A DNA stretch of 64,000 nucleotides, taken from positions 1,289,501-1,353,500 of the forward strand of contig NZ_CP007031.1 in NCBI RefSeq assembly GCF_000224005.2. Direction: 5' to 3'. Below the pieces are notes generated by a model, which saw nothing but the letters and a program-made list of their open reading frames with translations, made no database searches and had not been told where the DNA came from. The position numbers and the translations under genes were made by a program. This document shows positions 1 to 64,000 of this stretch, piece after piece. Each line of letters begins with the position of its first letter. Position 1 is the first letter of the stretch. The stretch is from Marichromatium purpuratum 984 (GTDB taxonomy: Bacteria; Pseudomonadota; Gammaproteobacteria; Chromatiales; Chromatiaceae).

Positions 1-2862
1 TGAACGGCGACTCATAACCCCTTATAGGGATTCGTAACCCAGTTCAAATCCTATATGCAGGCGTTCGTGGGCGACTCATAACCCCTTATAGGGATTCGTA
101 ACGAGGTCTGCGGGGTGGTGGCCATCGACTCGGGCCAGCTCATAACCCCTTATAGGGATTCGTAACGAGCGCCGGCACACCGAAAGAGGGCGCGGAGATC
201 TCCTCATAACCCCTTATAGGGATTCGTAACGTCGTTGGAGCGGGCGCAGGACCGGTACTTCGCTGCCTCATAACCCCTTATAGGGATTCGTAACGGTCGG
301 GCGGGCCTTCCAGACCACCAGCGACTTCCCCTCATAACCCCTTATAGGGATTCGTAACATATTTCGCCGCGTCGCCAGATGCAGCCGCGCGAGGTCTCAT
401 AACCCCTTATAGGGATTCGTAACCACAACAAAAAAGCGGAATCTGACACTATGGAAAATCTCATAACCCCTTATAGGGATTCGTAACTCGGTGTTTCCGT
501 TGGCGATGCTGCAGCCCTGCATCTCATAACCCCTTATAGGGATTCGTAACCTGCGGCGGGTTTGTCAAGAGCAATGAGCCCGGTCTCTCATAACCCCTTA
601 TAGGGATTCGTAACCCTGGCCATCGCCGCCTATGTGCTCGAGCACGGTCTCTCATAACCCCTTATAGGGATTCGTAACTTCGGATGAGACGCCATGAGTG
701 CGTTTGTCGGCGGCCTCATAACCCCTTATAGGGATTCGTAACGGATGAGGACGTGGATCTGGACCTGATCGGGTATCTCTCATAACCCCTTATAGGGATT
801 CGTAACTGGCCTCCAACACGGCCGCGAGATCACCATCTCGGTCTCATAACCCCTTATAGGGATTCGTAACGGCCTTGAAGAGATCCTTGATGACCGCGGC
901 AATCGCCTCATAACCCCTTATAGGGATTCGTAACCTATCTCGAGTTGCAGGACCGGCCCGACATCGCCGGCTCATAACCCCTTATAGGGATTCGTAACGT
1001 GACGGGGCCGCTTGGGTCAAGCCTCGGCGCGTGGCTCATAACCCCTTATAGGGATTCGTAACGGACGTCGCATTGCGTTCTCTGTGCCCGCCGTGGCTCT
1101 CATAACCCCTTATAGGGATTCGTAACTACCAACAAAGCGGCGTGAGCCGCAACTACTTATTGACTCATAACCCCTTATAGGGATTCGTAACCCGTCTCGC
1201 CCTTGTGCAGCAGATTGATGATGTACTCTCATAACCCCTTATAGGGATTCGTAACGAGTGGGAGATCGATGCTCAGTTGGCGTCTGAGTGTCTCATAACC
1301 CCTTATAGGGATTCGTAACCCGACCCCGGGCGCGCTGCTCCTCACGAGTGCCCTGCTCATAACCCCTTATAGGGATTCGTAACTCGGCGGCCGAGTCGGC
1401 GCGGGCTTCGGGCGCGTGCGTCATTCTCATAACCCCTTATAGGGATTCGTAACACCCGTGCCGCTGACCGCCAGCGCCGAGGCGCCGGTCTCATAACCCC
1501 TTATAGGGATTCGTAACCGGGTGACATCGGCCCGCACATGGAGCGGATCCATTCTCATAACCCCTTATAGGGATTCGTAACCCGTGGAGGGCAATCCGGC
1601 GGCTATCTGTCGCGCTGCTCATAACCCCTTATAGGGATTCGTAACGGGCCGCATTGTGACAGGGCAATGCGGATCTGGTCACTCATAACCCCTTATAGGG
1701 ATTCGTAACCCGAGCCTGAGCCACCCAAGGCGCCGCGCATGGAGTCTCATAACCCCTTATAGGGATTCGTAACCCTACGTGATTTGTGTGTCGCAACTCA
1801 AATCCTAGGCTCATAACCCCTTATAGGGATTCGTAACCGATGCAGATGATCGCTTTGCCCGCTACGCTGAGCGCTCATAACCCCTTATAGGGATTCGTAA
1901 CTGCGAGCATGTTTTGCTCCTCGGCTATGCCGGTGGCCTCATAACCCCTTATAGGGATTCGTAACCCGCCGCGGCGTTGCAACCGCGCGGCGGTCCGCCG
2001 GCTCATAACCCCTTATAGGGATTCGTAACCCGCCGCGGCGTTGCAACCGCGCGGCGGTCCGCCGGCTCATAACCCCTTATAGGGATTCGTAACCCGCCGC
2101 GGCGTTGCAACCGCGCGGCGGTCCGCCGGCTCATAACCCCTTATAGGGATTCGTAACATCAGTGCCGCCGGAGCTACCGCCGGTATCGCCGCCCTCATAA
2201 CCCCTTATAGGGATTCGTAACGCCATCTCCACCGGTACCATCACCGGATCCATCACCCTCATAACCCCTTATAGGGATTCGTAACATGCTGGGCCATGGC
2301 GCGGCTGAACTCGGACTTGGCCTCATAACCCCTTATAGGGATTCGTAACCGGCGGGGGGCGGTGTTTCTACGTGATGCCCCAAGGGCTCATAACCCCTTA
2401 TAGGGATTCGTAACGATTAGCGGGAGGGCGTCGAAGAATTCGCTGATGCTCTCATAACCCCTTATAGGGATTCGTAACTGTACTAATTCGCCATTGCCTC
2501 CGCCTATTTCCTCTCTCATAACCCCTTATAGGGATTCGTAACGTCGTGCTCGACGAGCTGTGGCGCTACTGGCCCAGTCTCATAACCCCTTATAGGGATT
2601 CGTAACCTGGAGACCGAGCGCCGCCGGGCCAAGTCGACGGTCTCATAACCCCTTATAGGGATTCGTAACGCCGCGCTATCTGCGCGATCTCAGCGACGCC
2701 GACTCCTCATAACCCCTTATAGGGATTCGTAACTTGCCGCATTCGCGGGGATCTGCGCGAACACTTCGAACTCATAACCCCTTATAGGGATTCGTAACCA
2801 ACGGCCCCCAGCAGGCTTAAGCCTTGACGCGGATCTCATAACCCCTTATAGGGATTCGTAAC
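1..2862 (-). CRISPR. CRISPR array, 45 repeats, type I-D associated, truncated by window start
   Basis: Forty-five copies of a 28-bp repeat that on the plus strand begins CTCATAACCCC and ends GGGATTCGTAAC. The first full copy is at 11-38 and the last at 2835-2862. Every copy I read was identical. Spacers are mostly 36 nt (period 64), some 35 or 37, and one is 42 nt (1384-1425). Bases 1-10 are the end of another spacer, so the array continues to the left. The cas operon reads towards the array and cas2 lies next to its right end, so I infer that the leader is on the right and transcription runs on the minus strand, giving a repeat RNA that starts GUUACGAAUCCC and ends GGGGUUAUGAG. Its centre can form a 7-bp stem (AAUCCCU/AGGGGUU, one G-U pair) with an AUA loop. 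Three consecutive spacers (1966-2001, 2030-2065, 2094-2129) are identical. Confidence 0.98.
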
Positions 2863-2986
2863 CCTCGATTTTGATGTGTTTCCTCTAGTGTTGAATGATG
2901 CTTGTGTTGACTTTCTTTGTGTGGAGGCTGATGGCCGTGCGTCGGAGTCTGTAGTTGGAGACTTCACAGGCGATAGACGTCTGGGG
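2863..2986 (-). promoter_or_regulatory. Putative CRISPR leader
   Basis: This 124-bp stretch between the last repeat and the cas2 stop codon is more AT-rich than the flanking genes (the part next to the array is T-rich on the plus strand, A-rich in the transcribed direction). Its position between cas2 and the array is that of a leader carrying the array promoter and spacer-acquisition signals. No clear -35/-10 pair was identified, so the role rests on position. Confidence 0.6.
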
Positions 2987-3289
2987 CTACAAGACGCCGT
3001 AATCGGTCTTGTGTCTGGTGTCCGCTTTACGACTGACTGCTCCTTTGCCGGATTTTGCCTTGATCAAGTGGGTGACCTCTACATTCTTGCGGTTTTCTGC
3101 TGTGATTTCGGTGATTCTATCCTCTGGGAGCATGGCCGCGCTCAGCTCTTGGCGCAAGCGCAAGGCTTCCGCTTCGGTCATGTTTCCAGAGAAAACAGAA
3201 TATTGTTCGTGGTTGAGATAGCGCTTCAGGATTTTTCTGAAAATTCTGGTCCGTTTCGCTTCGACGTCATACGTGACGAGCATGAACAT
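2987..3289 (-). CDS. cas2: CRISPR-associated endonuclease Cas2
   Basis: A 100-residue protein, typical Cas2 length. It starts with a ferredoxin-like beta strand MFMLVTYDV containing the conserved Asp8 of the family. Cas2 dimers join two Cas1 dimers to form the integrase that inserts new spacers. It is the last gene of the minus-strand cas operon, 2 bp after the cas1 stop and next to the leader-proximal end of the array. The lysine-rich C-terminal tail is unremarkable. No other family fits this length, motif and position. Confidence 0.95.
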   Translation of the reverse strand: MFMLVTYDVEAKRTRIFRKILKRYLNHEQYSVFSGNMTEAEALRLRQELSAAMLPEDRITEITAENRKNVEVTHLIKAKSGKGAVSRKADTRHKTDYGVL

Positions 3290-3291
3290 GA

Positions 3292-4260
3292 TTAAGCCCG
3301 CCGCTTGAATGATTCATACTCGGAAACCTCGAGGACCTGTCGTTCGAGTCCAAGTGCTTCACGATAGATCCACTGCCTGAAGCTGTGCCCGGAGTATTGC
3401 TCTTCAAGGCGTTGTGCGAACAGTTCGCTGACATGGCGACGCCCAGTCTCCGTCAGCAGGCAGACTCCCTGGTTGATGGAGAACCAGTTGTCGCCGAGCA
3501 TCTTGCGGCGTGCCATGCGGAAGATGAGCATATCGGCAAGCACTGGCTTGAAGGGTTCGGAAAGGTCCAGGCTCAGTGACGCGCGTCCGTGGCCTGGAGC
3601 GTGCAGTACGCTGAAGGTCTCCTCGAGATGGGTCTTGCTTGTCTCGTGCCGGGTGACGGTATAAGTGAGCTGATTGAGGAAGGAGATCAGGCAGTTGACC
3701 GGATTGTTCGGCGGCCGTCTTACCCGCGGCGTGAAGTCCAGCGCCGGATCGATGTGTCGCCAGCCGCTGTAGTACAGCTCGTGCAGGTTGCCCTCGATTC
3801 CCATCAAGGTGGGGCTGCTGTCGGCCGTGCCGATCTTGTCCATCAGACGTTGCATCTTGGTGATGATGTCACCCAGCGCCTTAATTCCTCGGTAGTGGTA
3901 GTAGCGCAGATTGGCGAGCATGTTGTGAGCCGCGCCGCGAACGACCTCCCGAGCAACGGCAATACGTTTTCGCTCGTCCAGTAACAGCTCTGCCTGCTTG
4001 AGCTTGACCATGCCCGCTGGGTTGCGGTCGAGTGGTTCGAAGCTGCCCTTGCAGTAACCGTAGTAGTCGAATACCGATAGACGCACACCGTGCTTGCCGC
4101 ACAGCGTCAACAGGCGACTGTTCAGGCGGCTCTCGCCGAGTAGGACCAGATGCCCGACGGCTTCGATCGGCAGTGAGCGCTTGCGTCCGTCGATCATGAT
4201 CGACAAGGTGTTTTCGTGCTGCCTGAGTGTGGCGTCACGCGTGACGAAGAGCGTTTCCAT
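3292..4260 (-). CDS. cas1: CRISPR-associated endonuclease/integrase Cas1
   Basis: A 322-residue Cas1. The N-terminal beta-rich domain (about 1-85) is followed by the helical catalytic domain. The metal-binding residues are visible: Glu156 in MGIEGNLHELYY, His220 in VLHAPGHGR and Glu235 in LDLSEPFKP, with Asp243 nearby. The integrase inserts spacers at the leader-repeat junction. The ATG overlaps the cas4 stop (ATGA), which indicates translational coupling. A Cas4 upstream suggests that prespacers are trimmed and selected for a PAM before integration, as in other Cas4-containing systems. The gene looks intact. Confidence 0.97.
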   Translation of the reverse strand: METLFVTRDATLRQHENTLSIMIDGRKRSLPIEAVGHLVLLGESRLNSRLLTLCGKHGVRLSVFDYYGYCKGSFEPLDRNPAGMVKLKQAELLLDERKRIAVAREVVRGAAHNMLANLRYYHYRGIKALGDIITKMQRLMDKIGTADSSPTLMGIEGNLHELYYSGWRHIDPALDFTPRVRRPPNNPVNCLISFLNQLTYTVTRHETSKTHLEETFSVLHAPGHGRASLSLDLSEPFKPVLADMLIFRMARRKMLGDNWFSINQGVCLLTETGRRHVSELFAQRLEEQYSGHSFRQWIYREALGLERQVLEVSEYESFKRRA

Positions 4261-4808
4261 CAGTCATACCCGCAGAAAGGCGCCAATGAACAACTGGCGC
4301 ACAGGCCGATTTTCGATGTCTCGGGAACCTGCTCCGACTGGCTGAGCCGTTCGAGGGCGAGGCTGTCGTGCCAGAGCCCATCGAGCAGGGCTGAGTCGAG
4401 CGCGACTTCACGCCAGCGTCGGTTTGTCAGCACCTGTACCCGTGCCGTCCAGGCGCGCCCCGTGGCGATGGAGAGCATGACTGCGTAGTAGCCGACCTGG
4501 CGGTCGACGGCGATTTGGGCTCCACCGGTTCCCTTGTTCTCGAACACGATGGCCTGCTCCCAGTCCAGCCGATCCGGGGCCAGACCGAACAGGCCGATCG
4601 TCGAGCGGTCGCGTTTGTAACGGGTTTCCTGATGTGCCAGCCCGGTTGCGACGCGACAGTTCCACTGGGCGAAGTTGATCCGGTGCAGGTACATCCAGGC
4701 TCGCCGCCGACACAGGTTGATGTGCTGGAAGTGCAGTCCGTGCAGGTTCAATCGGTCGACACGCTCAGAGAACGCCGCTGACTGCGTCCAGTGAAATCTC
4801 GGGGTCAT
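4260..4808 (-). CDS. cas4: CRISPR-associated exonuclease Cas4
   Basis: A 182-residue Cas4, RecB-family nuclease with an iron-sulfur cluster. The four expected cysteines are present: Cys33 in HINLCRRRAW, and Cys170, Cys173 and Cys179 in LCASCSLAPFCGYD at the C terminus. Nuclease residues include Glu90 and Lys92 (VFENKG), followed by a QVGYYAVM segment matching the family's Q-x3-Y motif. Cas4 processes the ends of prespacers and helps to select PAM-containing ones. The proposed start lies inside the 3' end of cas3 (44-bp overlap). A slightly later start is possible but would shorten the N-terminal strand before Cys33. Confidence 0.93.
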   Translation of the reverse strand: MTPRFHWTQSAAFSERVDRLNLHGLHFQHINLCRRRAWMYLHRINFAQWNCRVATGLAHQETRYKRDRSTIGLFGLAPDRLDWEQAIVFENKGTGGAQIAVDRQVGYYAVMLSIATGRAWTARVQVLTNRRWREVALDSALLDGLWHDSLALERLSQSEQVPETSKIGLCASCSLAPFCGYD

Positions 4809-6720
4809 GTCCGGGTACCAGTCCGGTTAGGCGAACAAGCTTCTGCACGGCCTCCAGTGCCTGGGGGTGATCCTCCCAGTCGAATTCATAAGGGTCGATG
4901 TCTTCCAGCTCGTCACACCAGCGATTGACCAGGCGCTCATCGCAGGGCAACCTCAGGGTTCGCGTGGTGTGAGGGAAGTGGCAGATCCAGTCGCGTTTGG
5001 CGTGACGATCCTTGTCCTCGCGCCAGTAGTCGTCGAGGCCGCCCTGGATGTGGATTTCGTCGCCCGTCTCGATGCCGCGCTCGAATACCTCCGTTTCCCG
5101 TTGCAGCCAGACTCTGGGATAGTCGTATGCCTCGCCGGTGTCGCTGACCACTCGGATCTTCGGCTCGATCGTGCGTAGATCGAATGCCTGGGCATGGAAC
5201 AGCTTCAGCCAGTGGTTGACCTGCTCGGTCAGACCCGGTTCGTCGGCCAGTTGACGGACCCTCTGCTCCAGCCGGTAGAACGCGCCTGCGCCCTTGGGTT
5301 GGTGGGCGAGCAGGTGGCCTCGGCGGGGCTGACGGTTGCTTGCGTGCTCCAGCAGCACTGACCAATAAAGCGCGGTACACCACTTCGCCTGACTGGATAG
5401 CTGGCCGAAGGTGCTGGCGGTATTGTGAGGCGAGAACTCGGCCTGCACGGATCGGCTGAGCACTTGGGTCAGTGCCGCGATCGTGCTTCGCTCACCGGGC
5501 CGCTCTCGGACCCAGTCCACGACGGCTCGCAGCCAGGGTTTTCGCTGCTCTTCGATCCGCACAATGACGCGACCGTTCGCGCCGCGCCTGGCTGCGCGGC
5601 CGTAGCGTTGCAGGAAGCTCATTGCCTCGAAGCCCGGCTCCATGAGCATGAAATCGGCATTGCGGAAGGTCACGCCCATCTCGACGCTGGCGGTTGCCAG
5701 GATCAGGTCATAGGCGAGCGGGTCGCGTTGACGACCGATCGCGAATCCTCCTTGATGTCGGCCCTTGGCGGTGCTGTCACGCACACTGTTGATCACCAGC
5801 ACCCGGGCGGGGTCGATTCCGGCCTCGGGCAGCTTGCGTGACAGCGCCGGGAGGTCCTTCTCCAGGTCGACCAGACGGTTGTAGACGATGACGACCTGAC
5901 GGCCCGCTGCCAGTTCCTCGACCACCTCGTTCAGGTGGTCGAGGACCAGGTCGTAAAGGCTTGGGGAATCGACCAGCGAGAGGCGCACGTCGCCGTGGAG
6001 CGGGCGGCCGTCCGGGACGATCCGTTCACGCAGCAGGGCGATCGCCTCTTCGGGGATGCCGATATCCACCAGGGTTGGTTTCAGGTCCAGTGGTGTCGCC
6101 GAGAGGAAGCTGATTCGCGACACCCCGAACCCTACCCGGTTGTCGAGTTGAACCGTGGCAAGGCGGGCGAACAGGGCCGCCAGACCGAATCCACGCGCCT
6201 CGATCGAGTGGAATTCGTCGAAGACGATGTGATCGAACTGCTCCAGCATGTCGAACACGCCTTCGCCCGCCTGTCCAGCCTCCACCCGGCGGCGGATCAG
6301 CAGGCCGCTGACGACCTCGGGGGTAGCGACGATCATGCCGCCATCGAAGCTGCCCAGGTCCGTCATCTGGAGCAGCCGAACCCCGTTGATGCTGGCCACG
6401 CCCTGGCTTCTCAAGACCGCCGTCTGGTCGCTGCTCCAGATCGCCACGCTTTGTGCGGCCTTCTGTCGGCTCCAACCGGCATCCTGCAGGTCGTTGCTCA
6501 GCCCGTTGGCCAGGTTCTGCGCCAGTCGTCGCGTCGGTACGATGAAGAGGATACGGTGTCCACGATCGCGCAGCGCACGCTGGAAGGCGTAGCTCTTTCC
6601 GGCCCCCGTGGGGGCCTCGGCGATGCGTATCCGTGCCGGGTGCTCGATCAGGTCGCGCTGCAGCGGTGAGAGTCCATCCTCTCCCGCCGCGACGCAGTGC
6701 CTGGCGATGATCACGTCCAT
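4765..6720 (-). CDS. cas3: CRISPR-associated helicase Cas3' (type I-D, no HD domain)
   Basis: A superfamily 2 helicase of 651 residues from the preferred start at 6720; an in-frame start at 6759 would add 13 residues read inside csc1. Visible motifs: Walker A TGAGKS (about 38-43), DEFH box (168-171), motif III SATP (207-210) and motif VI QRYGRAARRG (371-380). There is no N-terminal HD nuclease domain. In type I-D systems the HD nuclease sits in Cas10d instead, which agrees with the neighbouring gene. The protein would unwind target DNA bound by Cascade. It overlaps csc1 by 10 bp and cas4 by 44 bp, so it is translationally coupled. Its position between csc1 and cas4, not at the head of the operon, is unusual for I-D. 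Confidence 0.92.
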   Translation of the reverse strand: MDVIIARHCVAAGEDGLSPLQRDLIEHPARIRIAEAPTGAGKSYAFQRALRDRGHRILFIVPTRRLAQNLANGLSNDLQDAGWSRQKAAQSVAIWSSDQTAVLRSQGVASINGVRLLQMTDLGSFDGGMIVATPEVVSGLLIRRRVEAGQAGEGVFDMLEQFDHIVFDEFHSIEARGFGLAALFARLATVQLDNRVGFGVSRISFLSATPLDLKPTLVDIGIPEEAIALLRERIVPDGRPLHGDVRLSLVDSPSLYDLVLDHLNEVVEELAAGRQVVIVYNRLVDLEKDLPALSRKLPEAGIDPARVLVINSVRDSTAKGRHQGGFAIGRQRDPLAYDLILATASVEMGVTFRNADFMLMEPGFEAMSFLQRYGRAARRGANGRVIVRIEEQRKPWLRAVVDWVRERPGERSTIAALTQVLSRSVQAEFSPHNTASTFGQLSSQAKWCTALYWSVLLEHASNRQPRRGHLLAHQPKGAGAFYRLEQRVRQLADEPGLTEQVNHWLKLFHAQAFDLRTIEPKIRVVSDTGEAYDYPRVWLQRETEVFERGIETGDEIHIQGGLDDYWREDKDRHAKRDWICHFPHTTRTLRLPCDERLVNRWCDELEDIDPYEFDWEDHPQALEAVQKLVRLTGLVPGHDPEISLDAVSGVL

Positions 6721-7340
6721 CGGGCGACCTCCTCTCCGGCCTGGGTGAGCGGCATCCATGCCGTGAGCTGCAAGCCGTAGAGCAGGAAGCGCTCGACTGC
6801 CAGCTCACGCCCGAACAGTGCCGCTGTCGCGGCGTTGAGCCGGACCTGCTCGATGCTGTCGTCGCGGGTGAGTTTCAGCATGCCGTTGCGATGCAGACCG
6901 ATCCTGATGACGAGCGATGTCTGGCCTGTTTCCGCGAAGGGATCGATGCCGAAGAGCGCGCCGCGGAAGACGGCCCCCGGGGGCACCTCTTGGGTCGTCC
7001 AGAATTGCTTCAGGTTGCCCTTATAGGTGACATCGCGGAGCTTTTTCTGATAACCGCTTTCCTCCTCCAGGTTGAGTCGGCGCGCCAGCGGCGGCAGCAA
7101 ACGTGGATCGTCGGCTATCAGCAGCGACGCCCGCCAGGGCATGACGCCCAGGTCACGACGGTAGTCCTTCTCCGGGAGCGCGCCGCTTGCGCGCATCCAA
7201 CCCAGTGTGCCGGCCAGGCCGAACGCCAGCGCGTTGTCGCTGATGAGTTCGGGTAGGGTCGCCGTGCCACCCTGAACCGCCAGCGAGTGATAGGCGAACG
7301 GTGTCAGGGTCTCGGCACGCAGTCCGATGGCCGGGCTCAT
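6711..7340 (-). CDS. csc1: Type I-D Cascade subunit Csc1 (Cas5d)
   Basis: A 209-residue protein whose ATG overlaps the csc2 stop (ATGA), which decides the start over an in-frame upstream ATG at 7451. Residues 28-40 (ELISDNALAFGLA) and the overall layout resemble Csc1, the Cas5-like subunit that caps the 5' end of the crRNA in the I-D Cascade. Its place between csc2 and cas3' supports this. Cas5 proteins diverge strongly and the call relies partly on operon context. I see no catalytic motif, as expected for a non-nuclease Cas5. Confidence 0.82.
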   Translation of the reverse strand: MSPAIGLRAETLTPFAYHSLAVQGGTATLPELISDNALAFGLAGTLGWMRASGALPEKDYRRDLGVMPWRASLLIADDPRLLPPLARRLNLEEESGYQKKLRDVTYKGNLKQFWTTQEVPPGAVFRGALFGIDPFAETGQTSLVIRIGLHRNGMLKLTRDDSIEQVRLNAATAALFGRELAVERFLLYGLQLTAWMPLTQAGEEVARWT

Positions 7341-8320
7341 TTTCCGAACCAACCGTCGAAGAGCTGCGCGATCTCGGTGGCGGCCTCCTTGTATTCGGCC
7401 TCGAGTCGGCCGCCAGGCTGGTTGAAGTCGTCGACGAGCTGCTCGACCCATCCCTGGACCTCCTGTCCTGGGATGACGGTTTGGTGCAGGGGGGCGAGTA
7501 GGTTGTGCAGCCGTGCGGCGGCGGTCTCGACGTCGGTCGTCTCGGCCGGATCGAAGTGCTTGATCAGTTCGTAGGGCGAGGTCTCGGCCTTCTCGAATTT
7601 ATCGGCGTAGATCCCGACGCAATGGGTGCGGATGTTGATGCCGGTCACCGAGGTCTGGCCGCCGTAGCTCCCGGCCATGCCGACCGACAGCAGCAGGTGC
7701 TTGAGTCCGATGGCGGGGAGCATCTTCCCGCGCGTCGAAAGCACCTGGACCATCAGCGATCCGGGGCGGATGAAGTGGCGGCTGAAGAGGTTGTCGGTGT
7801 TCTTGTTGTCCTCTGCGTCCCAGAGGGTGCCATCCTCCATCCCGCGGTTGTGGAAGCTTTCGTCGACACACAGATATTTGGGCCGCAGGCTGAGCCCGTC
7901 GGAGTAGTTCACCGCGGCCCGTACCGGCAGGACCTTGTTGTCGGAGTTTGCCGAGTCGCCGAACACCAGGGTGTTCAGGTCGAAGGACTCGGAGGGCTTG
8001 GCCTTCTTGGGGATCACGGTACGGTTCTGTGGATAGCGCCCACCCGCGCCCATCGCGCGCAGGATCTGTAGTGCGCGCCCCCGTTCCGGGTACTTGAACT
8101 TGTTCGGCACCGCGCGGACGTAGGTCTCGTCGTTGAACTCGATATCGGTGATCTCCTGCTCGGCATTGCGGAAGACCACCGGCGCGATCGCCTCGCGGAT
8201 CAGCACCAGGGAGATGCTCCCGAGGTTCTTGCGTTTCGGGTGCAGATAGGCGCTGTTGTTACCTTGGGTTTTCTCGAGCAGTCCGTTCAGGGGGGCGAGA
8301 TAGTCGTTCAAGCGTTCCAT
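7337..8320 (-). CDS. csc2: Type I-D Cascade backbone subunit Csc2 (Cas7d)
   Basis: A 327-residue protein with the Csc2 layout: an N-terminal segment (LNGLLEKTQGNNSAYLHP), an RRM-like core with a central insertion (PNKFKYPERGRALQILRAMG) and the GLKHLLLSVGMAGSYGGQTS region near residues 207-226. Csc2 is the Cas7 subunit that polymerises along the crRNA spacer and forms the Cascade backbone. A good ribosome-binding site (AGGAG) precedes the ATG. It lies 15 bp after cas10d and overlaps csc1 by 4 bp. The combination with cas10d fixes the subtype as I-D. Confidence 0.9.
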   Translation of the reverse strand: MERLNDYLAPLNGLLEKTQGNNSAYLHPKRKNLGSISLVLIREAIAPVVFRNAEQEITDIEFNDETYVRAVPNKFKYPERGRALQILRAMGAGGRYPQNRTVIPKKAKPSESFDLNTLVFGDSANSDNKVLPVRAAVNYSDGLSLRPKYLCVDESFHNRGMEDGTLWDAEDNKNTDNLFSRHFIRPGSLMVQVLSTRGKMLPAIGLKHLLLSVGMAGSYGGQTSVTGINIRTHCVGIYADKFEKAETSPYELIKHFDPAETTDVETAAARLHNLLAPLHQTVIPGQEVQGWVEQLVDDFNQPGGRLEAEYKEAATEIAQLFDGWFGK

Positions 8321-8335
8321 GGGGTGGCTCCTTGC

Positions 8336-11161
8336 TTATGAATTGGCTGCGGCGGGTGCGTCAGTGGCCTCGGACTTGGGGCGTGGCGCGGTCAGAAACG
8401 ACATGCGGTAGATACTGCCGAGGATGCGGCGGCTGCTCTGGGCGGGGGGGCGCCCTTGCATGACCCCGAACCAGACGTCGTCGACGAAGAGTTGCGCGAA
8501 GGACAGAAAGGCGTCCGCCAGCGTTTCCTCGGGGCGATTCTTGGCGCTGGCGATCTTGTTCTTGCGCGCCAGGTTGGTTTCAAGCTCTCCGGCGACTGAC
8601 ATGGCGAGTGATTCCGGGTCGCGTTGCCCCAGACGCCAAGCACCGATCGCCGTTTTCAGGCAGAGGTTGAAGGTCAGCATCTCCTCGTTCGTGGAGGCAC
8701 TGCCGTGCGGGCGTTGCTGGATGCGGGCCGCCGCGTGTCCCAACCTGACCAATGGGGCTTCGGTGTCGCTCATGCTGTTTTCCTCGATACATTGCTCGAA
8801 TTCGCGCTTGAAGCGCAGGGTGCGATCCGGCTTCCCGCTCCTGGCCGCCTCGTGTAGAGACGACCAGGTCAGGCAGATTGCGCCCAACCGTGTCGCGGGT
8901 CGCGTGTAACGGTCGAAGACCTCGAATCCCAACCCATTGGTGTCCAGAATGAGCTGGGCCGTCTCCAGGCGTTCGATGGCTGCTGGAACCTGCTCGATGC
9001 GCAGTCGACGACCGCCGATCAGATCGGCCAGTCGGCGTGGCATGGCGTCATAGGCGAAGAAGGCCTTTTCGTTCGTTGGCAATCCGCGAAACAGGTGCAG
9101 GGGGCGGCCGATCCGCAGCGCACTGCGCAGCAAGAGGTGCAGCAGTGCGGTCTGCTCCTCTGTCTTCACTGGAACGCGTTCGAAGCGGGCGACACGGAAG
9201 CGCTGGCGATAGGCGTCCAGCCCCGAGTAGACCTTGCCCTTTGCCACTTGCTCGCGCGCCAGATCGAAGACCGACAGCGACTGGAAGTCACGCTCGTTGT
9301 CGAGCACGAGCCCGGCGAACAGGCCGGTCGTCGAGGACATGGACAGCAGGGTGGGAATGCCGTCCGGCCTGCCACCGGCATTGGCATGGACGACGCTGCG
9401 CAGTCGATGCTCGGCATAGGAGACTGGAGCAATGTGCGTTTCGCCGGTGGCCGAGTCGATGTTCTCGAGCCGTCCGTCTCGCCCCGAGAAGGCGGACTTC
9501 TTCACCTCGTACAACTTGTCGGAGTCTTTGAACGTCGCATCCTTGCGCACCGGCATGTCGGTGATAAGGCAGCGTTTACCCAGGTTCGCTGGGGCTGCCA
9601 TGCGCTTGTTGTCGAGTCGCTCGGCAAAATGCGACACCACTGCATCGAGGCGGCTTTCTCCCTGAGCCAAGATGCTGTCACGCAGGCCGGGCTGGTCGTC
9701 CGTGCCTTCCAGCCAGTGGTGCAGCAACCCACCAGTCCCCCAAATGTCGGCGTACAGATCCGGGTTGGTGGTGGCGCGCTGTGTCGCCCAGAGGCTGGTG
9801 AAGGTGCGTCGTGATGCGGCGTCCTCGATCGCGCTCAACCAGGCGGGTCGCTCCTCTGCGATGACATCGAGCACGGCCTGCTCGCGTGCGTCATAGCTCG
9901 GCAGTTGTTTCACCGCCTTGTAGTTGAGGAGCAGGGCGAGGTGTGCGGCCGATCTCAGGGCGTGTTGGGCATTGCCCGACAAGGCTTCTGGGTTGGGGTA
10001 GGGGGTGATGGTCTGTCCCTGTCCCTTCGGCCAGTTGGGTTCCAGGCCGATGCAGCCAAGGAGTTCGTCGAGTGCTCGGGTGATGGCCTCGTTGGCGAGG
10101 GTCGACTTGACCCGGAAGAGTGCGGCGAGGTCGCGCCCTTCCAGTTTCGACGAGAGAAAGTCCGTCAGTTGCTCATGGTCCGGCTGTGAGTCCAGGATTT
10201 CAGGCAGACCGCGATTGGAGACATTGATGCGGAGTCCGAAAAGCTTGCGTCCGAGAAACCGTCGCACCTTGCGGATTGCGGTGTCGCGGATCTCATTTGC
10301 TTGCGCGGCGGGAACCAGCATGACCAGCCGTCCGTCCTGATGCCCCTCGATGAGTGGCGGCACGGGTTTACAGCAGGCGGACAGGGCGCGCTGCAGTTCA
10401 TCGACGAGAAAGGGGTGGTGCGGATCGAACAGGTCGATCAGTGTCCAGTGACGCAGCAGGTCGCTGTCGAGCGCGCCGTCCTTGCGCAGACGCTCCAGCA
10501 CCGCATCGATGCCTTCCTTGAGCCAGAGTCCGTCGAGCTTGTCGGCCAGCGCGACATAGCGCATCAAGCTCGAGAAACGCCGGGGCGGATACTCCGCCGG
10601 CGGGCTGCGATGCGCCTGGGTGGTTTCTACATGCTCGATGAGAAATCGCACCTGGTCCGCTGTCAGGGCATCGCCGGTGAACTGGTCGAGCCCGTATTGC
10701 GCCCAACGCTCGGCGATTGCCTCCAGTGACAGCAGCGTGCCACGTGGAAGACAGAGATCCTTGTCGATGTCATGCACGAAGGCGATGGCCGCCTGGATAC
10801 GCAGCTCTGCACGCAGTTCATCCAGGTCGATGTCCGGGGTACGCTCCAGGATGTCGAGTGCGGCGAAGATCAGGGCGCCACGCGTCACCGAGAGCAAGTG
10901 ATCGAGCAGGGTGATGTTGGCGCTTTCGGCATAGCGCGCATTCTTGACGGGGTCGGGGTCATATCCTCCCTTGCCGCTGATGGACATGAGGTGCACGACC
11001 CGCGTGTCGATGATCTTTCCCGCGTTCAGATCCCTCTGTTTCTTCTGATCGAGCACGTGACCCTTGCGGTCTTTCAAGACGAAAGGCTCGACGACTTCGG
11101 TCATCAACGCCTGATAGACGTCTGCGGCCACTTGGCTGGCCAGGGTGAGTGAATCGCTCAT
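8336..11161 (-). CDS. cas10d: Type I-D large subunit Cas10d (Csc3) with HD nuclease domain
   Basis: A 941-residue protein, the I-D signature gene. An N-terminal HD phosphohydrolase domain is visible, with His88 in LLDHLL and the HD pair His130-Asp131 in FVHDIDKDL. A large Cas10-like polymerase/palm region follows, without an obvious GGDD motif, so cyclic oligoadenylate synthesis is not expected. In I-D effectors Cas10d is the large Cascade subunit and brings the HD nuclease that canonical Cas3 carries elsewhere. The separate helicase downstream lacks HD, so the split is consistent. The ATG overlaps the cas6 stop by 4 bp. Confidence 0.92.
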   Translation of the reverse strand: MSDSLTLASQVAADVYQALMTEVVEPFVLKDRKGHVLDQKKQRDLNAGKIIDTRVVHLMSISGKGGYDPDPVKNARYAESANITLLDHLLSVTRGALIFAALDILERTPDIDLDELRAELRIQAAIAFVHDIDKDLCLPRGTLLSLEAIAERWAQYGLDQFTGDALTADQVRFLIEHVETTQAHRSPPAEYPPRRFSSLMRYVALADKLDGLWLKEGIDAVLERLRKDGALDSDLLRHWTLIDLFDPHHPFLVDELQRALSACCKPVPPLIEGHQDGRLVMLVPAAQANEIRDTAIRKVRRFLGRKLFGLRINVSNRGLPEILDSQPDHEQLTDFLSSKLEGRDLAALFRVKSTLANEAITRALDELLGCIGLEPNWPKGQGQTITPYPNPEALSGNAQHALRSAAHLALLLNYKAVKQLPSYDAREQAVLDVIAEERPAWLSAIEDAASRRTFTSLWATQRATTNPDLYADIWGTGGLLHHWLEGTDDQPGLRDSILAQGESRLDAVVSHFAERLDNKRMAAPANLGKRCLITDMPVRKDATFKDSDKLYEVKKSAFSGRDGRLENIDSATGETHIAPVSYAEHRLRSVVHANAGGRPDGIPTLLSMSSTTGLFAGLVLDNERDFQSLSVFDLAREQVAKGKVYSGLDAYRQRFRVARFERVPVKTEEQTALLHLLLRSALRIGRPLHLFRGLPTNEKAFFAYDAMPRRLADLIGGRRLRIEQVPAAIERLETAQLILDTNGLGFEVFDRYTRPATRLGAICLTWSSLHEAARSGKPDRTLRFKREFEQCIEENSMSDTEAPLVRLGHAAARIQQRPHGSASTNEEMLTFNLCLKTAIGAWRLGQRDPESLAMSVAGELETNLARKNKIASAKNRPEETLADAFLSFAQLFVDDVWFGVMQGRPPAQSSRRILGSIYRMSFLTAPRPKSEATDAPAAANS

Positions 11162-11892
11162 CGTCCCACCCCGTCCTCGGCCAGACCGATGCAGCCGAAT
11201 CCGTTGCGGGTCTTTTCGCCAAGGCCCGTATACCAGGCCAGGAGCAGGTCCTCGCGGCTGCCGGCGAGCACCAGAGGTGCGCTCATCCCGATGACGAAGG
11301 CCGAGTGTCCATTACGCATGCGTTTGGTACTCACCAGCACCGAGTGCCGAGGGTTGGCGCGCAGGTAGAGGCTGTCGGGATGAACCTCCAAGGCGACCTC
11401 ACGGCCGGCGATACGGCTCAGGCGTGTGTTGACCGCCGCGGAGAGGTCGAAGGCGTCGAGGCGTGTATGCCAACGCTTGCCGGGTGCCGAGCGGTCCCGG
11501 ATCACGATGGGGGAGAGGGTGAGAACACCTAGCGTGGCTTGCTCGGACAGCATCGGTGGTGACTCGTGCACGAGGGTTGCCGAGGTGAAGTCGAGCAACT
11601 CGCCCGTTGTGGTGCGCGCATGGCGCAGTGCGCTGATCTCGAATGCGGCCAGGATCGCGGCCAGCTCCGCGCTCGGGGTAGAGACGACAAGGGTGTGCGC
11701 CCGCCCTTGGTGCTGGTTGTGGAAGCCGAGCGGGGCAAAGGTCCACGGTTGGGCCGATGCGCCGATGACCTGATCCGGCCGGGCGCCGCTCTCGATCCAG
11801 GCGTTGATTAGGGTGTCGTGGATGAGGTCTTGATGACGGTAGTCCGCCTGCTCTCCAGGTCGAAGCTGTAAGCGAACCCTGTGCATGTCCAT
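11158..11892 (-). CDS. cas6: CRISPR RNA endoribonuclease Cas6
   Basis: A 244-residue RAMP protein with the C-terminal glycine-rich loop typical of Cas6 (GLGEKTRNGFGCIGL, near residues 222-236). Cas6 cuts the pre-crRNA within each repeat. The conserved 7-bp stem of this array's repeat is a plausible recognition structure. Histidines near the N terminus (DYRHQDLIHDT) are candidates for the catalytic base. The ATG at 11892 has AGGGA at a suitable distance; a second in-frame ATG at 11886 is possible. It is the first gene of the operon, whereas I-D operons usually place cas6 after csc1. Confidence 0.9.
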   Translation of the reverse strand: MDMHRVRLQLRPGEQADYRHQDLIHDTLINAWIESGARPDQVIGASAQPWTFAPLGFHNQHQGRAHTLVVSTPSAELAAILAAFEISALRHARTTTGELLDFTSATLVHESPPMLSEQATLGVLTLSPIVIRDRSAPGKRWHTRLDAFDLSAAVNTRLSRIAGREVALEVHPDSLYLRANPRHSVLVSTKRMRNGHSAFVIGMSAPLVLAGSREDLLLAWYTGLGEKTRNGFGCIGLAEDGVGR

Positions 11893-11914
11893 GGCGATAT
11901 CCCTTGATGGAGGC

Positions 11915-11929
11915 TACACTTTGAGTGTA
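11915..11929. promoter_or_regulatory. Perfect dyad, candidate WYL-regulator operator
   Basis: TACACTTTGAGTGTA: two perfect 6-bp arms around a TTG centre, in the 74-bp gap between the divergent cas6 and WYL genes. The right arm, read on the minus strand, coincides with the predicted cas -10 box, so a bound protein would block the cas promoter. Two direct copies of TAAGCAA (11928-11934 and 11947-11953) lie beside it. Assignment to the neighbouring WYL protein is inference. Confidence 0.6.
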
Positions 11930-11953
11930 AGCAAAAGCATCAACCATAAGCAA
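11924..11953 (-). promoter_or_regulatory. Predicted cas operon promoter
   Basis: Minus-strand TTGCTT (11953-11948) and TACACT (11929-11924) are separated by 18 bp. This gives a start near 11917 and a leader of about 25 nt to the cas6 ATG, with an AGGGA ribosome-binding site. The hexamers are moderate matches to sigma70 consensus. Confidence 0.45.
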
Positions 11954-11966
11954 GGCATTGCCTGAC

Positions 11967-12773
11967 ATGAAACATGACATCATTAGGCGCTTCGCTTTCA
12001 TCGAGACCCGCCTTTTATGGGGCGGAGGGTTCACCGCCAAAGAGCTTGCCCTGGAGTTCGGTATCGCTCGCCAGAATGCCCAAGGCACGATCCAGGCCTA
12101 TCAACGAGAGCATCCGGGGCAGATGCGCCATGATCGACGCCTGCGTCGTCAGGTCGCGACAGAGAGCTTCGAGGCGGTCTACATTCGCGACGATGTCGCG
12201 CGATTTCTCGACTATCAGCGTGCCGTCAATCATCTCGGTTATTTCTATGAGGAGCGGGACTGGAGTGATCTGCCCTTTCAGGATGCCGACATGCTGGTCC
12301 GTCCTCTCTATGCCCCTGGCGCGCTGCGTGTCGTGCTTGAGGCGCTCCGACAGGAAAGGGCCGTGGAGATCGGCTACTGGTCGAAAAGCAGGACGCGTTC
12401 CCGCCTGATCTCACCGCATCACCTGGTGTTCGCCGACGGTCGTTATCACTTCCGGGCGTATTGCCACGACTCATCCAGGTTTCTCGATTTCGTCCTGAGC
12501 CGAGTGATGGAGGCCACTCCAAGCGATGAGCGGGGGATGTCGAGCGAAGAGGATCATGATTGGCATTGTCAGCAAGAGCTGACCTTCGAGATCAACCCCG
12601 ATTTGCCGCAGGCCGCTCAGGAAGCGCTCAGGCTGGACTTTCTTCCCGTGAACGGCGAGCTGTTGCGTGTTCCTGGCGTGCGCGTGGCGCTGCAGCACTA
12701 TGTGCGGAGGCGTCTTTGCCGCAACGATTGGCGCTTCGGTGTGCCCCGGTGGGTCGAGGTCGGTGCGAGTTGA
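11967..12773 (+). CDS. WYL-domain transcriptional regulator, probable cas operon regulator
   Basis: A 268-residue protein from ATG 11967, with AAGG 11 nt upstream; a TTG start at 11958 would add three residues. The N-terminal part (about 1-60) contains a helix-turn-helix (FTAKELALEFGIARQNAQGTI). The middle and C-terminal parts fit a WYL ligand-sensing domain (EIGYWSKSRTRSRLISPHHL, then YHFRAYCHDSSRF), followed by a WCX-like tail. WYL proteins sense nucleic acids or nucleotides in several defence loci, and one is reported to repress an I-D cas operon in a cyanobacterium. It is divergent from cas6 and shares a 74-bp intergenic region with the dyad at 11915-11929, which suggests control of both genes. 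Confidence 0.85.
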   Translation: MKHDIIRRFAFIETRLLWGGGFTAKELALEFGIARQNAQGTIQAYQREHPGQMRHDRRLRRQVATESFEAVYIRDDVARFLDYQRAVNHLGYFYEERDWSDLPFQDADMLVRPLYAPGALRVVLEALRQERAVEIGYWSKSRTRSRLISPHHLVFADGRYHFRAYCHDSSRFLDFVLSRVMEATPSDERGMSSEEDHDWHCQQELTFEINPDLPQAAQEALRLDFLPVNGELLRVPGVRVALQHYVRRRLCRNDWRFGVPRWVEVGAS

Positions 12774-12837
12774 GCGCGGCGCGCGATTGGACCTGTCGGG
12801 ACGTATCGTTGTCGGCGTTGGCTGTGTATCGAGATTG

Positions 12838-12861
12838 ACGGCGACTCGGGTGGGTCGCCGT
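12838..12861. terminator. Hairpin terminator between convergent genes
   Basis: ACGGCGAC (12838-12845) pairs perfectly with GTCGCCGT (12854-12861) across an 8-nt loop and is followed by CGGTTTTG on the plus strand. It lies between the stop of the WYL gene and that of the convergent membrane-protein gene and could serve both. Confidence 0.65.
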
Positions 12862-12887
12862 CGGTTTTGCGTGGAGCGTGAGCTGTT

Positions 12888-13598
12888 TCAATCGAAGGGC
12901 AGGATCAGTCGGTCGTCGATCTCGCAGGCGCCTTGTTCGCAGTCCGGGTTGGCGGTGCCGCCGCCGTCCGGGTAGTGCACGAGCGTGACCGAGAGGTGGC
13001 GCCAGTCGGCGCCGATCCGCCATTCCTTGCCTGGACCCGGCAGGGTCTGGCGGCCCGGGATCAGGGGGCGAGCGCGGGTTGCGGCGACGGCCGGGGTGAT
13101 CGTCCGACCCTGGGTGTCGACCGGGGTGAACTCGACATGAGCGCTACCGGCTCGGGCATCCGTCGTGGTGGGGACGCAGAGGATGACCGACTCGATAGCG
13201 AGCAAGTCGCCTGGCTTGGCCTCCAGTGGTTGACCGGCCTCGATCAGCCAGGCGTTCCGGTTGACCTCGACCAGTAGCGCGTCGATGGCGATGGCCGGTG
13301 GCGTGTCGCCCGGGCCGCTCGTCGCTCGGCACTCGGGTGTCTGTGGCACCGTCGGTGCGGCGGTCGAGCCGAGTGGCGTGCCGTCGGATGGCTGTTCCGG
13401 GGGCGTTGGCGGATACAGCAGCAATCCGCTCAGGGTCAGCCCGGCGCCGATCAGCAAGGCCCATCGTTGGCGGACGCGGGAGAGTTCGAGCATGCGACCG
13501 ATCCTGCCGACCAGGGCGAGCAGCAGCAGGAGCAATCCGGCGAGGACGAGCAGCGACGCCGGATGACCGATCAGCAGCGGTGAGATGTCCAGTGCCAT
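12888..13598 (-). CDS. Hypothetical membrane-anchored periplasmic protein
   Basis: I do not recognise a family. The 236-residue protein starts MALDISPLLIGHP and has two hydrophobic segments (about 10-30 and 43-62), then a long polar C-terminal part rich in Pro, Thr and Gly. That part contains several cysteines (PECRATS, VILCVP and CEQGAC), consistent with a periplasmic domain with disulfides. It follows the DUF2235 gene by 23 bp on the same strand, so the two are probably co-transcribed. The start at 13598 was chosen because the longer frame upstream only repeats antisense material of the DUF2235 gene. Confidence 0.65.
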   Translation of the reverse strand: MALDISPLLIGHPASLLVLAGLLLLLLALVGRIGRMLELSRVRQRWALLIGAGLTLSGLLLYPPTPPEQPSDGTPLGSTAAPTVPQTPECRATSGPGDTPPAIAIDALLVEVNRNAWLIEAGQPLEAKPGDLLAIESVILCVPTTTDARAGSAHVEFTPVDTQGRTITPAVAATRARPLIPGRQTLPGPGKEWRIGADWRHLSVTLVHYPDGGGTANPDCEQGACEIDDRLILPFD

Positions 13599-13621
13599 GT
13601 CGAGGACTCCCGTGCCGGGAC

Positions 13622-15235
13622 TCAGCTCAGCCGACTGATCCTCAGCCGGATCTGTCCCGCGTTGTTGTCGTAATGATCCGGCGCATCGTTGGCATAGCAC
13701 AGCAGCATGCCGCTTGCCGGTGGTTGGAAGCGCTCGGCTGGATGGGCGCCGAGGCGGAAGCGATGGCGGGTGCCGTCTGCCTCGTGGATCTCGCCGACCA
13801 GCTCGAACCAGTTGGCCTCCGGGTTCTGGCGCTGATTCTCGAACAGGTGGATCACCGGGCGGAGCAGGCGGCGCAGGCCGCGCAGATCCTGCCGGTCCCA
13901 GCCATCGGCCGAGCAGGGTGGCAGTTCGCCGTCCTGCCAGACCTGGGTCGGGCTGAGTGCGAAGGCGTAGGTCGCGCCGGCCTCGAGGTGGAGCCGCCAG
14001 GACTGCTCGACGAGATCGCGGGTGCGGGCGGCGACCTCGACCTCGACGTCCTGACCGGGGGCAAGGCGACCGTCGGCCGGCAGTTCGACGAGCGGGTTGG
14101 GATGATCCTCGGCCCAGCGATCGAGGGTGGCGGCGAAGGGGGCGAGCGGCTGCGGCCGCCACCACGGGCAGTCGCGCCAGCGCTGGCCGACGCTGGTATG
14201 GAGGTCCACCTGCTGATGCGGGGCGTGGGCCTGGAGTCGGGGACGTGTCTCGCGGTGCAGGCGCGCCGGGTCGCGCTCACCCGGGGAGTAGGGAAAGGGG
14301 ATCTCGTTGTCGACGAAGATGCAGGGATCCTCGGGGGCCAGGCCCTCGAGGACCGGTGCCTTGCGCTTGAAGTGGCCGCTGACATCGATCTCGATGTGTC
14401 GGGTGTCGCTCTCCAGACCGAGGTCGCCGGCCTGCTCGAGCATCCAGCGCAGGGTAATGCTCGAGAGCCCGCGCTTGACGAAGCTGCCGCCACCGATACA
14501 GCCGTGGTCGCCGGGAAACCAGGTCTCGCGCACCTGGGTGCGCATCGGGTCCTCGGCATCGGCGAGAGTGACCATGAATGGAGCGCGGGCCTCGTCGATC
14601 GCGACGGCATGGGCGACCTGTTCGACGTGCGCGCCGATGCGGTTGTTGTGGAAGCGGTAGCGGCGGTTGAGCGCGCGGTCGAGGGTCAGTCCGGGGATCA
14701 TGTCGGGGAAGCCGAGGCTGCCGACCGTGTCCCAGCAACCGAGCAGGCGGATCGCTACCGGTTGCGGGTCGTGACGATCACGAAACGCGCGGTAACGGGC
14801 GACCTCGTCGCTGTCGGCGTCGGGGTCACGATAGAACTCGTAGGCCTCGCGGATATAGCGCAGCTGGTGGTGCTGCAGCAGGCCGGCGGCGCCGATCAGC
14901 CCGGCGAGGCTGCGTACCGTGTAGGCGCCACGGCTGAAGCCGAACAGATAGATCTCGTCGTCGGGTTGATGGTTGAGCACCAGGAAGCGGTAGGCGTCCA
15001 TGATGTTCTTGTCGATGCCGCGCCCGATGACTCCACCGATGATGGCGGTGAGTTCGCGGGTGATCAGGCCGACGCCGCCCTCGGCGCCGACGCCCTCGTC
15101 GTAATAGACGACCTGCTCGGTCGCCGGGTCGCGGCCCTGGGGGAGCACTGCCTGGGCGAGCTGGACGACATTGGTGGGGTAGTCGGACTCGAGGTGTTGC
15201 CAGGTGCCGTCGCAGCAGACGATGAGCCGTTTCAT
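13622..15235 (-). CDS. DUF2235 domain alpha/beta-hydrolase (Tle1-like phospholipase family)
   Basis: A 537-residue protein starting MKRLIVCCDGTWQ, the characteristic beginning of DUF2235 proteins. The nucleophile elbow FGFSRGAYTVRSLAGL places the likely catalytic Ser at 101, followed by GCWDTVGSLGFP and the conserved WFPGDHGCIGGG segment near residues 275-290. DUF2235 includes type VI secretion phospholipase effectors (Tle1) and many uncharacterised hydrolases. No vgrG, PAAR or other T6SS gene is nearby. The C-terminal region (about 400-537) is extra and resembles no family I know. It forms an apparent pair with the downstream membrane protein and lies next to the CRISPR locus. A start 47 codons upstream is possible, but those codons look non-coding. 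Confidence 0.85.
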   Translation of the reverse strand: MKRLIVCCDGTWQHLESDYPTNVVQLAQAVLPQGRDPATEQVVYYDEGVGAEGGVGLITRELTAIIGGVIGRGIDKNIMDAYRFLVLNHQPDDEIYLFGFSRGAYTVRSLAGLIGAAGLLQHHQLRYIREAYEFYRDPDADSDEVARYRAFRDRHDPQPVAIRLLGCWDTVGSLGFPDMIPGLTLDRALNRRYRFHNNRIGAHVEQVAHAVAIDEARAPFMVTLADAEDPMRTQVRETWFPGDHGCIGGGSFVKRGLSSITLRWMLEQAGDLGLESDTRHIEIDVSGHFKRKAPVLEGLAPEDPCIFVDNEIPFPYSPGERDPARLHRETRPRLQAHAPHQQVDLHTSVGQRWRDCPWWRPQPLAPFAATLDRWAEDHPNPLVELPADGRLAPGQDVEVEVAARTRDLVEQSWRLHLEAGATYAFALSPTQVWQDGELPPCSADGWDRQDLRGLRRLLRPVIHLFENQRQNPEANWFELVGEIHEADGTRHRFRLGAHPAERFQPPASGMLLCYANDAPDHYDNNAGQIRLRISRLS

Positions 15236-15588
15236 GCGTGGATCCTCGTGTATCTGCAGTTGTGTTGCTGACGCTGACGACTGAAAGCATAGGCATGCAG
15301 CAGTCTTTGTACACGAAAAGCTTTCTTCGACTGGCCCTCGTCCCCCCTTCTTCCGCCGTCTGGTCCTGGGCGGCACGCGGCACTCGCCGTCGCCGCTAGT
15401 GCGCCCTATCGCCTCGCGCTTGCTCGATCTGGTAGCCTGCCAATCGGCCCTGTCTCGACCGCCCGGCCCGATCTCGCTCGACCCCCGGTCGGGGATACCC
15501 CATTGAGTGGCACACGCGCTCGGTACGCACCGTAGCGCTGTGCCTGTGACTGACCTTCCCGAGGAGGCACGCCCTGATCGCGTGCTCG
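15236..15588. other. Divergent intergenic region, 353 bp
   Basis: It separates the minus-strand DUF2235 gene from the plus-strand nitroreductase. It should carry promoters for both, but I found no convincing -35/-10 pair, repeat or RNA gene. A GAGGAGG sequence at 15561-15567 lies 21 nt before the nitroreductase ATG, too far for that start. Confidence 0.4.
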
Positions 15589-16248
15589 ATGCCGATGAAC
15601 ATTGCCCATTACGCCCAGACCCGTCACGCCACCAAGGCCTTCGATCCCGAGCGCCGCATCCCCGAGGCCGAGATCGAGATGCTGCGCACGCTGTTGCGCC
15701 ACGCCCCTTCGTCGGTCAACGCCCAGCCGTGGCACTTCGTCATCGCCGCCACCGAGTCCGGCAAGGCGCGGGTGAGCGTGTCCACCGAGGCCGGCCACAC
15801 CTACAACACGCCGAAGGTTGTCGATGCCTCGCACGTGGTCGTCCTCTGCGCGCGCACCGCGGTCGATGACGATTATCTCGAGCACCTGTTGGCGCAGGAG
15901 CGTGCCGATGGTCGTTTCCCGACCGAGGAGGCCGAGGCGCGTCAGCGGGCCACCCGGGGGTTCTATGTCGGCTTGCATCGTGATGAACTCGGCGATCTCG
16001 ATCAATGGGCCGAGAAGCAGGTCTATCTGGCGCTCGGCTCGCTCCTGCTCGGGGCCGCGACCCTGGGCATCGATGCCTGCCCAATCGAGGGTTTCAATCG
16101 CGAGGTGCTCGATGTCGAACTCGGTCTGCGCGCGCGTGGGCTGAGTGCCGTGGTGCTGGTCGCACTCGGCTATCGCGCCGAGGCTGACTTCAACGCCGGA
16201 CTGCCGAAATCGCGCCTTCCAGAACAGGAAGTGTTCAGTGATTTGTGA
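15589..16248 (+). CDS. NAD(P)H-dependent nitroreductase, NfsB-like
   Basis: A 219-residue flavoprotein of the nitroreductase superfamily. N-terminal ARHATKAFDP-like residues (QTRHATKAFDPERRI) correspond to the FMN phosphate-binding region, followed by HAPSSVNAQPWHFVIAA, and the C-terminal part includes GIDACPIEGFN, as in NfsB/dihydropteridine reductase relatives. It likely reduces nitroaromatics or quinones with two-electron chemistry. The start is uncertain: ATGs at 15589 and 15595 are in frame and neither has a close ribosome-binding site. It is monocistronic as far as visible. Confidence 0.88.
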   Translation: MPMNIAHYAQTRHATKAFDPERRIPEAEIEMLRTLLRHAPSSVNAQPWHFVIAATESGKARVSVSTEAGHTYNTPKVVDASHVVVLCARTAVDDDYLEHLLAQERADGRFPTEEAEARQRATRGFYVGLHRDELGDLDQWAEKQVYLALGSLLLGAATLGIDACPIEGFNREVLDVELGLRARGLSAVVLVALGYRAEADFNAGLPKSRLPEQEVFSDL

Positions 16249-16584
16249 TCTTGAAACAATCTAGTCTCAAGCCGCTGTTTTAAAAGAGCGTAAATTAATC
16301 TGACGTAAACTTTAAGTGTTCGACTCTGTGCTCCTCAATGAGGTTTCTGAGTCGTTGAGTTGCTCCTTGTCTCAGTGCTTTTTCGTCTTTTTGTGTGCGA
16401 ATTTTCTGCGATCTTGGGTTGGTATGCCATAAAAAGCTTAATTTTCAGGGTGTCAATCATATCGACGTAAACAATTCGTGCTCTTTTCGCCATCGTCGAC
16501 GTTGGGCATGCCATCAGCGCGGCTTTCGCCACTGGCTCGATGTCGACTGTCATCAACCCTCCATGAACGCGAGTCCTGATCGAG
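16249..16584. other. AT-rich intergenic region, 336 bp
   Basis: Base composition drops sharply here compared with the genes on both sides. A 73-codon minus-strand frame (16335-16556) exists but matches no family and looks incidental. T-rich tracts occur near 16380-16400. The region probably holds the lrgAB promoter and may be a remnant of transferred DNA. No RNA gene was recognised. Confidence 0.4.
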
Positions 16585-16953
16585 ATGATTGAGGCCCTGA
16601 CCCTGATCCTGACCTGTCAGCTGCTGGGCGAGAGCATCGTCCTGCTGTTCGGATGGCCGCTTCCCGGACCGGTGCTGGGCATGCTGCTGCTGTTTATGCT
16701 ACTGGTGGTGCGCGGAGGGCTCGCCGAGCGCGTTGCCGAGACCGCCGACGGGCTGCTCGCACACCTGCCGCTGCTGTTCATCCCCGCCGGAGTCGGGGTG
16801 ATGGTCCACTGGGAATTGCTGTATGGCCATTGGCAGGCGCTGGGCGCGGCGCTGTTGCTCGGTACCCTGATCACCCTGGTGGCCACGGCGCTGGCCATGC
16901 AGGGCACGCTGTGGGTGGTGCGTCGAGTACAGGACGCGAGGGCGCGGTCGTGA
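16585..16953 (+). CDS. lrgA: CidA/LrgA family membrane protein
   Basis: A 122-residue protein with four hydrophobic segments and the family pattern GWPLPGPVLGMLLLFMLL near the N terminus and LLFIPAGVGVM in the middle. LrgA/CidA proteins are holin-like membrane proteins implicated in control of cell lysis or in transport of small metabolites such as pyruvate. It is followed directly by its usual partner lrgB, with overlapping stop and start (GTGA). The length is normal for the family. Confidence 0.9.
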   Translation: MIEALTLILTCQLLGESIVLLFGWPLPGPVLGMLLLFMLLVVRGGLAERVAETADGLLAHLPLLFIPAGVGVMVHWELLYGHWQALGAALLLGTLITLVATALAMQGTLWVVRRVQDARARS

Positions 16954-17684
16954 CCGAGATGCCGCTTCAGACGCTGTGGGTCTATCTCGCCGCGCGTCCG
17001 TTGTTCTGGCTGACCCTCACCCTGCTGGTGTGGCTCGGCGCACGCAGGCTCCAGGCCTGGTGTGGGGGGCTGGCGCTGCTCAATCCGGTGGTGCTGAGCA
17101 TCGCGATCCTGATCGGGCTGCTGGTGCTCACTGATACGCCTTATGCGCAGTACTTCGACGGTGCCCAGTTCATCCACTTCCTGCTCGGTCCGGCGACCGT
17201 AGCGCTGGCCATCCCGCTCTATCGGCTGCGCGCCGAGCTGCATGTGCTGGCGCTGCCGATCGCGGTGGCCCTGGTGGTGGGAGCGGTGGTGGCGGTTGTC
17301 AGTGCGGTCGGCTTGGCGGCGGCCCTCGGTGCCGATCGCATGGTGCTGCTCTCGCTGGCGCCCAAGTCGGTGACCACGCCGGTGGCCATGGGGATCGCCG
17401 AGAAGCTTGGCGGTATCCCGGCGCTGACCGCCGCCCTGGTAGTACTCACCGGCTTGGTCGGGGTGCTGTTCGGCGTCGGGGTGTTGCGCCGGTTGGGGAT
17501 CCGCGATCCGGCGGTGATCGGGGTGGCGCTGGGGACCGCTGCACACGGTATCGGAACCGCCCGGGCCTTCCAGCTCGGTCATCGTGAGGGCGCGATGGCT
17601 GGCCTGGCGATGGGACTCTCGGCGGTGCTCACCGCGTTGCTGCTGCCGTTGCTGCCGCGCGGCTTGGCGCTGCTCGGGATGTAG
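16950..17684 (+). CDS. lrgB: LrgB/CidB family membrane protein
   Basis: A 244-residue multi-spanning membrane protein with the conserved LrgB stretches LLGPATVALAIPLY and the family hallmark LSLAPKSVTTPVAMGIAE (about 135-152), then GTAAHGIGTARAF. It is the partner of LrgA; the pair acts in autolysis control or organic-acid transport. The GTG at 16950 overlaps the lrgA TGA; an ATG at 16959 is the alternative. The gene is followed by heptamer repeats. Confidence 0.9.
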   Translation: MTEMPLQTLWVYLAARPLFWLTLTLLVWLGARRLQAWCGGLALLNPVVLSIAILIGLLVLTDTPYAQYFDGAQFIHFLLGPATVALAIPLYRLRAELHVLALPIAVALVVGAVVAVVSAVGLAAALGADRMVLLSLAPKSVTTPVAMGIAEKLGGIPALTAALVVLTGLVGVLFGVGVLRRLGIRDPAVIGVALGTAAHGIGTARAFQLGHREGAMAGLAMGLSAVLTALLLPLLPRGLALLGM

Positions 17685-17691
17685 GGGGGAT

Positions 17692-17726
17692 CAGCCATCA
17701 GCGACCAGCGATCAGCCACCAGTGAT
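17692..17726 (+). repeat. Heptamer repeat tract, 5 units
   Basis: CAGCCAT, CAGCGAC, CAGCGAT, CAGCCAC, CAGTGAT in perfect 7-bp register, 7 bp after the lrgB stop. It belongs to a dispersed family seen at about ten intergenic sites of this window. Confidence 0.75.
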
Positions 17727-17854
17727 AGGAGGTGGTTTGTCTCGTCGTCGCGCAGCTGATGGCAGGCCGACACCGAAGACGGGTCGCGTGCTTCGCGCCT
17801 CTGGCAGCCTTGCGGTTGCGGGGCATTGGGCGCAGGCATCGAGTATAGACGCCC

Positions 17855-17877
17855 ACTGGCGGCTGGCGGCTGGCGGC
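17855..17877 (-). repeat. Heptamer repeat tract, inverted orientation
   Basis: ACTGGCG, GCTGGCG, GCTGGCG: the same 7-bp family read on the other strand, facing the tract at 17692-17726 within the same lrgB-PEP-CTERM intergenic region. Confidence 0.7.
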
Positions 17878-17890
17878 CCTTCCCCAAACG

Positions 17891-17918
17891 CCGACGGCGG
17901 CCCGGAGGCCGCCGTCGG
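17891..17918 (-). terminator. Terminator of the PEP-CTERM gene
   Basis: Perfect 12-bp stem CCGACGGCGGCC / GGCCGCCGTCGG with a CGGA loop, 29 bp after the PEP-CTERM stop codon; a short TTT follows on the minus strand. Confidence 0.75.
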
Positions 17919-17947
17919 ATCATGCCGGCTGACGCGAGGTCAGCAGA

Positions 17948-18847
17948 TCAGGCGTGCTTGCGACGGCGGCTGCCGGCGAAGCCGATGCCGAGCAGACCGG
18001 CACCGAGCAGACCGAGGGTGGCCGGCTCGGGGATGCTGCCGGTGACCGAGCCGTCGAGCTTGGTCTGGCGGACGGCGGCCGGGCCACTGGGACCGGCGAC
18101 GAGCAGCAGCTGGTTGGCCGTCGGGATCGGCGGATCGACGTTGGTGTCGAGTTCCAGCGTCGGGGTGCCGCCGGCGGCGAGCTTGTCGAAGGCATCGATG
18201 AAGACACCGTTGTCGTCCTGGATGAACAGGAAGTTGTCCTCGGCGAAGGTGATGTCGAAGAACAGGTCGAGATTGGCGCCGCTGAGCGCCGAGCCGGTGA
18301 GTTCTCCGGTCAGCACCAGACGGTCGTTGGTGTCGTCGGTGAAGTCGTTGAAGTAGATATCGAAGGTGCCGCCGGTATAGGTGGGACCGCTGGCGCCGAG
18401 GTCACCGAAGAAGGTGTACTCGACCTGCAGATCCCAGGTCTGCAGGAAGCCTTCGTTGTCGGTCGCGAGCGGCGGCACCAACGGGCTCAGGGCGTCGATG
18501 TCGCACTGGCCGAGCGGACAGTTCGGCATGACCAGATCAACGGTGGTGACGCCGTCGAGCGCGGTCCCGGAGGTCGGGATGCCGTAGCTGGCGAGCGTGG
18601 CGGGGTCGTTGGTGTCGAAGAAGGACCCGGCCACCGAGCCGTCGGTGAAGTCGTAGATCGAGGTCGCGAGCAGCTGGCTGTAGCCGAACTCGTCGAAGGT
18701 CCCGGTCATGGTGTTCGCGTCCGGCGCGCCGATGAAGCGGCCAGCGTCGTAGCTGTTGTCCGGGAGGTTGATGTACATCAGGCCGGCGCTGGCGACATTG
18801 GCGGTCAGGGCGGTCGCTGCGGCCAGCGAGATCGTCAAGGTCTTCAT
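17948..18847 (-). CDS. PEP-CTERM sorting domain protein
   Basis: A 299-residue exported protein. The N-terminal signal peptide (MKTLTISLAAATALTANVASA) is followed by an acidic, Asp/Thr/Gly-rich extracellular domain of unknown function. At the C terminus is a canonical PEP-CTERM signal: the SIPEPATLGLLGAG motif, a hydrophobic stretch and a basic tail SRRRKHA. Such proteins are cleaved and anchored or released by an exosortase (EpsH) in exopolysaccharide-producing bacteria. No exosortase gene is in the window. The TPR lipoprotein at 25002-28745 belongs to the same system. A strong hairpin follows the gene and AGGAG precedes its ATG. Confidence 0.92.
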   Translation of the reverse strand: MKTLTISLAAATALTANVASAGLMYINLPDNSYDAGRFIGAPDANTMTGTFDEFGYSQLLATSIYDFTDGSVAGSFFDTNDPATLASYGIPTSGTALDGVTTVDLVMPNCPLGQCDIDALSPLVPPLATDNEGFLQTWDLQVEYTFFGDLGASGPTYTGGTFDIYFNDFTDDTNDRLVLTGELTGSALSGANLDLFFDITFAEDNFLFIQDDNGVFIDAFDKLAAGGTPTLELDTNVDPPIPTANQLLLVAGPSGPAAVRQTKLDGSVTGSIPEPATLGLLGAGLLGIGFAGSRRRKHA

Positions 18848-19072
18848 GGTTTCACTCCTGCGAGGTTGAGCTGTATGCGCGCTGTCGGGGCGCCGTCGGC
18901 AGCTTCCTTTGCCGGAGTCACGCGGCCCTCGATGGAGCTATATGCAGATGTCGGGCCAAATTTTTTTATTGTTTTACTTCAGTCGCTTACGTTTTTTGTT
19001 GGAGTTCTTGCAGACATGTGTGGGGCTGGTTGTAAAGTCTGCCGACACTCCTGTGCGGGATGTCTCAGTGGC

Positions 19073-20461
19073 TCAGTAACGCACTCGCCAGCCGGTGGCG
19101 ATGAGGGTGTCGTCGGCATAGAAGTCGCCGAAGGTGCCGTCCTCACCGTCGAAGTAGTGCACCCCGAGATAGAACTCGTGGGGCTCGCGGGCGATGTAGG
19201 CGATCTCGGGGTTGAGATAGAGGTCGTGGCGGTTGAGTCCCGCAGCGAAGCGTAGCCGACCACGCCAGCGACCCTGTCCCCACTCGCTCTCGAGCTGGCC
19301 GTTGAGGCTGAGGGTGTCGACCCAGTCGATCACCGGTGGTGCGTCGAGCAGGTGACGCCCGGCCAGCTGCAGGTTGATGCGAGTGTCGGCGTCGCCCGGG
19401 TAGAACTCGATCCCGGCCACCCAGTCGAGCCCGGCAACAGTGTCGAGACGCAGGTCGCGGGTAGTCACCGGGACATCGCTGAGCCAGGCGGCCTCGAGCC
19501 GCAGCGTGGCGCCGCCGATCACCACTCCGAGGTCACCGCCGAGGATGGTGGTGTAGGGGTGACGCCCGAGGAAGGTCGGGCGCTCGCCGCCGGCGGCGAG
19601 CGCGCTGGCGACATCGGCGCCGGCGGCGAGCGCACGCCGCACCGCCGGGTCGAGTTCGTAGTAGGGCAGTGAGTGACGGGTGTGCTGCACGGTGAGTGCG
19701 TAGTCGAGACCGCTCAGACTCTGGCTGAAGCGCAGACCGGCGCCGGCGCCGCCGGGGCGATCGTCGCCCGTGCTGGCGCCGCGCACCAGGGCCGCGAGCA
19801 GTGGATCGGAGCGGATGCCCAGCAGTCGTCCCTGGTCACGGTCGACCGGGTACCAGACGCTGTCGTCGTCGGGCAGCTCGGCGGGGCGGAATTCTGGGAT
19901 CACCACCAGGTCGAGCTTGTGGTCGGTGCCGAACTCCTCCCAGCGCAGCAGCGGCACGGCACGGCGGCGGTCGTCGAGTTCGTCGATGGCGAAGCGGCTG
20001 ATGTCCTGTACCGAGAGCCGGTCGGTCGGCGGGATCTCGTCGACCCGCCCCCAGAGCACGGTCTGCGCGCCGAGGGTGAGGCGTCGCCGCGGGGTGCTGT
20101 AGCGCAGATAGCTCTCGTCGTAGTCGAGCGCGAGCGCGCGCAAGCGCTCGGCGCCGGATTGGGCGTCGGCATCGAGGCGTAGCGCCGCGCGCAGCTCCCA
20201 GGCCGGTGTCGGGCGCCATGCAGCGGCGATCACCCCGGTGAAGTGGGCGCTGGTGGCCGCGCGCGCCTCGCCCTCGGTGAAGGCGCCGAACTCGGTCCAC
20301 AGCCGATCGATGCCGAGTTGCAACGCCCGTTGCCCGGCCGTTGTCGTCGGCTCGGGCAGTGCCGTCGGCGTCTCGGGTGCGCCGATGATCAGCACCTCCT
20401 GCGCCTCGACACCGACGGTGGCGAGCGCCAGCAGCAGTGGTGCGAGGACGCGGGCGCTCAT
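19073..20461 (-). CDS. Outer-membrane beta-barrel protein, DUF1302-like
   Basis: A 462-residue protein with signal peptide MSARVLAPLLLALATVGVEA. The rest is rich in alternating aromatic/hydrophobic strands (ALRLDADAQSGAERL, LTLGAQTVLWGRVDEI, GLRFSQSLSGLDYALTVQ) and ends VRY with a terminal aromatic residue, as outer-membrane barrels do. The phrase GRVDEIPPTDRLSVQD resembles DUF1302-type barrels found beside RND exporters and LolA-like proteins. It is the last gene of the ThiF-RND-LolA-barrel operon and overlaps the LolA-like gene by 4 bp. It probably provides the outer-membrane step of an export route. The substrate is unknown. Confidence 0.75.
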   Translation of the reverse strand: MSARVLAPLLLALATVGVEAQEVLIIGAPETPTALPEPTTTAGQRALQLGIDRLWTEFGAFTEGEARAATSAHFTGVIAAAWRPTPAWELRAALRLDADAQSGAERLRALALDYDESYLRYSTPRRRLTLGAQTVLWGRVDEIPPTDRLSVQDISRFAIDELDDRRRAVPLLRWEEFGTDHKLDLVVIPEFRPAELPDDDSVWYPVDRDQGRLLGIRSDPLLAALVRGASTGDDRPGGAGAGLRFSQSLSGLDYALTVQHTRHSLPYYELDPAVRRALAAGADVASALAAGGERPTFLGRHPYTTILGGDLGVVIGGATLRLEAAWLSDVPVTTRDLRLDTVAGLDWVAGIEFYPGDADTRINLQLAGRHLLDAPPVIDWVDTLSLNGQLESEWGQGRWRGRLRFAAGLNRHDLYLNPEIAYIAREPHEFYLGVHYFDGEDGTFGDFYADDTLIATGWRVRY

Positions 20462-21315
20462 GGCCGGAACCTGGACTCGAACACCGGATCCTCGAGCGCG
20501 CGGCGCGAGAACAGCACCGGGTCGAGTCCTCGGTCATAGCGGGTGAGGGTGCTGGTCATCCGCGTCTGGTGGCCGCTGCCGAGATCGGTCATGAGGCTGT
20601 CGGTCACCGTCCAGTAGCCCTGGATGCGCTCCAGTCGACGGGCGGTGAAGCGCTTGAAGGGCTGGCTCTGACCGGGGCGGAAGAAGTCGATGCGCAGCGC
20701 CACCAGCGCTTCGGGGTGGATCCAGCTCAGCCGTTTGCCGTAGACCGAGTTGCCCGGGTCGACCGGGGTGCTTTCGAGCACTTCGGTGCGTACGCCCTCG
20801 TAGGTCTCCTGACGCAGCCAGCGGTGTTCGTCGAGGGCGACGCGGCGATCGCGCAGATCCTCGTAGAACAGGTCGGAGCCGACGAAGCGCCCGCCCTGAC
20901 GGGCGGCGGGGATGCGCCTGGGCTTGCCGAGCGCGGGCAGATAGACCCATTGATCGCTCTCGCCTGCGCCATGATCGATGGTCAGCAGCCCGGTGTCGGC
21001 GATATCGCCCGGCGCGGTGAAGCGGATCAGGGTGGAGACCTCGCCGCCGCCCTGATCGCGACGATAGATGAACATCTCGCGGGTGCGCGGGGCGCGACCG
21101 CGCTCCTGCAGCACCATGGTGCCGCGGGTGGTGAGATCGCGCCCGTCGGGGCGGTCGTAGACCTGCCGGGCGAGGCGCTCTCCCTTGGGGTCGGCCTGCG
21201 CCGGGGTGAGCATGCAGCAGGCGAGCAGCAGCGCGAGCGCCGCCGTCCAGTGATGGGTCCGGGGCGGCACGAGCCGTCGTGACGTCCGCTGGGGGCGGGG
21301 CGATGGACTCGACAT
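20458..21315 (-). CDS. Outer membrane lipoprotein-sorting protein (LolA-like)
   Basis: A 285-residue periplasmic protein of the LolA-fold family often annotated as outer membrane lipoprotein-sorting protein. It has a long basic N-region followed by a hydrophobic signal segment (WTAALALLLACCMLTPAQA). After the signal, TTRGTMVLQERGRAPRTREM, an RDQGGGEVSTLIRFTAPGDI stretch and DQWVYLPALGKPRRI are typical of RND-linked LolA-like proteins. The fold binds lipids in a half-barrel. It sits between an MMPL-type RND exporter and an outer-membrane barrel, so it may carry a lipophilic substrate across the periplasm. The true start may be later than 21315, since the first 20 residues are long for a signal n-region. 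Confidence 0.82.
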   Translation of the reverse strand: MSSPSPRPQRTSRRLVPPRTHHWTAALALLLACCMLTPAQADPKGERLARQVYDRPDGRDLTTRGTMVLQERGRAPRTREMFIYRRDQGGGEVSTLIRFTAPGDIADTGLLTIDHGAGESDQWVYLPALGKPRRIPAARQGGRFVGSDLFYEDLRDRRVALDEHRWLRQETYEGVRTEVLESTPVDPGNSVYGKRLSWIHPEALVALRIDFFRPGQSQPFKRFTARRLERIQGYWTVTDSLMTDLGSGHQTRMTSTLTRYDRGLDPVLFSRRALEDPVFESRFRP

Positions 21316-21381
21316 GGGCTTCCTCGCTTCAGGCTCGGTGGCGCGGCGGTCGGCAAGGCCCGGCGCGGCGCTTGGGGTTTT

Positions 21382-21429
21382 CAGTGGGGCGCGTTGGCGG
21401 CGCTCGCGCGTCCGGTTCGCGCCCCACTG
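21382..21429 (-). other. Inverted repeat between RND and LolA-like genes
   Basis: CAGTGGGGCGC (21382-21392) and GCGCCCCACTG (21419-21429) are perfect 11-bp arms with a 26-nt loop in the 139-bp gap. No T-run follows on the minus strand, so it is more likely an mRNA-processing or partial-attenuation hairpin than a full terminator. Confidence 0.4.
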
Positions 21430-21454
21430 ACACTGCGCAAAGTCTGGTGCGATT

Positions 21455-23728
21455 TCACCGGGCTGTCCAGTCCGCCCGCGCGCGCCGATCGCGCAGTCGT
21501 CCGACGGCCATCAGCAGGGCCGGGAAGAGCAGCAGATCGAAAATCAACGCGGTGAGCAGACCGACGGCGGTGAGCAGGCCGAACTCACGCGTCGGCACGA
21601 ACTCGGAGCTGCCGAGCAGCAGGAACTGGCCGCACAGGATCAGCGTGGTGGCGACCACCGCACGACCGCTGTGCTGATAGGCTCGGGCCAGCGCCCAGAC
21701 CCGCGAGCCGTGGGCGGCGAGGTTGCGACGGTAGGCGTGGAAGAGATGGATGGTGTCGTCGATGGCGATGCCGGCGGTAACGCTGGCGATCATCGCGGTG
21801 GCCATGTCGAGCCAGATCCCGAGCACCCCCATGGCGATGAAGATCAGCAGGATCGGCGCGAGGTTCGGCACCATGCACAGCGCGGCGTCGCCGGGGCGGC
21901 GCCACATCGCCAGCATGAACAGCGAGATCAGCACCACGGCGGCGGCCAGTCCGCGGATCTGGCCGTCGATGAGCAGCCGTTCCTGATCGGCGAACAGCCG
22001 GCCGAACCCGGCCACCCGCACCTCCATGCCCTGCAGGTCGAGTTCGGCGAGCCGTGTCTCGACCCGCGCGATGAAGGCGTTGATCGCGCGCGCGCCACGG
22101 ATGTCGAGGTTGAGCGTCAGCCGGGTGCGGGCGAACTCGCGATCGACCAGCTCGTAGAGGTCGGTGCCGTCGTAGATGAAGAGATACTGGGCGATCAGCC
22201 GGGGGTCGCGGGGCAGGGCGCGGTAGTCGGCCCGTTCGTCGTGGAAGCCCCAGTGCATTTCCTCGATCAGATCGATCATCGACAGGCTGTGGCCGACCTC
22301 GGGCTGGTCCTCGAGCCAGTCTTGCACGGTGTCGATCAGCGCCAGGCGTTCGGGGCGCTTGAGCGCGTCGCGCGCGCCGGCGTCGAACACCAGCTCCAGG
22401 GTGGTAGTGCCGATCAGGCGCTCCTGGATGCGGGTGTTGGCCTGGGTGATGGGGTGCGCCGGGGTGAAGAAGCGCAGCATGTCGGTCTCGGTGTGGATGC
22501 GCCAGATCTGCGGCATCCCCAGCGCCAGCACCAGGGCGGTGACAGCGAGCACCCAACCGGCGTGACGCATGCCGAGATGGCGCAGCCGTCCGACCGCGTG
22601 GTCGAGCGGTCGCAGTGTCCGGCGGGTTTGCCACGCGCCACGGTCCCAGCGCGCGAAGATCGGCGGCACCAACCCGATCACGATCGCGCACTGTGCGAGC
22701 ATCCCCGCCGCCGCGACCAGGCCGAAGGCGGCGATCGGCTGGATCGGGCTGAAGCCGAGCGAGGCCAGCCCGGCGGCGGTGGTCAAAGCGGTGAACAGGA
22801 TGGGGCGGGCGACCCGGTGTCGCGCCCAGTCGATGCGCGCGCTCCCGGCGAGTCCGTGACGCGTGGCCTGGGCCAGGGCGTTGAGCCAATGGATCAGCGA
22901 GGCGATGGTCAGCGCCGACATCAGCGGCGGCAGGAGTGCCGAGACCAGGGTGTAGGGCTTGCCGGCGAGCACCAGCAAGGCGACGGTGAGGTTGACCACC
23001 ACCGCGATCACCAGGGCGCTGACCGCCACCGCCAGCACCCGCCTGAACATCAGCCAGATGATCAGCAGGCCGAACCCCATGGTTGCCGGCACGAAGATCA
23101 GGGTGTCGTGGATCATCGCGCGCAGCTGCGCGACGTCGAGCGCCACCTGCCCGGCGATGGCCGTCAGCCGCCCGTCCAGTCCGGCCGCGGCGATGGCCGC
23201 TCGGGTGTCCTGTTCGAGCGCGAGACGTTGCAGGCTGTCGCTGAGTTCGAGCGGGCGCACGATCAACGCCATGGCCTGGCCGTCGTCGGCGACCAGGTAG
23301 GAGGCGGCGAGGCGATCGTCGAGCACTCGCTGACGGCGCTCGGCGGGGGTGAGTGCAGCGGCGATCTCGGCATCGAGCAGTGGCTCGACGACGAAGCCCT
23401 CGGTGGTGCCGCTGATGTGGTCGACACCGGCCACCGCCAGCACCCGCTCGACCCTGGGGTTGCGCTCGATGTCCTCGATCAGCCCGAAGAAGGGCTGGAG
23501 GAAGGCGTCGCTGAACAGGTCCTCGCCCTCGAACAGGGCGATCAGCACCTGATCCGGGGGGAAGTCCGCGCGCAGCGCCGACTCGAAGCGTACCGCCGGG
23601 GCGTCGCCCGGGAAGTAGGCCTCGGGGGCGTTGTCGAGATGGAGTCTGGGTAACAGGGCGCCCGAGAGCGCGCCGAGCAACAGCAGCAGCGCGAGTGCGA
23701 GCGCCCCGGGGAGGCGTGGGGCTGTCAT
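21455..23728 (-). CDS. MMPL-family RND exporter
   Basis: A 757-residue inner-membrane protein with two RND/MMPL halves. Each half has a membrane segment, a periplasmic domain and a cluster of helices: GFGLLIIWLMFRRVLAVAVSAL and its neighbours in the first, GLAAAVVLISLFMLAMW and ITAGIAIDDTIHLFHAYRR-like residues in the second. The SVTAGIAIDDTIHLF segment carries the acidic pair used for proton relay. Relatives include hopanoid transporter HpnN and other lipid exporters. Genes for a ThiF-like enzyme upstream (40-bp gap) and a LolA-like protein and an outer-membrane barrel downstream suggest a dedicated export machine for a lipidic or modified small molecule. Confidence 0.85.
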   Translation of the reverse strand: MTAPRLPGALALALLLLLGALSGALLPRLHLDNAPEAYFPGDAPAVRFESALRADFPPDQVLIALFEGEDLFSDAFLQPFFGLIEDIERNPRVERVLAVAGVDHISGTTEGFVVEPLLDAEIAAALTPAERRQRVLDDRLAASYLVADDGQAMALIVRPLELSDSLQRLALEQDTRAAIAAAGLDGRLTAIAGQVALDVAQLRAMIHDTLIFVPATMGFGLLIIWLMFRRVLAVAVSALVIAVVVNLTVALLVLAGKPYTLVSALLPPLMSALTIASLIHWLNALAQATRHGLAGSARIDWARHRVARPILFTALTTAAGLASLGFSPIQPIAAFGLVAAAGMLAQCAIVIGLVPPIFARWDRGAWQTRRTLRPLDHAVGRLRHLGMRHAGWVLAVTALVLALGMPQIWRIHTETDMLRFFTPAHPITQANTRIQERLIGTTTLELVFDAGARDALKRPERLALIDTVQDWLEDQPEVGHSLSMIDLIEEMHWGFHDERADYRALPRDPRLIAQYLFIYDGTDLYELVDREFARTRLTLNLDIRGARAINAFIARVETRLAELDLQGMEVRVAGFGRLFADQERLLIDGQIRGLAAAVVLISLFMLAMWRRPGDAALCMVPNLAPILLIFIAMGVLGIWLDMATAMIASVTAGIAIDDTIHLFHAYRRNLAAHGSRVWALARAYQHSGRAVVATTLILCGQFLLLGSSEFVPTREFGLLTAVGLLTALIFDLLLFPALLMAVGRLRDRRARADWTAR

Positions 23729-23768
23729 GCCAGGGTCCTTGTCCTTGGTCGAGGGTGATGTCCGGCGT

Positions 23769-24647
23769 TCAGGTCGTCTCGCGCATGCGCTTGAGCTGGT
23801 GTCTGGCGATGGCCAGCCCGATGCGCTGCAGCGGGTTGCGATTGCCGCCGGGACGCCAGGTGATGCTGAGCTTGTTGCGATAGGCGTCGAAGTGCAATGC
23901 CCGCGGTGCGGCGATCACCCGGCCGCGCCCGGTGAGTAGCTTGAGCACCTGGGTCGCGGCGATCCCGGCGCAGAGTTCGCAGGCCATCGGTGTCGAGGGA
24001 CCGAGATGGCGGTCGAAGTCGACCGCCTCGGGCGCGACCAGATAGCTGCGCTGAAGCATCGCCGGCGACAGCCCGAGGAGGAAACGGATCAGCTGCTCGT
24101 CCTCGCTGTAGCCCTCGAGCTGGAAATAGTCCTCGAAGCCCATCCCGCCGGGCACGAACACCAGCACCGCCGCGCCCATGCCGAGCGGTGCGGCGGTGAC
24201 CGCCGGGATCGACTTGCGCGCGCAGGCGGCGAACACCAGCCGCCGTGCCTCGACGGCGAAGTAGTCGAGTCCGTCGACATAGACGTCGACGCCCTCGAGG
24301 AAGGCATCGACGTTGTCGGCCTTGATCCCCTCGGGAAAGGCCCGGATCTCCAGTTCGGGGTTGACGTCGCGCGCCATCTCCGAGACCACCTCGATCTTGG
24401 GGCGATCGATCGAGCGCAGCGAGGCACCGGCCTGGCGATTGAAGTTGACCAGGCCGAAGGTGTCGAAGTCGGAGATGTTGAAGGCACCCAGCCCGAGCCG
24501 GGTGAGGGTCATCAGATGACTGCCGCCGACGCCGCCGAGTCCGGCGATGGCTACGCGCCGCTGGCGCAGGTCCTGCTGTTCCTGCTGGGTCAGCCAGCCG
24601 ATGTTGCGACTGAACGCGGTCTCGAATTCGAATCTGTGTAAGGGCAT
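23769..24647 (-). CDS. ThiF/MoeB/HesA-family adenylyltransferase (E1-like)
   Basis: A 292-residue E1-like enzyme. The ATP-binding glycine-rich loop is GLGGVGG (36-42), followed by Asp60/Asp62 (ISDFDTFGLVNFNRQ) with the conserved N-x-N-R-Q, and IDRPKIEVVSEMARDVNPE corresponds to the family's K-x5-A-x-x-N-P motif. The C-terminal part has CELCAGIAATQVLKLL. The conserved core activates carboxylates, usually the C terminus of a ubiquitin-like protein or small molecules, as acyl-adenylates. No ubiquitin-like partner is visible nearby. It is the first gene of the operon with the RND exporter, so it may make or tailor the exported compound. That link is inference. Confidence 0.85.
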   Translation of the reverse strand: MPLHRFEFETAFSRNIGWLTQQEQQDLRQRRVAIAGLGGVGGSHLMTLTRLGLGAFNISDFDTFGLVNFNRQAGASLRSIDRPKIEVVSEMARDVNPELEIRAFPEGIKADNVDAFLEGVDVYVDGLDYFAVEARRLVFAACARKSIPAVTAAPLGMGAAVLVFVPGGMGFEDYFQLEGYSEDEQLIRFLLGLSPAMLQRSYLVAPEAVDFDRHLGPSTPMACELCAGIAATQVLKLLTGRGRVIAAPRALHFDAYRNKLSITWRPGGNRNPLQRIGLAIARHQLKRMRETT

Positions 24648-25001
24648 GACGATCTCGGATATGGTGACTCAGGGCGCGCGCAATAGGTTACATGCGCGCG
24701 ATGTTGGCAATGCGCGGCGTCTGAGTTCATTCCCATCACCCGGGGTCGCCACGGTCCACCGCGTCGCCTGGCATCCGGACTGTGCCGGGAGGCCGGGGCT
24801 GCGCGGTGATGGCCGTCGTCGTGCCCGTTGCTCGGCGGAGGCGGGGGCGCGTTGAGTTTGCGTCCACGATCCGGCATGATCGCTCGGGCCTTGCGGGGTA
24901 TCCATCGCGTCTTCTTGCGTCCGTCCACGCGCTTGGCGATGACGGACGATGGGGCGGACGGCTGCGGTCCATCCATTGAATCGGTCGTTGAGGGGAGAAC
25001 G
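24648..25001. other. Divergent intergenic region, 354 bp
   Basis: It separates the minus-strand ThiF-RND operon from the plus-strand TPR lipoprotein and must carry both promoters. I see no clear sigma70 or sigma54 promoter, riboswitch or repeat in it. AGGGGAG at 24991-24997 is the ribosome-binding site of the TPR gene. An open frame continues upstream to 24828 but has no better start. Confidence 0.4.
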
Positions 25002-28000
25002 ATGACGAGCTTGACGGTGTTGCGCAAGTGGTGGCTGGTTGCAGTGGTTCTGGTGCCGCTGGGGAGCGGTTGCGAGGCCGGGCGTTCGGCCGGCGATCCC
25101 GCCGAGCTGATGAGCCAGGGCCAGAGCGCACTCGCCGAGGGGGAGTGGCGCGCGGCCGTCATCGCCTTCAAGAATCTGTTGCAGGCCGAGCCGCAGAACG
25201 CCGAGGCGCGGGTGCTGCTGGGGCGCGCCTTCCTGAGACTAGGAGATGCGGTTGCCGCCGGGCAGGAGTTCGAGCGCGCGCAGCGGCTCGGCGCCGAGCC
25301 GTTGGCACTGCAGCCCTGGCTGGCGCGAACCTGGTTGATCCAGGGCGAGATGACGCGTATCGATGCGCTTTCCGTCCCTGAGCAAGCCAGCGATGCGCTG
25401 CGTGCTGAAATCTTGGCCATCAAGTCGGAAGCCGCCTTGCGAGAGGGTGACGGCGAGCGCGCCGAGCGTGAGGCGGTGGCCGCGCTGCAAGCCGATGATA
25501 CGTCGTTCCGTGCTCAGTTGGCGATGGCCAGAGTCCATTTCAATTCCGCGGAGATGACCGATGCCCGTACCTTGGCCGAGCGGGCGGTCGCGGCCGACGA
25601 TCAGGCGGTTGTCGGTGGCGCCTGGGCGCTGCTGGGCGACATCGCGCGAGGCGAGGACGACCTTGCCGCTGCCGAGGCGGCCTATGGCAAGGCAATGGAT
25701 TCACCCACCGAGCGGGTCAGGGCGCAACTCGGTCGGACCTATGTGCGTATCCAGGTCGGTAAGCTCGACGAGGCGCAACAGGATATCGATCGGCTGCGCC
25801 GGGTGATCAAGGACAGCGCCCTGGTCGACTACGCCCAGGGCATGTTGCGCTATAGCCGGCAGGACTTCTCCGGGGCGATCGAGTCGCTCGATGCCGCCCT
25901 CGGCGACAGCCCCGATTTCGGTCCCGCGCTCTATCTCGCAGGCGCCACCCGGCTCGCCCTGGGCGAGCCCGAGCTGGCGCTGATCCATCTGCAGCGCGCC
26001 GTCTCCGAGCGTGCCGATGATCTTGCCGCGCGTCGCCTGCTGGCGACCGCGTTGCTCCAGGCCGGCGACGTGGCCGAGGCCGAGAGACAGGCGCGATACA
26101 TCCTCGAACAGGCCCCCGACGATCTGCCCACCATGGATCTGCTGGCCTCGGCGCTGATGCGCCAGGGCAAGCGCGACGAGGGCGTCGGTTATCTGCGTCG
26201 GGTCAAGGCCGAGATCCCCGAGTCGGCGACCGTCAACGCCCGGCTCGGCGTGGCGTTGCTCGATCAGGGCGATGCCGAGGAAGGGCTGCGCGCGTTGCAG
26301 GATGCCCTCGAACAGGCCCCCGACTTCGAGGGCGCGAGCGAGCAGTTGGTCATCGGTCAGCTGCGTAGCGGCGACCTCGACGGCGCGCTCGAGGCCGCGC
26401 GCGCCTACCGTGACCGAGCACCCGAGTCGGTGCGCGCGCTGGCGCTGCTCGGCGCGGTGCATCTACGTCGCCAGGAGTCCGAGGCCGCCGTCGAGGTGTT
26501 CAACGCCGCGCTGGAGCGTGATCCCGGCAGCCTCGCCGCGCTCAGCGGGCTGGCGGTGATCCGGCTCGGCAGTGGTGACGTGGATGGCGCGCGCGCCGAA
26601 CTCGAACGCGGGCTCGAGCATCACCCCGACAGCGTGGCGCTGCTGATCGCGCTGGCCCGGGTCGCCGTCTCGCAGGACGACCTGAGCGGTGCCGACGATT
26701 ATCTGCGCCGCGCGCGCGCGGCCGATCCCGAGGCGCTCGAGCCGCAGCTCTATCGCGCCGCCTATCAGTTGCGCACCGATGCCCCCGAGCAGGCGTTGCG
26801 TACCGCCACCGAAGCATTGGACGCGTTCCCGGACAATGTCCTGCTGCTCGGTCTGGCGGCCGACGCCGAGCTGGTGCTGCAACGCTATGGCGATGCCGCC
26901 TCGACGCTCGAGCGGCTCGAGCGCCTGACCCCGCAGGACCCCAGGGTGTTGGTCTCGCTGGCCTCGGCGCGTCTCGGTCTCGGTGATCTCGAGGCCGCCG
27001 GCGAGGCGCTGGAGCGGGCGCAACGGATCGACGAGGGCTTCGTCCCCGCGTTGCGAGGGCTGGCGCGTCTGGCGCTCGCCGAGCGCGATCAGGAGGCGGT
27101 CCAGCGTTGGCTGCGGGTCCTGGCGTCGCGTCTCGGCGCCGATCACCCGGAGGTGCTGTTGATCGCTGGCCGGTTGGCGCAGCTGCAGGGCAATCGTAGC
27201 GCCGCCGCTGCGGCCTTCGACCGTCTGCTCGACAATGCCGATGCCGCGCTCGTGCCGGGCGGCGCGCTGTGGGAGGCGGCAGAGCAGCTGGTGCTCGGTC
27301 AGCTGCGCGCCGGCGACCCCGACGCCGCGCTGGAGGCGGCCGAGGCGCTGCGTGCGCGGCGTCCCGAGGCGGCACGTGCCCATGTGCTGGTCGGTCAGGT
27401 GCTGCGACGCATGGAGCGTGACGATGAGGCGACGAGCGCCTGGCGGCGTGCGCTCGAACTCGATCCGACCAATGTCGCGGCGAGCGGCGGCTTGGCCGAG
27501 CTGGCGCTCGAGGCCGGTGATCCGGCAGCGGCGCAGACGCTCTACGAGACCGCGCACCAGGCCCACCCCGAGGCGATCGCGCCGCTGGTCGGGTTGGCGC
27601 AGGTGGCGCTGCAGCGTGACGATCGCGCGGCCACCGAGGACTATCTCGAGGCCGCGGTGGCGCTCAATCAGAGCGCGCTGCAGCCGCGGCTCTATCTCGC
27701 CGCCTTCCATCTGCGCGCCGGTGCCCCGGCCCGCGTGCTCGCGGTGCTCGAACCGGTGCGCGCGGACCATCCCGAAGACCTCAACCTGCTCGCCCTGAGC
27801 GGCGAGGCCGAGCTTGCGCTCGAGCGCTACCAGGCCGCGCGTGACACCCTGCTGCGTCTCACCGAGTTGGTGCCGACGGCCAAATCCTTCGTCGCGCTTG
27901 CCTTCGCCGAGGCCGGACTGGAGCGACCGCAACGGATGGCGCGGGCGCTCGAATCGGCGCTTGCGCTCGACCCCGAGTCGGTACCGGCGCTCAGTGGTCT

Positions 28001-28745
28001 GGCGCAGTATGCGATCGTCCAGGGCAAGGTCGACGAGGCCGTCGCGCGCATCGCCGCGTTGCGCGAGGTCGTCGGTGCCGAGCATCCCGATGTGCTCGCA
28101 CTCGAGGGTCGCCTGGCGCTGCGTCAGGGCGAGGTCGAGGAGGCCCGATCGCGCTTTCGCGCGCTGCTCGAGCAGGCCCCCTCGGGGCTCAATCTGCGAC
28201 GTCTGACGCAGGCGCAGCTGGCCGCGGGCGAGCCCGAGACGGCCGCGACCGAGATGGCGCAATGGCTCGACGCCAACCCGGAGGACGTCGAGACCCGTTT
28301 CGCGCTCGCCCAGCTCTATCTCGATCAGCTCGATCAGCCCGAGGCGGCGATCGAGCAGTTCGAGCAGGTGCTCGAGATCCAGCCCGAGAACCTGGTCGCG
28401 CTCAACAACCTCGCCTGGTTGCTGCGCGAACGTGATCCGGCGCGTGCGATCGATCTCGCCCGACGCGCCCACGGTCTCGCCCCGGCCGTGCCCAGCATCA
28501 CCGACACCCTGGCGATGGTGCTGTTCGGCGCCGGCGAGATCGAGGAGGCGCGCACCCTGATCGACCAGGCGCTCGCCGGCGCACCGGGCAATGTCACCAT
28601 GCAGTTCCACAAGGCGCGCATCCTCCACGCCGCCGGCGAGGACGCCAAGGCGCGGGCGTTGCTCCAGTCGCTGCTGCGGGGCACGGAGACCTTCGCCGAG
28701 CGCGGGCAGGCCGAGGCGCTGTTGCGCCAGCTCGATGGCCGATGA
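25002..28745 (+). CDS. prsT: PEP-CTERM system TPR-repeat lipoprotein PrsT-like
   Basis: A 1247-residue lipoprotein. The signal peptide ends in a lipobox-like VPLGSGC with Cys24 as the lipidation site; AGGGGAG precedes this ATG, which favours it over an upstream in-frame ATG at 24828. The mature part is an almost uninterrupted run of tetratricopeptide repeats (for example EWRAAVIAFKNLLQAEPQNA and NPEDVETRFALAQLYLDQ). The family, TPR lipoproteins of the PEP-CTERM/exosortase and exopolysaccharide system, is usually around 900 residues, so this one is long and may have expanded by repeat duplication. It likely scaffolds polysaccharide export or protein sorting at the outer membrane. It is consistent with the PEP-CTERM protein at 17948-18847. 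Confidence 0.85.
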   Translation: MTSLTVLRKWWLVAVVLVPLGSGCEAGRSAGDPAELMSQGQSALAEGEWRAAVIAFKNLLQAEPQNAEARVLLGRAFLRLGDAVAAGQEFERAQRLGAEPLALQPWLARTWLIQGEMTRIDALSVPEQASDALRAEILAIKSEAALREGDGERAEREAVAALQADDTSFRAQLAMARVHFNSAEMTDARTLAERAVAADDQAVVGGAWALLGDIARGEDDLAAAEAAYGKAMDSPTERVRAQLGRTYVRIQVGKLDEAQQDIDRLRRVIKDSALVDYAQGMLRYSRQDFSGAIESLDAALGDSPDFGPALYLAGATRLALGEPELALIHLQRAVSERADDLAARRLLATALLQAGDVAEAERQARYILEQAPDDLPTMDLLASALMRQGKRDEGVGYLRRVKAEIPESATVNARLGVALLDQGDAEEGLRALQDALEQAPDFEGASEQLVIGQLRSGDLDGALEAARAYRDRAPESVRALALLGAVHLRRQESEAAVEVFNAALERDPGSLAALSGLAVIRLGSGDVDGARAELERGLEHHPDSVALLIALARVAVSQDDLSGADDYLRRARAADPEALEPQLYRAAYQLRTDAPEQALRTATEALDAFPDNVLLLGLAADAELVLQRYGDAASTLERLERLTPQDPRVLVSLASARLGLGDLEAAGEALERAQRIDEGFVPALRGLARLALAERDQEAVQRWLRVLASRLGADHPEVLLIAGRLAQLQGNRSAAAAAFDRLLDNADAALVPGGALWEAAEQLVLGQLRAGDPDAALEAAEALRARRPEAARAHVLVGQVLRRMERDDEATSAWRRALELDPTNVAASGGLAELALEAGDPAAAQTLYETAHQAHPEAIAPLVGLAQVALQRDDRAATEDYLEAAVALNQSALQPRLYLAAFHLRAGAPARVLAVLEPVRADHPEDLNLLALSGEAELALERYQAARDTLLRLTELVPTAKSFVALAFAEAGLERPQRMARALESALALDPESVPALSGLAQYAIVQGKVDEAVARIAALREVVGAEHPDVLALEGRLALRQGEVEEARSRFRALLEQAPSGLNLRRLTQAQLAAGEPETAATEMAQWLDANPEDVETRFALAQLYLDQLDQPEAAIEQFEQVLEIQPENLVALNNLAWLLRERDPARAIDLARRAHGLAPAVPSITDTLAMVLFGAGEIEEARTLIDQALAGAPGNVTMQFHKARILHAAGEDAKARALLQSLLRGTETFAERGQAEALLRQLDGR

Positions 28746-29388
28746 GACCGAGGTCGGGATGAAGGTTGATCGCCAGTGTGGCGATGATGCACGACTGGAA
28801 CCCACGCCGGTCTCGCTACTGACCGCGCGTTATCTGCCTGCCCCTGGGGTGTGCGAACGGACCTGGGGCATGGGGTAGCCCCTTGGAGCCTGTGATGGGT
28901 CTGGGGTGAAACGGGCGAGCCCTTGCTTGAGGCGCATCGTCTGATGCCGCTCGCCGAAGGTTGCACGGATGTGTTCGACAAGGTGCGGGCACACTGCCGC
29001 AAAGGTCACCGTCAACGGTACGACGGGTGAGCAGGGTAGCCCTCCGGCTGGAGTGCCCCCAACGCGGGGCGAGGGCGCTCGGCCCTTGGATGCGGAACTC
29101 GATCTCGTTTTCTGTTATCGTCCGAGACTTGCCTACGCGTGTCCCGAACCCCCAGGGTCTTCACTGACTAGCCCGGTGCTGAACACCTCGCGTGCGTCGC
29201 GCCGGTCTCCTCTCGACGGTCTTCGCGCCGAATGGGCCTCCACCCCGGATCCGGATGGAGCGGTCCGCAGGTCCGGGGCGGACAGCAACGGAGCGGACGT
29301 CCGCACGGTGTCGTGTACGGGCTCGGTCGGGAGCGCCGGGACACGCGACGATCCGGCGCGCGTTGCCACTGAACATCCGCGAGCACCC
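28746..29388. other. Long intergenic region upstream of metH, 643 bp
   Basis: No gene or known riboswitch was recognised, although an open frame runs from 28969 into metH. A GGGGC/GCCCC hairpin near 28866-28883 may end the TPR transcript. A perfect 12-bp palindrome GCGGACGTCCGC lies at 29293-29304, 85 bp before the metH ATG. I looked for SAH and cobalamin riboswitch cores and did not find them. The length suggests a structured leader or a lost gene. Confidence 0.4.
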
Positions 29389-33145
<3,757 letters not shown>

Positions 33146-33153
<8 letters not shown>

Positions 33154-33721
33154 GATGCGTCCCGATCACCCCATCGAGCCGCGTACCGGCGCCATCCTGG
33201 TAACCGGTCCGGCGCGCAGCGGCAAGAGCGAGTGGGCCGAGCGTCTGGCGCGTGACTCCGGGCTGACGGTGGTCTATGTCGCCACCGCCGCGCTCGACCC
33301 CGAAGACGCCGAGTGGTGCGCGCGTATCGAGGCGCACCGCGTGCGTCGCCCGGCCGAGTGGCTGACCTGTGAGGCGCCGAGCGCGCTGGTCGCGGCGCTG
33401 GCCGAGCACGACCGCACCGGTCACTGTCTGTTGGTCGACTCGCTCGGCACCTGGGTGGCCAACTGGCTGGAGGCCGCCGAGGTCGAGTGGGCGGCCGAGG
33501 TCGAGCGTCTGCTCGAGCAGCTCGGGCGTACCCGTGCGCCGGTGATCCTGGTCGCCGAGGAGACCGGCTGGGGCGTGATCCCGGCCCACCCGCAGGGGCG
33601 GCTGTTTCGCGACCGGCTCGGCGCCCTGACCCGACGGCTGGGGCCGCGCTGCGCGGCGAGCTATCTGGTCAGCGCCGGGCATGCCGTCGATCTGTCCCGA
33701 CTCGGCATCCCCATCGACTGA
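33146..33721 (+). CDS. cobU: Adenosylcobinamide kinase / GTP:adenosylcobinamide-phosphate guanylyltransferase
   Basis: A 191-residue bifunctional enzyme of the nucleotide-loop assembly branch. The P-loop GPARSGKS (21-28) is near the N terminus, followed by the family segment [13 protein letters not shown], whose His is the expected GMP-carrying residue. [12 protein letters not shown] corresponds to the VDCLTLWLSN region of CobU/CobP. It phosphorylates adenosylcobinamide and activates it with GTP. It overlaps metH by 8 bp and precedes the btuFCD-like importer. The length is usual. Confidence 0.95.
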
Positions 33722-33728
33722 TCCGCCG

Positions 33729-34598
33729 ATGTCCAGGTTCGCTTCTCGCGTGCGCCACATCTGGGTCTGGTGCCTGCCGCTGGTCGTGCTGTGCTGGCAC
33801 CCGTCGCTGGTCGCCGCGCCCGCGCCGAGCGTGGCCAGCACCAATCTCTGCGCCGACCTGCTGTTGCTGGCCGTCGCCGATCCCCGACAGATCCGCTCGG
33901 TCTCGGTACAGAGCCAGCGGCCCGGCTTGCCGCGCGCGGCGCTCGCCGAGCGTTATCCCGGTAACCGGGGGCGCGTCGAGGAGCTGCTCCATCTCAAGCC
34001 CGACGTCGCCCTGGTCTACAGTGGCTGGGGCGGGCGGCGCCACGCCGGGCTGCTCGCCGAGCGCGGGGTACGGCTGATCGAGCTGCCCTATCCGCGCGAC
34101 TGGGACGACAGCCTGGAGACGGCGCGCACGGTGGCCGCCACGATCGGGCGTGCCGCGGCCGGGGCCGCGCTGGCTGTCGAGGCGCGCGGGCGGATGCGCG
34201 CGCTCGCCGGGCGGCTCGCCGGGCGGCGCGCGCTCTATCTGCGCCCGAGCGGCGGCAGCGCCGGGGCCGGGACCTATGTCGACGGGCTGATGCGTCATCT
34301 CGGGCTGGTCAACCTCGCTGCCGAGGCCGGGCATCGCGGCTGGGGTCGCTTCCCGCTGGAGCGGCTGGTGAGCGATCCGCCGGACCTCTTCCTGCTCGGC
34401 TACTTCGACCGCCGCCAGCCGCCGAGCGCCTCGACCTATGCCCGTCACCCGCTGTTTCGCGAGCAGCTCGCGCGCATCCCCGCGGTGCGGGTGCCGGGCG
34501 ATGCCTGGGGCTGCGGCGGGCTGGAGCTGGTCGCGGCGGCCGAGGCCATCGTCGCCGCGGTCGAGGCGCTGCCGTCGAGCGTCGGGGGAGGGCGGTGA
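33729..34598 (+). CDS. btuF: ABC transporter periplasmic binding protein, probable cobalamin (BtuF-like)
   Basis: A 289-residue exported protein with signal sequence (WVWCLPLVVLCWHPSLVAAPAP) and a class III (two-lobe helical-backbone) binding fold, seen in ASTNLCADLLLLAVADPRQI, LKPDVALVYSGW and the C-terminal PAVRVPGDAWGCGGLELV. This fold serves B12, haem and siderophore importers. Its position between cobU and btuCD-type genes in a cobalamin locus supports vitamin B12 or cobinamide as ligand, but the sequence alone does not exclude haem or siderophores. The ATG at 33729 is 7 bp after the cobU stop. It overlaps the permease gene by 1 bp. Confidence 0.82.
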   Translation: MSRFASRVRHIWVWCLPLVVLCWHPSLVAAPAPSVASTNLCADLLLLAVADPRQIRSVSVQSQRPGLPRAALAERYPGNRGRVEELLHLKPDVALVYSGWGGRRHAGLLAERGVRLIELPYPRDWDDSLETARTVAATIGRAAAGAALAVEARGRMRALAGRLAGRRALYLRPSGGSAGAGTYVDGLMRHLGLVNLAAEAGHRGWGRFPLERLVSDPPDLFLLGYFDRRQPPSASTYARHPLFREQLARIPAVRVPGDAWGCGGLELVAAAEAIVAAVEALPSSVGGGR

Positions 34599-35599
34599 TG
34601 CGCCGGCTGTTCGTGCCCTGGTCGCTGAATCTCGCGCTGCTCGTGGCGCTCGCGCTCGCCAGCCTGCTCTCGCTCGGGCTCGGCGCCGCGCCGCTCACGC
34701 CGGGCGAGGTGCTCGCCGGGTTGCTCGGCACCGGCAGTACCGAACAACAGCTGATCGTGCAGCAGATCCGGCTGCCGCGGGTGGTGCTGGCCTGGCTGGT
34801 CGGCGCCGCGTTGGGGGCCAGCGGTGCGGCGCTGCAGGGGCTGTTGCGTAATCCCCTGGCCGAACCGGGGCTGCTGGGGATCTCGGCGAGCGCCGGGCTC
34901 GGTGCCGTGCTCACCCTGCATTTCGGTCTCACCGCCATCAGCCTGTGGTTGTTGCCGGGGGCGGCGATGCTGTTCGCGCTGCTCGCCACCCTGGCGCTCT
35001 ATCTGCTCACCCGGCGCGGGACCGGCAACCTGACGCTGATCCTCGCCGGGGTGGCGCTCTCGGCGCTCGCCGGGGCGCTGACCTCGCTGGCGCTCAATCT
35101 TGCGCCCAATCCGGCGAGCGTCCAGGACATCGTGCTCTGGCTGCTCGGCTCGATCAGCGATCGCAGCTTCGACGACGTGCTGCTGGCGCTGCCCTTCGTG
35201 GTGGTGGGGCTCATGCTGCTGCTGGCCACCGCGCCGGCGCTGGAGGTGCTCGCCCTCGGCGAGGCCGAGGCGGCGAGCCTGGGGGTCGACCTGGCACGGT
35301 TGCGCGGGCTGATCGTGCTCGGTGCGGCCCTGGCGGTGGGTTCGACCGTGGCGGTGAGCGGTACCATCGGCTTCGTCGGCCTGGTGGTGCCGCACCTGCT
35401 GCGTCGGTTGGTGCATCACCGTCCCGGCGCCTTGCTGGTGCCGAGCGCGCTCGGTGGTGCGCTGCTGGTGCTGGTCGCCGACATTGCGCTGCGTCTGCTC
35501 GACACCCCGCGCGAGCTGATGCTCGGGGTGGTCACCGCGCTGGTCGGCGCGCCCTTCTTCCTGGTGCTGGTGCTGCGCTCGCGCGGGGCGCCGGGATGA
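34598..35599 (+). CDS. btuC: ABC transporter permease, FecCD family (BtuC-like)
   Basis: A 333-residue polytopic membrane protein with about ten hydrophobic segments. Family signatures are present: IRLPRVVLAWLVGAALGASG, LQGLLRNPLAEPGLLGISAS and the C-terminal GTIGFVGLVVPHLLRRLVHH, followed by DTPRELMLGVVTALVGAPFF. It forms the transmembrane channel of the importer with BtuF and BtuD. It starts at ATG 34598, sharing one base with the btuF stop (TGATG); a GTG just upstream is in frame. It overlaps btuD by 4 bp. Confidence 0.9.
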   Translation: MRRLFVPWSLNLALLVALALASLLSLGLGAAPLTPGEVLAGLLGTGSTEQQLIVQQIRLPRVVLAWLVGAALGASGAALQGLLRNPLAEPGLLGISASAGLGAVLTLHFGLTAISLWLLPGAAMLFALLATLALYLLTRRGTGNLTLILAGVALSALAGALTSLALNLAPNPASVQDIVLWLLGSISDRSFDDVLLALPFVVVGLMLLLATAPALEVLALGEAEAASLGVDLARLRGLIVLGAALAVGSTVAVSGTIGFVGLVVPHLLRRLVHHRPGALLVPSALGGALLVLVADIALRLLDTPRELMLGVVTALVGAPFFLVLVLRSRGAPG

Positions 35600-36387
35600 G
35601 CCTGCTGACGGTGGAGGGACTGGAGGTCCGGATCGGTGGGCGGGTGCTGCTGCGCGAGGTCGCGTTCGCGCTGGAGGCCGGCGAGCTGCTCGGTGTGGTC
35701 GGTCCCAACGGCTCGGGCAAGAGCACGCTGGTCAAGGCGATCGCCCAGCTGCTGCCCCATCGCGGCGCGGTGCGCCTCGACGGTGACTCGCTGGCGCGGC
35801 TGTCGCCCCGTCAGCGAGCGCGGCGTCTGGCCTATCTCGGTCAGGACGACGGGGTGCGCTGGCCGATTTCGGTGGCCGATCTGGTCGCACTCGGGCGCCA
35901 TCCCTGGCAGTCCGGCGGCTGGGGCGGCGCCTCGGCGCGCGCCGCGCGTGATCGCGAGGCGGTCGAGCGCGCGCTCCTCGCCGCCGAGGTCGAAGCGCTG
36001 CGCACGCGTCGGCTCGACACCCTCTCCGGCGGCGAGCGCGCGCGCGCGCGGCTGGCGCGCGCGCTCGCCGTCGAGGCCCCGCTGCTGCTCGCCGATGAGC
36101 CGATCGCCGCCGCTGATCCGCGTCATCAGCTGCGCATCATGGAGTTGCTGCGCGCGCACTGCGCGCGTGGCGCCGGGGTGGTGCTGGTGCTCCACGACCT
36201 CACCCTGGCCAGCCGTTTCTGCGACCGTTTGCTGCTGCTCCACGAGGGGCGGGTGCTGGCGCGGGGGCGACCCGAACAGGTGCTCGATGCGGCCAGTCTG
36301 TGCGCCGCCTATGGCATCGAGGTCCTGTCCGGCCACCACCGGGGCGAGCCCTACCTGATCCCCTGGCGCTGTATCGACGATCACTGA
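35596..36387 (+). CDS. btuD: ABC transporter ATP-binding protein, probable cobalamin (BtuD-like)
   Basis: A 263-residue ATPase. Walker A GPNGSGKST, signature LSGGERARARLARAL, Walker B LLLADEPIAAADP and the H-loop VLHDLTLA are all visible. The Walker B region reads PIAAADP where most relatives have PTAALDP, a mild change that keeps the catalytic Glu. It energises import through BtuC. The ATG overlaps the btuC stop (ATGA). The C-terminal PYLIPWRCIDDH is typical of this subfamily's short tail. Confidence 0.9.
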   Translation: MSLLTVEGLEVRIGGRVLLREVAFALEAGELLGVVGPNGSGKSTLVKAIAQLLPHRGAVRLDGDSLARLSPRQRARRLAYLGQDDGVRWPISVADLVALGRHPWQSGGWGGASARAARDREAVERALLAAEVEALRTRRLDTLSGGERARARLARALAVEAPLLLADEPIAAADPRHQLRIMELLRAHCARGAGVVLVLHDLTLASRFCDRLLLLHEGRVLARGRPEQVLDAASLCAAYGIEVLSGHHRGEPYLIPWRCIDDH

Positions 36388-36412
36388 GCCGCCGTCGCGG
36401 CGGGAGTCCGAC

Positions 36413-38296
36413 ATGTCCATCCGTATCCAACCGCTGGCCCTGGCCGTGCTGTTCTCGATCCTCTCGCTGGGGGCGGTCGCGGACGATCGGCTCCGCATCC
36501 TCCATATCAACGATCATCACTCCCATCTCGATCCCGAGCCGGGCGAACTGGATCTCGCCGGACTCGACGAGGTCGAGGTCGAGATCGGCGGATTGGCGCG
36601 GGTGGCGGCGCTGATCGCGCGTGCCCGTGGCGCCGATCCCGAGGTGCTGGTGTTGCATGCCGGCGATGCCATCACCGGTACGCCCTATCACAGTCTGTTC
36701 GACGGCGAGGCCGATGCCGCGGCGATGCGTGAGATCTGTTTCGACGCCTTCGCCCTCGGCAACCACGAGTTCGACGGCGGCGATGCCGGGCTCGCCCACT
36801 TTCTGCGCGCGCTCAACCCGTCGGACGGTGCGGGTTGCCGCACTCCGGTGTTGGCGGCCAACGTGGTGCCCGCGTCCGGCACGCCGCTGGCACCGCGCGG
36901 TGAGGCACCGCTGATCGACTCGCACGTGGTGCTCGAGCGCGGTGGCGCGCGGATCGGTATCGTCGGACTCGACATCGCCGGCAAGACCCGGCGCTCGTCG
37001 AGTCCGCTGCCGAGCACCCGTTTCCTCGACGAGCGCGAGACGGCGCAACGCGAGATCGACGCGCTCACCGCCCAGGGGGTCGAGCACATCGTGCTGCTGA
37101 CCCACTACCAATACGCCAACGACCTGGCGCTGGCGCGTGCGCTGCGCGGGGTCGACGTGATCGTCGGTGGCGATTCGCACAGCCTGCTCGGCGACGGCTT
37201 CGCACCCCTCGGATTGAATCCGGTCGGTCCCTATCCGAGCCGGGTGCATGACCTTGACGGCAATCCGGTGTGCGTGGTCCAGGCCTGGCAGTACGCCACC
37301 CTGGTCGGCGAGCTGGAGGTGGTGTTCGATACCGCAGGTCGGGTGCGCGAGTGCGCCGGAACCCCGCGCCTGCTGCTCGGCGACACCTTCACCCTGGACG
37401 GCGCGCCGCTCGACCCCGAGGTCGAGGCGCAGGTGCGGGCGCAGATTGCGCGTACCCCGGAGCTGGAATCGATCGCGCCCGATCCGGCGGTGGCGGCGGT
37501 GATCGCCCGCTATGCCGATCAGGTGGCGACGCTCGGCGCTCAGGTAGTCGGCGAGGTGAGCGCGGATCTCTGCTTCGAGCGCATCCCCGGCGAGGGGCAG
37601 AGCGCGCGCTGCGATCGGCGCGCCACCCGGGTCCACGGCGGCGACATCCAGCAGCTGGTCGCCCACGCCTATCTGGCACGTGGCGCGCGGGCCGATGTCG
37701 CGCTGCTCAACGCCGGGGCGGTGCGTGTCGACCTGCCCGCCGGGCCGGTCACCCTGGCCGATGTCTATCGGTTGTTGCCCTTCGGCAACACTCTGGTCGA
37801 GCTGGCGTTGAGCGGGGCCGAGCTGCGCGCGTTGCTCGAAGGGGCGCTGGCGAGCTTCCTCGACGGCCCCGGGTCGAATGGTGCCTACCCCTATGCGGCC
37901 AATCTGCGCTGGACCCTGGATCTCTCGCGCCCGGCCGGCGAGCGGCTCTCGGCGCTGAGCTTTCGGCGGCGCGGCGAGACCCACTGGCGCCCCCTGGGCG
38001 ACGACGACCGACTGAGCCTGATCACCAACAGCTTCCTCGCCGCCGGTCGCGACGGCTACGACGGTCTTGCCGCCATCGTCGGGCACGACATCGGCACCAC
38101 CGACGCCCAGGTCTTCATCGAGTACCTGCAGCGCGACCTCGGTGGTGCGGCCCCGGGCGCGGCGCTGCTCGCCGTGCCGCCCCGGGTGAGCCCGCTGCCC
38201 TGCACCGAGTACAGCACCCAGCGGCTGATCGGGCGCGACGGCGACGAGCGTCGTGCGGACCCCGAGGTGCCCGCGCTGTGCACGAGCGCGGGCTGA
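36413..38296 (+). CDS. Periplasmic 5'-nucleotidase / metallophosphatase, UshA-like
   Basis: A 627-residue exported enzyme with signal peptide (MSIRIQPLALAVLFSILSLGAVA). The N-terminal calcineurin-like metallophosphatase domain has HINDHHSH (31-38) and GNHEFD (116-121), the dinuclear-metal motifs. The C-terminal 5'-nucleotidase domain (about 340-600) contains GDIQQLVAHAYLARGARADVAL and a VYRLLPFGNTLV motif. It probably hydrolyses extracellular nucleotides to nucleosides and phosphate. It follows btuD by 25 bp. In B12 loci such phosphatases might act on nucleotide-loop precursors, but this is speculation. It is convergent with cobE, 6 bp away. Confidence 0.88.
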   Translation: MSIRIQPLALAVLFSILSLGAVADDRLRILHINDHHSHLDPEPGELDLAGLDEVEVEIGGLARVAALIARARGADPEVLVLHAGDAITGTPYHSLFDGEADAAAMREICFDAFALGNHEFDGGDAGLAHFLRALNPSDGAGCRTPVLAANVVPASGTPLAPRGEAPLIDSHVVLERGGARIGIVGLDIAGKTRRSSSPLPSTRFLDERETAQREIDALTAQGVEHIVLLTHYQYANDLALARALRGVDVIVGGDSHSLLGDGFAPLGLNPVGPYPSRVHDLDGNPVCVVQAWQYATLVGELEVVFDTAGRVRECAGTPRLLLGDTFTLDGAPLDPEVEAQVRAQIARTPELESIAPDPAVAAVIARYADQVATLGAQVVGEVSADLCFERIPGEGQSARCDRRATRVHGGDIQQLVAHAYLARGARADVALLNAGAVRVDLPAGPVTLADVYRLLPFGNTLVELALSGAELRALLEGALASFLDGPGSNGAYPYAANLRWTLDLSRPAGERLSALSFRRRGETHWRPLGDDDRLSLITNSFLAAGRDGYDGLAAIVGHDIGTTDAQVFIEYLQRDLGGAAPGAALLAVPPRVSPLPCTEYSTQRLIGRDGDERRADPEVPALCTSAG

Positions 38297-38302
38297 GTCG
38301 GC

Positions 38303-38701
38303 TCAGTCGGCGCAGACGGCGATCGCCAGGGTAAAGGCCTTGCCGCCGGGGTCGCGGTGGACCTGGCGGGGGAGCAGCACCCGACCGTCGCCTGCCGCGA
38401 GCGTCGCCGCGGCCTCGGCGACGCTCGGCGTGGCGACCGCCGTGGCGACCCGCGCCGAACCGCCCGGCACCTCGACCTCGGCCAGCCGCGCGGCCGCGAA
38501 GCCCTGCAGCGGCCAGCTGCGCGCGGTGGCGAGTGCGCGCAGCGCGGGCTCGGCGCACTTGTGATCGAGGCTGGCGATGGCGCGCACCTCGATCGCGCCG
38601 AGTGGCCCGAGCGCGGCGTCGATGGCAGACTCCAGGCTCGCGCGCGCCACGCCGCGCTGGAAACCCACCCCGATCGTGATCGCCCGTCCGGATTCAGCCA
38701 T
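38303..38701 (-). CDS. cobE: CobE / CbiG C-terminal domain protein
   Basis: A 132-residue stand-alone version of the C-terminal CbiG domain, called CobE in oxygen-dependent pathways. ITIGVGFQRG, then SLDHKCAEPALRALA and a TPSVAEAAATLAAG stretch match the family. Its exact role in the aerobic route is unsettled; it is required for cobalamin synthesis in some species. The other CbiG piece is fused to CobJ at 44290-45462. The start at 38701 shares the palindrome CATG with the divergent cbiA start, so neither gene has an intergenic promoter. A start at 38773 would run into cbiA. The gene converges on the 5'-nucleotidase. Confidence 0.88.
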   Translation of the reverse strand: MAESGRAITIGVGFQRGVARASLESAIDAALGPLGAIEVRAIASLDHKCAEPALRALATARSWPLQGFAAARLAEVEVPGGSARVATAVATPSVAEAAATLAAGDGRVLLPRQVHRDPGGKAFTLAIAVCAD

Positions 38702-40022
38702 GTCGAACGCCCCCGTCCACCACTGTCCCGCACTCTTCCTCAGCGCCTGCTCCTCGGGGCAGGGCAAGACCACCCTGGTCGCCGCGCTGGCGCGTCATCA
38801 TCGTCGTCAGGGTCGGCGGGTGCGGGTGTTCAAGATCGGACCGGACTTCCTCGACCCGATGATCCACGCCCGCGCCAGCGGCGCCGAGGTCGAGCCGCTC
38901 GATCTGTGGATGGTCGGCGAGACGGCCTGCAAGGCCAAGCTCCATGCCGCCGCCGGCGCCTCCGACCTGATCCTGGTCGAGGGCGCGATGGGGCTGTTCG
39001 ACGGCACCCCCTCGGGCGCCGATCTGGCCGCGTGCTTCGGGCTGCCGGTGGCGGCGCTGATCGATGCTCGCGGCATGGGCCAGACCTTCGGCGCGCTGGC
39101 GCTGGGGCTGGCGAGTTACCGCCCCGGGCTGCGCTTTGCCGGGGTCGCGGCCAACCAGGTCGCCAGCGCCCGTCACGCCGAGATGATCGCCGCCGGGATG
39201 CCCGCGACCGTGCCCTTCCTCGGCGCGCTGCCGCGGCTGGCCGAGGCGGCGCTGCCGAGCCGTCACCTGGGACTGGTGCAGGCCGCCGAGATCGCCGATC
39301 TCGAACGCCGTCTCGACGCCGCCGCCGAGCGGATCGCCGACAGCGCTCTGGCGCGCCTGCCCGAGCCGGTCGCCTTCCACGCCCCGGCGGCGCTCGAGCC
39401 GCCGCCCCGGCTGCTCGCTGGACGCCGGATCGCGGTGGCGCGCGATGCGGCCTTCTCCTTCCTCTATGCCGACAACCTGCGCCTGCTGGAGGCGCTGGGC
39501 GCCGAGCTGGTTTTCTTCTCGCCGCTGGCCGATGCTGGGGTGGAGGCCGATGCCGTCTATCTGCCCGGCGGCTACCCGGAGCTGCACCTCGACCGGCTCG
39601 CCGCCAATCAGGCCATGCACCGGGCGCTGCGCGCCCATGTCGAGGCCGGGAGGCCGCTCTACGCCGAGTGCGGCGGCATGCTCTATCTGCTCGAGCGGTT
39701 GGTCGGCAAGGACGGTGACGCCGCTCGGCTCGCCGCGCTGTTGCCGGGCGAGGGGCGGATGCAGCAGCGTCTTGCCGGGTTGGGAATGCAGGCGCTCGGC
39801 GGGCTGCGCGGTCATAGCTTCCATCACTCGACGATGCAGGGCGCGCCTGCGCCCGCGGCCTTCGGCACGCGTCAGCGCGACGGCGCCGAGGGCGAGCCCT
39901 TCTATCGTCACGGTTCGATCCGCGCGAGCTACCTGCATCTCTATTTCCCTTCCTCACCGCGCGAGGCCGCCGCGCTCTTCCTCCCCGATGCGGGCGGTGC
40001 GGCGGGCGTGATGGCGCCGTAG
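38700..40022 (+). CDS. cobB: Cobyrinate / hydrogenobyrinate a,c-diamide synthase
   Basis: A 440-residue ATP-dependent amidotransferase (CbiA/CobB) that amidates the a and c side chains of the corrin. The N-terminal P-loop is ACSSGQGKTT (16-25), followed by KIGPDFLDPMIHA and LILVEGAMGLFDGTPSGADLA. The C-terminal class I glutamine amidotransferase domain has YLPGGYPELH and LYAECGGMLYL with the nucleophile Cys324. Whether the substrate contains cobalt (CbiA) or not (CobB) cannot be told from sequence; the rest of the locus suggests the late-cobalt route. The start codon overlaps that of cobE head to head. The 3' end overlaps the diguanylate cyclase gene by 82 bp tail to tail. Confidence 0.94.
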   Translation: MSNAPVHHCPALFLSACSSGQGKTTLVAALARHHRRQGRRVRVFKIGPDFLDPMIHARASGAEVEPLDLWMVGETACKAKLHAAAGASDLILVEGAMGLFDGTPSGADLAACFGLPVAALIDARGMGQTFGALALGLASYRPGLRFAGVAANQVASARHAEMIAAGMPATVPFLGALPRLAEAALPSRHLGLVQAAEIADLERRLDAAAERIADSALARLPEPVAFHAPAALEPPPRLLAGRRIAVARDAAFSFLYADNLRLLEALGAELVFFSPLADAGVEADAVYLPGGYPELHLDRLAANQAMHRALRAHVEAGRPLYAECGGMLYLLERLVGKDGDAARLAALLPGEGRMQQRLAGLGMQALGGLRGHSFHHSTMQGAPAPAAFGTRQRDGAEGEPFYRHGSIRASYLHLYFPSSPREAAALFLPDAGGAAGVMAP

Positions 40023-41431
40023 CTGACCCGGTCGCGGCCCTCGCGCTTGCTGTGATAGAGCGCGCGATCGACGGCCTCGATCAGGTCGTACTTGTCGAAC
40101 GCGTCGGTCTGCCCCTCGGTGCTGATGACGCCGAGGCTGATGGTGATGTGCAGGCTGTCGCCGGGGATCGGGAACGTGCTCCGGGCGATGTGTCGGCGCA
40201 ACCGCTCGGCGAGCGTCATCGCCTGGGTCCGTCCGGTTTCGGGGAGGATGATCAGGAACTCCTCGCCGCCGTAGCGCGCGAGCTGGTCGGTCTGGCGGAT
40301 CGTCTCGCGGCAGCGTTGGGTGAGGATGCGCAGCACCTGGTCGCCGGCCTGGTGGCCATGACGGTCGTTGACCTGCTTGAAATGATCGATGTCGAGCAGG
40401 ATCAGCGACAGTGGCCGGCCGTAGCGCGTGGTGCGCGCCAGCTCGGCATCGAGCAGCTCCTGCATGTAGGCGTGGTTGTGGGCGCCGGTGAGCCCGTCGC
40501 AGCGCGAGCGGGCGAGCAGCGCCTTCTGTTCGAGCAGTGCGGCGATGATCGGGCGCAGGGTGATGACGGTGAGCAGATAGATCGCCGCCGTCGAGGCCAG
40601 GACGGCGAACAGCAGCGGCAGGGTCTGGCGCTCGAGCGGGCGGGCGTGTTCGGCGTCGTCGACGATCAGGAAGAGTTGCCAGCGCGGTTCGTCCTCGAGC
40701 CTGCGTTGCGCGATGCTGAAGCCCGATGGCATGACGGAGGTCTGCAGATACTGGGTCAGTGCCTTGTGCATGTGCGAGTCGATCGGGCGGTTGGGCCAGT
40801 AACCGTCGAGGCCCTCATCGTCGAGCACCAGCGCAAGCTCCAGTCCCGCGCGACTCTGACGTTCGACCGCCTCGTGCAGGGGGTGGTCGAACATCACCAG
40901 TAGGTCGAAGCCGATGTGTCGTCCGCCACGATCGTGCAGGGGGGAGCAGTAATAGACCCGACGCGCGTCGGGCTCGATCATGACCAGTCGTATCGACTCG
41001 ACCGGGTACGTGGTGCAGAGACGGTCGTATGCGCTAGGGATCTGTCTGCCCGCGCTGTAGAGACGGCTGCCGTCGGGCGCGTAGCGCACTACCGAGATCA
41101 GGCCCTCGTGAGCGGTGATGGCGTCGGCGAGCTTGGGGCGGCTGAACTCGGCCAGGGTCTGGCGATCGATCTCGCCGCGCAGATAGGCCACTTGGCGATT
41201 GCGGATGGCGCTGCGACTGGCGACCTGAAGGGCGATGTTGCGCTGGTCGTCGAGGATGGTGCGGATCAGCGCGCTGCTCTCGCTGAGCTGGAAGTCGACG
41301 CGCTCGTCGTGGGTACGTTCCAGATGCTTGATCAGCGGAAGCATTCCCAGCAGATAGAAGCTTGCCACCAACAAGAGTACGGCGAGTCCGAGTAGGGCAT
41401 AGATGTTGTTGATGTTCTGGCGGTGTCGCAT
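39941..41431 (-). CDS. Membrane-anchored diguanylate cyclase with periplasmic sensor domain
   Basis: A 496-residue protein: a membrane segment (about 10-28), a periplasmic sensor region of about 230 residues (Cache-like by position), a second membrane segment (LPLLFAVLASTAAIYLLTV) and a C-terminal GGDEF domain. The active-site motif is GGEEF (about 388-392), preceded by an I-site RQTD five residues upstream, so c-di-GMP product inhibition is likely. DIDHFKQVNDRHGHQAGD is the usual substrate-binding region. The last 22 residues (rich in Ala, Pro and Ser) are encoded antisense to the end of cobB. It sits between cobB and cobL, 53 bp from cobL, with no obvious metabolic link. The start at the MRHRQNINNIY codon fits the first membrane helix. 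Confidence 0.92.
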   Translation of the reverse strand: MRHRQNINNIYALLGLAVLLLVASFYLLGMLPLIKHLERTHDERVDFQLSESSALIRTILDDQRNIALQVASRSAIRNRQVAYLRGEIDRQTLAEFSRPKLADAITAHEGLISVVRYAPDGSRLYSAGRQIPSAYDRLCTTYPVESIRLVMIEPDARRVYYCSPLHDRGGRHIGFDLLVMFDHPLHEAVERQSRAGLELALVLDDEGLDGYWPNRPIDSHMHKALTQYLQTSVMPSGFSIAQRRLEDEPRWQLFLIVDDAEHARPLERQTLPLLFAVLASTAAIYLLTVITLRPIIAALLEQKALLARSRCDGLTGAHNHAYMQELLDAELARTTRYGRPLSLILLDIDHFKQVNDRHGHQAGDQVLRILTQRCRETIRQTDQLARYGGEEFLIILPETGRTQAMTLAERLRRHIARSTFPIPGDSLHITISLGVISTEGQTDAFDKYDLIEAVDRALYHSKREGRDRVSYGAITPAAPPASGRKSAAASRGEEGK

Positions 41432-41484
41432 CTCGGACTTCGATTCTTGCTGACATCCGTGTGCGGTGTCTTGCTCGGGCGGGG

Positions 41485-42732
41485 TCAGGGCCCTGGTTTG
41501 GTTGCGCTCAGCAGGGTCACCGGCATCGCCGTGCGCCAGCCGTCGAAGGCGCCGAGCGGGCTGGCGTGGGCCACCGAGATCCGCGTCAGCTCGCCGCCGA
41601 TGCGCCCGCGCAGTTCGACCAGGAAGGCCTCGCTCTGCAGCGTGACAGCATTGGCCACCAGACGTCCGCCGGGCTTGAGCGCCGCCCAGCAGCACTCGGC
41701 GACCCCGGCGCGGGTCAGTCCGCCGCCGATGAAGATTGCATCCGGCGCCGCCAACCCGTCGAGCGCCTCGGGTGCGCGTCCGGCCACTAGCATCAGGTCA
41801 GGCACCCCGAGCGCATCGCGGTTGGCGGCGATCAGCGCCTGCCGCCCGGCGTCGGCCTCGATGGCGATGGCGCGTGCCCTCGGCTCGGCGCGCAGCCACT
41901 CGATGCCGATCGAGCCGCTGCCGGCGCCGACGTCCCACAGCAGCTCGCCGGGCAGCGGTGCGAGCCGCGCCAGGGTGGCCGCGCGCACGTCGCGCTTGGT
42001 GAGCTGGCCGTCGTTGGCGAAGGCCGCGTCTGGCAGCGCGCCGCGGCGCGAGTACGACCGACGGCCGGCGTCGGCACGGCACTCCAGTGCGATCAGGTTG
42101 AGTCGTGCGCACTGCCCGACCGACCAGTCGGCAGCGTGCCCCCGCAGGCTGCGCTCGGCCGGACCACCGAGGTGCTCGAACACCGTCAGCCGGCTCTCGC
42201 CATAGCCACGCGCCACCAGTTCGGCGGCGAGCGCGGCCGGGGTGGCGCCGTCGGCCGAGAGCACCAGCAGCCGTGCGCCCGGGGCGAGGTGCAGGTTGAC
42301 CCGGGCGAGCGGACGACCGTGTGCGGGCACCACGGTGATCTCGTGCAGCGCCCAGCCGAGCCGGGCGGCGGCGAGCGAGACCGAGGAGGGTGCCGGCAGC
42401 ACCCGCAGCGCGGCGGCGCCGAAGCGTGCCGCGAGGCTCGAACCCGCACCGTAGAACATGGGGTCGCCGCTGGCGAGCACGCAGACCGCTCGTCCGTGCA
42501 GCGCCTCGAGCTGGGGGTAGGCGTCGCTGAAGGGGCTGGGCCAGGGGCGCAGTTCCTGCTCCGATCGTGGCTCGATCAGGTCGAGATGACGCGCGCCGCC
42601 GAAGATCACCTCGGCCCCGGCGATCGCCGCGCGTGCCGCCTCGCCGAGCCCGGCGAGTCCGTCCTCGCCGATGCCGACCACGGTCAGCCAGGTCGAGTTG
42701 AGAGGGGCGCTGGCTGGGGTCGGGTCGGTCAT
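41485..42732 (-). CDS. cobL: Precorrin-6Y C5,15-methyltransferase (decarboxylating), CbiE-CbiT fusion
   Basis: A 415-residue fusion. The N-terminal CbiE-type methyltransferase (about 15-205) has VVGIGEDGL and [10 protein letters not shown]. The C-terminal CbiT-type decarboxylating methyltransferase (about 230-410) has [13 protein letters not shown] for SAM binding. It methylates C5 and C15 and removes the acetate carboxyl at C12. The fused form is CobL, as in Pseudomonas denitrificans. It is read divergently from cobH, with about 190 bp between them. The frame is intact. Confidence 0.95.
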
Positions 42733-42799
42733 TGCAGGCTCGGTCGGTCGGGGTGGATTGCTGGGTGGTACCGGAGTGGCCGCCCGCTGGCGCAGGCAT

Positions 42800-42805
42800 T
42801 ATAAT
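42800..42805 (+). promoter_or_regulatory. Candidate -10 box of the cobHIJ operon
   Basis: A perfect TATAAT in the cobL-cobH divergent gap, 121 bp before the cobH ATG. No good -35 lies at 16-18 bp, so the assignment is tentative. The gap shows no cobalamin riboswitch core. Confidence 0.35.
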
Positions 42806-42926
42806 CAATCTTTTGCTGAACATGCCTTCCTCTTCCCCCAGGCAGACCACCCTCGGCCATGGCTTGTTCGTCGGGATCCACCGCGACCCCGACCCCTCCC
42901 GTCTTGCCGCTCGATAGAGATTTGCG

Positions 42927-43553
42927 ATGATCGAATACAACCGCGACGCCCACGACATCTACCGCCAGTCCTTCGCCATCATCCGTGCCGAGGCGAACCT
43001 GGCACGCATCCCCGATGACCTCGAAAAGGTCGCGGTGCGCGTGGTCCATGCGTGTGGCATGCCCGAGGTGGTCGAGGACCTGCTGTTCTCCGAGGGCGCC
43101 GGGGCCGCCGGGCGCGCCGCGCTCCAGGCCGGTGCGCCGATCCTCTGCGACAGCCGCATGGTCTCCGAGGGCATCACCCGGGCGCGGATGCCCGCCGACA
43201 ACCCGATCATCTGCACCCTGCAGGATCCGCGCGTGCCGGAGCTGGCGCGCGAGCTGGGCAACACCCGCACCGCCGCCGCGCTGGAGCTGTGGCGCCCGCA
43301 CCTGGAGGGGGCCGTGGTGGTGGTCGGCAACGCCCCGACGGCGCTGTTCCGTCTGTTCGAGATGCTCGATGCCGGTGCCCCGCGTCCGGCGCTGATCCTC
43401 GGCTTCCCGGTCGGCTTCATCGGTGCCGCCGAGTCCAAGGAGGCGCTCGCCGCCGACAGTCGCGGTGTGCCCTATATCGCCCTGCGCGGGCGGCGTGGCG
43501 GTAGCGCCATGGCGGTGGCGGCGGTCAACGCGCTCGGCAGCGAGCACGAGTGA
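42927..43553 (+). CDS. cobH: Precorrin-8X methylmutase
   Basis: A 208-residue isomerase that moves the C11 methyl group to C12, giving hydrogenobyrinate. The catalytic histidine is His41 in [44 protein letters not shown] and [14 protein letters not shown] are family segments. AGAG upstream serves as a weak ribosome-binding site. It overlaps cobI by 4 bp (GTGA) and starts the cobH-cobI-cobJ operon. Confidence 0.96.
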
Positions 43554-44290
43554 GCGACATGGGCAAGGGCCGTCTACTCGGCCTGGGCATCGGCCCGGGC
43601 GACCCCGAGCTGCTCACCCTCAAGGCGCTGCGCCTGTTGCGCGCCGCGCCCGTGGTGGCCTACTACATCGGCAAGGGCAAGCGTGGCAACGCGCTCGCCA
43701 CCATCGAGCCGCATCTCTGCGAGATCCAGGAGCGCCTGGCGCTGGTCTATCCGGTGACCGGCAAGCGCCCGCCGCCGCCCTACGACTACGAGGGGGCGAT
43801 GCGCGCCTTCTACGACGAGTCGGCCGCGCGCATCGCCGATCATCTCGACGCCGGGCGTGATGTCGCCGTCGCCTGCGAGGGCGACCCCTTCTTCTACGGC
43901 GCCTTCATGTATCTGCACGACCGCCTCGCCGAGCGCTATCCGGTCGAGGTGGTGCCGGGCATCTGCTCGGTGATGGCCAGCGCCTCGGTGCTGCGCACTC
44001 CATTGGTCTATCGCGATCAGTCGCTGCAGGTGATCGCCGCCACTCTCCCGGAGGCGGAGCTGGAGGCGCGGCTCGCCGGGGTCGAGGCCGCGGCGATCAT
44101 GAAGCTCGGCAGCAACTTCGCCAAGCTGCGCCGGGTGCTCGAACGTCTCGGCATCGCCGAGCGCGCGCGCTATGTCGAGCGCGCCACCATGGACGGCGAG
44201 CGGGTGCGGCCCTTCGCCGAGGTCGAACCCGAGCAGGTGCCGTATTTCTCGATGGTGCTGATTCCCGGCGAACGCTGGCAGGGGGTGTGA
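43550..44290 (+). CDS. cobI: Precorrin-2 C20-methyltransferase
   Basis: A 246-residue SAM-dependent methyltransferase. [20 protein letters not shown] near the N terminus, [15 protein letters not shown] in the middle and [15 protein letters not shown] are the tetrapyrrole methylase motifs; [10 protein letters not shown] is the C20-specific region. It makes precorrin-3A. The GTG at 43550 overlaps the cobH stop; an ATG at 43559 in the same frame is equally plausible. It shares one base with the cobJ start. Confidence 0.95.
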
Positions 44291-45462
44291 TGGAACGGAT
44301 CGAACAGGGACCGCTGCTGCTGGCTACCAGCGCGCGTGGACGGGTGACGGCCGGACGTATCGCCGCCGCCTGCGACGACATCAACCCGCACCCGTGCGCC
44401 TTCTCGACCGAGGCCGAGCAGAGTTGCGACGAGGCGCTGCGCGCGAGCTATCGCGCCGGGTTGCCCTGCGTGGTGCTCGGCGAGGTCGGTGCGGTGGCGG
44501 TGACCCTAGCGCCACTGCTCGATGCCCGTGGCGATCACGCCGGCGCGGTGGTGGTGGTCGCCGAGGACGGCTCGGCGGTGGTGCCGCTGCTCGGCGCGGC
44601 GCGTGGCGCCGACGCCCTGGCCGAGCGCATCGCCGCAGTGCTCGGGGTGCGCGCGGCGATCACCGCCGTCGAGCCGCCGCGCCCGCGTCCGGGACGGCTC
44701 GCGGTGGTCGGGCTGGGACCGGGGGCGCACGCGCTGATGGCCCCGGCGGCGCGGCTCGAACTCGAGCAGGCGCAGGACATCATCGGCTACAACACCTATG
44801 TCGAGATGGCCGGTCCCTTCCGCGCCGATCAGGTCATCCACGGCTCGGACAATCGCTGCGAGATGGATCGCGCCCGCGCCGCCTTCGCGCTGGCCGCCGA
44901 GGGGCGGCACGTGGTGGTGGTCTCCTCCGGCGATCCTGGCGTCTTCGCCATGGCCACGGCGGTGCTCGAGGCGCTCGACGAGCACGCCGAGCCGGCCTGG
45001 CACGGCGTGGAGCTGGCGGTGGTACCGGGGATCTCGGCGGCGCAGGCCGCCGCCGCGCGCATCGGCGCGCCGCTCGGTCACGACTTCTGCATCGTCTCGC
45101 TCTCCGACAACCTCAAGCCGTGGTCGCAGATCGTCCACCGGCTGGAGCTGGCCGCTCGCGCCGACCTGGTGATCGCCTGCTACAACCCGATCTCGCGGGC
45201 GCGGCCCTGGCAGCTCGGCGAGGCGTTGGCGGTGTTGCGCGGGGTGCGTGACGCCGACACCCCGGTGGTGCTCGGGCGCGACGTTGGCCGTCCCGCCGAA
45301 CGGGTGCGGGTGACCACCCTGGGCGCGCTCGACCCGCAAGAGGTCGATATGCGCACCGTGGTGATCGTCGGCTCCTCCCAGACCCGTCACTTCAGCACCC
45401 CCGAGGGTCGCGACTGGGTCTATACCCCGCGCTGGTATCCGCAACCGGCCGAGCAGGACTGA
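44290..45462 (+). CDS. cobJ: CbiG_N-like domain fused to precorrin-3B C17-methyltransferase
   Basis: A 390-residue fusion. Residues about 55-128 resemble a degenerate CbiG N-terminal domain (VGAVAVTLAPLLDARGD, AVVVVAEDGSAVVPLLGAA, GADALAERIAAVLG). Residues 137-390 form the CobJ methyltransferase, with GLGPGAHALMAP at its start, SSGDPGVFAMA and VVPGISAAQAAAARIG, and VIACYNPISRARPWQL near the end. CobJ methylates C17 after ring contraction. The central CbiG domain is missing, and the C-terminal CbiG domain is encoded as cobE. The same split is known in pseudomonads. Start ATG 44290 shares one base with the cobI stop (TGATG); a GTG at 44287 is possible. Confidence 0.92.
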   Translation: MERIEQGPLLLATSARGRVTAGRIAAACDDINPHPCAFSTEAEQSCDEALRASYRAGLPCVVLGEVGAVAVTLAPLLDARGDHAGAVVVVAEDGSAVVPLLGAARGADALAERIAAVLGVRAAITAVEPPRPRPGRLAVVGLGPGAHALMAPAARLELEQAQDIIGYNTYVEMAGPFRADQVIHGSDNRCEMDRARAAFALAAEGRHVVVVSSGDPGVFAMATAVLEALDEHAEPAWHGVELAVVPGISAAQAAAARIGAPLGHDFCIVSLSDNLKPWSQIVHRLELAARADLVIACYNPISRARPWQLGEALAVLRGVRDADTPVVLGRDVGRPAERVRVTTLGALDPQEVDMRTVVIVGSSQTRHFSTPEGRDWVYTPRWYPQPAEQD

Positions 45463-45474
45463 GCCTGCCAACGG

Positions 45475-45502
45475 CAGACGTCGTCACTGCGGGCGGCGTC
45501 TG
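45475..45502. terminator. Hairpin between convergent cobJ and cobK
   Basis: An 11-bp stem with two G-U pairs (45475-45485 with 45492-45502) and a 6-nt loop, 12 bp after the cobJ stop and 28 bp from the cobK stop on the other strand. It is likely a shared terminator, without a strong T-run. Confidence 0.5.
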
Positions 45503-45530
45503 TCTCCAAGCGATCGCCTGCAGTGGCCGC

Positions 45531-46295
45531 TCAGCGCTCGGGCGGGTGGTCGAGCTTGCGTTCGAGCCAGGCGAGCGCCTCGTCGACCCGCGCCACCGTG
45601 GGGCGTTGCGGGCGCGGCGGGCGGCGGCGCATCACCACCTCGATGCCGCGCTCGCGCGCTGCGGTGAGCTTGGCGGCGGTGGCAGTGCCGCCGCTGTTTT
45701 TGCAGACGATGGTGTCGATGCGGTGGGTGTCGAGCAGGGCGCGCTCGTCCTCCAGGTCGAAGGGCCCGCGCGCGAGCAGCAGCTCGGCGTCGGCGAAGGG
45801 CGGCATGGGGTCGGGCGCGCTGACTGCGCGGATCAGGAAGTGGATGTCGTCGAGTCCGGCGAAGGGCGCAAGCTCTTGACGACCGAGCGCGAGCAGTACG
45901 CGCCGCGCGCCGCGTTCCAGCAGCCGGGCGCGCGCGCCCTCCCAGTCGTCGGTCTCGAACCACTGGTCGTCGGGCTGCGGCTGCCACGCCGGGCGCTCGA
46001 TGCGCAGCAGCGGCACCGCGGCTGCGGCACAGCCGGCGTGAGCATTCCAGCCCATCGCCGCGGCGAAGGGGTGGGTGGCGTCGATCACCGCATCAGCCTG
46101 GACCGTCAGCAGGAAGTCGGCCAGCCCCTCGGCGCCGCCGAAGCCACCGACCCGAGTCTCGCCAGCCGGCAGCCGGGGGTTGTCGGTGCGTCCGGCCAAC
46201 GAGTTGATCAGCCGGATCCCGGTGCGTCCCGCCAGCGCCTCGGCCAGCGCATAGCCCTCGGTGGTGCCACCGAGGATGATCACCGTTGCCTTCAT
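45531..46295 (-). CDS. cobK: Precorrin-6A reductase
   Basis: A 254-residue NADPH-dependent reductase of the CobK/CbiJ family. IILGGTTEGYALAEAL at the N terminus is the characteristic nucleotide-binding start; VIDATHPFAAAMGWNA and TIVCKNSGGTATAAKLTAAR are hallmark segments. It reduces the macrocycle to precorrin-6Y before CobL acts. It overlaps bluB by 4 bp, so the two are translationally coupled in a bluB-cobK operon. Confidence 0.95.
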   Translation of the reverse strand: MKATVIILGGTTEGYALAEALAGRTGIRLINSLAGRTDNPRLPAGETRVGGFGGAEGLADFLLTVQADAVIDATHPFAAAMGWNAHAGCAAAAVPLLRIERPAWQPQPDDQWFETDDWEGARARLLERGARRVLLALGRQELAPFAGLDDIHFLIRAVSAPDPMPPFADAELLLARGPFDLEDERALLDTHRIDTIVCKNSGGTATAAKLTAARERGIEVVMRRRPPRPQRPTVARVDEALAWLERKLDHPPER

Positions 46296-46963
46296 GCTTC
46301 CCGCCCGCCCTGCCAGCGTTCCTCATGGATCAGGCCGTCGAGCGCGGCGCGCTCGATCCAGCCGGCGCTCTCGAGTTCCGGGCAGTCGCGGAAGAAGCGC
46401 ACATAGCCGACGCACAGATAGGCGATCACGTCGATCTCGTCGGGGATGGCGAGGATCTCGCGCAGTCGCTGATGATGGATGATGCTCACCCAGCCGACGC
46501 CGATGCCTTCGGCGCGGGCGGCGAGCCACAGGTTCTGGATGGCGCAGACGCTGCTGTAGAGGTCCATCTCGGGGTTGGCGGTGCGCCCGATCACCACCGG
46601 GCCGTGACGGCTGCGGTCGCAGGTGACGCAGATCCCCAGCGGGGCCTCGAGGATGCCCTCGAGCTTGAGGCGGCGATAGGTCTCGCGCGAGGCGGGATCG
46701 AACTGCTCGGCGGCCTCGGCGTGGGCCTGGGCGAAGGCCGTCTTGATCTCGGCGCGGGTGTCGCGATCACGCACCACCACGAAGTCCCAGGGCTGCATGA
46801 AACCGACGCTCGGGGCGTGATGGGCGGCGGCGAGCAGGCGGCGCAACACCGGCTCCGGGACCGGCTCGGGGAGGAATTCGCGGCGCACGTCGCGCCGCGA
46901 GAAGATCGCCTTGTAGACCGCCTCGCGTTCGCTGTCGGTGAATGCCCATTGGTTGTGCGCCAA
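46292..46963 (-). CDS. bluB: 5,6-dimethylbenzimidazole synthase
   Basis: A 223-residue flavoenzyme of the nitroreductase fold that makes the lower ligand of cobalamin from reduced FMN and oxygen. SRRDVRREFLPEPV at the N terminus binds FMN phosphate; HHAPSVGFMQPWDFVVV and GVGWVSIIHHQ are typical of BluB and separate it from ordinary nitroreductases. BluB needs O2, so the organism can make dimethylbenzimidazole in (micro)oxic conditions. AGGAGG lies a few bases before the ATG. It is the first gene of a pair with cobK. Confidence 0.94.
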   Translation of the reverse strand: MAHNQWAFTDSEREAVYKAIFSRRDVRREFLPEPVPEPVLRRLLAAAHHAPSVGFMQPWDFVVVRDRDTRAEIKTAFAQAHAEAAEQFDPASRETYRRLKLEGILEAPLGICVTCDRSRHGPVVIGRTANPEMDLYSSVCAIQNLWLAARAEGIGVGWVSIIHHQRLREILAIPDEIDVIAYLCVGYVRFFRDCPELESAGWIERAALDGLIHEERWQGGREA

Positions 46964-47134
46964 GGCTCTGTCCTCCTTATCGTGCTGTTGTAGTGGGAGG
47001 CCGGATGACGGTTGGATGACCGTACGGCGCGCGGATTATACCCGGGGTCGCGCGCGATTGCCGGGGGCCGGGTGGCGATTCCGGACCGCAAGGGGCATGG
47101 GTCAGTTCGGTGGCTCCCAGCCGCCAGGATATAG

Positions 47135-47162
47135 AACCGCAAAGGCGCGAAGGGCGCCAAGG
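47135..47162 (+). repeat. AACCGCAAAG-type dispersed module
   Basis: AACCGCAAAGGCGCGAAGG followed by GCGCCAAGG. It is a copy of a sequence seen at four other intergenic positions of this window and is opposed by the inverted copy at 47315-47341. Confidence 0.65.
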
Positions 47163-47314
47163 GGGGTGTGGTTGAGGTAGAGCTGTGGTCAGCTGAGCAA
47201 GGTGTCTTACGCTCTCGCTGAGCGCTGAGCGACCAGTCGCCAGCAGGCGCGCTGACCAGGCAGCGGAGTGGATCCGCGCCGGTCGGGACCTACGCCAACC
47301 TCACCCCTCGTTCA

Positions 47315-47341
47315 CTTTGCGCGCTTTGCGACTTTGTGGTT
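47315..47341 (-). repeat. AACCGCAAAG-type dispersed module, inverted
   Basis: The plus strand reads CTTTGCGCGCTTTGCG then ACTTTGTGGTT, the reverse complement type of the module at 47135-47162. Heptamers follow immediately. Confidence 0.6.
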
Positions 47342-47346
47342 CGAGC

Positions 47347-47381
47347 CAGCCTCCAGCGATCAGCATCCAGCCTCCAGTCGG
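47347..47381 (+). repeat. Heptamer repeat tract, 5 units
   Basis: CAGCCTC, CAGCGAT, CAGCATC, CAGCCTC, CAGTCGG in 7-bp register. The first four bases are kept and the last three vary. Confidence 0.7.
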
Positions 47382-47490
47382 GGAGACTGGTGTGCATGAT
47401 CGGCGGTTGACGGGAAAGACAGTATCTTAGCGGTTCAAGCATCCCCGGCCGTGCGCCGAACCTTTCCAGTCATGAGCGTCGGCCCTCCCC

Positions 47491-47525
47491 ACTGGCGGCT
47501 GTCAGCTGGTGGCTGGAAGCTGCCC
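47491..47525 (-). repeat. Heptamer repeat tract, inverted orientation
   Basis: ACTGGCG, GCTGTCA, GCTGGTG, GCTGGAA, GCTGCCC on the plus strand, that is the CAGC-type family read on the minus strand. Confidence 0.7.
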
Positions 47526-47558
47526 CGCGGTTCAAACATCCCGGCCGCACACCGGCCT

Positions 47559-47646
47559 CAGCCACCAGTCGCCAGTCGTCAGTCACTGAGCGTCGGCGCT
47601 CTCCGCTGGGGGCTGTCAGCTGGCGGCTGGTGGCTGAAAGCTACCC
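47559..47646. repeat. Pair of opposed heptamer tracts
   Basis: CAGCCAC, CAGTCGC, CAGTCGT, CAGTCAC (47559-47586) face GCTGGGG, GCTGTCA, GCTGGCG, GCTGGTG, GCTGAAA, GCTACCC (47605-47646). The right tract covers the stop codon of the Fe-S membrane-protein gene. Confidence 0.7.
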
Positions 47647-48774
47647 CGTGGTTGAAGCATCGCCGGCCCCACGCCGGGTCCGCCGACGCTTTGCCGCGGC
47701 CTCGCGCAGCAGGGCGAGGGCGCGGTAGCCGCCGTGGACGAGCTTGCTGTAGGGGATGAGCAGGAAGAAGGCGATCACGGTGGCGAGGTGGAGCGCGAGC
47801 AGCACGCCCATCGCCGCGGTGGCGCGCCAGCCGAGCAGGGCCAGGCCGCTAAGCGCGACGGCGGCGAGCAGTGCGAGCAGCGCGGCGTCGGCGCCACGGC
47901 TCGCGCTGGTGCTCGGCGTCGGGTCGGCGCGCAGGGTGAGCCAGGCCAGCCCGAAGGTGGCGATGGTCATCGCCAGTCCGCCGAGGGTGCCGAGCACCAC
48001 CGGCAGGCTCCACCAGGGGTAGGGCGCCTGCAGCCCGAGCAGATGGTGATAGACGGTGGCGACCGTGGTCGCGGCGAGACAGCCGAGCAGCCCGAGCAGC
48101 AGGGTGTGGTGTAGCCGACGGCGCCAGTGCGAGGGGCGGTCGTCGAGGTCGTTGCAGCCGGGACCGCCGCCGCGCAGGTTGCGCAGGGTGGCGAGATCGG
48201 CGAGCGCGGCGCGCCAGTCACGCCACGCCGGGGGCGGTTCGCCGGCGCTCGCGCCCTCGCGCCACACCCGGCGCAGCGATACGGTGACGGCCAGCAGCGA
48301 CCAGCCCAGCGGCAACGCTGCGAGCAGGCTCATCCAGCCCCAGGGGATCACGGCATAGAAGGCGCCGGGGCCCTGGTGCGCGGCGAACAGCACTGTGTGG
48401 GGCACCAGCGCGAGCACCGCGCCGAGTACCAGCGCGATGGTCGCCAGTGCCACCAGCAGCGCACTCGCCGGGCCATCGACCAGCAGCCGTGCCAGCGGGC
48501 GCGGCCAGGCGTGGCGCAGATAGGCGTGGTGGCGCAGCTCGGTCAGCGCCCGGGGGACGTTGACCGCGAAGGGGTGCGGCGGCGCGTACTGGCAGGCATA
48601 GAGACAGTTGCGACAGTGGTGACAGAGATGGGCGAGGTGTTCGAGGTCGGTGTCGGTCAGCGCCGGGCGCAGCCGCGCCGACTCGAAGACGTCGCAGAAG
48701 CCGTTGCAGTAGCCACAGGCGTTGCAGATGGCGAGCGCGCGCCGCGCCTCGGCGTGGGGATCAGTTGAGGACAT
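47641..48774 (-). CDS. tcuB: TcuB/CobZ C-terminal-type Fe-S membrane protein
   Basis: A 377-residue protein. The N-terminal 100 residues hold two [4Fe-4S] motifs (ICNACGYCNGFC and LCHHCRNCLYACQYAPP); six or so membrane segments follow, as in the TcuB/CitB family. In tricarballylate use TcuB re-oxidises the flavoprotein TcuA through the quinone pool. In Rhodobacter capsulatus the equivalent region is the C-terminal half of CobZ. It overlaps the flavoprotein gene by 14 bp. Its last residues (GAGDASTTG) are encoded within a tandem repeat. The start at 48774 begins just before the first Fe-S motif. Confidence 0.85.
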   Translation of the reverse strand: MSSTDPHAEARRALAICNACGYCNGFCDVFESARLRPALTDTDLEHLAHLCHHCRNCLYACQYAPPHPFAVNVPRALTELRHHAYLRHAWPRPLARLLVDGPASALLVALATIALVLGAVLALVPHTVLFAAHQGPGAFYAVIPWGWMSLLAALPLGWSLLAVTVSLRRVWREGASAGEPPPAWRDWRAALADLATLRNLRGGGPGCNDLDDRPSHWRRRLHHTLLLGLLGCLAATTVATVYHHLLGLQAPYPWWSLPVVLGTLGGLAMTIATFGLAWLTLRADPTPSTSASRGADAALLALLAAVALSGLALLGWRATAAMGVLLALHLATVIAFFLLIPYSKLVHGGYRALALLREAAAKRRRTRRGAGDASTTG

Positions 48775-50146
48775 GACGCGCCGCCTCCTCGCCGGCGATG
48801 CGCCCGAACACCATGCCGATGGTGAGCGCGAGTCCGGAGACATAGCCGCGCGGGATCAGGTTAGGTTGCATCGCGACCCCCGCAGCGAACAGGTTGGTGG
48901 CGACCCCGCCTCGCGTCAGCCGCACCCGGGTGTCGGGGGCGACGGCGAGACCCTGGTAGCCGAAGGTGATGCCCGGGCGCATCGGGTAGGCGGCGAAGGG
49001 CGGGGTGTCGAGCACCCGCGCATGGCCGCTCTTGGGCGGCTCCAGCCCCTCGGTGTGACCGGCCTCCGGGGTCTCGCCCGGACGCACGGCGGCGTTGTAG
49101 GCGGCGAGGGTGGCAATGAGCGCCTCCGGGTCGAGTCCGAGGCGCCCGGCCAGCGCCTCCGGGGTTGGGGCCGTGATCGGTGGGTAGAGCGAGGGTGGGG
49201 CGCTCTGCCACGCCGGGGTGTCGAGCACCAGATAGGCGACCTGGTCGGGACAGTCGATCAGCCGTTGGCCCCAGCGGGCATAGCGGGTCGAGGCGGTATC
49301 GCCACCCTCGTCGAGGAAGCGTCGACAAGCGCCGTCGACGACGATCCCGGCGGGCATGCAGCGCACCCGGGTGACGATGCCGCCGTCATCGACCGGCGCG
49401 CGCCCGTCGATCGCGACCAGATGGGCGCGCCCCGGGTCGCCGACCGGCTCGGCGCCCTGTTCGAGCAGGCGCAGCAGCGCTCGGCCCTCGGAGTAGGGGG
49501 TGCCGCGATTGAGGATGCCGGCGGCGCGCGCGCCCCAGTGCCGGGCGAGCCAGTCGCGGTTGGCGTGGGGGCCGCCGCTGCAGAGGAGCAGTGCGCCGGG
49601 GGCGAGGTGCAGGGTCGCGCCGTGCGGGTCGCGCACCCCGACCCGCTCGACCCGCTCGCCGTCCAGGCCCGGGTCGTCGAGCGCGTACTGGTAGTGGATG
49701 GCGACGCCGAGCCGTTCGGCCTCGGCATAGAGCGCGTTGATCATCGCGGTGCCGCCGCCGAGCAGGAAGGCGGTCTTGCGCGAGGGCGGCAGTACCCCGC
49801 TGGCACGCGGCTGCAGCGCCACCCCGCAGCCGCCGAGCCATGCGGGCAGGTCGGCCGAGCGCTCGACCAGCAGCCGGGCGAGCAGCGGGTCGGTCCCGCC
49901 CTCGGTCACCCCTTGCAAGTCGGCGAGGAAGGTCGCGGCCGGATAGGGACCGCTCGACAGCGCGTTGGCGGTGTCGTGGGCATAGCGGAAGTTGCGCGCA
50001 TGACGGGTGTTGCCGCCGCGTCGGGCGCGGGGCGCCTGTTCGATCAGGGTCACCCGGGCGCTGGCGCGGCGTGCGCTGATCGCCGCGCACAGCGCCGCAG
50101 TGCCACCACCGGCGACGAGGACGTCCGGGGTCGGGTCGGGGATCAT
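48761..50146 (-). CDS. cobZ: CobZ-type flavoprotein (TcuA family), probable precorrin-3B synthase
   Basis: A 461-residue FAD-dependent oxidoreductase. The dinucleotide-binding motif is VLVAGGGTAALCAAISARR near the N terminus, with TRHARNFRYAHD soon after; the C-terminal part has ITFGYQGLAVAPDTRVRL and the FAD-binding end AAGVAMQPNLIPRGYVSG. The family includes tricarballylate dehydrogenase TcuA and the N-terminal half of CobZ, which replaces CobG in making precorrin-3B. The surrounding cob genes and the lack of a cobG in the window favour the CobZ role. Tricarballylate oxidation cannot be excluded by sequence alone. Confidence 0.8.
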   Translation of the reverse strand: MIPDPTPDVLVAGGGTAALCAAISARRASARVTLIEQAPRARRGGNTRHARNFRYAHDTANALSSGPYPAATFLADLQGVTEGGTDPLLARLLVERSADLPAWLGGCGVALQPRASGVLPPSRKTAFLLGGGTAMINALYAEAERLGVAIHYQYALDDPGLDGERVERVGVRDPHGATLHLAPGALLLCSGGPHANRDWLARHWGARAAGILNRGTPYSEGRALLRLLEQGAEPVGDPGRAHLVAIDGRAPVDDGGIVTRVRCMPAGIVVDGACRRFLDEGGDTASTRYARWGQRLIDCPDQVAYLVLDTPAWQSAPPSLYPPITAPTPEALAGRLGLDPEALIATLAAYNAAVRPGETPEAGHTEGLEPPKSGHARVLDTPPFAAYPMRPGITFGYQGLAVAPDTRVRLTRGGVATNLFAAGVAMQPNLIPRGYVSGLALTIGMVFGRIAGEEAARHVLN

Positions 50147-50331
50147 CGCAGCTGGGGACGGGGGGTGGGGCAGGGCCGCTCTAGCGGGCCGGACGCGGGT
50201 GGTTTGACAAGGGGTGACATGGGTTACAAGAATACTCGGCTTTGGCCTTGACCATACGAGAGGACCGCGCCCCATGCAACCGACCCCATCCCTGATCCGC
50301 GCACGCGTCGCATCGCGCAGGAGCCGAGCCC
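50147..50331. promoter_or_regulatory. Divergent cobZ-cobM intergenic region
   Basis: 185 bp with a consensus -35 TTGACA at 50204-50209 on the plus strand. The best -10 candidates (TACAAG at 50225, 15 bp away, or AATACT at 50231, 21 bp away) are off spacing, so an activator may be needed. No cobalamin riboswitch core was found. Confidence 0.35.
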
Positions 50332-51111
50332 ATGGGTAAGGTGTGGTTCGTCGGCGCCGGTCCGGGCGCGCCCGACCTGATCACGGTGCGCGGCACCCGG
50401 CTGCTGGCCGAGGCCGACGCCATCCTCTATACCGGCTCGCTGGTGGCCGAGACCGCGCTGCAGTGGGCCTCGCCCGAGTGCGAGATCGCCGATTCCAAGT
50501 CGATGGACCTGGCGCAGGTCACCGAGTGGCTCCTCGATCGCGCCGCGCGGTGCCAGACGGTGGTGCGCCTGCAGACCGGCGACCCGACCCTCTACGGCGT
50601 CGTCGCCGAGCTGGCGCGGCCACTCGACGCCGCCGGGGTCGAGGTCGGTATCGTCCCCGGGGTGTCCTCGGCGATGGCCTCGGCGGCGGCCGCCGGCGAG
50701 TGCCTGACTCTGCCCGAGGTCACCCAGACAGTGATCTTCACCCGCGTCTCCGAGCGTACCAAGATGCCCGAGCGCGAGCACTTCGCCGGGCTTGCCGCGC
50801 ACGGCTGCACCCTCTGCATCTTCCTCTCGATCGAGCGCATCGAGTCGATCGCCCAGAGCCTGGAGGAGGCCGGTTGGGCCGCCGATGCGCCGGTGGTGGT
50901 GGTGCACAAGGCGACCTGGCCGGGCGAGGAGCTGGTGCTGCGCGGCACCATCGCCGACATCGCCGCGCGTTGCCGCGAGGCTAAGGTCGAGCGTCAGGCG
51001 CTGATCCTGGTCAGCCCCGCGCTCGGCGCCCGCCAGCACGCCCCGCGCGCCACCTCAAAGCTCTACGACGCCAGCTTCCCGCGCCGCTTCCGCCCGGCGC
51101 GCGAGGATTGA
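50332..51111 (+). CDS. cobM: Precorrin-4 C11-methyltransferase
   Basis: A 259-residue tetrapyrrole methylase. VWFVGAGPGAPDLITVRG, LYTGSLV, LQTGDPTLYGVVAEL and VPGVSSAMASAAAAGECLTLP are CobM/CbiF hallmarks, and FTRVSERTKMPERE is specific to the C11 enzyme. It makes precorrin-5. It lies divergent from cobZ, whose product supplies the upstream ring-contraction substrate. The ATG is preceded by AGGAG about 13 nt upstream. A repeat module begins 6 bp after the stop. Confidence 0.95.
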   Translation: MGKVWFVGAGPGAPDLITVRGTRLLAEADAILYTGSLVAETALQWASPECEIADSKSMDLAQVTEWLLDRAARCQTVVRLQTGDPTLYGVVAELARPLDAAGVEVGIVPGVSSAMASAAAAGECLTLPEVTQTVIFTRVSERTKMPEREHFAGLAAHGCTLCIFLSIERIESIAQSLEEAGWAADAPVVVVHKATWPGEELVLRGTIADIAARCREAKVERQALILVSPALGARQHAPRATSKLYDASFPRRFRPARED

Positions 51112-51116
51112 CTGTG

Positions 51117-51143
51117 AACCGCAAAGGCGCAAAGGACGCGAAG
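51117..51143 (+). repeat. AACCGCAAAG-type dispersed module
   Basis: AACCGCAAAGGCGCAAAGG then ACGCGAAG, 5 bp after the cobM stop codon. It is inverted relative to 51393-51419. Confidence 0.7.
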
Positions 51144-51232
51144 CAGAGAAGCGCGTGATGGGCTTCCAGGCGGGGGCAGTCGACAGTGTGGCGGTTCATC
51201 CTTCTGATGACTGTCTCGGGATGCACGCGTCC

Positions 51233-51253
51233 ACTGGCGGCTGAGGGCTGATT
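51233..51253 (-). repeat. Short heptamer tract
   Basis: ACTGGCG, GCTGAGG, GCTGATT: three units of the heptamer family within the cobM-cbiZ gap. Confidence 0.55.
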
Positions 51254-51392
51254 GCTTACCCGGTGGTGACCAAGGTCACTTCGCGCGTCCCTTGATTGCA
51301 GAGGGCGCGGTCGGACCATCCTCGGCCATCGCCACTGTTTATCGGCCTTTTTCGCCAAGCATGCCGCGCCTTACCCGGCCCGTCCGGCTCAT

Positions 51393-51419
51393 CTTTGCGC
51401 CCTTCGCGGCTTTGCGGTT
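51393..51419 (-). repeat. AACCGCAAAG-type dispersed module, inverted
   Basis: The plus strand reads CTTTGCGCCCTTCGCGG then CTTTGCGGTT. With the copy at 51117-51143 it forms a 27-bp imperfect inverted repeat around 249 bp. Confidence 0.7.
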
Positions 51420-51484
51420 CAATCCCGCTGGCCGCTGAAGACCTTTCCTCGCCCCCACGATTCAGCCACTCTCAGGTCCCGCCC

Positions 51485-52636
51485 ATGTTGCTCGAAGAGA
51501 CCGATCGTTATCAGCTCCATCGTCGGGGCCGCTATCTGTACGCCGCGCTGGCGCGGCCGCACCGGGTGCTCAGTACCTGCCGGATCAACGGCGGGCTGCG
51601 CGAGGATCTGACCCATGTGGCCAATCACCAGGGCTGCGAGGGTGTGGCGCACGACCCGCGCGGGGCCACCGCGGTCGACGAGGGGCCGGGTGGCTACCAT
51701 GTGCGCGCCTGCGAGGATGCCGGGTTGCCGCCGTCGCGCACCGCGCTGATGGCCACCGCCGCCAACATGCAGTGCGCGGTGCTCGGGCATGCCGCCGAGG
51801 GCGATCTGGCGGTGACCGTGGCCGCCACCGCCGGGGTGCTTGGCAACGCCACCCGTGCCGGGGATCGCGCCGGCTGGCTGGAGTGCGAGGAGGGCTGTCG
51901 GGCGCGCGCTGCCGCGTCCGAGGCGGCGCCACCCGAGCGTGGCGCCGGTACCATCGTCACCCTGGTGTTCGTCAATCAGCCGTGCACGCCGGCCTGTCTG
52001 GTGCGCGCCGCGACCCTGGTGACCGAGGGCAAGAGCGCGGCGGTGCTCGATCTACGTGTGCCCAGCCTGCAATCGAGCGCGCTGGCCACCGGCACCGGCA
52101 CCGATCAGCTCGCCATCGCCGCGCCGCTGGCACGCGAGGGTGAGTGGGAGCGGCAGTGGGCTGGCGGGCACAACCTGCTCGGCGAGCTGCTCGGGCGCGC
52201 CACCCATCAGGCGGTGACCCGCTCGCTGCTGTTGCAAAACGGGCTCTGTCCCGAGCTGCGGCGCAACCTCTGCGGCGCGCTCGGACGTCACGGCTGCGAC
52301 GAGCAGGCGCTGTGCCGCGCCGCCGAGCGCTGGCTGGCGGCGGATCTCGCCGAGGTCTTTGCCCGTAACCTGCAGGCGCTGGTGCACGACCCGCTGAGTG
52401 CGGCGGCGGCCTTCGCCCTGGCCGAGGTGCTGGATCTGGCCCGCGACGGGGTGTTGCACGCCGAGGTCGCCCGCGAGGCGGTGCTCAACCAGGCCGCGCA
52501 GCTCGGCGCGGCGGTGGCGGTGCGCCCGGATGCCTTCGTGGCGCTGCGCGAGCGTCTGCTCGCCGAGCCGGGGCTTGCGCCCGCCGAGCTGGCGGCACTG
52601 GCGGTGGTCGAGGGGTTTGCGCGCAAATGGAACTGA
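51485..52636 (+). CDS. cbiZ: Adenosylcobinamide amidohydrolase CbiZ
   Basis: A 383-residue protein with CbiZ hallmarks: LSTCRINGGLREDLTHVANHQ early, ATAGVLGNATRAGD in the middle and GTIVTLVFVNQPCTPACL followed by TEGKSAAVLDL and ATGTGTDQLAIAAP. CbiZ removes the aminopropanol arm from adenosylcobinamide or from foreign cobamides, returning adenosylcobyrate, so that the cell can rebuild its own cobamide. It overlaps cobD by 10 bp; CobD uses the same intermediate, which fits a remodelling operon. The C-terminal 120 residues beyond the core are an extension, rich in Ala and Leu. The start at 51485 precedes the conserved core; frame upstream looks non-coding. Confidence 0.88.
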   Translation: MLLEETDRYQLHRRGRYLYAALARPHRVLSTCRINGGLREDLTHVANHQGCEGVAHDPRGATAVDEGPGGYHVRACEDAGLPPSRTALMATAANMQCAVLGHAAEGDLAVTVAATAGVLGNATRAGDRAGWLECEEGCRARAAASEAAPPERGAGTIVTLVFVNQPCTPACLVRAATLVTEGKSAAVLDLRVPSLQSSALATGTGTDQLAIAAPLAREGEWERQWAGGHNLLGELLGRATHQAVTRSLLLQNGLCPELRRNLCGALGRHGCDEQALCRAAERWLAADLAEVFARNLQALVHDPLSAAAAFALAEVLDLARDGVLHAEVAREAVLNQAAQLGAAVAVRPDAFVALRERLLAEPGLAPAELAALAVVEGFARKWN

Positions 52637-53571
52637 CCTCTTCCGTCGCGCTGGTCCTCGGCGCTTGTCTGCTCGATGCCCTGCTCGGTGATCCGGTCTA
52701 TCGCTTCCATCCGGTGCGGCTGATCGGTGCCTGGATCCAGACCTGCGAGCGCGTGCTCTTTGCGCGCGGGCTCGATGGCTATCTCGGGGGTGTGCTGCAC
52801 TGGCTGCTGGTGGTCGGCGGTGCGCTCGGGGTGTGGTGGGTCGGCCATCTCGGGTTCGCTGCGCTGCACCCGGCGCTCGCCTTCGGCTGGGACCTGTTCA
52901 TCGCCTACAGCCTGCTCTGTACCCGCGATCTGCTCGGTCAGGGGTTGCGGGTGCTGCGCGCGCTCGATGACCTGCCGGCGGCGCGCCGGCATATGGTGAT
53001 GCTGGTCGGGCGTGACACCGACCGGCTCGATCGCGCCGGGATCGTGCGCGCCACCATCGAGAGCCTGTCGGAGAACCTCACCGACGGCGTGCTCACGCCG
53101 CTGTGGGCCTTCTGTCTGTTCGGGGTGCCGGGGCTGGTGGTGGTCAAGGCGATCTCCACGCTCGATTCGATGATCGGCTACAAGAACGATCGCTATCGTC
53201 GCTTCGGTTGGGCCGGGGCGCGCTCGGACGATGTGGTGCACTGGCTGCCGGCGCGTCTCTCGGTGCCGCTGATCGCGCTCGCCGCCGCGCTGTTGCGCGG
53301 CCATCCCCGGCTGGTGTGGCCGGCGTTGCGCTATCGCACGCTGCTGCCGAGCCCGAACTCGGGCTGGAGCGAGGCGGCCTGCGCCGGGGCGCTGCGGGTG
53401 CGGCTGCTCGGTCCGGTGTGGTACGGCGGCGTGCTGATGGGCGAGGCCTATATCGGCGATCCCGACTGGTCCGCCGACCTCGACGGCGCCGACCTGCGCC
53501 GCGCGCTGCGGTTGATCCTGGTCGCCGCGCTGCTGGCGCTGGGGTTCGGGTTGATGATGGTTGCGAGCTGA
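52627..53571 (+). CDS. cobD: Adenosylcobinamide-phosphate synthase CobD/CbiB
   Basis: A 314-residue inner-membrane enzyme. DALLGDPVYRFHPVRLIG near the N terminus, RDTDRLDRAGIVRATIESLSEN and the hallmark STLDSMIGYKNDRYRRFG are clear, as is LLPSPNSGWSEAACAGAL. It attaches aminopropanol (or its phosphate) to adenosylcobyrate. The ATG overlaps cbiZ by 10 bp. Several hydrophobic segments fit its known membrane location. Heptamer repeats begin 9 bp after the stop. Confidence 0.95.
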   Translation: MELTSSVALVLGACLLDALLGDPVYRFHPVRLIGAWIQTCERVLFARGLDGYLGGVLHWLLVVGGALGVWWVGHLGFAALHPALAFGWDLFIAYSLLCTRDLLGQGLRVLRALDDLPAARRHMVMLVGRDTDRLDRAGIVRATIESLSENLTDGVLTPLWAFCLFGVPGLVVVKAISTLDSMIGYKNDRYRRFGWAGARSDDVVHWLPARLSVPLIALAAALLRGHPRLVWPALRYRTLLPSPNSGWSEAACAGALRVRLLGPVWYGGVLMGEAYIGDPDWSADLDGADLRRALRLILVAALLALGFGLMMVAS

Positions 53572-53579
53572 AGACGAAT

Positions 53580-53642
53580 CAGCCGCCAGCCGCCAGCCGC
53601 CAGCCGCCAGCCGCCAGCCGCCAGCCGCCAGCCTCCAGTCGG
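53580..53642 (+). repeat. Heptamer repeat array, 9 units
   Basis: Seven perfect CAGCCGC units, then CAGCCTC and CAGTCGG. This is the longest plus-orientation tract in the window and lies in the cobD-sugE gap, opposed by 53765-53806. Confidence 0.9.
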
Positions 53643-53764
53643 CGCCCTCACTCAGCGACCGTCGCAAACGGCAAGCTGCGTAGGATGGGCAAAGTGCAAC
53701 GTGCCCATCTTCACAAGCTATCCGCCTCTTCGCCGGGCACGCTGCGCGTTGCCCGGCCTGCCGC

Positions 53765-53806
53765 GCTGGAGGCTGATAGCTGGCGGCTGGCGGCTGAAAG
53801 CCGGCG
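53765..53806 (-). repeat. Heptamer repeat tract, inverted orientation
   Basis: GCTGGAG, GCTGATA, GCTGGCG, GCTGGCG, GCTGAAA, GCCGGCG on the plus strand, 11 bp from the stop of the SMR gene. Confidence 0.8.
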
Positions 53807-53817
53807 GCTCGCCCCCC

Positions 53818-54144
53818 TTACTCCGGCGAGACCAGCTTGAGTCCGACGATGCCGATGACGATCAGGCCGACGAAGAAGAAGCGGGCGAGGGTGGCCGGTT
53901 CGGCGAACAGCCAGATGCCGATGGCGAAGGCGCCGACGGCGCCGATGCCGGTCCAGACCGCGTAGGCGGTGCCGATCGGGATGTCGCGCTGGGCGAGCAG
54001 TAGCAGCGCCCCGCTGGCGACCATGCAGACCGCCGCGAACAGGATCCAGCCCCAGCGCATGCCCTGATCGGTCATCCCGAGCTTGAGTCCGACCGGCCAC
54101 CCCCATTCGAACATGCCGGCGATGACGAGATAGATCCAGGCCAT
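53818..54144 (-). CDS. sugE: Small multidrug resistance protein, Gdx/SugE-type guanidinium exporter
   Basis: A 108-residue protein with four membrane helices. The essential Glu13 (AGMFEWGW), the GLKLGM segment and PIGTAYAVWTGIGAVGAF match the SugE/Gdx branch, which exports guanidinium, more than the EmrE drug-exporter branch. It has no adjacent SMR partner and so probably works as a homodimer. The start follows the family N terminus (MAWIYLVIAG). The gene is framed by repeats on both sides. A 7-bp hairpin lies about 48 bp upstream; I could not identify a guanidine riboswitch there. Confidence 0.9.
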   Translation of the reverse strand: MAWIYLVIAGMFEWGWPVGLKLGMTDQGMRWGWILFAAVCMVASGALLLLAQRDIPIGTAYAVWTGIGAVGAFAIGIWLFAEPATLARFFFVGLIVIGIVGLKLVSPE

Positions 54145-54191
54145 TGTGATGTCGTGTCTCCGTGATACGTGGGTGGTGAAATCAGGTGAGC

Positions 54192-54208
54192 CGGCTCGGT
54201 GCGAGCCG
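54192..54208 (-). other. Hairpin upstream of sugE
   Basis: CGGCTCG / CGAGCCG perfect arms with a 3-nt loop, 48-64 bp before the sugE ATG. It does not carry the ACGR loops of the guanidine-II riboswitch. It may be part of the leader mRNA or of the repeat region. Confidence 0.35.
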
Positions 54209-54223
54209 TGAAGTAGGAGCCGC

Positions 54224-54251
54224 CAGCGATCAGCCGCCAGCCGCCAGTGGC
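54224..54251 (+). repeat. Heptamer repeat tract, 4 units
   Basis: CAGCGAT, CAGCCGC, CAGCCGC, CAGTGGC; faces the array at 54312-54395. Confidence 0.75.
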
Positions 54252-54277
54252 CGTTTGCCCTCACGCGGCTCGGCTTT

Positions 54278-54304
54278 CTTCGCGTCCTTTGGGTCTTTGC
54301 GGTT
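54278..54304 (-). repeat. AACCGCAAAG-type dispersed module, inverted
   Basis: The plus strand reads CTTCGCGTCCTTTGGG then TCTTTGCGGTT, directly followed by the long heptamer array, showing that the two repeat types form one composite. Confidence 0.65.
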
Positions 54305-54311
54305 CAATCTC

Positions 54312-54395
54312 CTGGCGGCTGGCGGCTGGCGGCTGGCGGCTGGCGGCTGGCGGCTGGCGGCTGGCGGCTGGCGGCTGAAAGGCTGATCGCTGGAG
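54312..54395 (-). repeat. Heptamer repeat array, 12 units
   Basis: Nine perfect CTGGCGG units, then CTGAAAG, GCTGATC and GCTGGAG-type units. It is the longest tract of the family and lies in the folB-sugE gap. Confidence 0.88.
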
Positions 54396-54431
54396 GCGCT
54401 TCTCTCCAGCACGTTCTTGGGTCTCAGCGGC

Positions 54432-54794
54432 TCAGTCGTTCTGACGCGAGCCGCGCTCGATCTCGACGCCGACGTCGATGTCCACGCCGATGGCGCCGGG
54501 TTTGTTGATGCGCAGTCGTACCCAGGGGATGCCGAACTCCTCGCGCAGTACGGTGGCGCAGCGCTCGGCCAGGGTCTCGATCAGCTCGGCGCGGTTGTCG
54601 GTGACCTCGCGGCGGATGCGGCGGGCGACGGCGTCGTAGTCGAGGGCGTCGTCGATGTGGTCGGTGGCGGCGGCGCGGGCGGCGTCGGTGGCCAGCTCCA
54701 GGTCGAGGATCAGCGGGCGCGGCTGCGCCTTCTCCCAGTCGTGGATGCCGATGACGGTGTCGACGCGCAGGCCGCGGATGAAGACGGTGTCCAT
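54432..54794 (-). CDS. folB: Dihydroneopterin aldolase
   Basis: A 120-residue enzyme of folate synthesis that cleaves dihydroneopterin to 6-hydroxymethyl-dihydropterin. FIRGLRVDTVIGIHDWEKAQPR at the N terminus with the catalytic Glu21, DALDYDAV and the C-terminal RINKPGAI with the catalytic Lys are all present. It is divergent from plsY, with about 100 bp between starts, an arrangement common in gammaproteobacteria. It overlaps nothing and is probably monocistronic. Confidence 0.95.
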   Translation of the reverse strand: MDTVFIRGLRVDTVIGIHDWEKAQPRPLILDLELATDAARAAATDHIDDALDYDAVARRIRREVTDNRAELIETLAERCATVLREEFGIPWVRLRINKPGAIGVDIDVGVEIERGSRQND

Positions 54795-54893
54795 GACAGG
54801 CTCCGGTGGCGGCGAAAAGCGAGAGAGGATACGCCCTCGCGCCGGTGCGCGCGAGGCTTGACCTGTGGCGGCATCCCGGGTCCAATGCGCGCC

Positions 54894-55487
54894 ATGATCA
54901 CATCCATCCTGCTCATCATCGTCGCTTATCTGCTGGGCTCGGTCTCCAGCGCCATCATCGTCTGCCGTCTGATGGGGCTGCCCGATCCGCGTACCCAGGG
55001 CTCGAACAACCCCGGCGCGACCAATGTGTTGCGCTTCGGCGGCAAGAAGGCCGCCGCCATCACCCTGCTCGGCGACAGCCTCAAGGGGCTGGTGCCGATG
55101 CTCGCCGGGCACCTGCTCGGACTCGACCCGCTGGCGCTCGCCGGGGTCGGCCTGGCGGCCTTCATCGGCCATCTCTACCCGGTGTTCTTCGGGTTCAAGG
55201 GGGGCAAGGGGGTCGCCACCGCGCTCGGCGTGCAGTTCGGCCTCTACTGGCCGGTCGGGCTCTGTGTCGCCGCGGTGTGGCTGTTCGTCGCCAAGGTGCT
55301 GAAGATCTCCTCGCTCTCGGGGCTGATCTCGATGGCGCTGGCACCGCTGTTCGTATGGCTGTTCTGGGACGAGAAGCCGCTGATCGGCATGCAGCTGATC
55401 ATCACCGGGCTGCTGATCTGGCGTCACCGCAGCAACATCCGCAATCTGCTCGAAGGGACCGAGGGACGGATCAGCGCGAGCGACTGA
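54894..55487 (+). CDS. plsY: Acyl-phosphate:glycerol-3-phosphate acyltransferase
   Basis: A 197-residue membrane enzyme for the first step of phospholipid synthesis. The three conserved motifs are visible: GSVSSAIIVCRLMGLPDPR with GSNNPGATNVLR, FIGHLYPVFFGFKGGKGVAT, and the C-terminal RHRSNIRNLLEGTE. An in-frame ATG at 54885 would add three residues; neither has a clear ribosome-binding site. It is divergent from folB and ends at a strong hairpin. Confidence 0.95.
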   Translation: MITSILLIIVAYLLGSVSSAIIVCRLMGLPDPRTQGSNNPGATNVLRFGGKKAAAITLLGDSLKGLVPMLAGHLLGLDPLALAGVGLAAFIGHLYPVFFGFKGGKGVATALGVQFGLYWPVGLCVAAVWLFVAKVLKISSLSGLISMALAPLFVWLFWDEKPLIGMQLIITGLLIWRHRSNIRNLLEGTEGRISASD

Positions 55488-55516
55488 GCCGTTCGCCGCC
55501 GATCCGCTGTCCCGCT

Positions 55517-55556
55517 CACCAAGGCGCTACCTGCACCGGCAGGTAGCGCCTTGGTG
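55517..55556. terminator. Bidirectional terminator, 18-bp perfect hairpin
   Basis: CACCAAGGCGCTACCTGC (55517-55534) pairs without mismatch with 55539-55556 around an ACCG tetraloop. It lies between the convergent plsY and TMEM43-family genes, 3 bp from the latter's stop codon. There is no long T-run, but the stem is exceptionally stable. Confidence 0.8.
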
Positions 55557-55559
55557 CGT

Positions 55560-56705
55560 TCAGGCCGTGGCGTTTGCTGCGGCCTGGCGCGCACCCTTGC
55601 GCCACTGTCCGGCGCCGAGCACGGCGAACAGCAGGGCGGCGACCAGCAGGGCGCCGCCGAGCAATGGACGGTGCGCGATCCAGGCCAGGGCGATGACCAG
55701 GCTGCCGGTGGCCAGTGCGAGCAACGCCGAGACCAGTCCGGTGGCAAAGCCGACCAGGCTGCCGAGCATCGGGATCAGGTCGGCGATGACCTTGAGCGGC
55801 GCGAGGATCAGCGCCAGGGCGATCCACAGCGCCACCACGCCACCCACACGCAGCCCCCAGGTGAGCAGGGCGTTGGCGCTGTGGGCGTGCTCGAACATGG
55901 TGATGGCGTCGACCTGCCCCGGCTCGAGCAGGGCGATGGTGCCGTGCTTGAGTCGCGCGGTGACCAGGGTGTCGCCCTGCTGGCGCCCGATCGCGCTGAT
56001 CTCGCCATCGGGGTCGACCACCCGGAAGCTGACTCGCAGGTCGCCGACCTCGGGGCTCGCCGGTGTGCCCTTGTAGAAGCCACTGCCGTCGCTGACGAAG
56101 CCCGTCGGTGCCTCCTCGGCGTCGACGGGGAGCGCCCGCGCGCCGTTGATCTGCGAGACGAACGCGGGGGCGAGGCGGAAGGCGCCGAGGGTCACCCGAT
56201 CGGCTAGCCATTGCTCGCTGGTGTAGGGCATCGTCGGGTTGTGATGGCCCTCGGGGTGACGGAAGTCGCTGGAGTCGATCGGCTGGCTCGACCAGGTGCG
56301 CTGGTAGCTATAAGTGGTTCGCGTGGTCTCGCCGCCGCCGAGTTCCTTGACCGTTTCCGACTCGCGCTGCTCGCTCCACTGGTACATCTCGACCCGACGC
56401 TCCAGGCGGATCGCCGGGACCTCGATGGCGAAGATGGGATCGCGCAGCCGCGCATCGGTGTGGGTCGTGCCGCTGAGATGGACGAGTTCCCCATCATTGG
56501 CCGGATCGACCGGTGTGGCGGCGATCGCGACCACGGCCTCGGCGCCGGCGTCGAGGGTGCGGGTGCGGTCGATCGCGCGTCCCTCGTTCCACCACAGCAG
56601 GGAACTGGCGACGACGATCAGGATCAGGCCGAAGAGGATGCCGGTGAGGGCACCGCCGAGACGGCTGAACCAGGAGCGGTGGGTGGTTTCGGTGAAGCTG
56701 TCCAT
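55560..56705 (-). CDS. TMEM43-family membrane protein
   Basis: A 381-residue protein resembling the TMEM43 (LUMA) family, which in animals is an inner nuclear membrane/ER protein and in bacteria has no assigned role. One N-terminal membrane helix (GILFGLILIVVASSLLWWNEGRA) is followed by a large periplasmic domain with VEMYQWSEQRESE, characteristic of the family, and three or four C-terminal helices (about 285-365). It follows tsaD by 6 bp on the same strand, so the two genes probably form an operon. The start MDSFTETTHRSW is normal for bacterial members. Confidence 0.85.
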   Translation of the reverse strand: MDSFTETTHRSWFSRLGGALTGILFGLILIVVASSLLWWNEGRAIDRTRTLDAGAEAVVAIAATPVDPANDGELVHLSGTTHTDARLRDPIFAIEVPAIRLERRVEMYQWSEQRESETVKELGGGETTRTTYSYQRTWSSQPIDSSDFRHPEGHHNPTMPYTSEQWLADRVTLGAFRLAPAFVSQINGARALPVDAEEAPTGFVSDGSGFYKGTPASPEVGDLRVSFRVVDPDGEISAIGRQQGDTLVTARLKHGTIALLEPGQVDAITMFEHAHSANALLTWGLRVGGVVALWIALALILAPLKVIADLIPMLGSLVGFATGLVSALLALATGSLVIALAWIAHRPLLGGALLVAALLFAVLGAGQWRKGARQAAANATA

Positions 56706-56711
56706 CGTGAT

Positions 56712-57767
56712 CTACATCTCCGTTTCGATGGCAGGGGTGAGCGGCGCCAGCGCTTCCATCGGCCAGCGCGCGCGGGGTTTGAACAGGAGCGGCTCGCTCG
56801 CGCCGGCGGCGAGACGCTGCCAGCCGGCATAGGCGATCATCGCGCCGTTGTCGGTGCACAGCTCGGGCCGGGGGTAGTGCGCCTCGCCACCCTCGGCGGC
56901 GAGCGCCTCGCCCATGCGCGCGCGCAACCTGCGGTTGGCGCTGACCCCGCCGGCGAGCACCAGGCGCCGCCGACCGGTCTCGCGCAGCGCGCGGCGACAC
57001 TTGATCACCAGGGTGTCGACCACCGCCTCCTCGAAGGCGCGGGCGATGTCGGCGCGGGTCTGTGCGTCGATGCCGCCGCCGCCCTCCGCCTCGGCCTCGC
57101 GCAAGGTGTTGAGGGCGAAGGTCTTGAGGCCGCTGAAGCTGAAGTCGAGTCCGGGCCGGTCGGTCATCGGGCGGGGGAAGCGATAGCGCGTCGGATCGCC
57201 CTGCTCGGCCACGCGCGAGAGCGCGGGGCCGCCGGGGTAGGGCAGGCCGAGGATCTTGGCGGTCTTGTCGAAGGCCTCGCCGGCGGCGTCATCGAGCGAC
57301 TCGCCGAGGATGCGGTAGCGGCCCACTCCGGTGACGTCGACGAGCTGGGTATGGCCGCCCGAGACCAGCAGGGCGACGAAGGGGAAATCAGGGGCCGAAT
57401 CCTCCAGCAGCGGCGCGAGCAGGTGCCCCTCCATGTGGTGCACGCCCACCGCCGGCACCCCGAGCGCCCAGGCGAGGCTGCGCCCGAGCGCGGCGCCGAC
57501 GAGCAGCGCGCCGATCAGCCCGGGGCCGGCGGTGAAGGCCACGGCGTCGATGTCCTCGCGCGTCAGTCCGGCCTCGTCGAGCACCTGACGGATCAGCGGC
57601 AACGCCTTGCGGACATGATCGCGCGAGGCCAGCTCGGGCACCACGCCGCCGTACTCGGCATGGATCGGGATCTGGCTGTAGACCGCGTGGGCGAGCAGGC
57701 CGCGCTCGCCGTCGTACAGGGCGACGCCGGTCTCGTCGCAGGATGTCTCGATACCTAATACACGCAT
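56712..57767 (-). CDS. tsaD: tRNA N6-threonylcarbamoyladenosine synthase catalytic subunit
   Basis: A 351-residue ASKHA-fold enzyme (Gcp/Kae1 family) that attaches threonylcarbamoyl to A37 of ANN-decoding tRNAs. [17 protein letters not shown] at the N terminus, the metal-binding HMEGH (His111, His115), SGGHTQLV and [12 protein letters not shown] are diagnostic. It acts with TsaB, TsaC and TsaE, none of which is in the window. It is divergent from rpsU, the usual gammaproteobacterial arrangement. The start [10 protein letters not shown] is the family start. Confidence 0.97.
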
Positions 57768-57879
57768 GCCGCAATGGCCCTCGAACACTCGAATCGCAAA
57801 CGGTTTAGTATACGCGTTCGGGCCCACAGGCCCCGGTTCCCTGGCGGGGTTTCTCGCCGGGGTGTATGCGCTTTCGTCT

Positions 57880-57908
57880 TTGCAATCGACTCGGGGTTCT
57901 CGTAAAAT
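57880..57908 (+). promoter_or_regulatory. Predicted rpsU operon promoter
   Basis: TTGCAA (57880-57885), 17-bp spacer and TAAAAT (57903-57908) give a good sigma70 promoter, with a start near 57915 and a leader of about 47 nt to the rpsU ATG. Confidence 0.7.
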
Positions 57909-57961
57909 CCCCCTTCTTTGTATTGCCCAATCAACCCACTTGGAGCCATAAAGGACAATCC

Positions 57962-58177
57962 ATGCCCAGCGTTCGCGTCAAAGAAAACGAGCCGTTCGAG
58001 GTCGCCATGCGACGTTTCAAGCGTTCCTGCGAGAAGGCAGGAGTGCTTGCTGAGGTCCGCCGTCGCGAGTTCTACGAAAAGCCCACCTCCGAGCGCAAGC
58101 GCAAGAAGGCTGCGGCCGTCAAGCGCCACCAGAAGAAGCTGCAGCGCGAGGCACGTCGCTGGGAACGCCCGTACTGA
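57962..58177 (+). CDS. rpsU: 30S ribosomal protein S21
   Basis: A 71-residue basic protein with the full S21 sequence ([20 protein letters not shown] at the start, [20 protein letters not shown] in the C-terminal half). S21 helps base pairing between 16S rRNA and mRNA during initiation. It is the first gene of the macromolecular-synthesis block rpsU-yqeY-dnaG-rpoD and has its own promoter. The 130-bp gap to yqeY could allow differential expression. Confidence 0.98.
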
Positions 58178-58307
58178 GGTCCCATCCCCGGCGTATCCCT
58201 GACCGAGGTCGACGGACCGGCGCCTGTCTCGCCCTGTCGGTTCCGTTGCGCATCCAGAGCGAAACGATCTCGGCCTGACCCCATCCCTCAGGCTTCCTGA
58301 AAGACAC

Positions 58308-58751
58308 ATGCTCAAGCAGCAAATCCAAGCGGATATGAAGTCTGCCATGAAGGCGGGCGACAAGGATCGGCTCGCGGTGATCCGGCTGATCATGGCCGCG
58401 ATCAAGCAGCGCGAGGTCGACGAGCGCATCGAACTCGACGATGCCCAGGTGCTGGCGGTGCTCGACAAGATGGTCAAGCAGCGTCGCGACTCGATCGATC
58501 AGTACACCCAGGCCGGCCGCGACGATCTGGCCAACGGCGAGCGCGCCGAGGTCGAGATCATCCAGACCTATCTGCCCGCGCAGCTGACCGAATCCGAGAT
58601 CGCCGCCTGTATCGACGAGGCCGTCGAGACCACCGGTGCCGCCGCGATGAGCGACATGGGCAAGGTGATGGGCGTGCTGCGCCCGAAGATCCAGGGGCGT
58701 GCTGACATGGGCGCGGTGAGCGCACTCGTCAAGCAACGGCTCGGGGGCTGA
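58308..58751 (+). CDS. yqeY: GatB/YqeY domain protein
   Basis: A 147-residue protein with the YqeY layout: an N-terminal helical domain (SAMKAGDKDRLAVIRLIMAA, then KQREVDERIELDD) and a C-terminal domain (QTYLPAQLTESEI, MGKVMGVLRPKIQGRADM) also found at the end of GatB. Members may bind tRNA, but no activity is established. It is the regular neighbour of rpsU and dnaG. It has normal length and no unusual features. Confidence 0.95.
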   Translation: MLKQQIQADMKSAMKAGDKDRLAVIRLIMAAIKQREVDERIELDDAQVLAVLDKMVKQRRDSIDQYTQAGRDDLANGERAEVEIIQTYLPAQLTESEIAACIDEAVETTGAAAMSDMGKVMGVLRPKIQGRADMGAVSALVKQRLGG

Positions 58752-58792
58752 GTACCGGATCGTCGCGCGCCTCCGGGCGTTGGCATCCGCGC

Positions 58793-60523
58793 ATGGCTGG
58801 CAAGATCCCTCCGGAGTTCATCGATGACCTCCTCACGCGCGTCGACATCGTCGATGTCATCGGCGCGCGGGTCCAGCTACGCAAGGCCGGAAAGGAATTC
58901 CAGGCACGTTGTCCCTTCCACGAAGAAAAAACCCCGTCCTTCACCGTCAGTCCGGCCAAGCAGTTCTATCATTGTTTCGGCTGCGGCGCTCACGGTACCG
59001 CCATCGGCTTCCTCATGGAGCACGATGGCCTGCCGTTTCGCGAGGCCATCGACGAACTGGCCCGGCTCGCCGGTGTCGAGGTCCCGGTCGAGGGTGGGGA
59101 GCAGGTGCGCGGGCCGGATCATGGTCCGCTGTTTGCCCTGCTCGACGAGGCCGACGGGTTGTTTCGTCGCCAGCTGCGCGAGCACCCACAAGCCGCGCGG
59201 GCGATCGATTATCTCAAGTCGCGTGGGTTGAGCGGAGAGATCGCCGCCCGTTACGGTATCGGTTTCGCGCCCGGGGGTGGAGATTTCCTGCTCTCGCGTC
59301 TGGGGCGTACGCCCGAGCGCTGTCGCCAGCTCGTCGACTGCGGTCTGATCGGCGAGCAGGACGGGCGGCGCTACGATCGTTTTCGCGATCGCATCATCTT
59401 CCCGATTCGCGATCGGCGCGGTCGCGTGATCGGGTTCGGGGGGCGGATCCTCGGTGACGGCCGCCCCAAGTATCTGAACTCGCCGGAGACGCCGCTCTTT
59501 CACAAGGGGCGCGAACTCTACGGATTGTTCGAGGCCCAGCGCGGTGTCCGGCGCGGGCTCGAACGGGTGCTGGTGGTTGAGGGCTATCTCGACGTCATCG
59601 CCCTGGCGCAACACGGCATCGACTGCGCCGTGGCGACCCTGGGGACCGCGACCACCGCGGACCATCTGCAGCGCCTCTCGCGCACCGCGCCCGAGCTGGT
59701 GTTCTGCTTCGATGGCGATCGCGCCGGGCGCGACGCGGCCTGGAAGGCGCTGGAGACCACGCTGCCGCTGGCCAGCGGCAGCCAGCCCCAGCGTTTCCTG
59801 TTCCTCCCCGAGGGCGAGGACCCGGATACCCTGGTACGCAAGGAGGGCGCCGAGGGCTTTCTTGCGCGGGTCGAGCGGGCGACGCCGCTGTCGCAGTTCC
59901 TGTTCGACCAGCTCACCGCCCAGGTCGACATGACCACCATCGATGGCCGGGCGCGGCTCGCGCCGTTGGCCCGGCCACTGATCGAGCGAGTGCCCGCCGG
60001 GGTCTTCCGCGACCTGCTCGAACAGCGTCTGAGCGAGCTGGTGGGGCTGGAGCGACGCGCGCCCTCGTCGCGACGCCGGACATCGCGGGCGCCGCATCAG
60101 GGCGCGCTGGAGCAGCAACGCCCGAGCCGTACCGCCTGGGCCATTGCGCTGCTGCTCAATCACCCGTCACTGGTGACGCGGGTGGACGAGCTGCCGACGG
60201 ACTGGCGGCGTGCCTCGAATCAAGGGGTCGGAATCCTCGTGGAATTGCTTGAAACCATTCGGCAGCACCCAACTCTCACCAAGGCTGCGTTGATCGAGCG
60301 CTGGCGTGATCATCCGCACTTCGATTATCTGCAGCGTCTGAGCGTGCATCCCTTCCTGCGGCACGTCACCGAGGAGGGCGCGGGGCCGGAGTTCGACGGG
60401 GCGCTGGAGCGGCTCGGCGCCGAGGTCCGCAAGCGCGAATGGTTGCGCAGTCTTGACGACAAGCTGCGCGCTCGGGTCGGGCGGGACCCGGACGATCCAC
60501 GCGCTCATCGCGACGACTCATAA
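58793..60523 (+). CDS. dnaG: DNA primase
   Basis: A 576-residue primase that makes RNA primers at the replication fork. The zinc-binding domain has Cys40, His43, Cys61 and Cys64 (RCPFHEEKTPSF, HCFGCGAHG). The TOPRIM domain contains VVEGYLDVIAL with Glu263 and the acidic FDGDRAGRDAAW. The C-terminal helicase-binding domain follows from about residue 430 and is less conserved, which is normal. It lies 41 bp after yqeY and upstream of rpoD. Confidence 0.97.
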   Translation: MAGKIPPEFIDDLLTRVDIVDVIGARVQLRKAGKEFQARCPFHEEKTPSFTVSPAKQFYHCFGCGAHGTAIGFLMEHDGLPFREAIDELARLAGVEVPVEGGEQVRGPDHGPLFALLDEADGLFRRQLREHPQAARAIDYLKSRGLSGEIAARYGIGFAPGGGDFLLSRLGRTPERCRQLVDCGLIGEQDGRRYDRFRDRIIFPIRDRRGRVIGFGGRILGDGRPKYLNSPETPLFHKGRELYGLFEAQRGVRRGLERVLVVEGYLDVIALAQHGIDCAVATLGTATTADHLQRLSRTAPELVFCFDGDRAGRDAAWKALETTLPLASGSQPQRFLFLPEGEDPDTLVRKEGAEGFLARVERATPLSQFLFDQLTAQVDMTTIDGRARLAPLARPLIERVPAGVFRDLLEQRLSELVGLERRAPSSRRRTSRAPHQGALEQQRPSRTAWAIALLLNHPSLVTRVDELPTDWRRASNQGVGILVELLETIRQHPTLTKAALIERWRDHPHFDYLQRLSVHPFLRHVTEEGAGPEFDGALERLGAEVRKREWLRSLDDKLRARVGRDPDDPRAHRDDS

Positions 60524-60538
60524 CTTTGTGATTTTTCA

Positions 60539-60547
60539 TGCTACAAT
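60539..60547 (+). promoter_or_regulatory. Candidate extended -10 promoter for rpoD
   Basis: TGCTACAAT (60539-60547) fits the extended -10 pattern TGnTATAAT, in the dnaG-rpoD gap, 49 bp before the rpoD ATG. No good -35 is needed for this type. Confidence 0.5.
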
Positions 60548-60596
60548 TGGAAGTTTGCTCAAAAGCCGCCTTCCGCAGCATTAGTCAAGGTATCCC

Positions 60597-62462
<1,866 letters not shown>

Positions 62463-62476
62463 TCGGCTATCCTTTC

Positions 62477-62499
62477 GACCCGTCCATCCGCGACGGGTC
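62477..62499 (+). terminator. Hairpin between rpoD and the tRNA gene
   Basis: GACCCGTC / GACGGGTC perfect 8-bp stem with a 7-nt loop, 15 bp after the rpoD stop. No T-run follows, so it may be an mRNA end or a processing site rather than a strong terminator. Confidence 0.5.
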
Positions 62500-62509
62500 A
62501 GACCCCATC

Positions 62510-62585
62510 GGGCCGTTAGCACAGCGGTTAGTGCAGGGGACTCATAATCCCTTGGTCGTAGGTTCGAATCCTACACGGCCCACCA
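62510..62585 (+). tRNA. tRNA with anticodon CAU, probably tRNA-Ile2 (lysidine type)
   Basis: A cloverleaf closes: the acceptor GGGCCGT pairs with ACGGCCC, the anticodon loop is CTCATAA with CAT at 62543-62545, the T-loop is GGTTCGAATCC, and CCA is encoded (62583-62585). CAU occurs in initiator Met, elongator Met and Ile2 tRNAs. The D-arm and variable region (GGACTCATAATCCCTTGGTCG) resemble tRNA-Ile2, whose C34 is changed to lysidine. The same tRNA lies near rpoD in E. coli. Elongator Met remains possible. Confidence 0.9.
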
Positions 62586-62998
62586 TCTTTGACATCCCTG
62601 GATCGACGACAAAGGCAGTCCGCCCGAACTGCATACGGCAATCCGTGACGACTTCGGGCCGGATCGACGTAATGGCTTCGCCCTGGTTCGCGCCAAGATG
62701 GATGAAGAGAGCGGCGCTGGTCATTGATGCTGTCGGTGCTGGATCGTTGACGACCTCGCTACCTTGCCTGGCGACGAACCTGCACAGCTTTGCCATGGTC
62801 GAGGCCGAGTGCTACCTCGGCGAGCAGATCTGCCGCGAGTTCGGCTACGACATCACCCGCCTCGCGCACGACGCTCGTCAGCGCTGCCAAGCGGTGCGCC
62901 GACACCGGGGGTGGAGAGCCGCCTGCACTGAGTAGTCGATATCATTTTCAGGATGACTGCTGCATCCGGCCCCATCATGCCCGCAGAACTTCAACACC
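62586..62998. other. 413-bp region with a possible gene remnant
   Basis: No intact gene. A plus-strand segment near 62796-62935 encodes about 45 residues (GEQICREFGYDITRLAHDAR) resembling the end of small helical proteins of toxin-antitoxin-like type, but it has no start or ribosome-binding site of its own. It looks like a fragment left after rearrangement next to the tRNA gene. Confidence 0.35.
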
Positions 62999-63580
62999 TT
63001 ACGGATGTCGTAGCAGCGCATTCAGCCAGCATTCAGACTCCCGCCCCGGTCGCCGATCGGCCGTTGTCCAGACCTCTAGAATCTCCAGTTCCTTGATCTG
63101 AGACACTAGCGTTGCAAGCCTATCCTCATCGAGATCAGTGAATCGTCGACCGTTGTGCTCACGCTCGCTCGTGCCGTACTTGAACGACGCATAGAGCACA
63201 CCGGCAGGTTTGAGCGATCGCGCGAGTCGATACAGGGCGGCGGGCAGCTCGGCCAGTGGCACATGCAGCAAACTCGCACAGGCCCAGATGCCGTCGAAGA
63301 TTGCAGACCATTCGACCTCCTGGAAGCGGCGAATCTCGACATCGATCCCGCAATGGGCGGTGGCGAGGGTGGCCAGGGTCGGCGAGGCATCGAAAGCGGT
63401 CACGGTATAGCCGCGTTCCAGGAAGGCGCGGGTATCACGGCCAGAGCCGCATCCGGCATCGAGCAGTCGCCCGCCCGGCCGGACATGGGCGAGAAAGCGT
63501 GCGTAGAGCGGTTCCATGTCGACGTTGTGCGTCGCGGCGAAGAAAGCGCTGGCGTGGGTGTTGTAGTAATCAAGAGTCAT
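62999..63580 (-). CDS. Class I SAM-dependent methyltransferase
   Basis: A 193-residue methyltransferase. SAM-binding motif I is RLLDAGCGSGRDTRAF (about 38-53), followed by an acidic residue in TVTAFDASPT. The C-terminal part has ASLLHVPLAELPAALYRLARSLKPAGVLYASFKYG. The layout resembles TehB/UbiE-like small-molecule methyltransferases. The substrate is unknown. It is isolated, surrounded by non-coding or degenerate DNA, and reads towards the tRNA-rpoD block, which may mark it as an accessory gene acquired at the tRNA. Confidence 0.85.
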   Translation of the reverse strand: MTLDYYNTHASAFFAATHNVDMEPLYARFLAHVRPGGRLLDAGCGSGRDTRAFLERGYTVTAFDASPTLATLATAHCGIDVEIRRFQEVEWSAIFDGIWACASLLHVPLAELPAALYRLARSLKPAGVLYASFKYGTSEREHNGRRFTDLDEDRLATLVSQIKELEILEVWTTADRRPGRESECWLNALLRHP

Positions 63581-64000
63581 GCGGGGATTGTGTCCGCGCT
63601 ATAACTGTGCGTCTACACGACGCTGTCCCGGAACCGCCATCGGCCTTGCGGCCCCATGTTTCTGGAACTCACCCGCGATCGCATCGAATACCTCGCCGAA
63701 TCATGGCCACTCGGGATTTCGAGAGGGTCTTGACTGCGTTCGACGGTTTTCTCGCGGCGGCTGCCAAGGTCATCGACGAGACCGCCAAGCCGCTCCCCTG
63801 TGCCATCGGCTGACGATGGATGCCTGTTGGGTCAGTATGCTCGCCCCTTCGTGGGGGAAGTGCCCGACACTGGAGCACTCGGTCGAGCACGACATCCCAA
63901 GCTGGATCGAGGCCAACGCCCCCGAGCAAGCCCGCTCGCTTCAATGTCGAGACCTTGACGCTGGCCCTTCTGGATGATGGGATGCTGGGGGTATTGCCCC
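63581..64000. other. Right edge: degenerate and partial reading frames
   Basis: Short plus-strand stretches look coding but are in different frames: ELTRDRIEYLAESW near 63663, then TRDFERVLTAFDGFLAAAA near 63705 and FNVETLTLALLDDGMLGVLP running off the edge. They suggest broken genes or the start of a gene outside the window. No promoter, RNA or repeat was recognised. Confidence 0.35.

What the first reader, a model, noticed from the sequence alone, without database searches (positions are those of the whole stretch)
17692..54395. Dispersed degenerate heptamer repeats (CAGCCGC family)
At least ten intergenic tracts keep exact 7-bp register while the last three bases of each unit vary (CAGC/CAGT plus three). 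They occur in opposed pairs: 17692/17855, 47559/47605, 53580/53765, 54224/54312, so each gap could fold into a large hairpin or mark a mobile or recombining element. They recall the short tandem heptamers of cyanobacteria but have a different sequence. Tracts avoid genes except at one stop codon.
Basis: seen in the sequence. Interest (0 to 1): 0.65.

Follow-up and report, generated by a model that had tools for sequence, protein, structure and literature searches.

The report
Inward-facing seven-letter repeats between genes
Purple sulfur bacteria of the genus Marichromatium carry hundreds of copies of a seven-letter DNA word in runs between their genes; the first three letters of the word hold nearly still while the last three drift, the runs tend to face each other in pairs, and the pattern suggests that something reads the fixed letters rather than that the pairs simply fold together.

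Summary
In detail: 24 matches to four CAGY units in 7-bp register in the window, 0 in shuffles; 959 overlapping CAGC matches in the genome against 143 for the reversed control. The genus is Marichromatium. Tracts are intergenic, change length in 7-bp steps between species, and mostly face inward (CAG-> <-CAG: 41 pairs, 9 outward), though weakly in M. bheemlicum (7:4). The large-hairpin reading is weakened: facing arms are no more alike, and fold no better together, than arms swapped between loci. What is kept is the core: CAG positions differ at 1.9-2.0% between species, the last three at 12.8-17.2%, other intergenic DNA at 6.9-17.2%. A second degenerate repeat (E9) usually lies nearby, also inward and unmatched. 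CAGY arrays recur in other genera; some use CAGTTAT, the published TAACTGA repeat read from the other strand. Xanthomonas GGGANTN repeats are the nearest precedent. Verdict: a new variant of a known kind, copied composite intergenic elements with slippage-prone arms and a constrained core, probably read by an unidentified factor.

The parts
17692..17726 (+). heptamer tract, 5 units (CAGCCAT CAGCGAC CAGCGAT CAGCCAC CAGTGAT), 7 bp after the called stop at 17684
17852..17872 (-). opposed tract, 3 units, inner end CAGTGGG
47347..47381 (+). heptamer tract, 5 units, inner end CAGCCTC CAGTCGG
47488..47522 (-). opposed tract, 5 units, inner end CAGTGGG
47559..47586 (+). heptamer tract, 4 units
47602..47636 (-). 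opposed tract, 5 units, 4 bp from the called stop of a tcuB-like gene at 47641
51230..51250 (-). lone tract, 3 units, inner end CAGTGGA, lying between two E9 arms
53580..53642 (+). array (CAGCCGC)7 CAGCCTC CAGTCGG, 8 bp after the stop of cobD/cbiB (52627-53571); array at the same position in M. gracile and M. bheemlicum
53762..53796 (-). opposed tract, 5 units, 21 bp from the stop of an SMR-family gene (53818-54144)
54224..54251 (+). heptamer tract, 4 units, inner end CAGTGGC
54315..54377 (-). opposed array (CAGCCGC)9
54278..54309 (-). E9 arm (degenerate GAACCGC/AAG repeat, reverse strand) next to the array at 54315
   Evidence: assigned by eye
51114..51143 (+). E9 arm GTGAACCGCAAAGGCGCAAAGGACGCGAAG, just after the called stop at 51111
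51393..51424 (-). E9 arm facing 51114-51143
47313..47346 (-). diverged E9-like arm next to tract 47347
   Evidence: assigned by eye

Best explanation
These are copied, composite, non-coding intergenic elements of purple sulfur bacteria. From outside inwards a full element has an outer, often uniform heptamer array, an E9 arm, a short mixed heptamer tract that often ends in CAGTGGG, a loop, and the same parts on the other strand; many copies are partial. Shown: arrays gain and lose whole 7-bp units; spacers with elements resemble each other beyond the heptamers; the CAG core is nearly fixed while the last three bases drift at or above the intergenic rate; arms mostly face inward; facing arms do not match in their variable bases. 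Inferred: a fixed core and orientation without mate matching means the repeats are read as sequence at a 7-nt pitch by a DNA- or RNA-binding factor, with slippage and recombination supplying length change and turnover. Factor and purpose are not identified. That elements persist because spacers, above all those just past stop codons, tolerate them is also inference.
For: Core constraint: CAG 13/680 against NNN 87/681 substitutions to M. gracile, 6/302 against 52/302 to M. bheemlicum; other intergenic 6.9% and 17.2%; coding 4.0% and 10.0%. CAG stays low against a halved intergenic rate, which allows for picking tracts in one genome (p=0.013 and 1.3e-6). Position 1 C->T, as wobble-tolerable as position 4 C->T, was seen 2 times in 227 and 0 in 99, while position 4 differs at 18% and 11%. 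Without assuming a core, the most invariant triplet of 141 period-7 intergenic segments is CAG in 60.4 and AGC in 25.0, ties shared. Slippage: tract indels of 4 bp or more are multiples of 7 in 19 of 22 and 6 of 8, against 2 of 33 and 7 of 120 in other intergenic DNA. Copying: with tracts masked, 32 of 46 heptamer spacers resemble another spacer, against 19 of 372 others. Inward against outward: 41:9 in G000, 20:2 in M. gracile (partly the same sites), 5:0 in G459 and 5:0 in G496, single tracts 28 of 36 pooled. Mates unmatched: 0.551 against 0.544; E9 0.619 against 0.606.
Against: No binding factor was found; no expression or binding data exist here. M. bheemlicum orientation is weak (7 inward, 4 outward, 8 and 1 same-strand; p=0.55), and single-tract orientation is not significant in any one genome (G000 9 of 13). 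NNN divergence may be inflated by unit misregister inside arrays; CAG divergence is lowered by picking tracts that carry CAG in the reference. In the bheemlicum comparison 7 of 11 changes at position 4 are C>G, so Y is not kept there. Elements fold better than dinucleotide shuffles (24 of 30 below z -2), so a loose hairpin role is not excluded. Constraint could reflect a copying preference rather than binding.
Confidence: 0.5

Rival explanations
1. Hairpin elements (BIME-like terminators or mRNA-end stabilisers): facing arms pair in RNA or DNA and the pairing is what is selected.
For: Inward pairs; folding better than dinucleotide shuffles (median z -4.17, 30 of 37 pairs tested). Enriched between convergent genes (12 of 51 spacers against 36 of 370 others).
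Against: Facing arms match no better than swapped arms by identity or folding energy (-66.25 against -66.15 kcal/mol, p=0.87). Position 1 C->T should be tolerated by G-U pairing but is rare. Also present in divergent spacers (11 of 104).
Confidence: 0.15
2. Neutral satellite: polymerase slippage and unequal exchange alone make and homogenise heptamers; no function.
For: Indels in multiples of 7; unit replacement at one site, (CAGCGGC)n in G000 against (CAGGAGC)n in M. bheemlicum; heptamers are reported as over-represented among long simple repeats in many bacteria (PMC4679880 introduction; PMC4692102 passages).
Against: Slippage treats all 7 positions alike, but CAG changes 6.7 to 8.7 times less than NNN. 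It predicts neither inward orientation nor the accompanying E9 arms.
Confidence: 0.2
3. MITE/REP-like elements mobilised in trans by a transposase, for example a RAYT.
For: Related copies at many loci; one Y1 transposase match, open frame of about 250 aa, in each of G000, G001 and G003.
Against: The 3.3-kb loci around that gene hold no tract of 3 or more units (one 2-unit match in the G000 spacer) and no E9 in the flanks printed. G015 and G500 have arrays but no Y1 match; 94 of 116 family genomes have one, so presence says little. No clean empty site or target duplication among the indels shown.
Confidence: 0.1
4. Chi-like recombination hot spots: the reverse complement of CAGCCAC arrays contains GCTGGTGG (E. 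coli Chi, recalled).
For: The exact octamer arises in CAGCCAC arrays (sequence reading).
Against: CAGCCAC is a minority unit (20 collapsed runs against 66 for CAGCCGC), and the bases Chi needs after GCTG are the variable ones.
Confidence: 0.02
5. Arms written separately by repeated 3'-end DNA synthesis at breaks in spacers, then joined.
For: Predicts inward CAG on each 3' end, independent arms and spacer replacement up to gene ends (gaps 156960, 192591, 243823, by eye).
Against: E9, some loops and the CAGTGGG tip are shared between loci, pointing to copying. Spacer left outside the elements is not short: median 154 bp (12 convergent) and 162 bp (23 tandem) against 42 and 72 bp for whole repeat-free spacers; 173 against 250 bp for divergent. 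No enzyme was looked for.
Confidence: 0.05

Closest known systems
Xanthomonas GGGAATC/(GGGANTN)n heptamers (PMC4692102; passages, section 10 and discussion read)
   Same: Degenerate 7-mers with conserved and free positions, dispersed, 89% and 93% intergenic, close to ORFs, 70 and 75 cases of two convergent tracts, length and sequence variation between close species, function unknown.
   Different: Core is GGGA, not CAGY; G-quadruplex capacity is their hallmark; GGGANTN x4 has 0 matches in G000. Core constraint and mate matching were not reported in the parts I read.
TAACTGA repeats of Beggiatoaceae, Thiocystis violascens, cyanobacteria and Bacteroidetes (PMC4679880; abstract and three sections read)
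   Same: TAACTGA is CAGT+TAT on the other strand; CAGTTAT units occur mixed with other CAGY units in family members G015 and G500. In Microcystis they are reported as often mixed with other heptamers.
   Different: [quoted passage not shown] here units are mixed, tracts mostly in inward pairs and often after stop codons.
Geobacter metallireducens 'global regulator' classes 1-3 (PMC2700814; passages and supplement legends read)
   Same: Short tandem repeats (GTTGCTYN, TCTCCGTS[Y], 7-mer MTYCTGA) mostly as opposite-strand pairs; variable distance stated for classes 1 and 2.
   Different: Different units, 16-48 sequences per class, suggested IHF/HU sites; supplements themselves not read.
Cyanobacterial STRR heptamers (recalled; Calothrix heptanucleotides are mentioned in PMC4692102)
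   Same: Tandem 7-mers.
   Different: Sequences recalled only; not compared here.

Membership tests
Long heptanucleotide SSRs (broad class) | tandem 7-bp units, mostly intergenic | tested here: met
Long heptanucleotide SSRs (broad class) | unit-wise length change between close relatives | tested here: met
   19/22 and 6/8 tract indels are multiples of 7
Xanthomonas GGGANTN repeats | convergent opposed pairs | tested here: met
   41 inward against 9 outward
Xanthomonas GGGANTN repeats | GGGA core | tested here: not met
   0 matches in G000; unit spectrum is CAGY-based
TAACTGA repeats | CAGTTAT unit (TAACTGA on the other strand) | tested here: inconclusive
   present in family members G015 and G500; not among the 50 commonest of 67 units in G000
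[quoted passage not shown]
   one of 47 start-side distances is under 36 bp in G000 (crude start calls)
REP/BIME with RAYT | RAYT gene flanked by the repeats | tested here: not met
MITE | insertion into an empty site with target duplication | tested here: inconclusive
   none seen among the indels shown, but sites are mostly occupied in both species
Hairpin element kept by base pairing | mates match or covary | tested here: not met
Chi site | fixed GCTGGTGG octamer (recalled) | tested here: not met
   the bases after GCTG are the fast-changing ones

The most novel reading that the evidence does not exclude
A dedicated, still unknown factor reads a CAGY core at a 7-nt pitch, with polarity, across Chromatiaceae spacers, and the TAACTGA repeats of Beggiatoaceae, cyanobacteria and Bacteroidetes are another dialect of the same signal. 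The two arms of each element are separate addresses (possibly even written separately onto the two 3' ends of a broken spacer), not halves of a hairpin.
Probability: 0.15. Interest if true: 0.8.

Novelty: new variant of a known kind. Interest (0 to 1): 0.5.

Why it matters
Paired short tandem repeats have been noted in unrelated bacteria without an established function, with folding or protein binding offered as possible reasons. Here the arms can be tested against each other and the bases against three species. The result favours reading of a short core over mate-specific pairing, links two separately described repeat sets through one core, and shows a second repeat type with the same layout.

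Tried and rejected
Chi sites: rejected because the free bases are those Chi needs. Y1/RAYT mobilisation: see rivals. Rfam: at gathering threshold only a tRNA in the window. Papers: (listings and abstract starts) showed no report of CAGC heptamers in Chromatiaceae; one search searched six motif strings and found one unrelated paper. The library lacks most subscription journals, so this is not proof of absence; the Allochromatium and Chromatium genome papers listed were not opened. Phylum scan: CAGY x5 occurs in 53 of 397 genomes; those listed are mostly uniform arrays, with some mixed ones (for example G220, G224), so pattern hits alone do not show kinship. I first thought CAGTT units went with low GC; G015 has 63% GC, so that was dropped. 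The G000/G003 comparison by anchors showed only sites that differ in having tracts. Running the mate test on a Xanthomonas-type genome was considered and not done. My gene caller is crude: the ORF it called at 54417-55487 holds a PlsY domain only from residue 169, so contexts near starts are unreliable; stop-side distances are firmer. Six of 65 tracts lay in called genes, all six with a skipped unit; tracts in called genes were filtered out of the tract-pair counts. Pairs used: 37 of 41 (gap 3-130 bp; arms cut to the six inner units), and 30 of 37 for shuffles.
Full report
Observation. Four CAGY units in register match 24 times in the window and never in 100 shuffles. The window is bases 1,289,501-1,353,500 of a single 3,779,112-bp contig, G000. 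Genome-wide, CAGCNNN x4 has 493 forward and 466 reverse overlapping matches, against 62 and 81 for the reversed pattern.

Where they are. In a 464-kb sample 23 of 23 runs of four or more CAGC units are intergenic, and CAGC (with its complement) leads all 256 tetramer cores. In 1.004 Mb, period-7 segments found without assuming a core are CAG-cored in 101 of 141 intergenic and 3 of 79 coding cases. Tracts occur in 12 of 51 convergent, 25 of 266 tandem and 11 of 104 divergent spacers of 60 bp or more. On the stop side 20 of 49 distances are 12 bp or less; on the start side 1 of 47.

Anatomy. One search shows the layout: outer array, then GATTGAACCGCNAAG... (here called E9), then a short mixed heptamer tract, a loop, and the reverse; many loci have only some parts. 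CAGTGGG is the last (inner) unit in 15 of its 16 collapsed runs. E9 (GAACCGCNAAG) has 74 copies in 1.004 Mb, 57 within 150 bp of a tract; of 34 neighbouring E9 pairs 25 face inward, 2 outward, 7 are same-strand. Across 116 family genomes the stricter E9 pattern was found in 19 and CAGY arrays in 50; by my tally of the two tables 17 of the 19 carry both (Fisher p=1.4e-5).

Orientation. Of 77 neighbouring tract pairs within 250 bp in G000, 41 are CAG-> <-CAG, 9 outward, 15 and 12 same-strand; each of the 9 outward junctions has a further tract in the inward sense on at least one side. M. gracile shows 20 inward and 2 outward; M. bheemlicum only 7 and 4, with 8 and 1 same-strand (p=0.55). In other genera, from stretches chosen because they held hits, G459 gives 5 of 5 and G496 5 of 5 inward, G015 one inward and one same-strand, G500 none. 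In spacers with one tract, CAG reads away from the nearer gene in 28 of 36 pooled over seven genomes (p=0.001), not significant in any one.

Mates do not match. Bases 4-7 of the innermost three units agree at 0.551 between facing arms and 0.544 between shuffled arms (756 of 2000 shuffles reach it); aligned from the outer end 0.498 against 0.504. Folding energies of real and swapped mates are -66.25 and -66.15 (37 pairs, p=0.87). E9 mates: 0.619 against 0.606 (467 of 2000). Whole elements are foldable (median z -4.17); since swapped mates fold as well, this comes from the shared cores and strand compositions, not from matching within each pair.

What evolves. Between G000 and M. gracile (about 292 kb syntenic) arrays differ by whole units: 19 of 22 tract indels of 4 bp or more are multiples of 7; to M. 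bheemlicum 6 of 8; in other intergenic DNA 2 of 33 and 7 of 120. Substitutions at CAG are 13/680 and 6/302; at the last three bases 87/681 and 52/302; other intergenic 6.9% and 17.2%; coding 4.0% and 10.0%. Position 4 changes are C/T in 37 of 41 in the gracile comparison; in bheemlicum 7 of 11 are C>G. Tracts were picked in G000, which lowers apparent CAG change; halving the intergenic rate to allow for this leaves p=0.013 and 1.3e-6. Unit misregister may raise the NNN figure.

Turnover of whole elements. By eye there are tandem duplications of 174-183 bp (158189, 185676, 264484) and three sites (156960, 192591, 243823) where the same spacer holds different elements in the two species, with breakpoints at or near gene ends. 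After cobD the array start is shared by three species, but the window lacks the E9 that follows in the other two, as expected if the outer array recombined with an inner tract (inference). Masked for tracts, 32 of 46 heptamer spacers still resemble other spacers, against 19 of 372. No clean insertion into an empty site was seen. The spacer left outside elements is longer than a typical repeat-free spacer for convergent (154 against 42 bp) and tandem genes (162 against 72), shorter for divergent (173 against 250), which speaks against elements generally eating away the spacer.

Spread. CAGY x5 occurs in 50 of 116 family genomes and 28 of 61 genera, and in 53 of 397 Pseudomonadota genomes, where the hits listed are mostly uniform arrays. 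Reversed controls are not empty in the family (for example G443 50/18, G510 54/22), so counts there are not all signal. G015 (63% GC) and G500 (52% GC) use CAGTTGT, CAGTTAT and CAGTTTT units, which include the published TAACTGA repeat read from the other strand.

Reading. The tests favour a core that is read over arms that pair. Slippage explains length; copying and recombination explain spread and swaps; neither explains why CAG stays and NNN drifts, nor the inward direction. Xanthomonas GGGANTN repeats are the nearest precedent for the layout, so I file this as a new variant of a known kind.

Noticed in passing
window 11-2862 and 3292-11161: CRISPR array with 45 exact copies of a 28-bp repeat (CTCATAACCCCTTATAGGGATTCGTAAC) beside cas1, cas4-like, Cas3-type helicase, Csc2-like and weakly Csc3-like genes. 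Cas1 passes the general cas1 cut-off and Csc2 just passes the Pfam one; the other type I-D matches are below cut-off and ORF 6711-7451 is unmatched, so it looks like a divergent I-D relative.
   Followed up: partly
window 51114-51143, 51393-51424, 54278-54309; genome-wide: E9, a second degenerate direct repeat (GAACCGCNAAGNCNCNAAG...) with the same inward, mate-unmatched layout; 59 forward and 68 reverse strict matches in the genome and 0 reversed-control matches.
   Followed up: partly
L080 about 11496-11697 (G000 about 51496-51697): Runs of 9-bp units (CCGACTGCT and CCTGCTGTT types) whose length differs from M. gracile by 108 and 27 bp, multiples of 9.
   Followed up: no
G000:C1:3420001-3440000 (L049): 5000 masked N bases in this stretch.
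   Followed up: no
G000 264690 and 133642 against M. gracile: About 15.8 kb and 6 kb of extra DNA in M. gracile between shared anchors; possible insertion sites.
   Followed up: no
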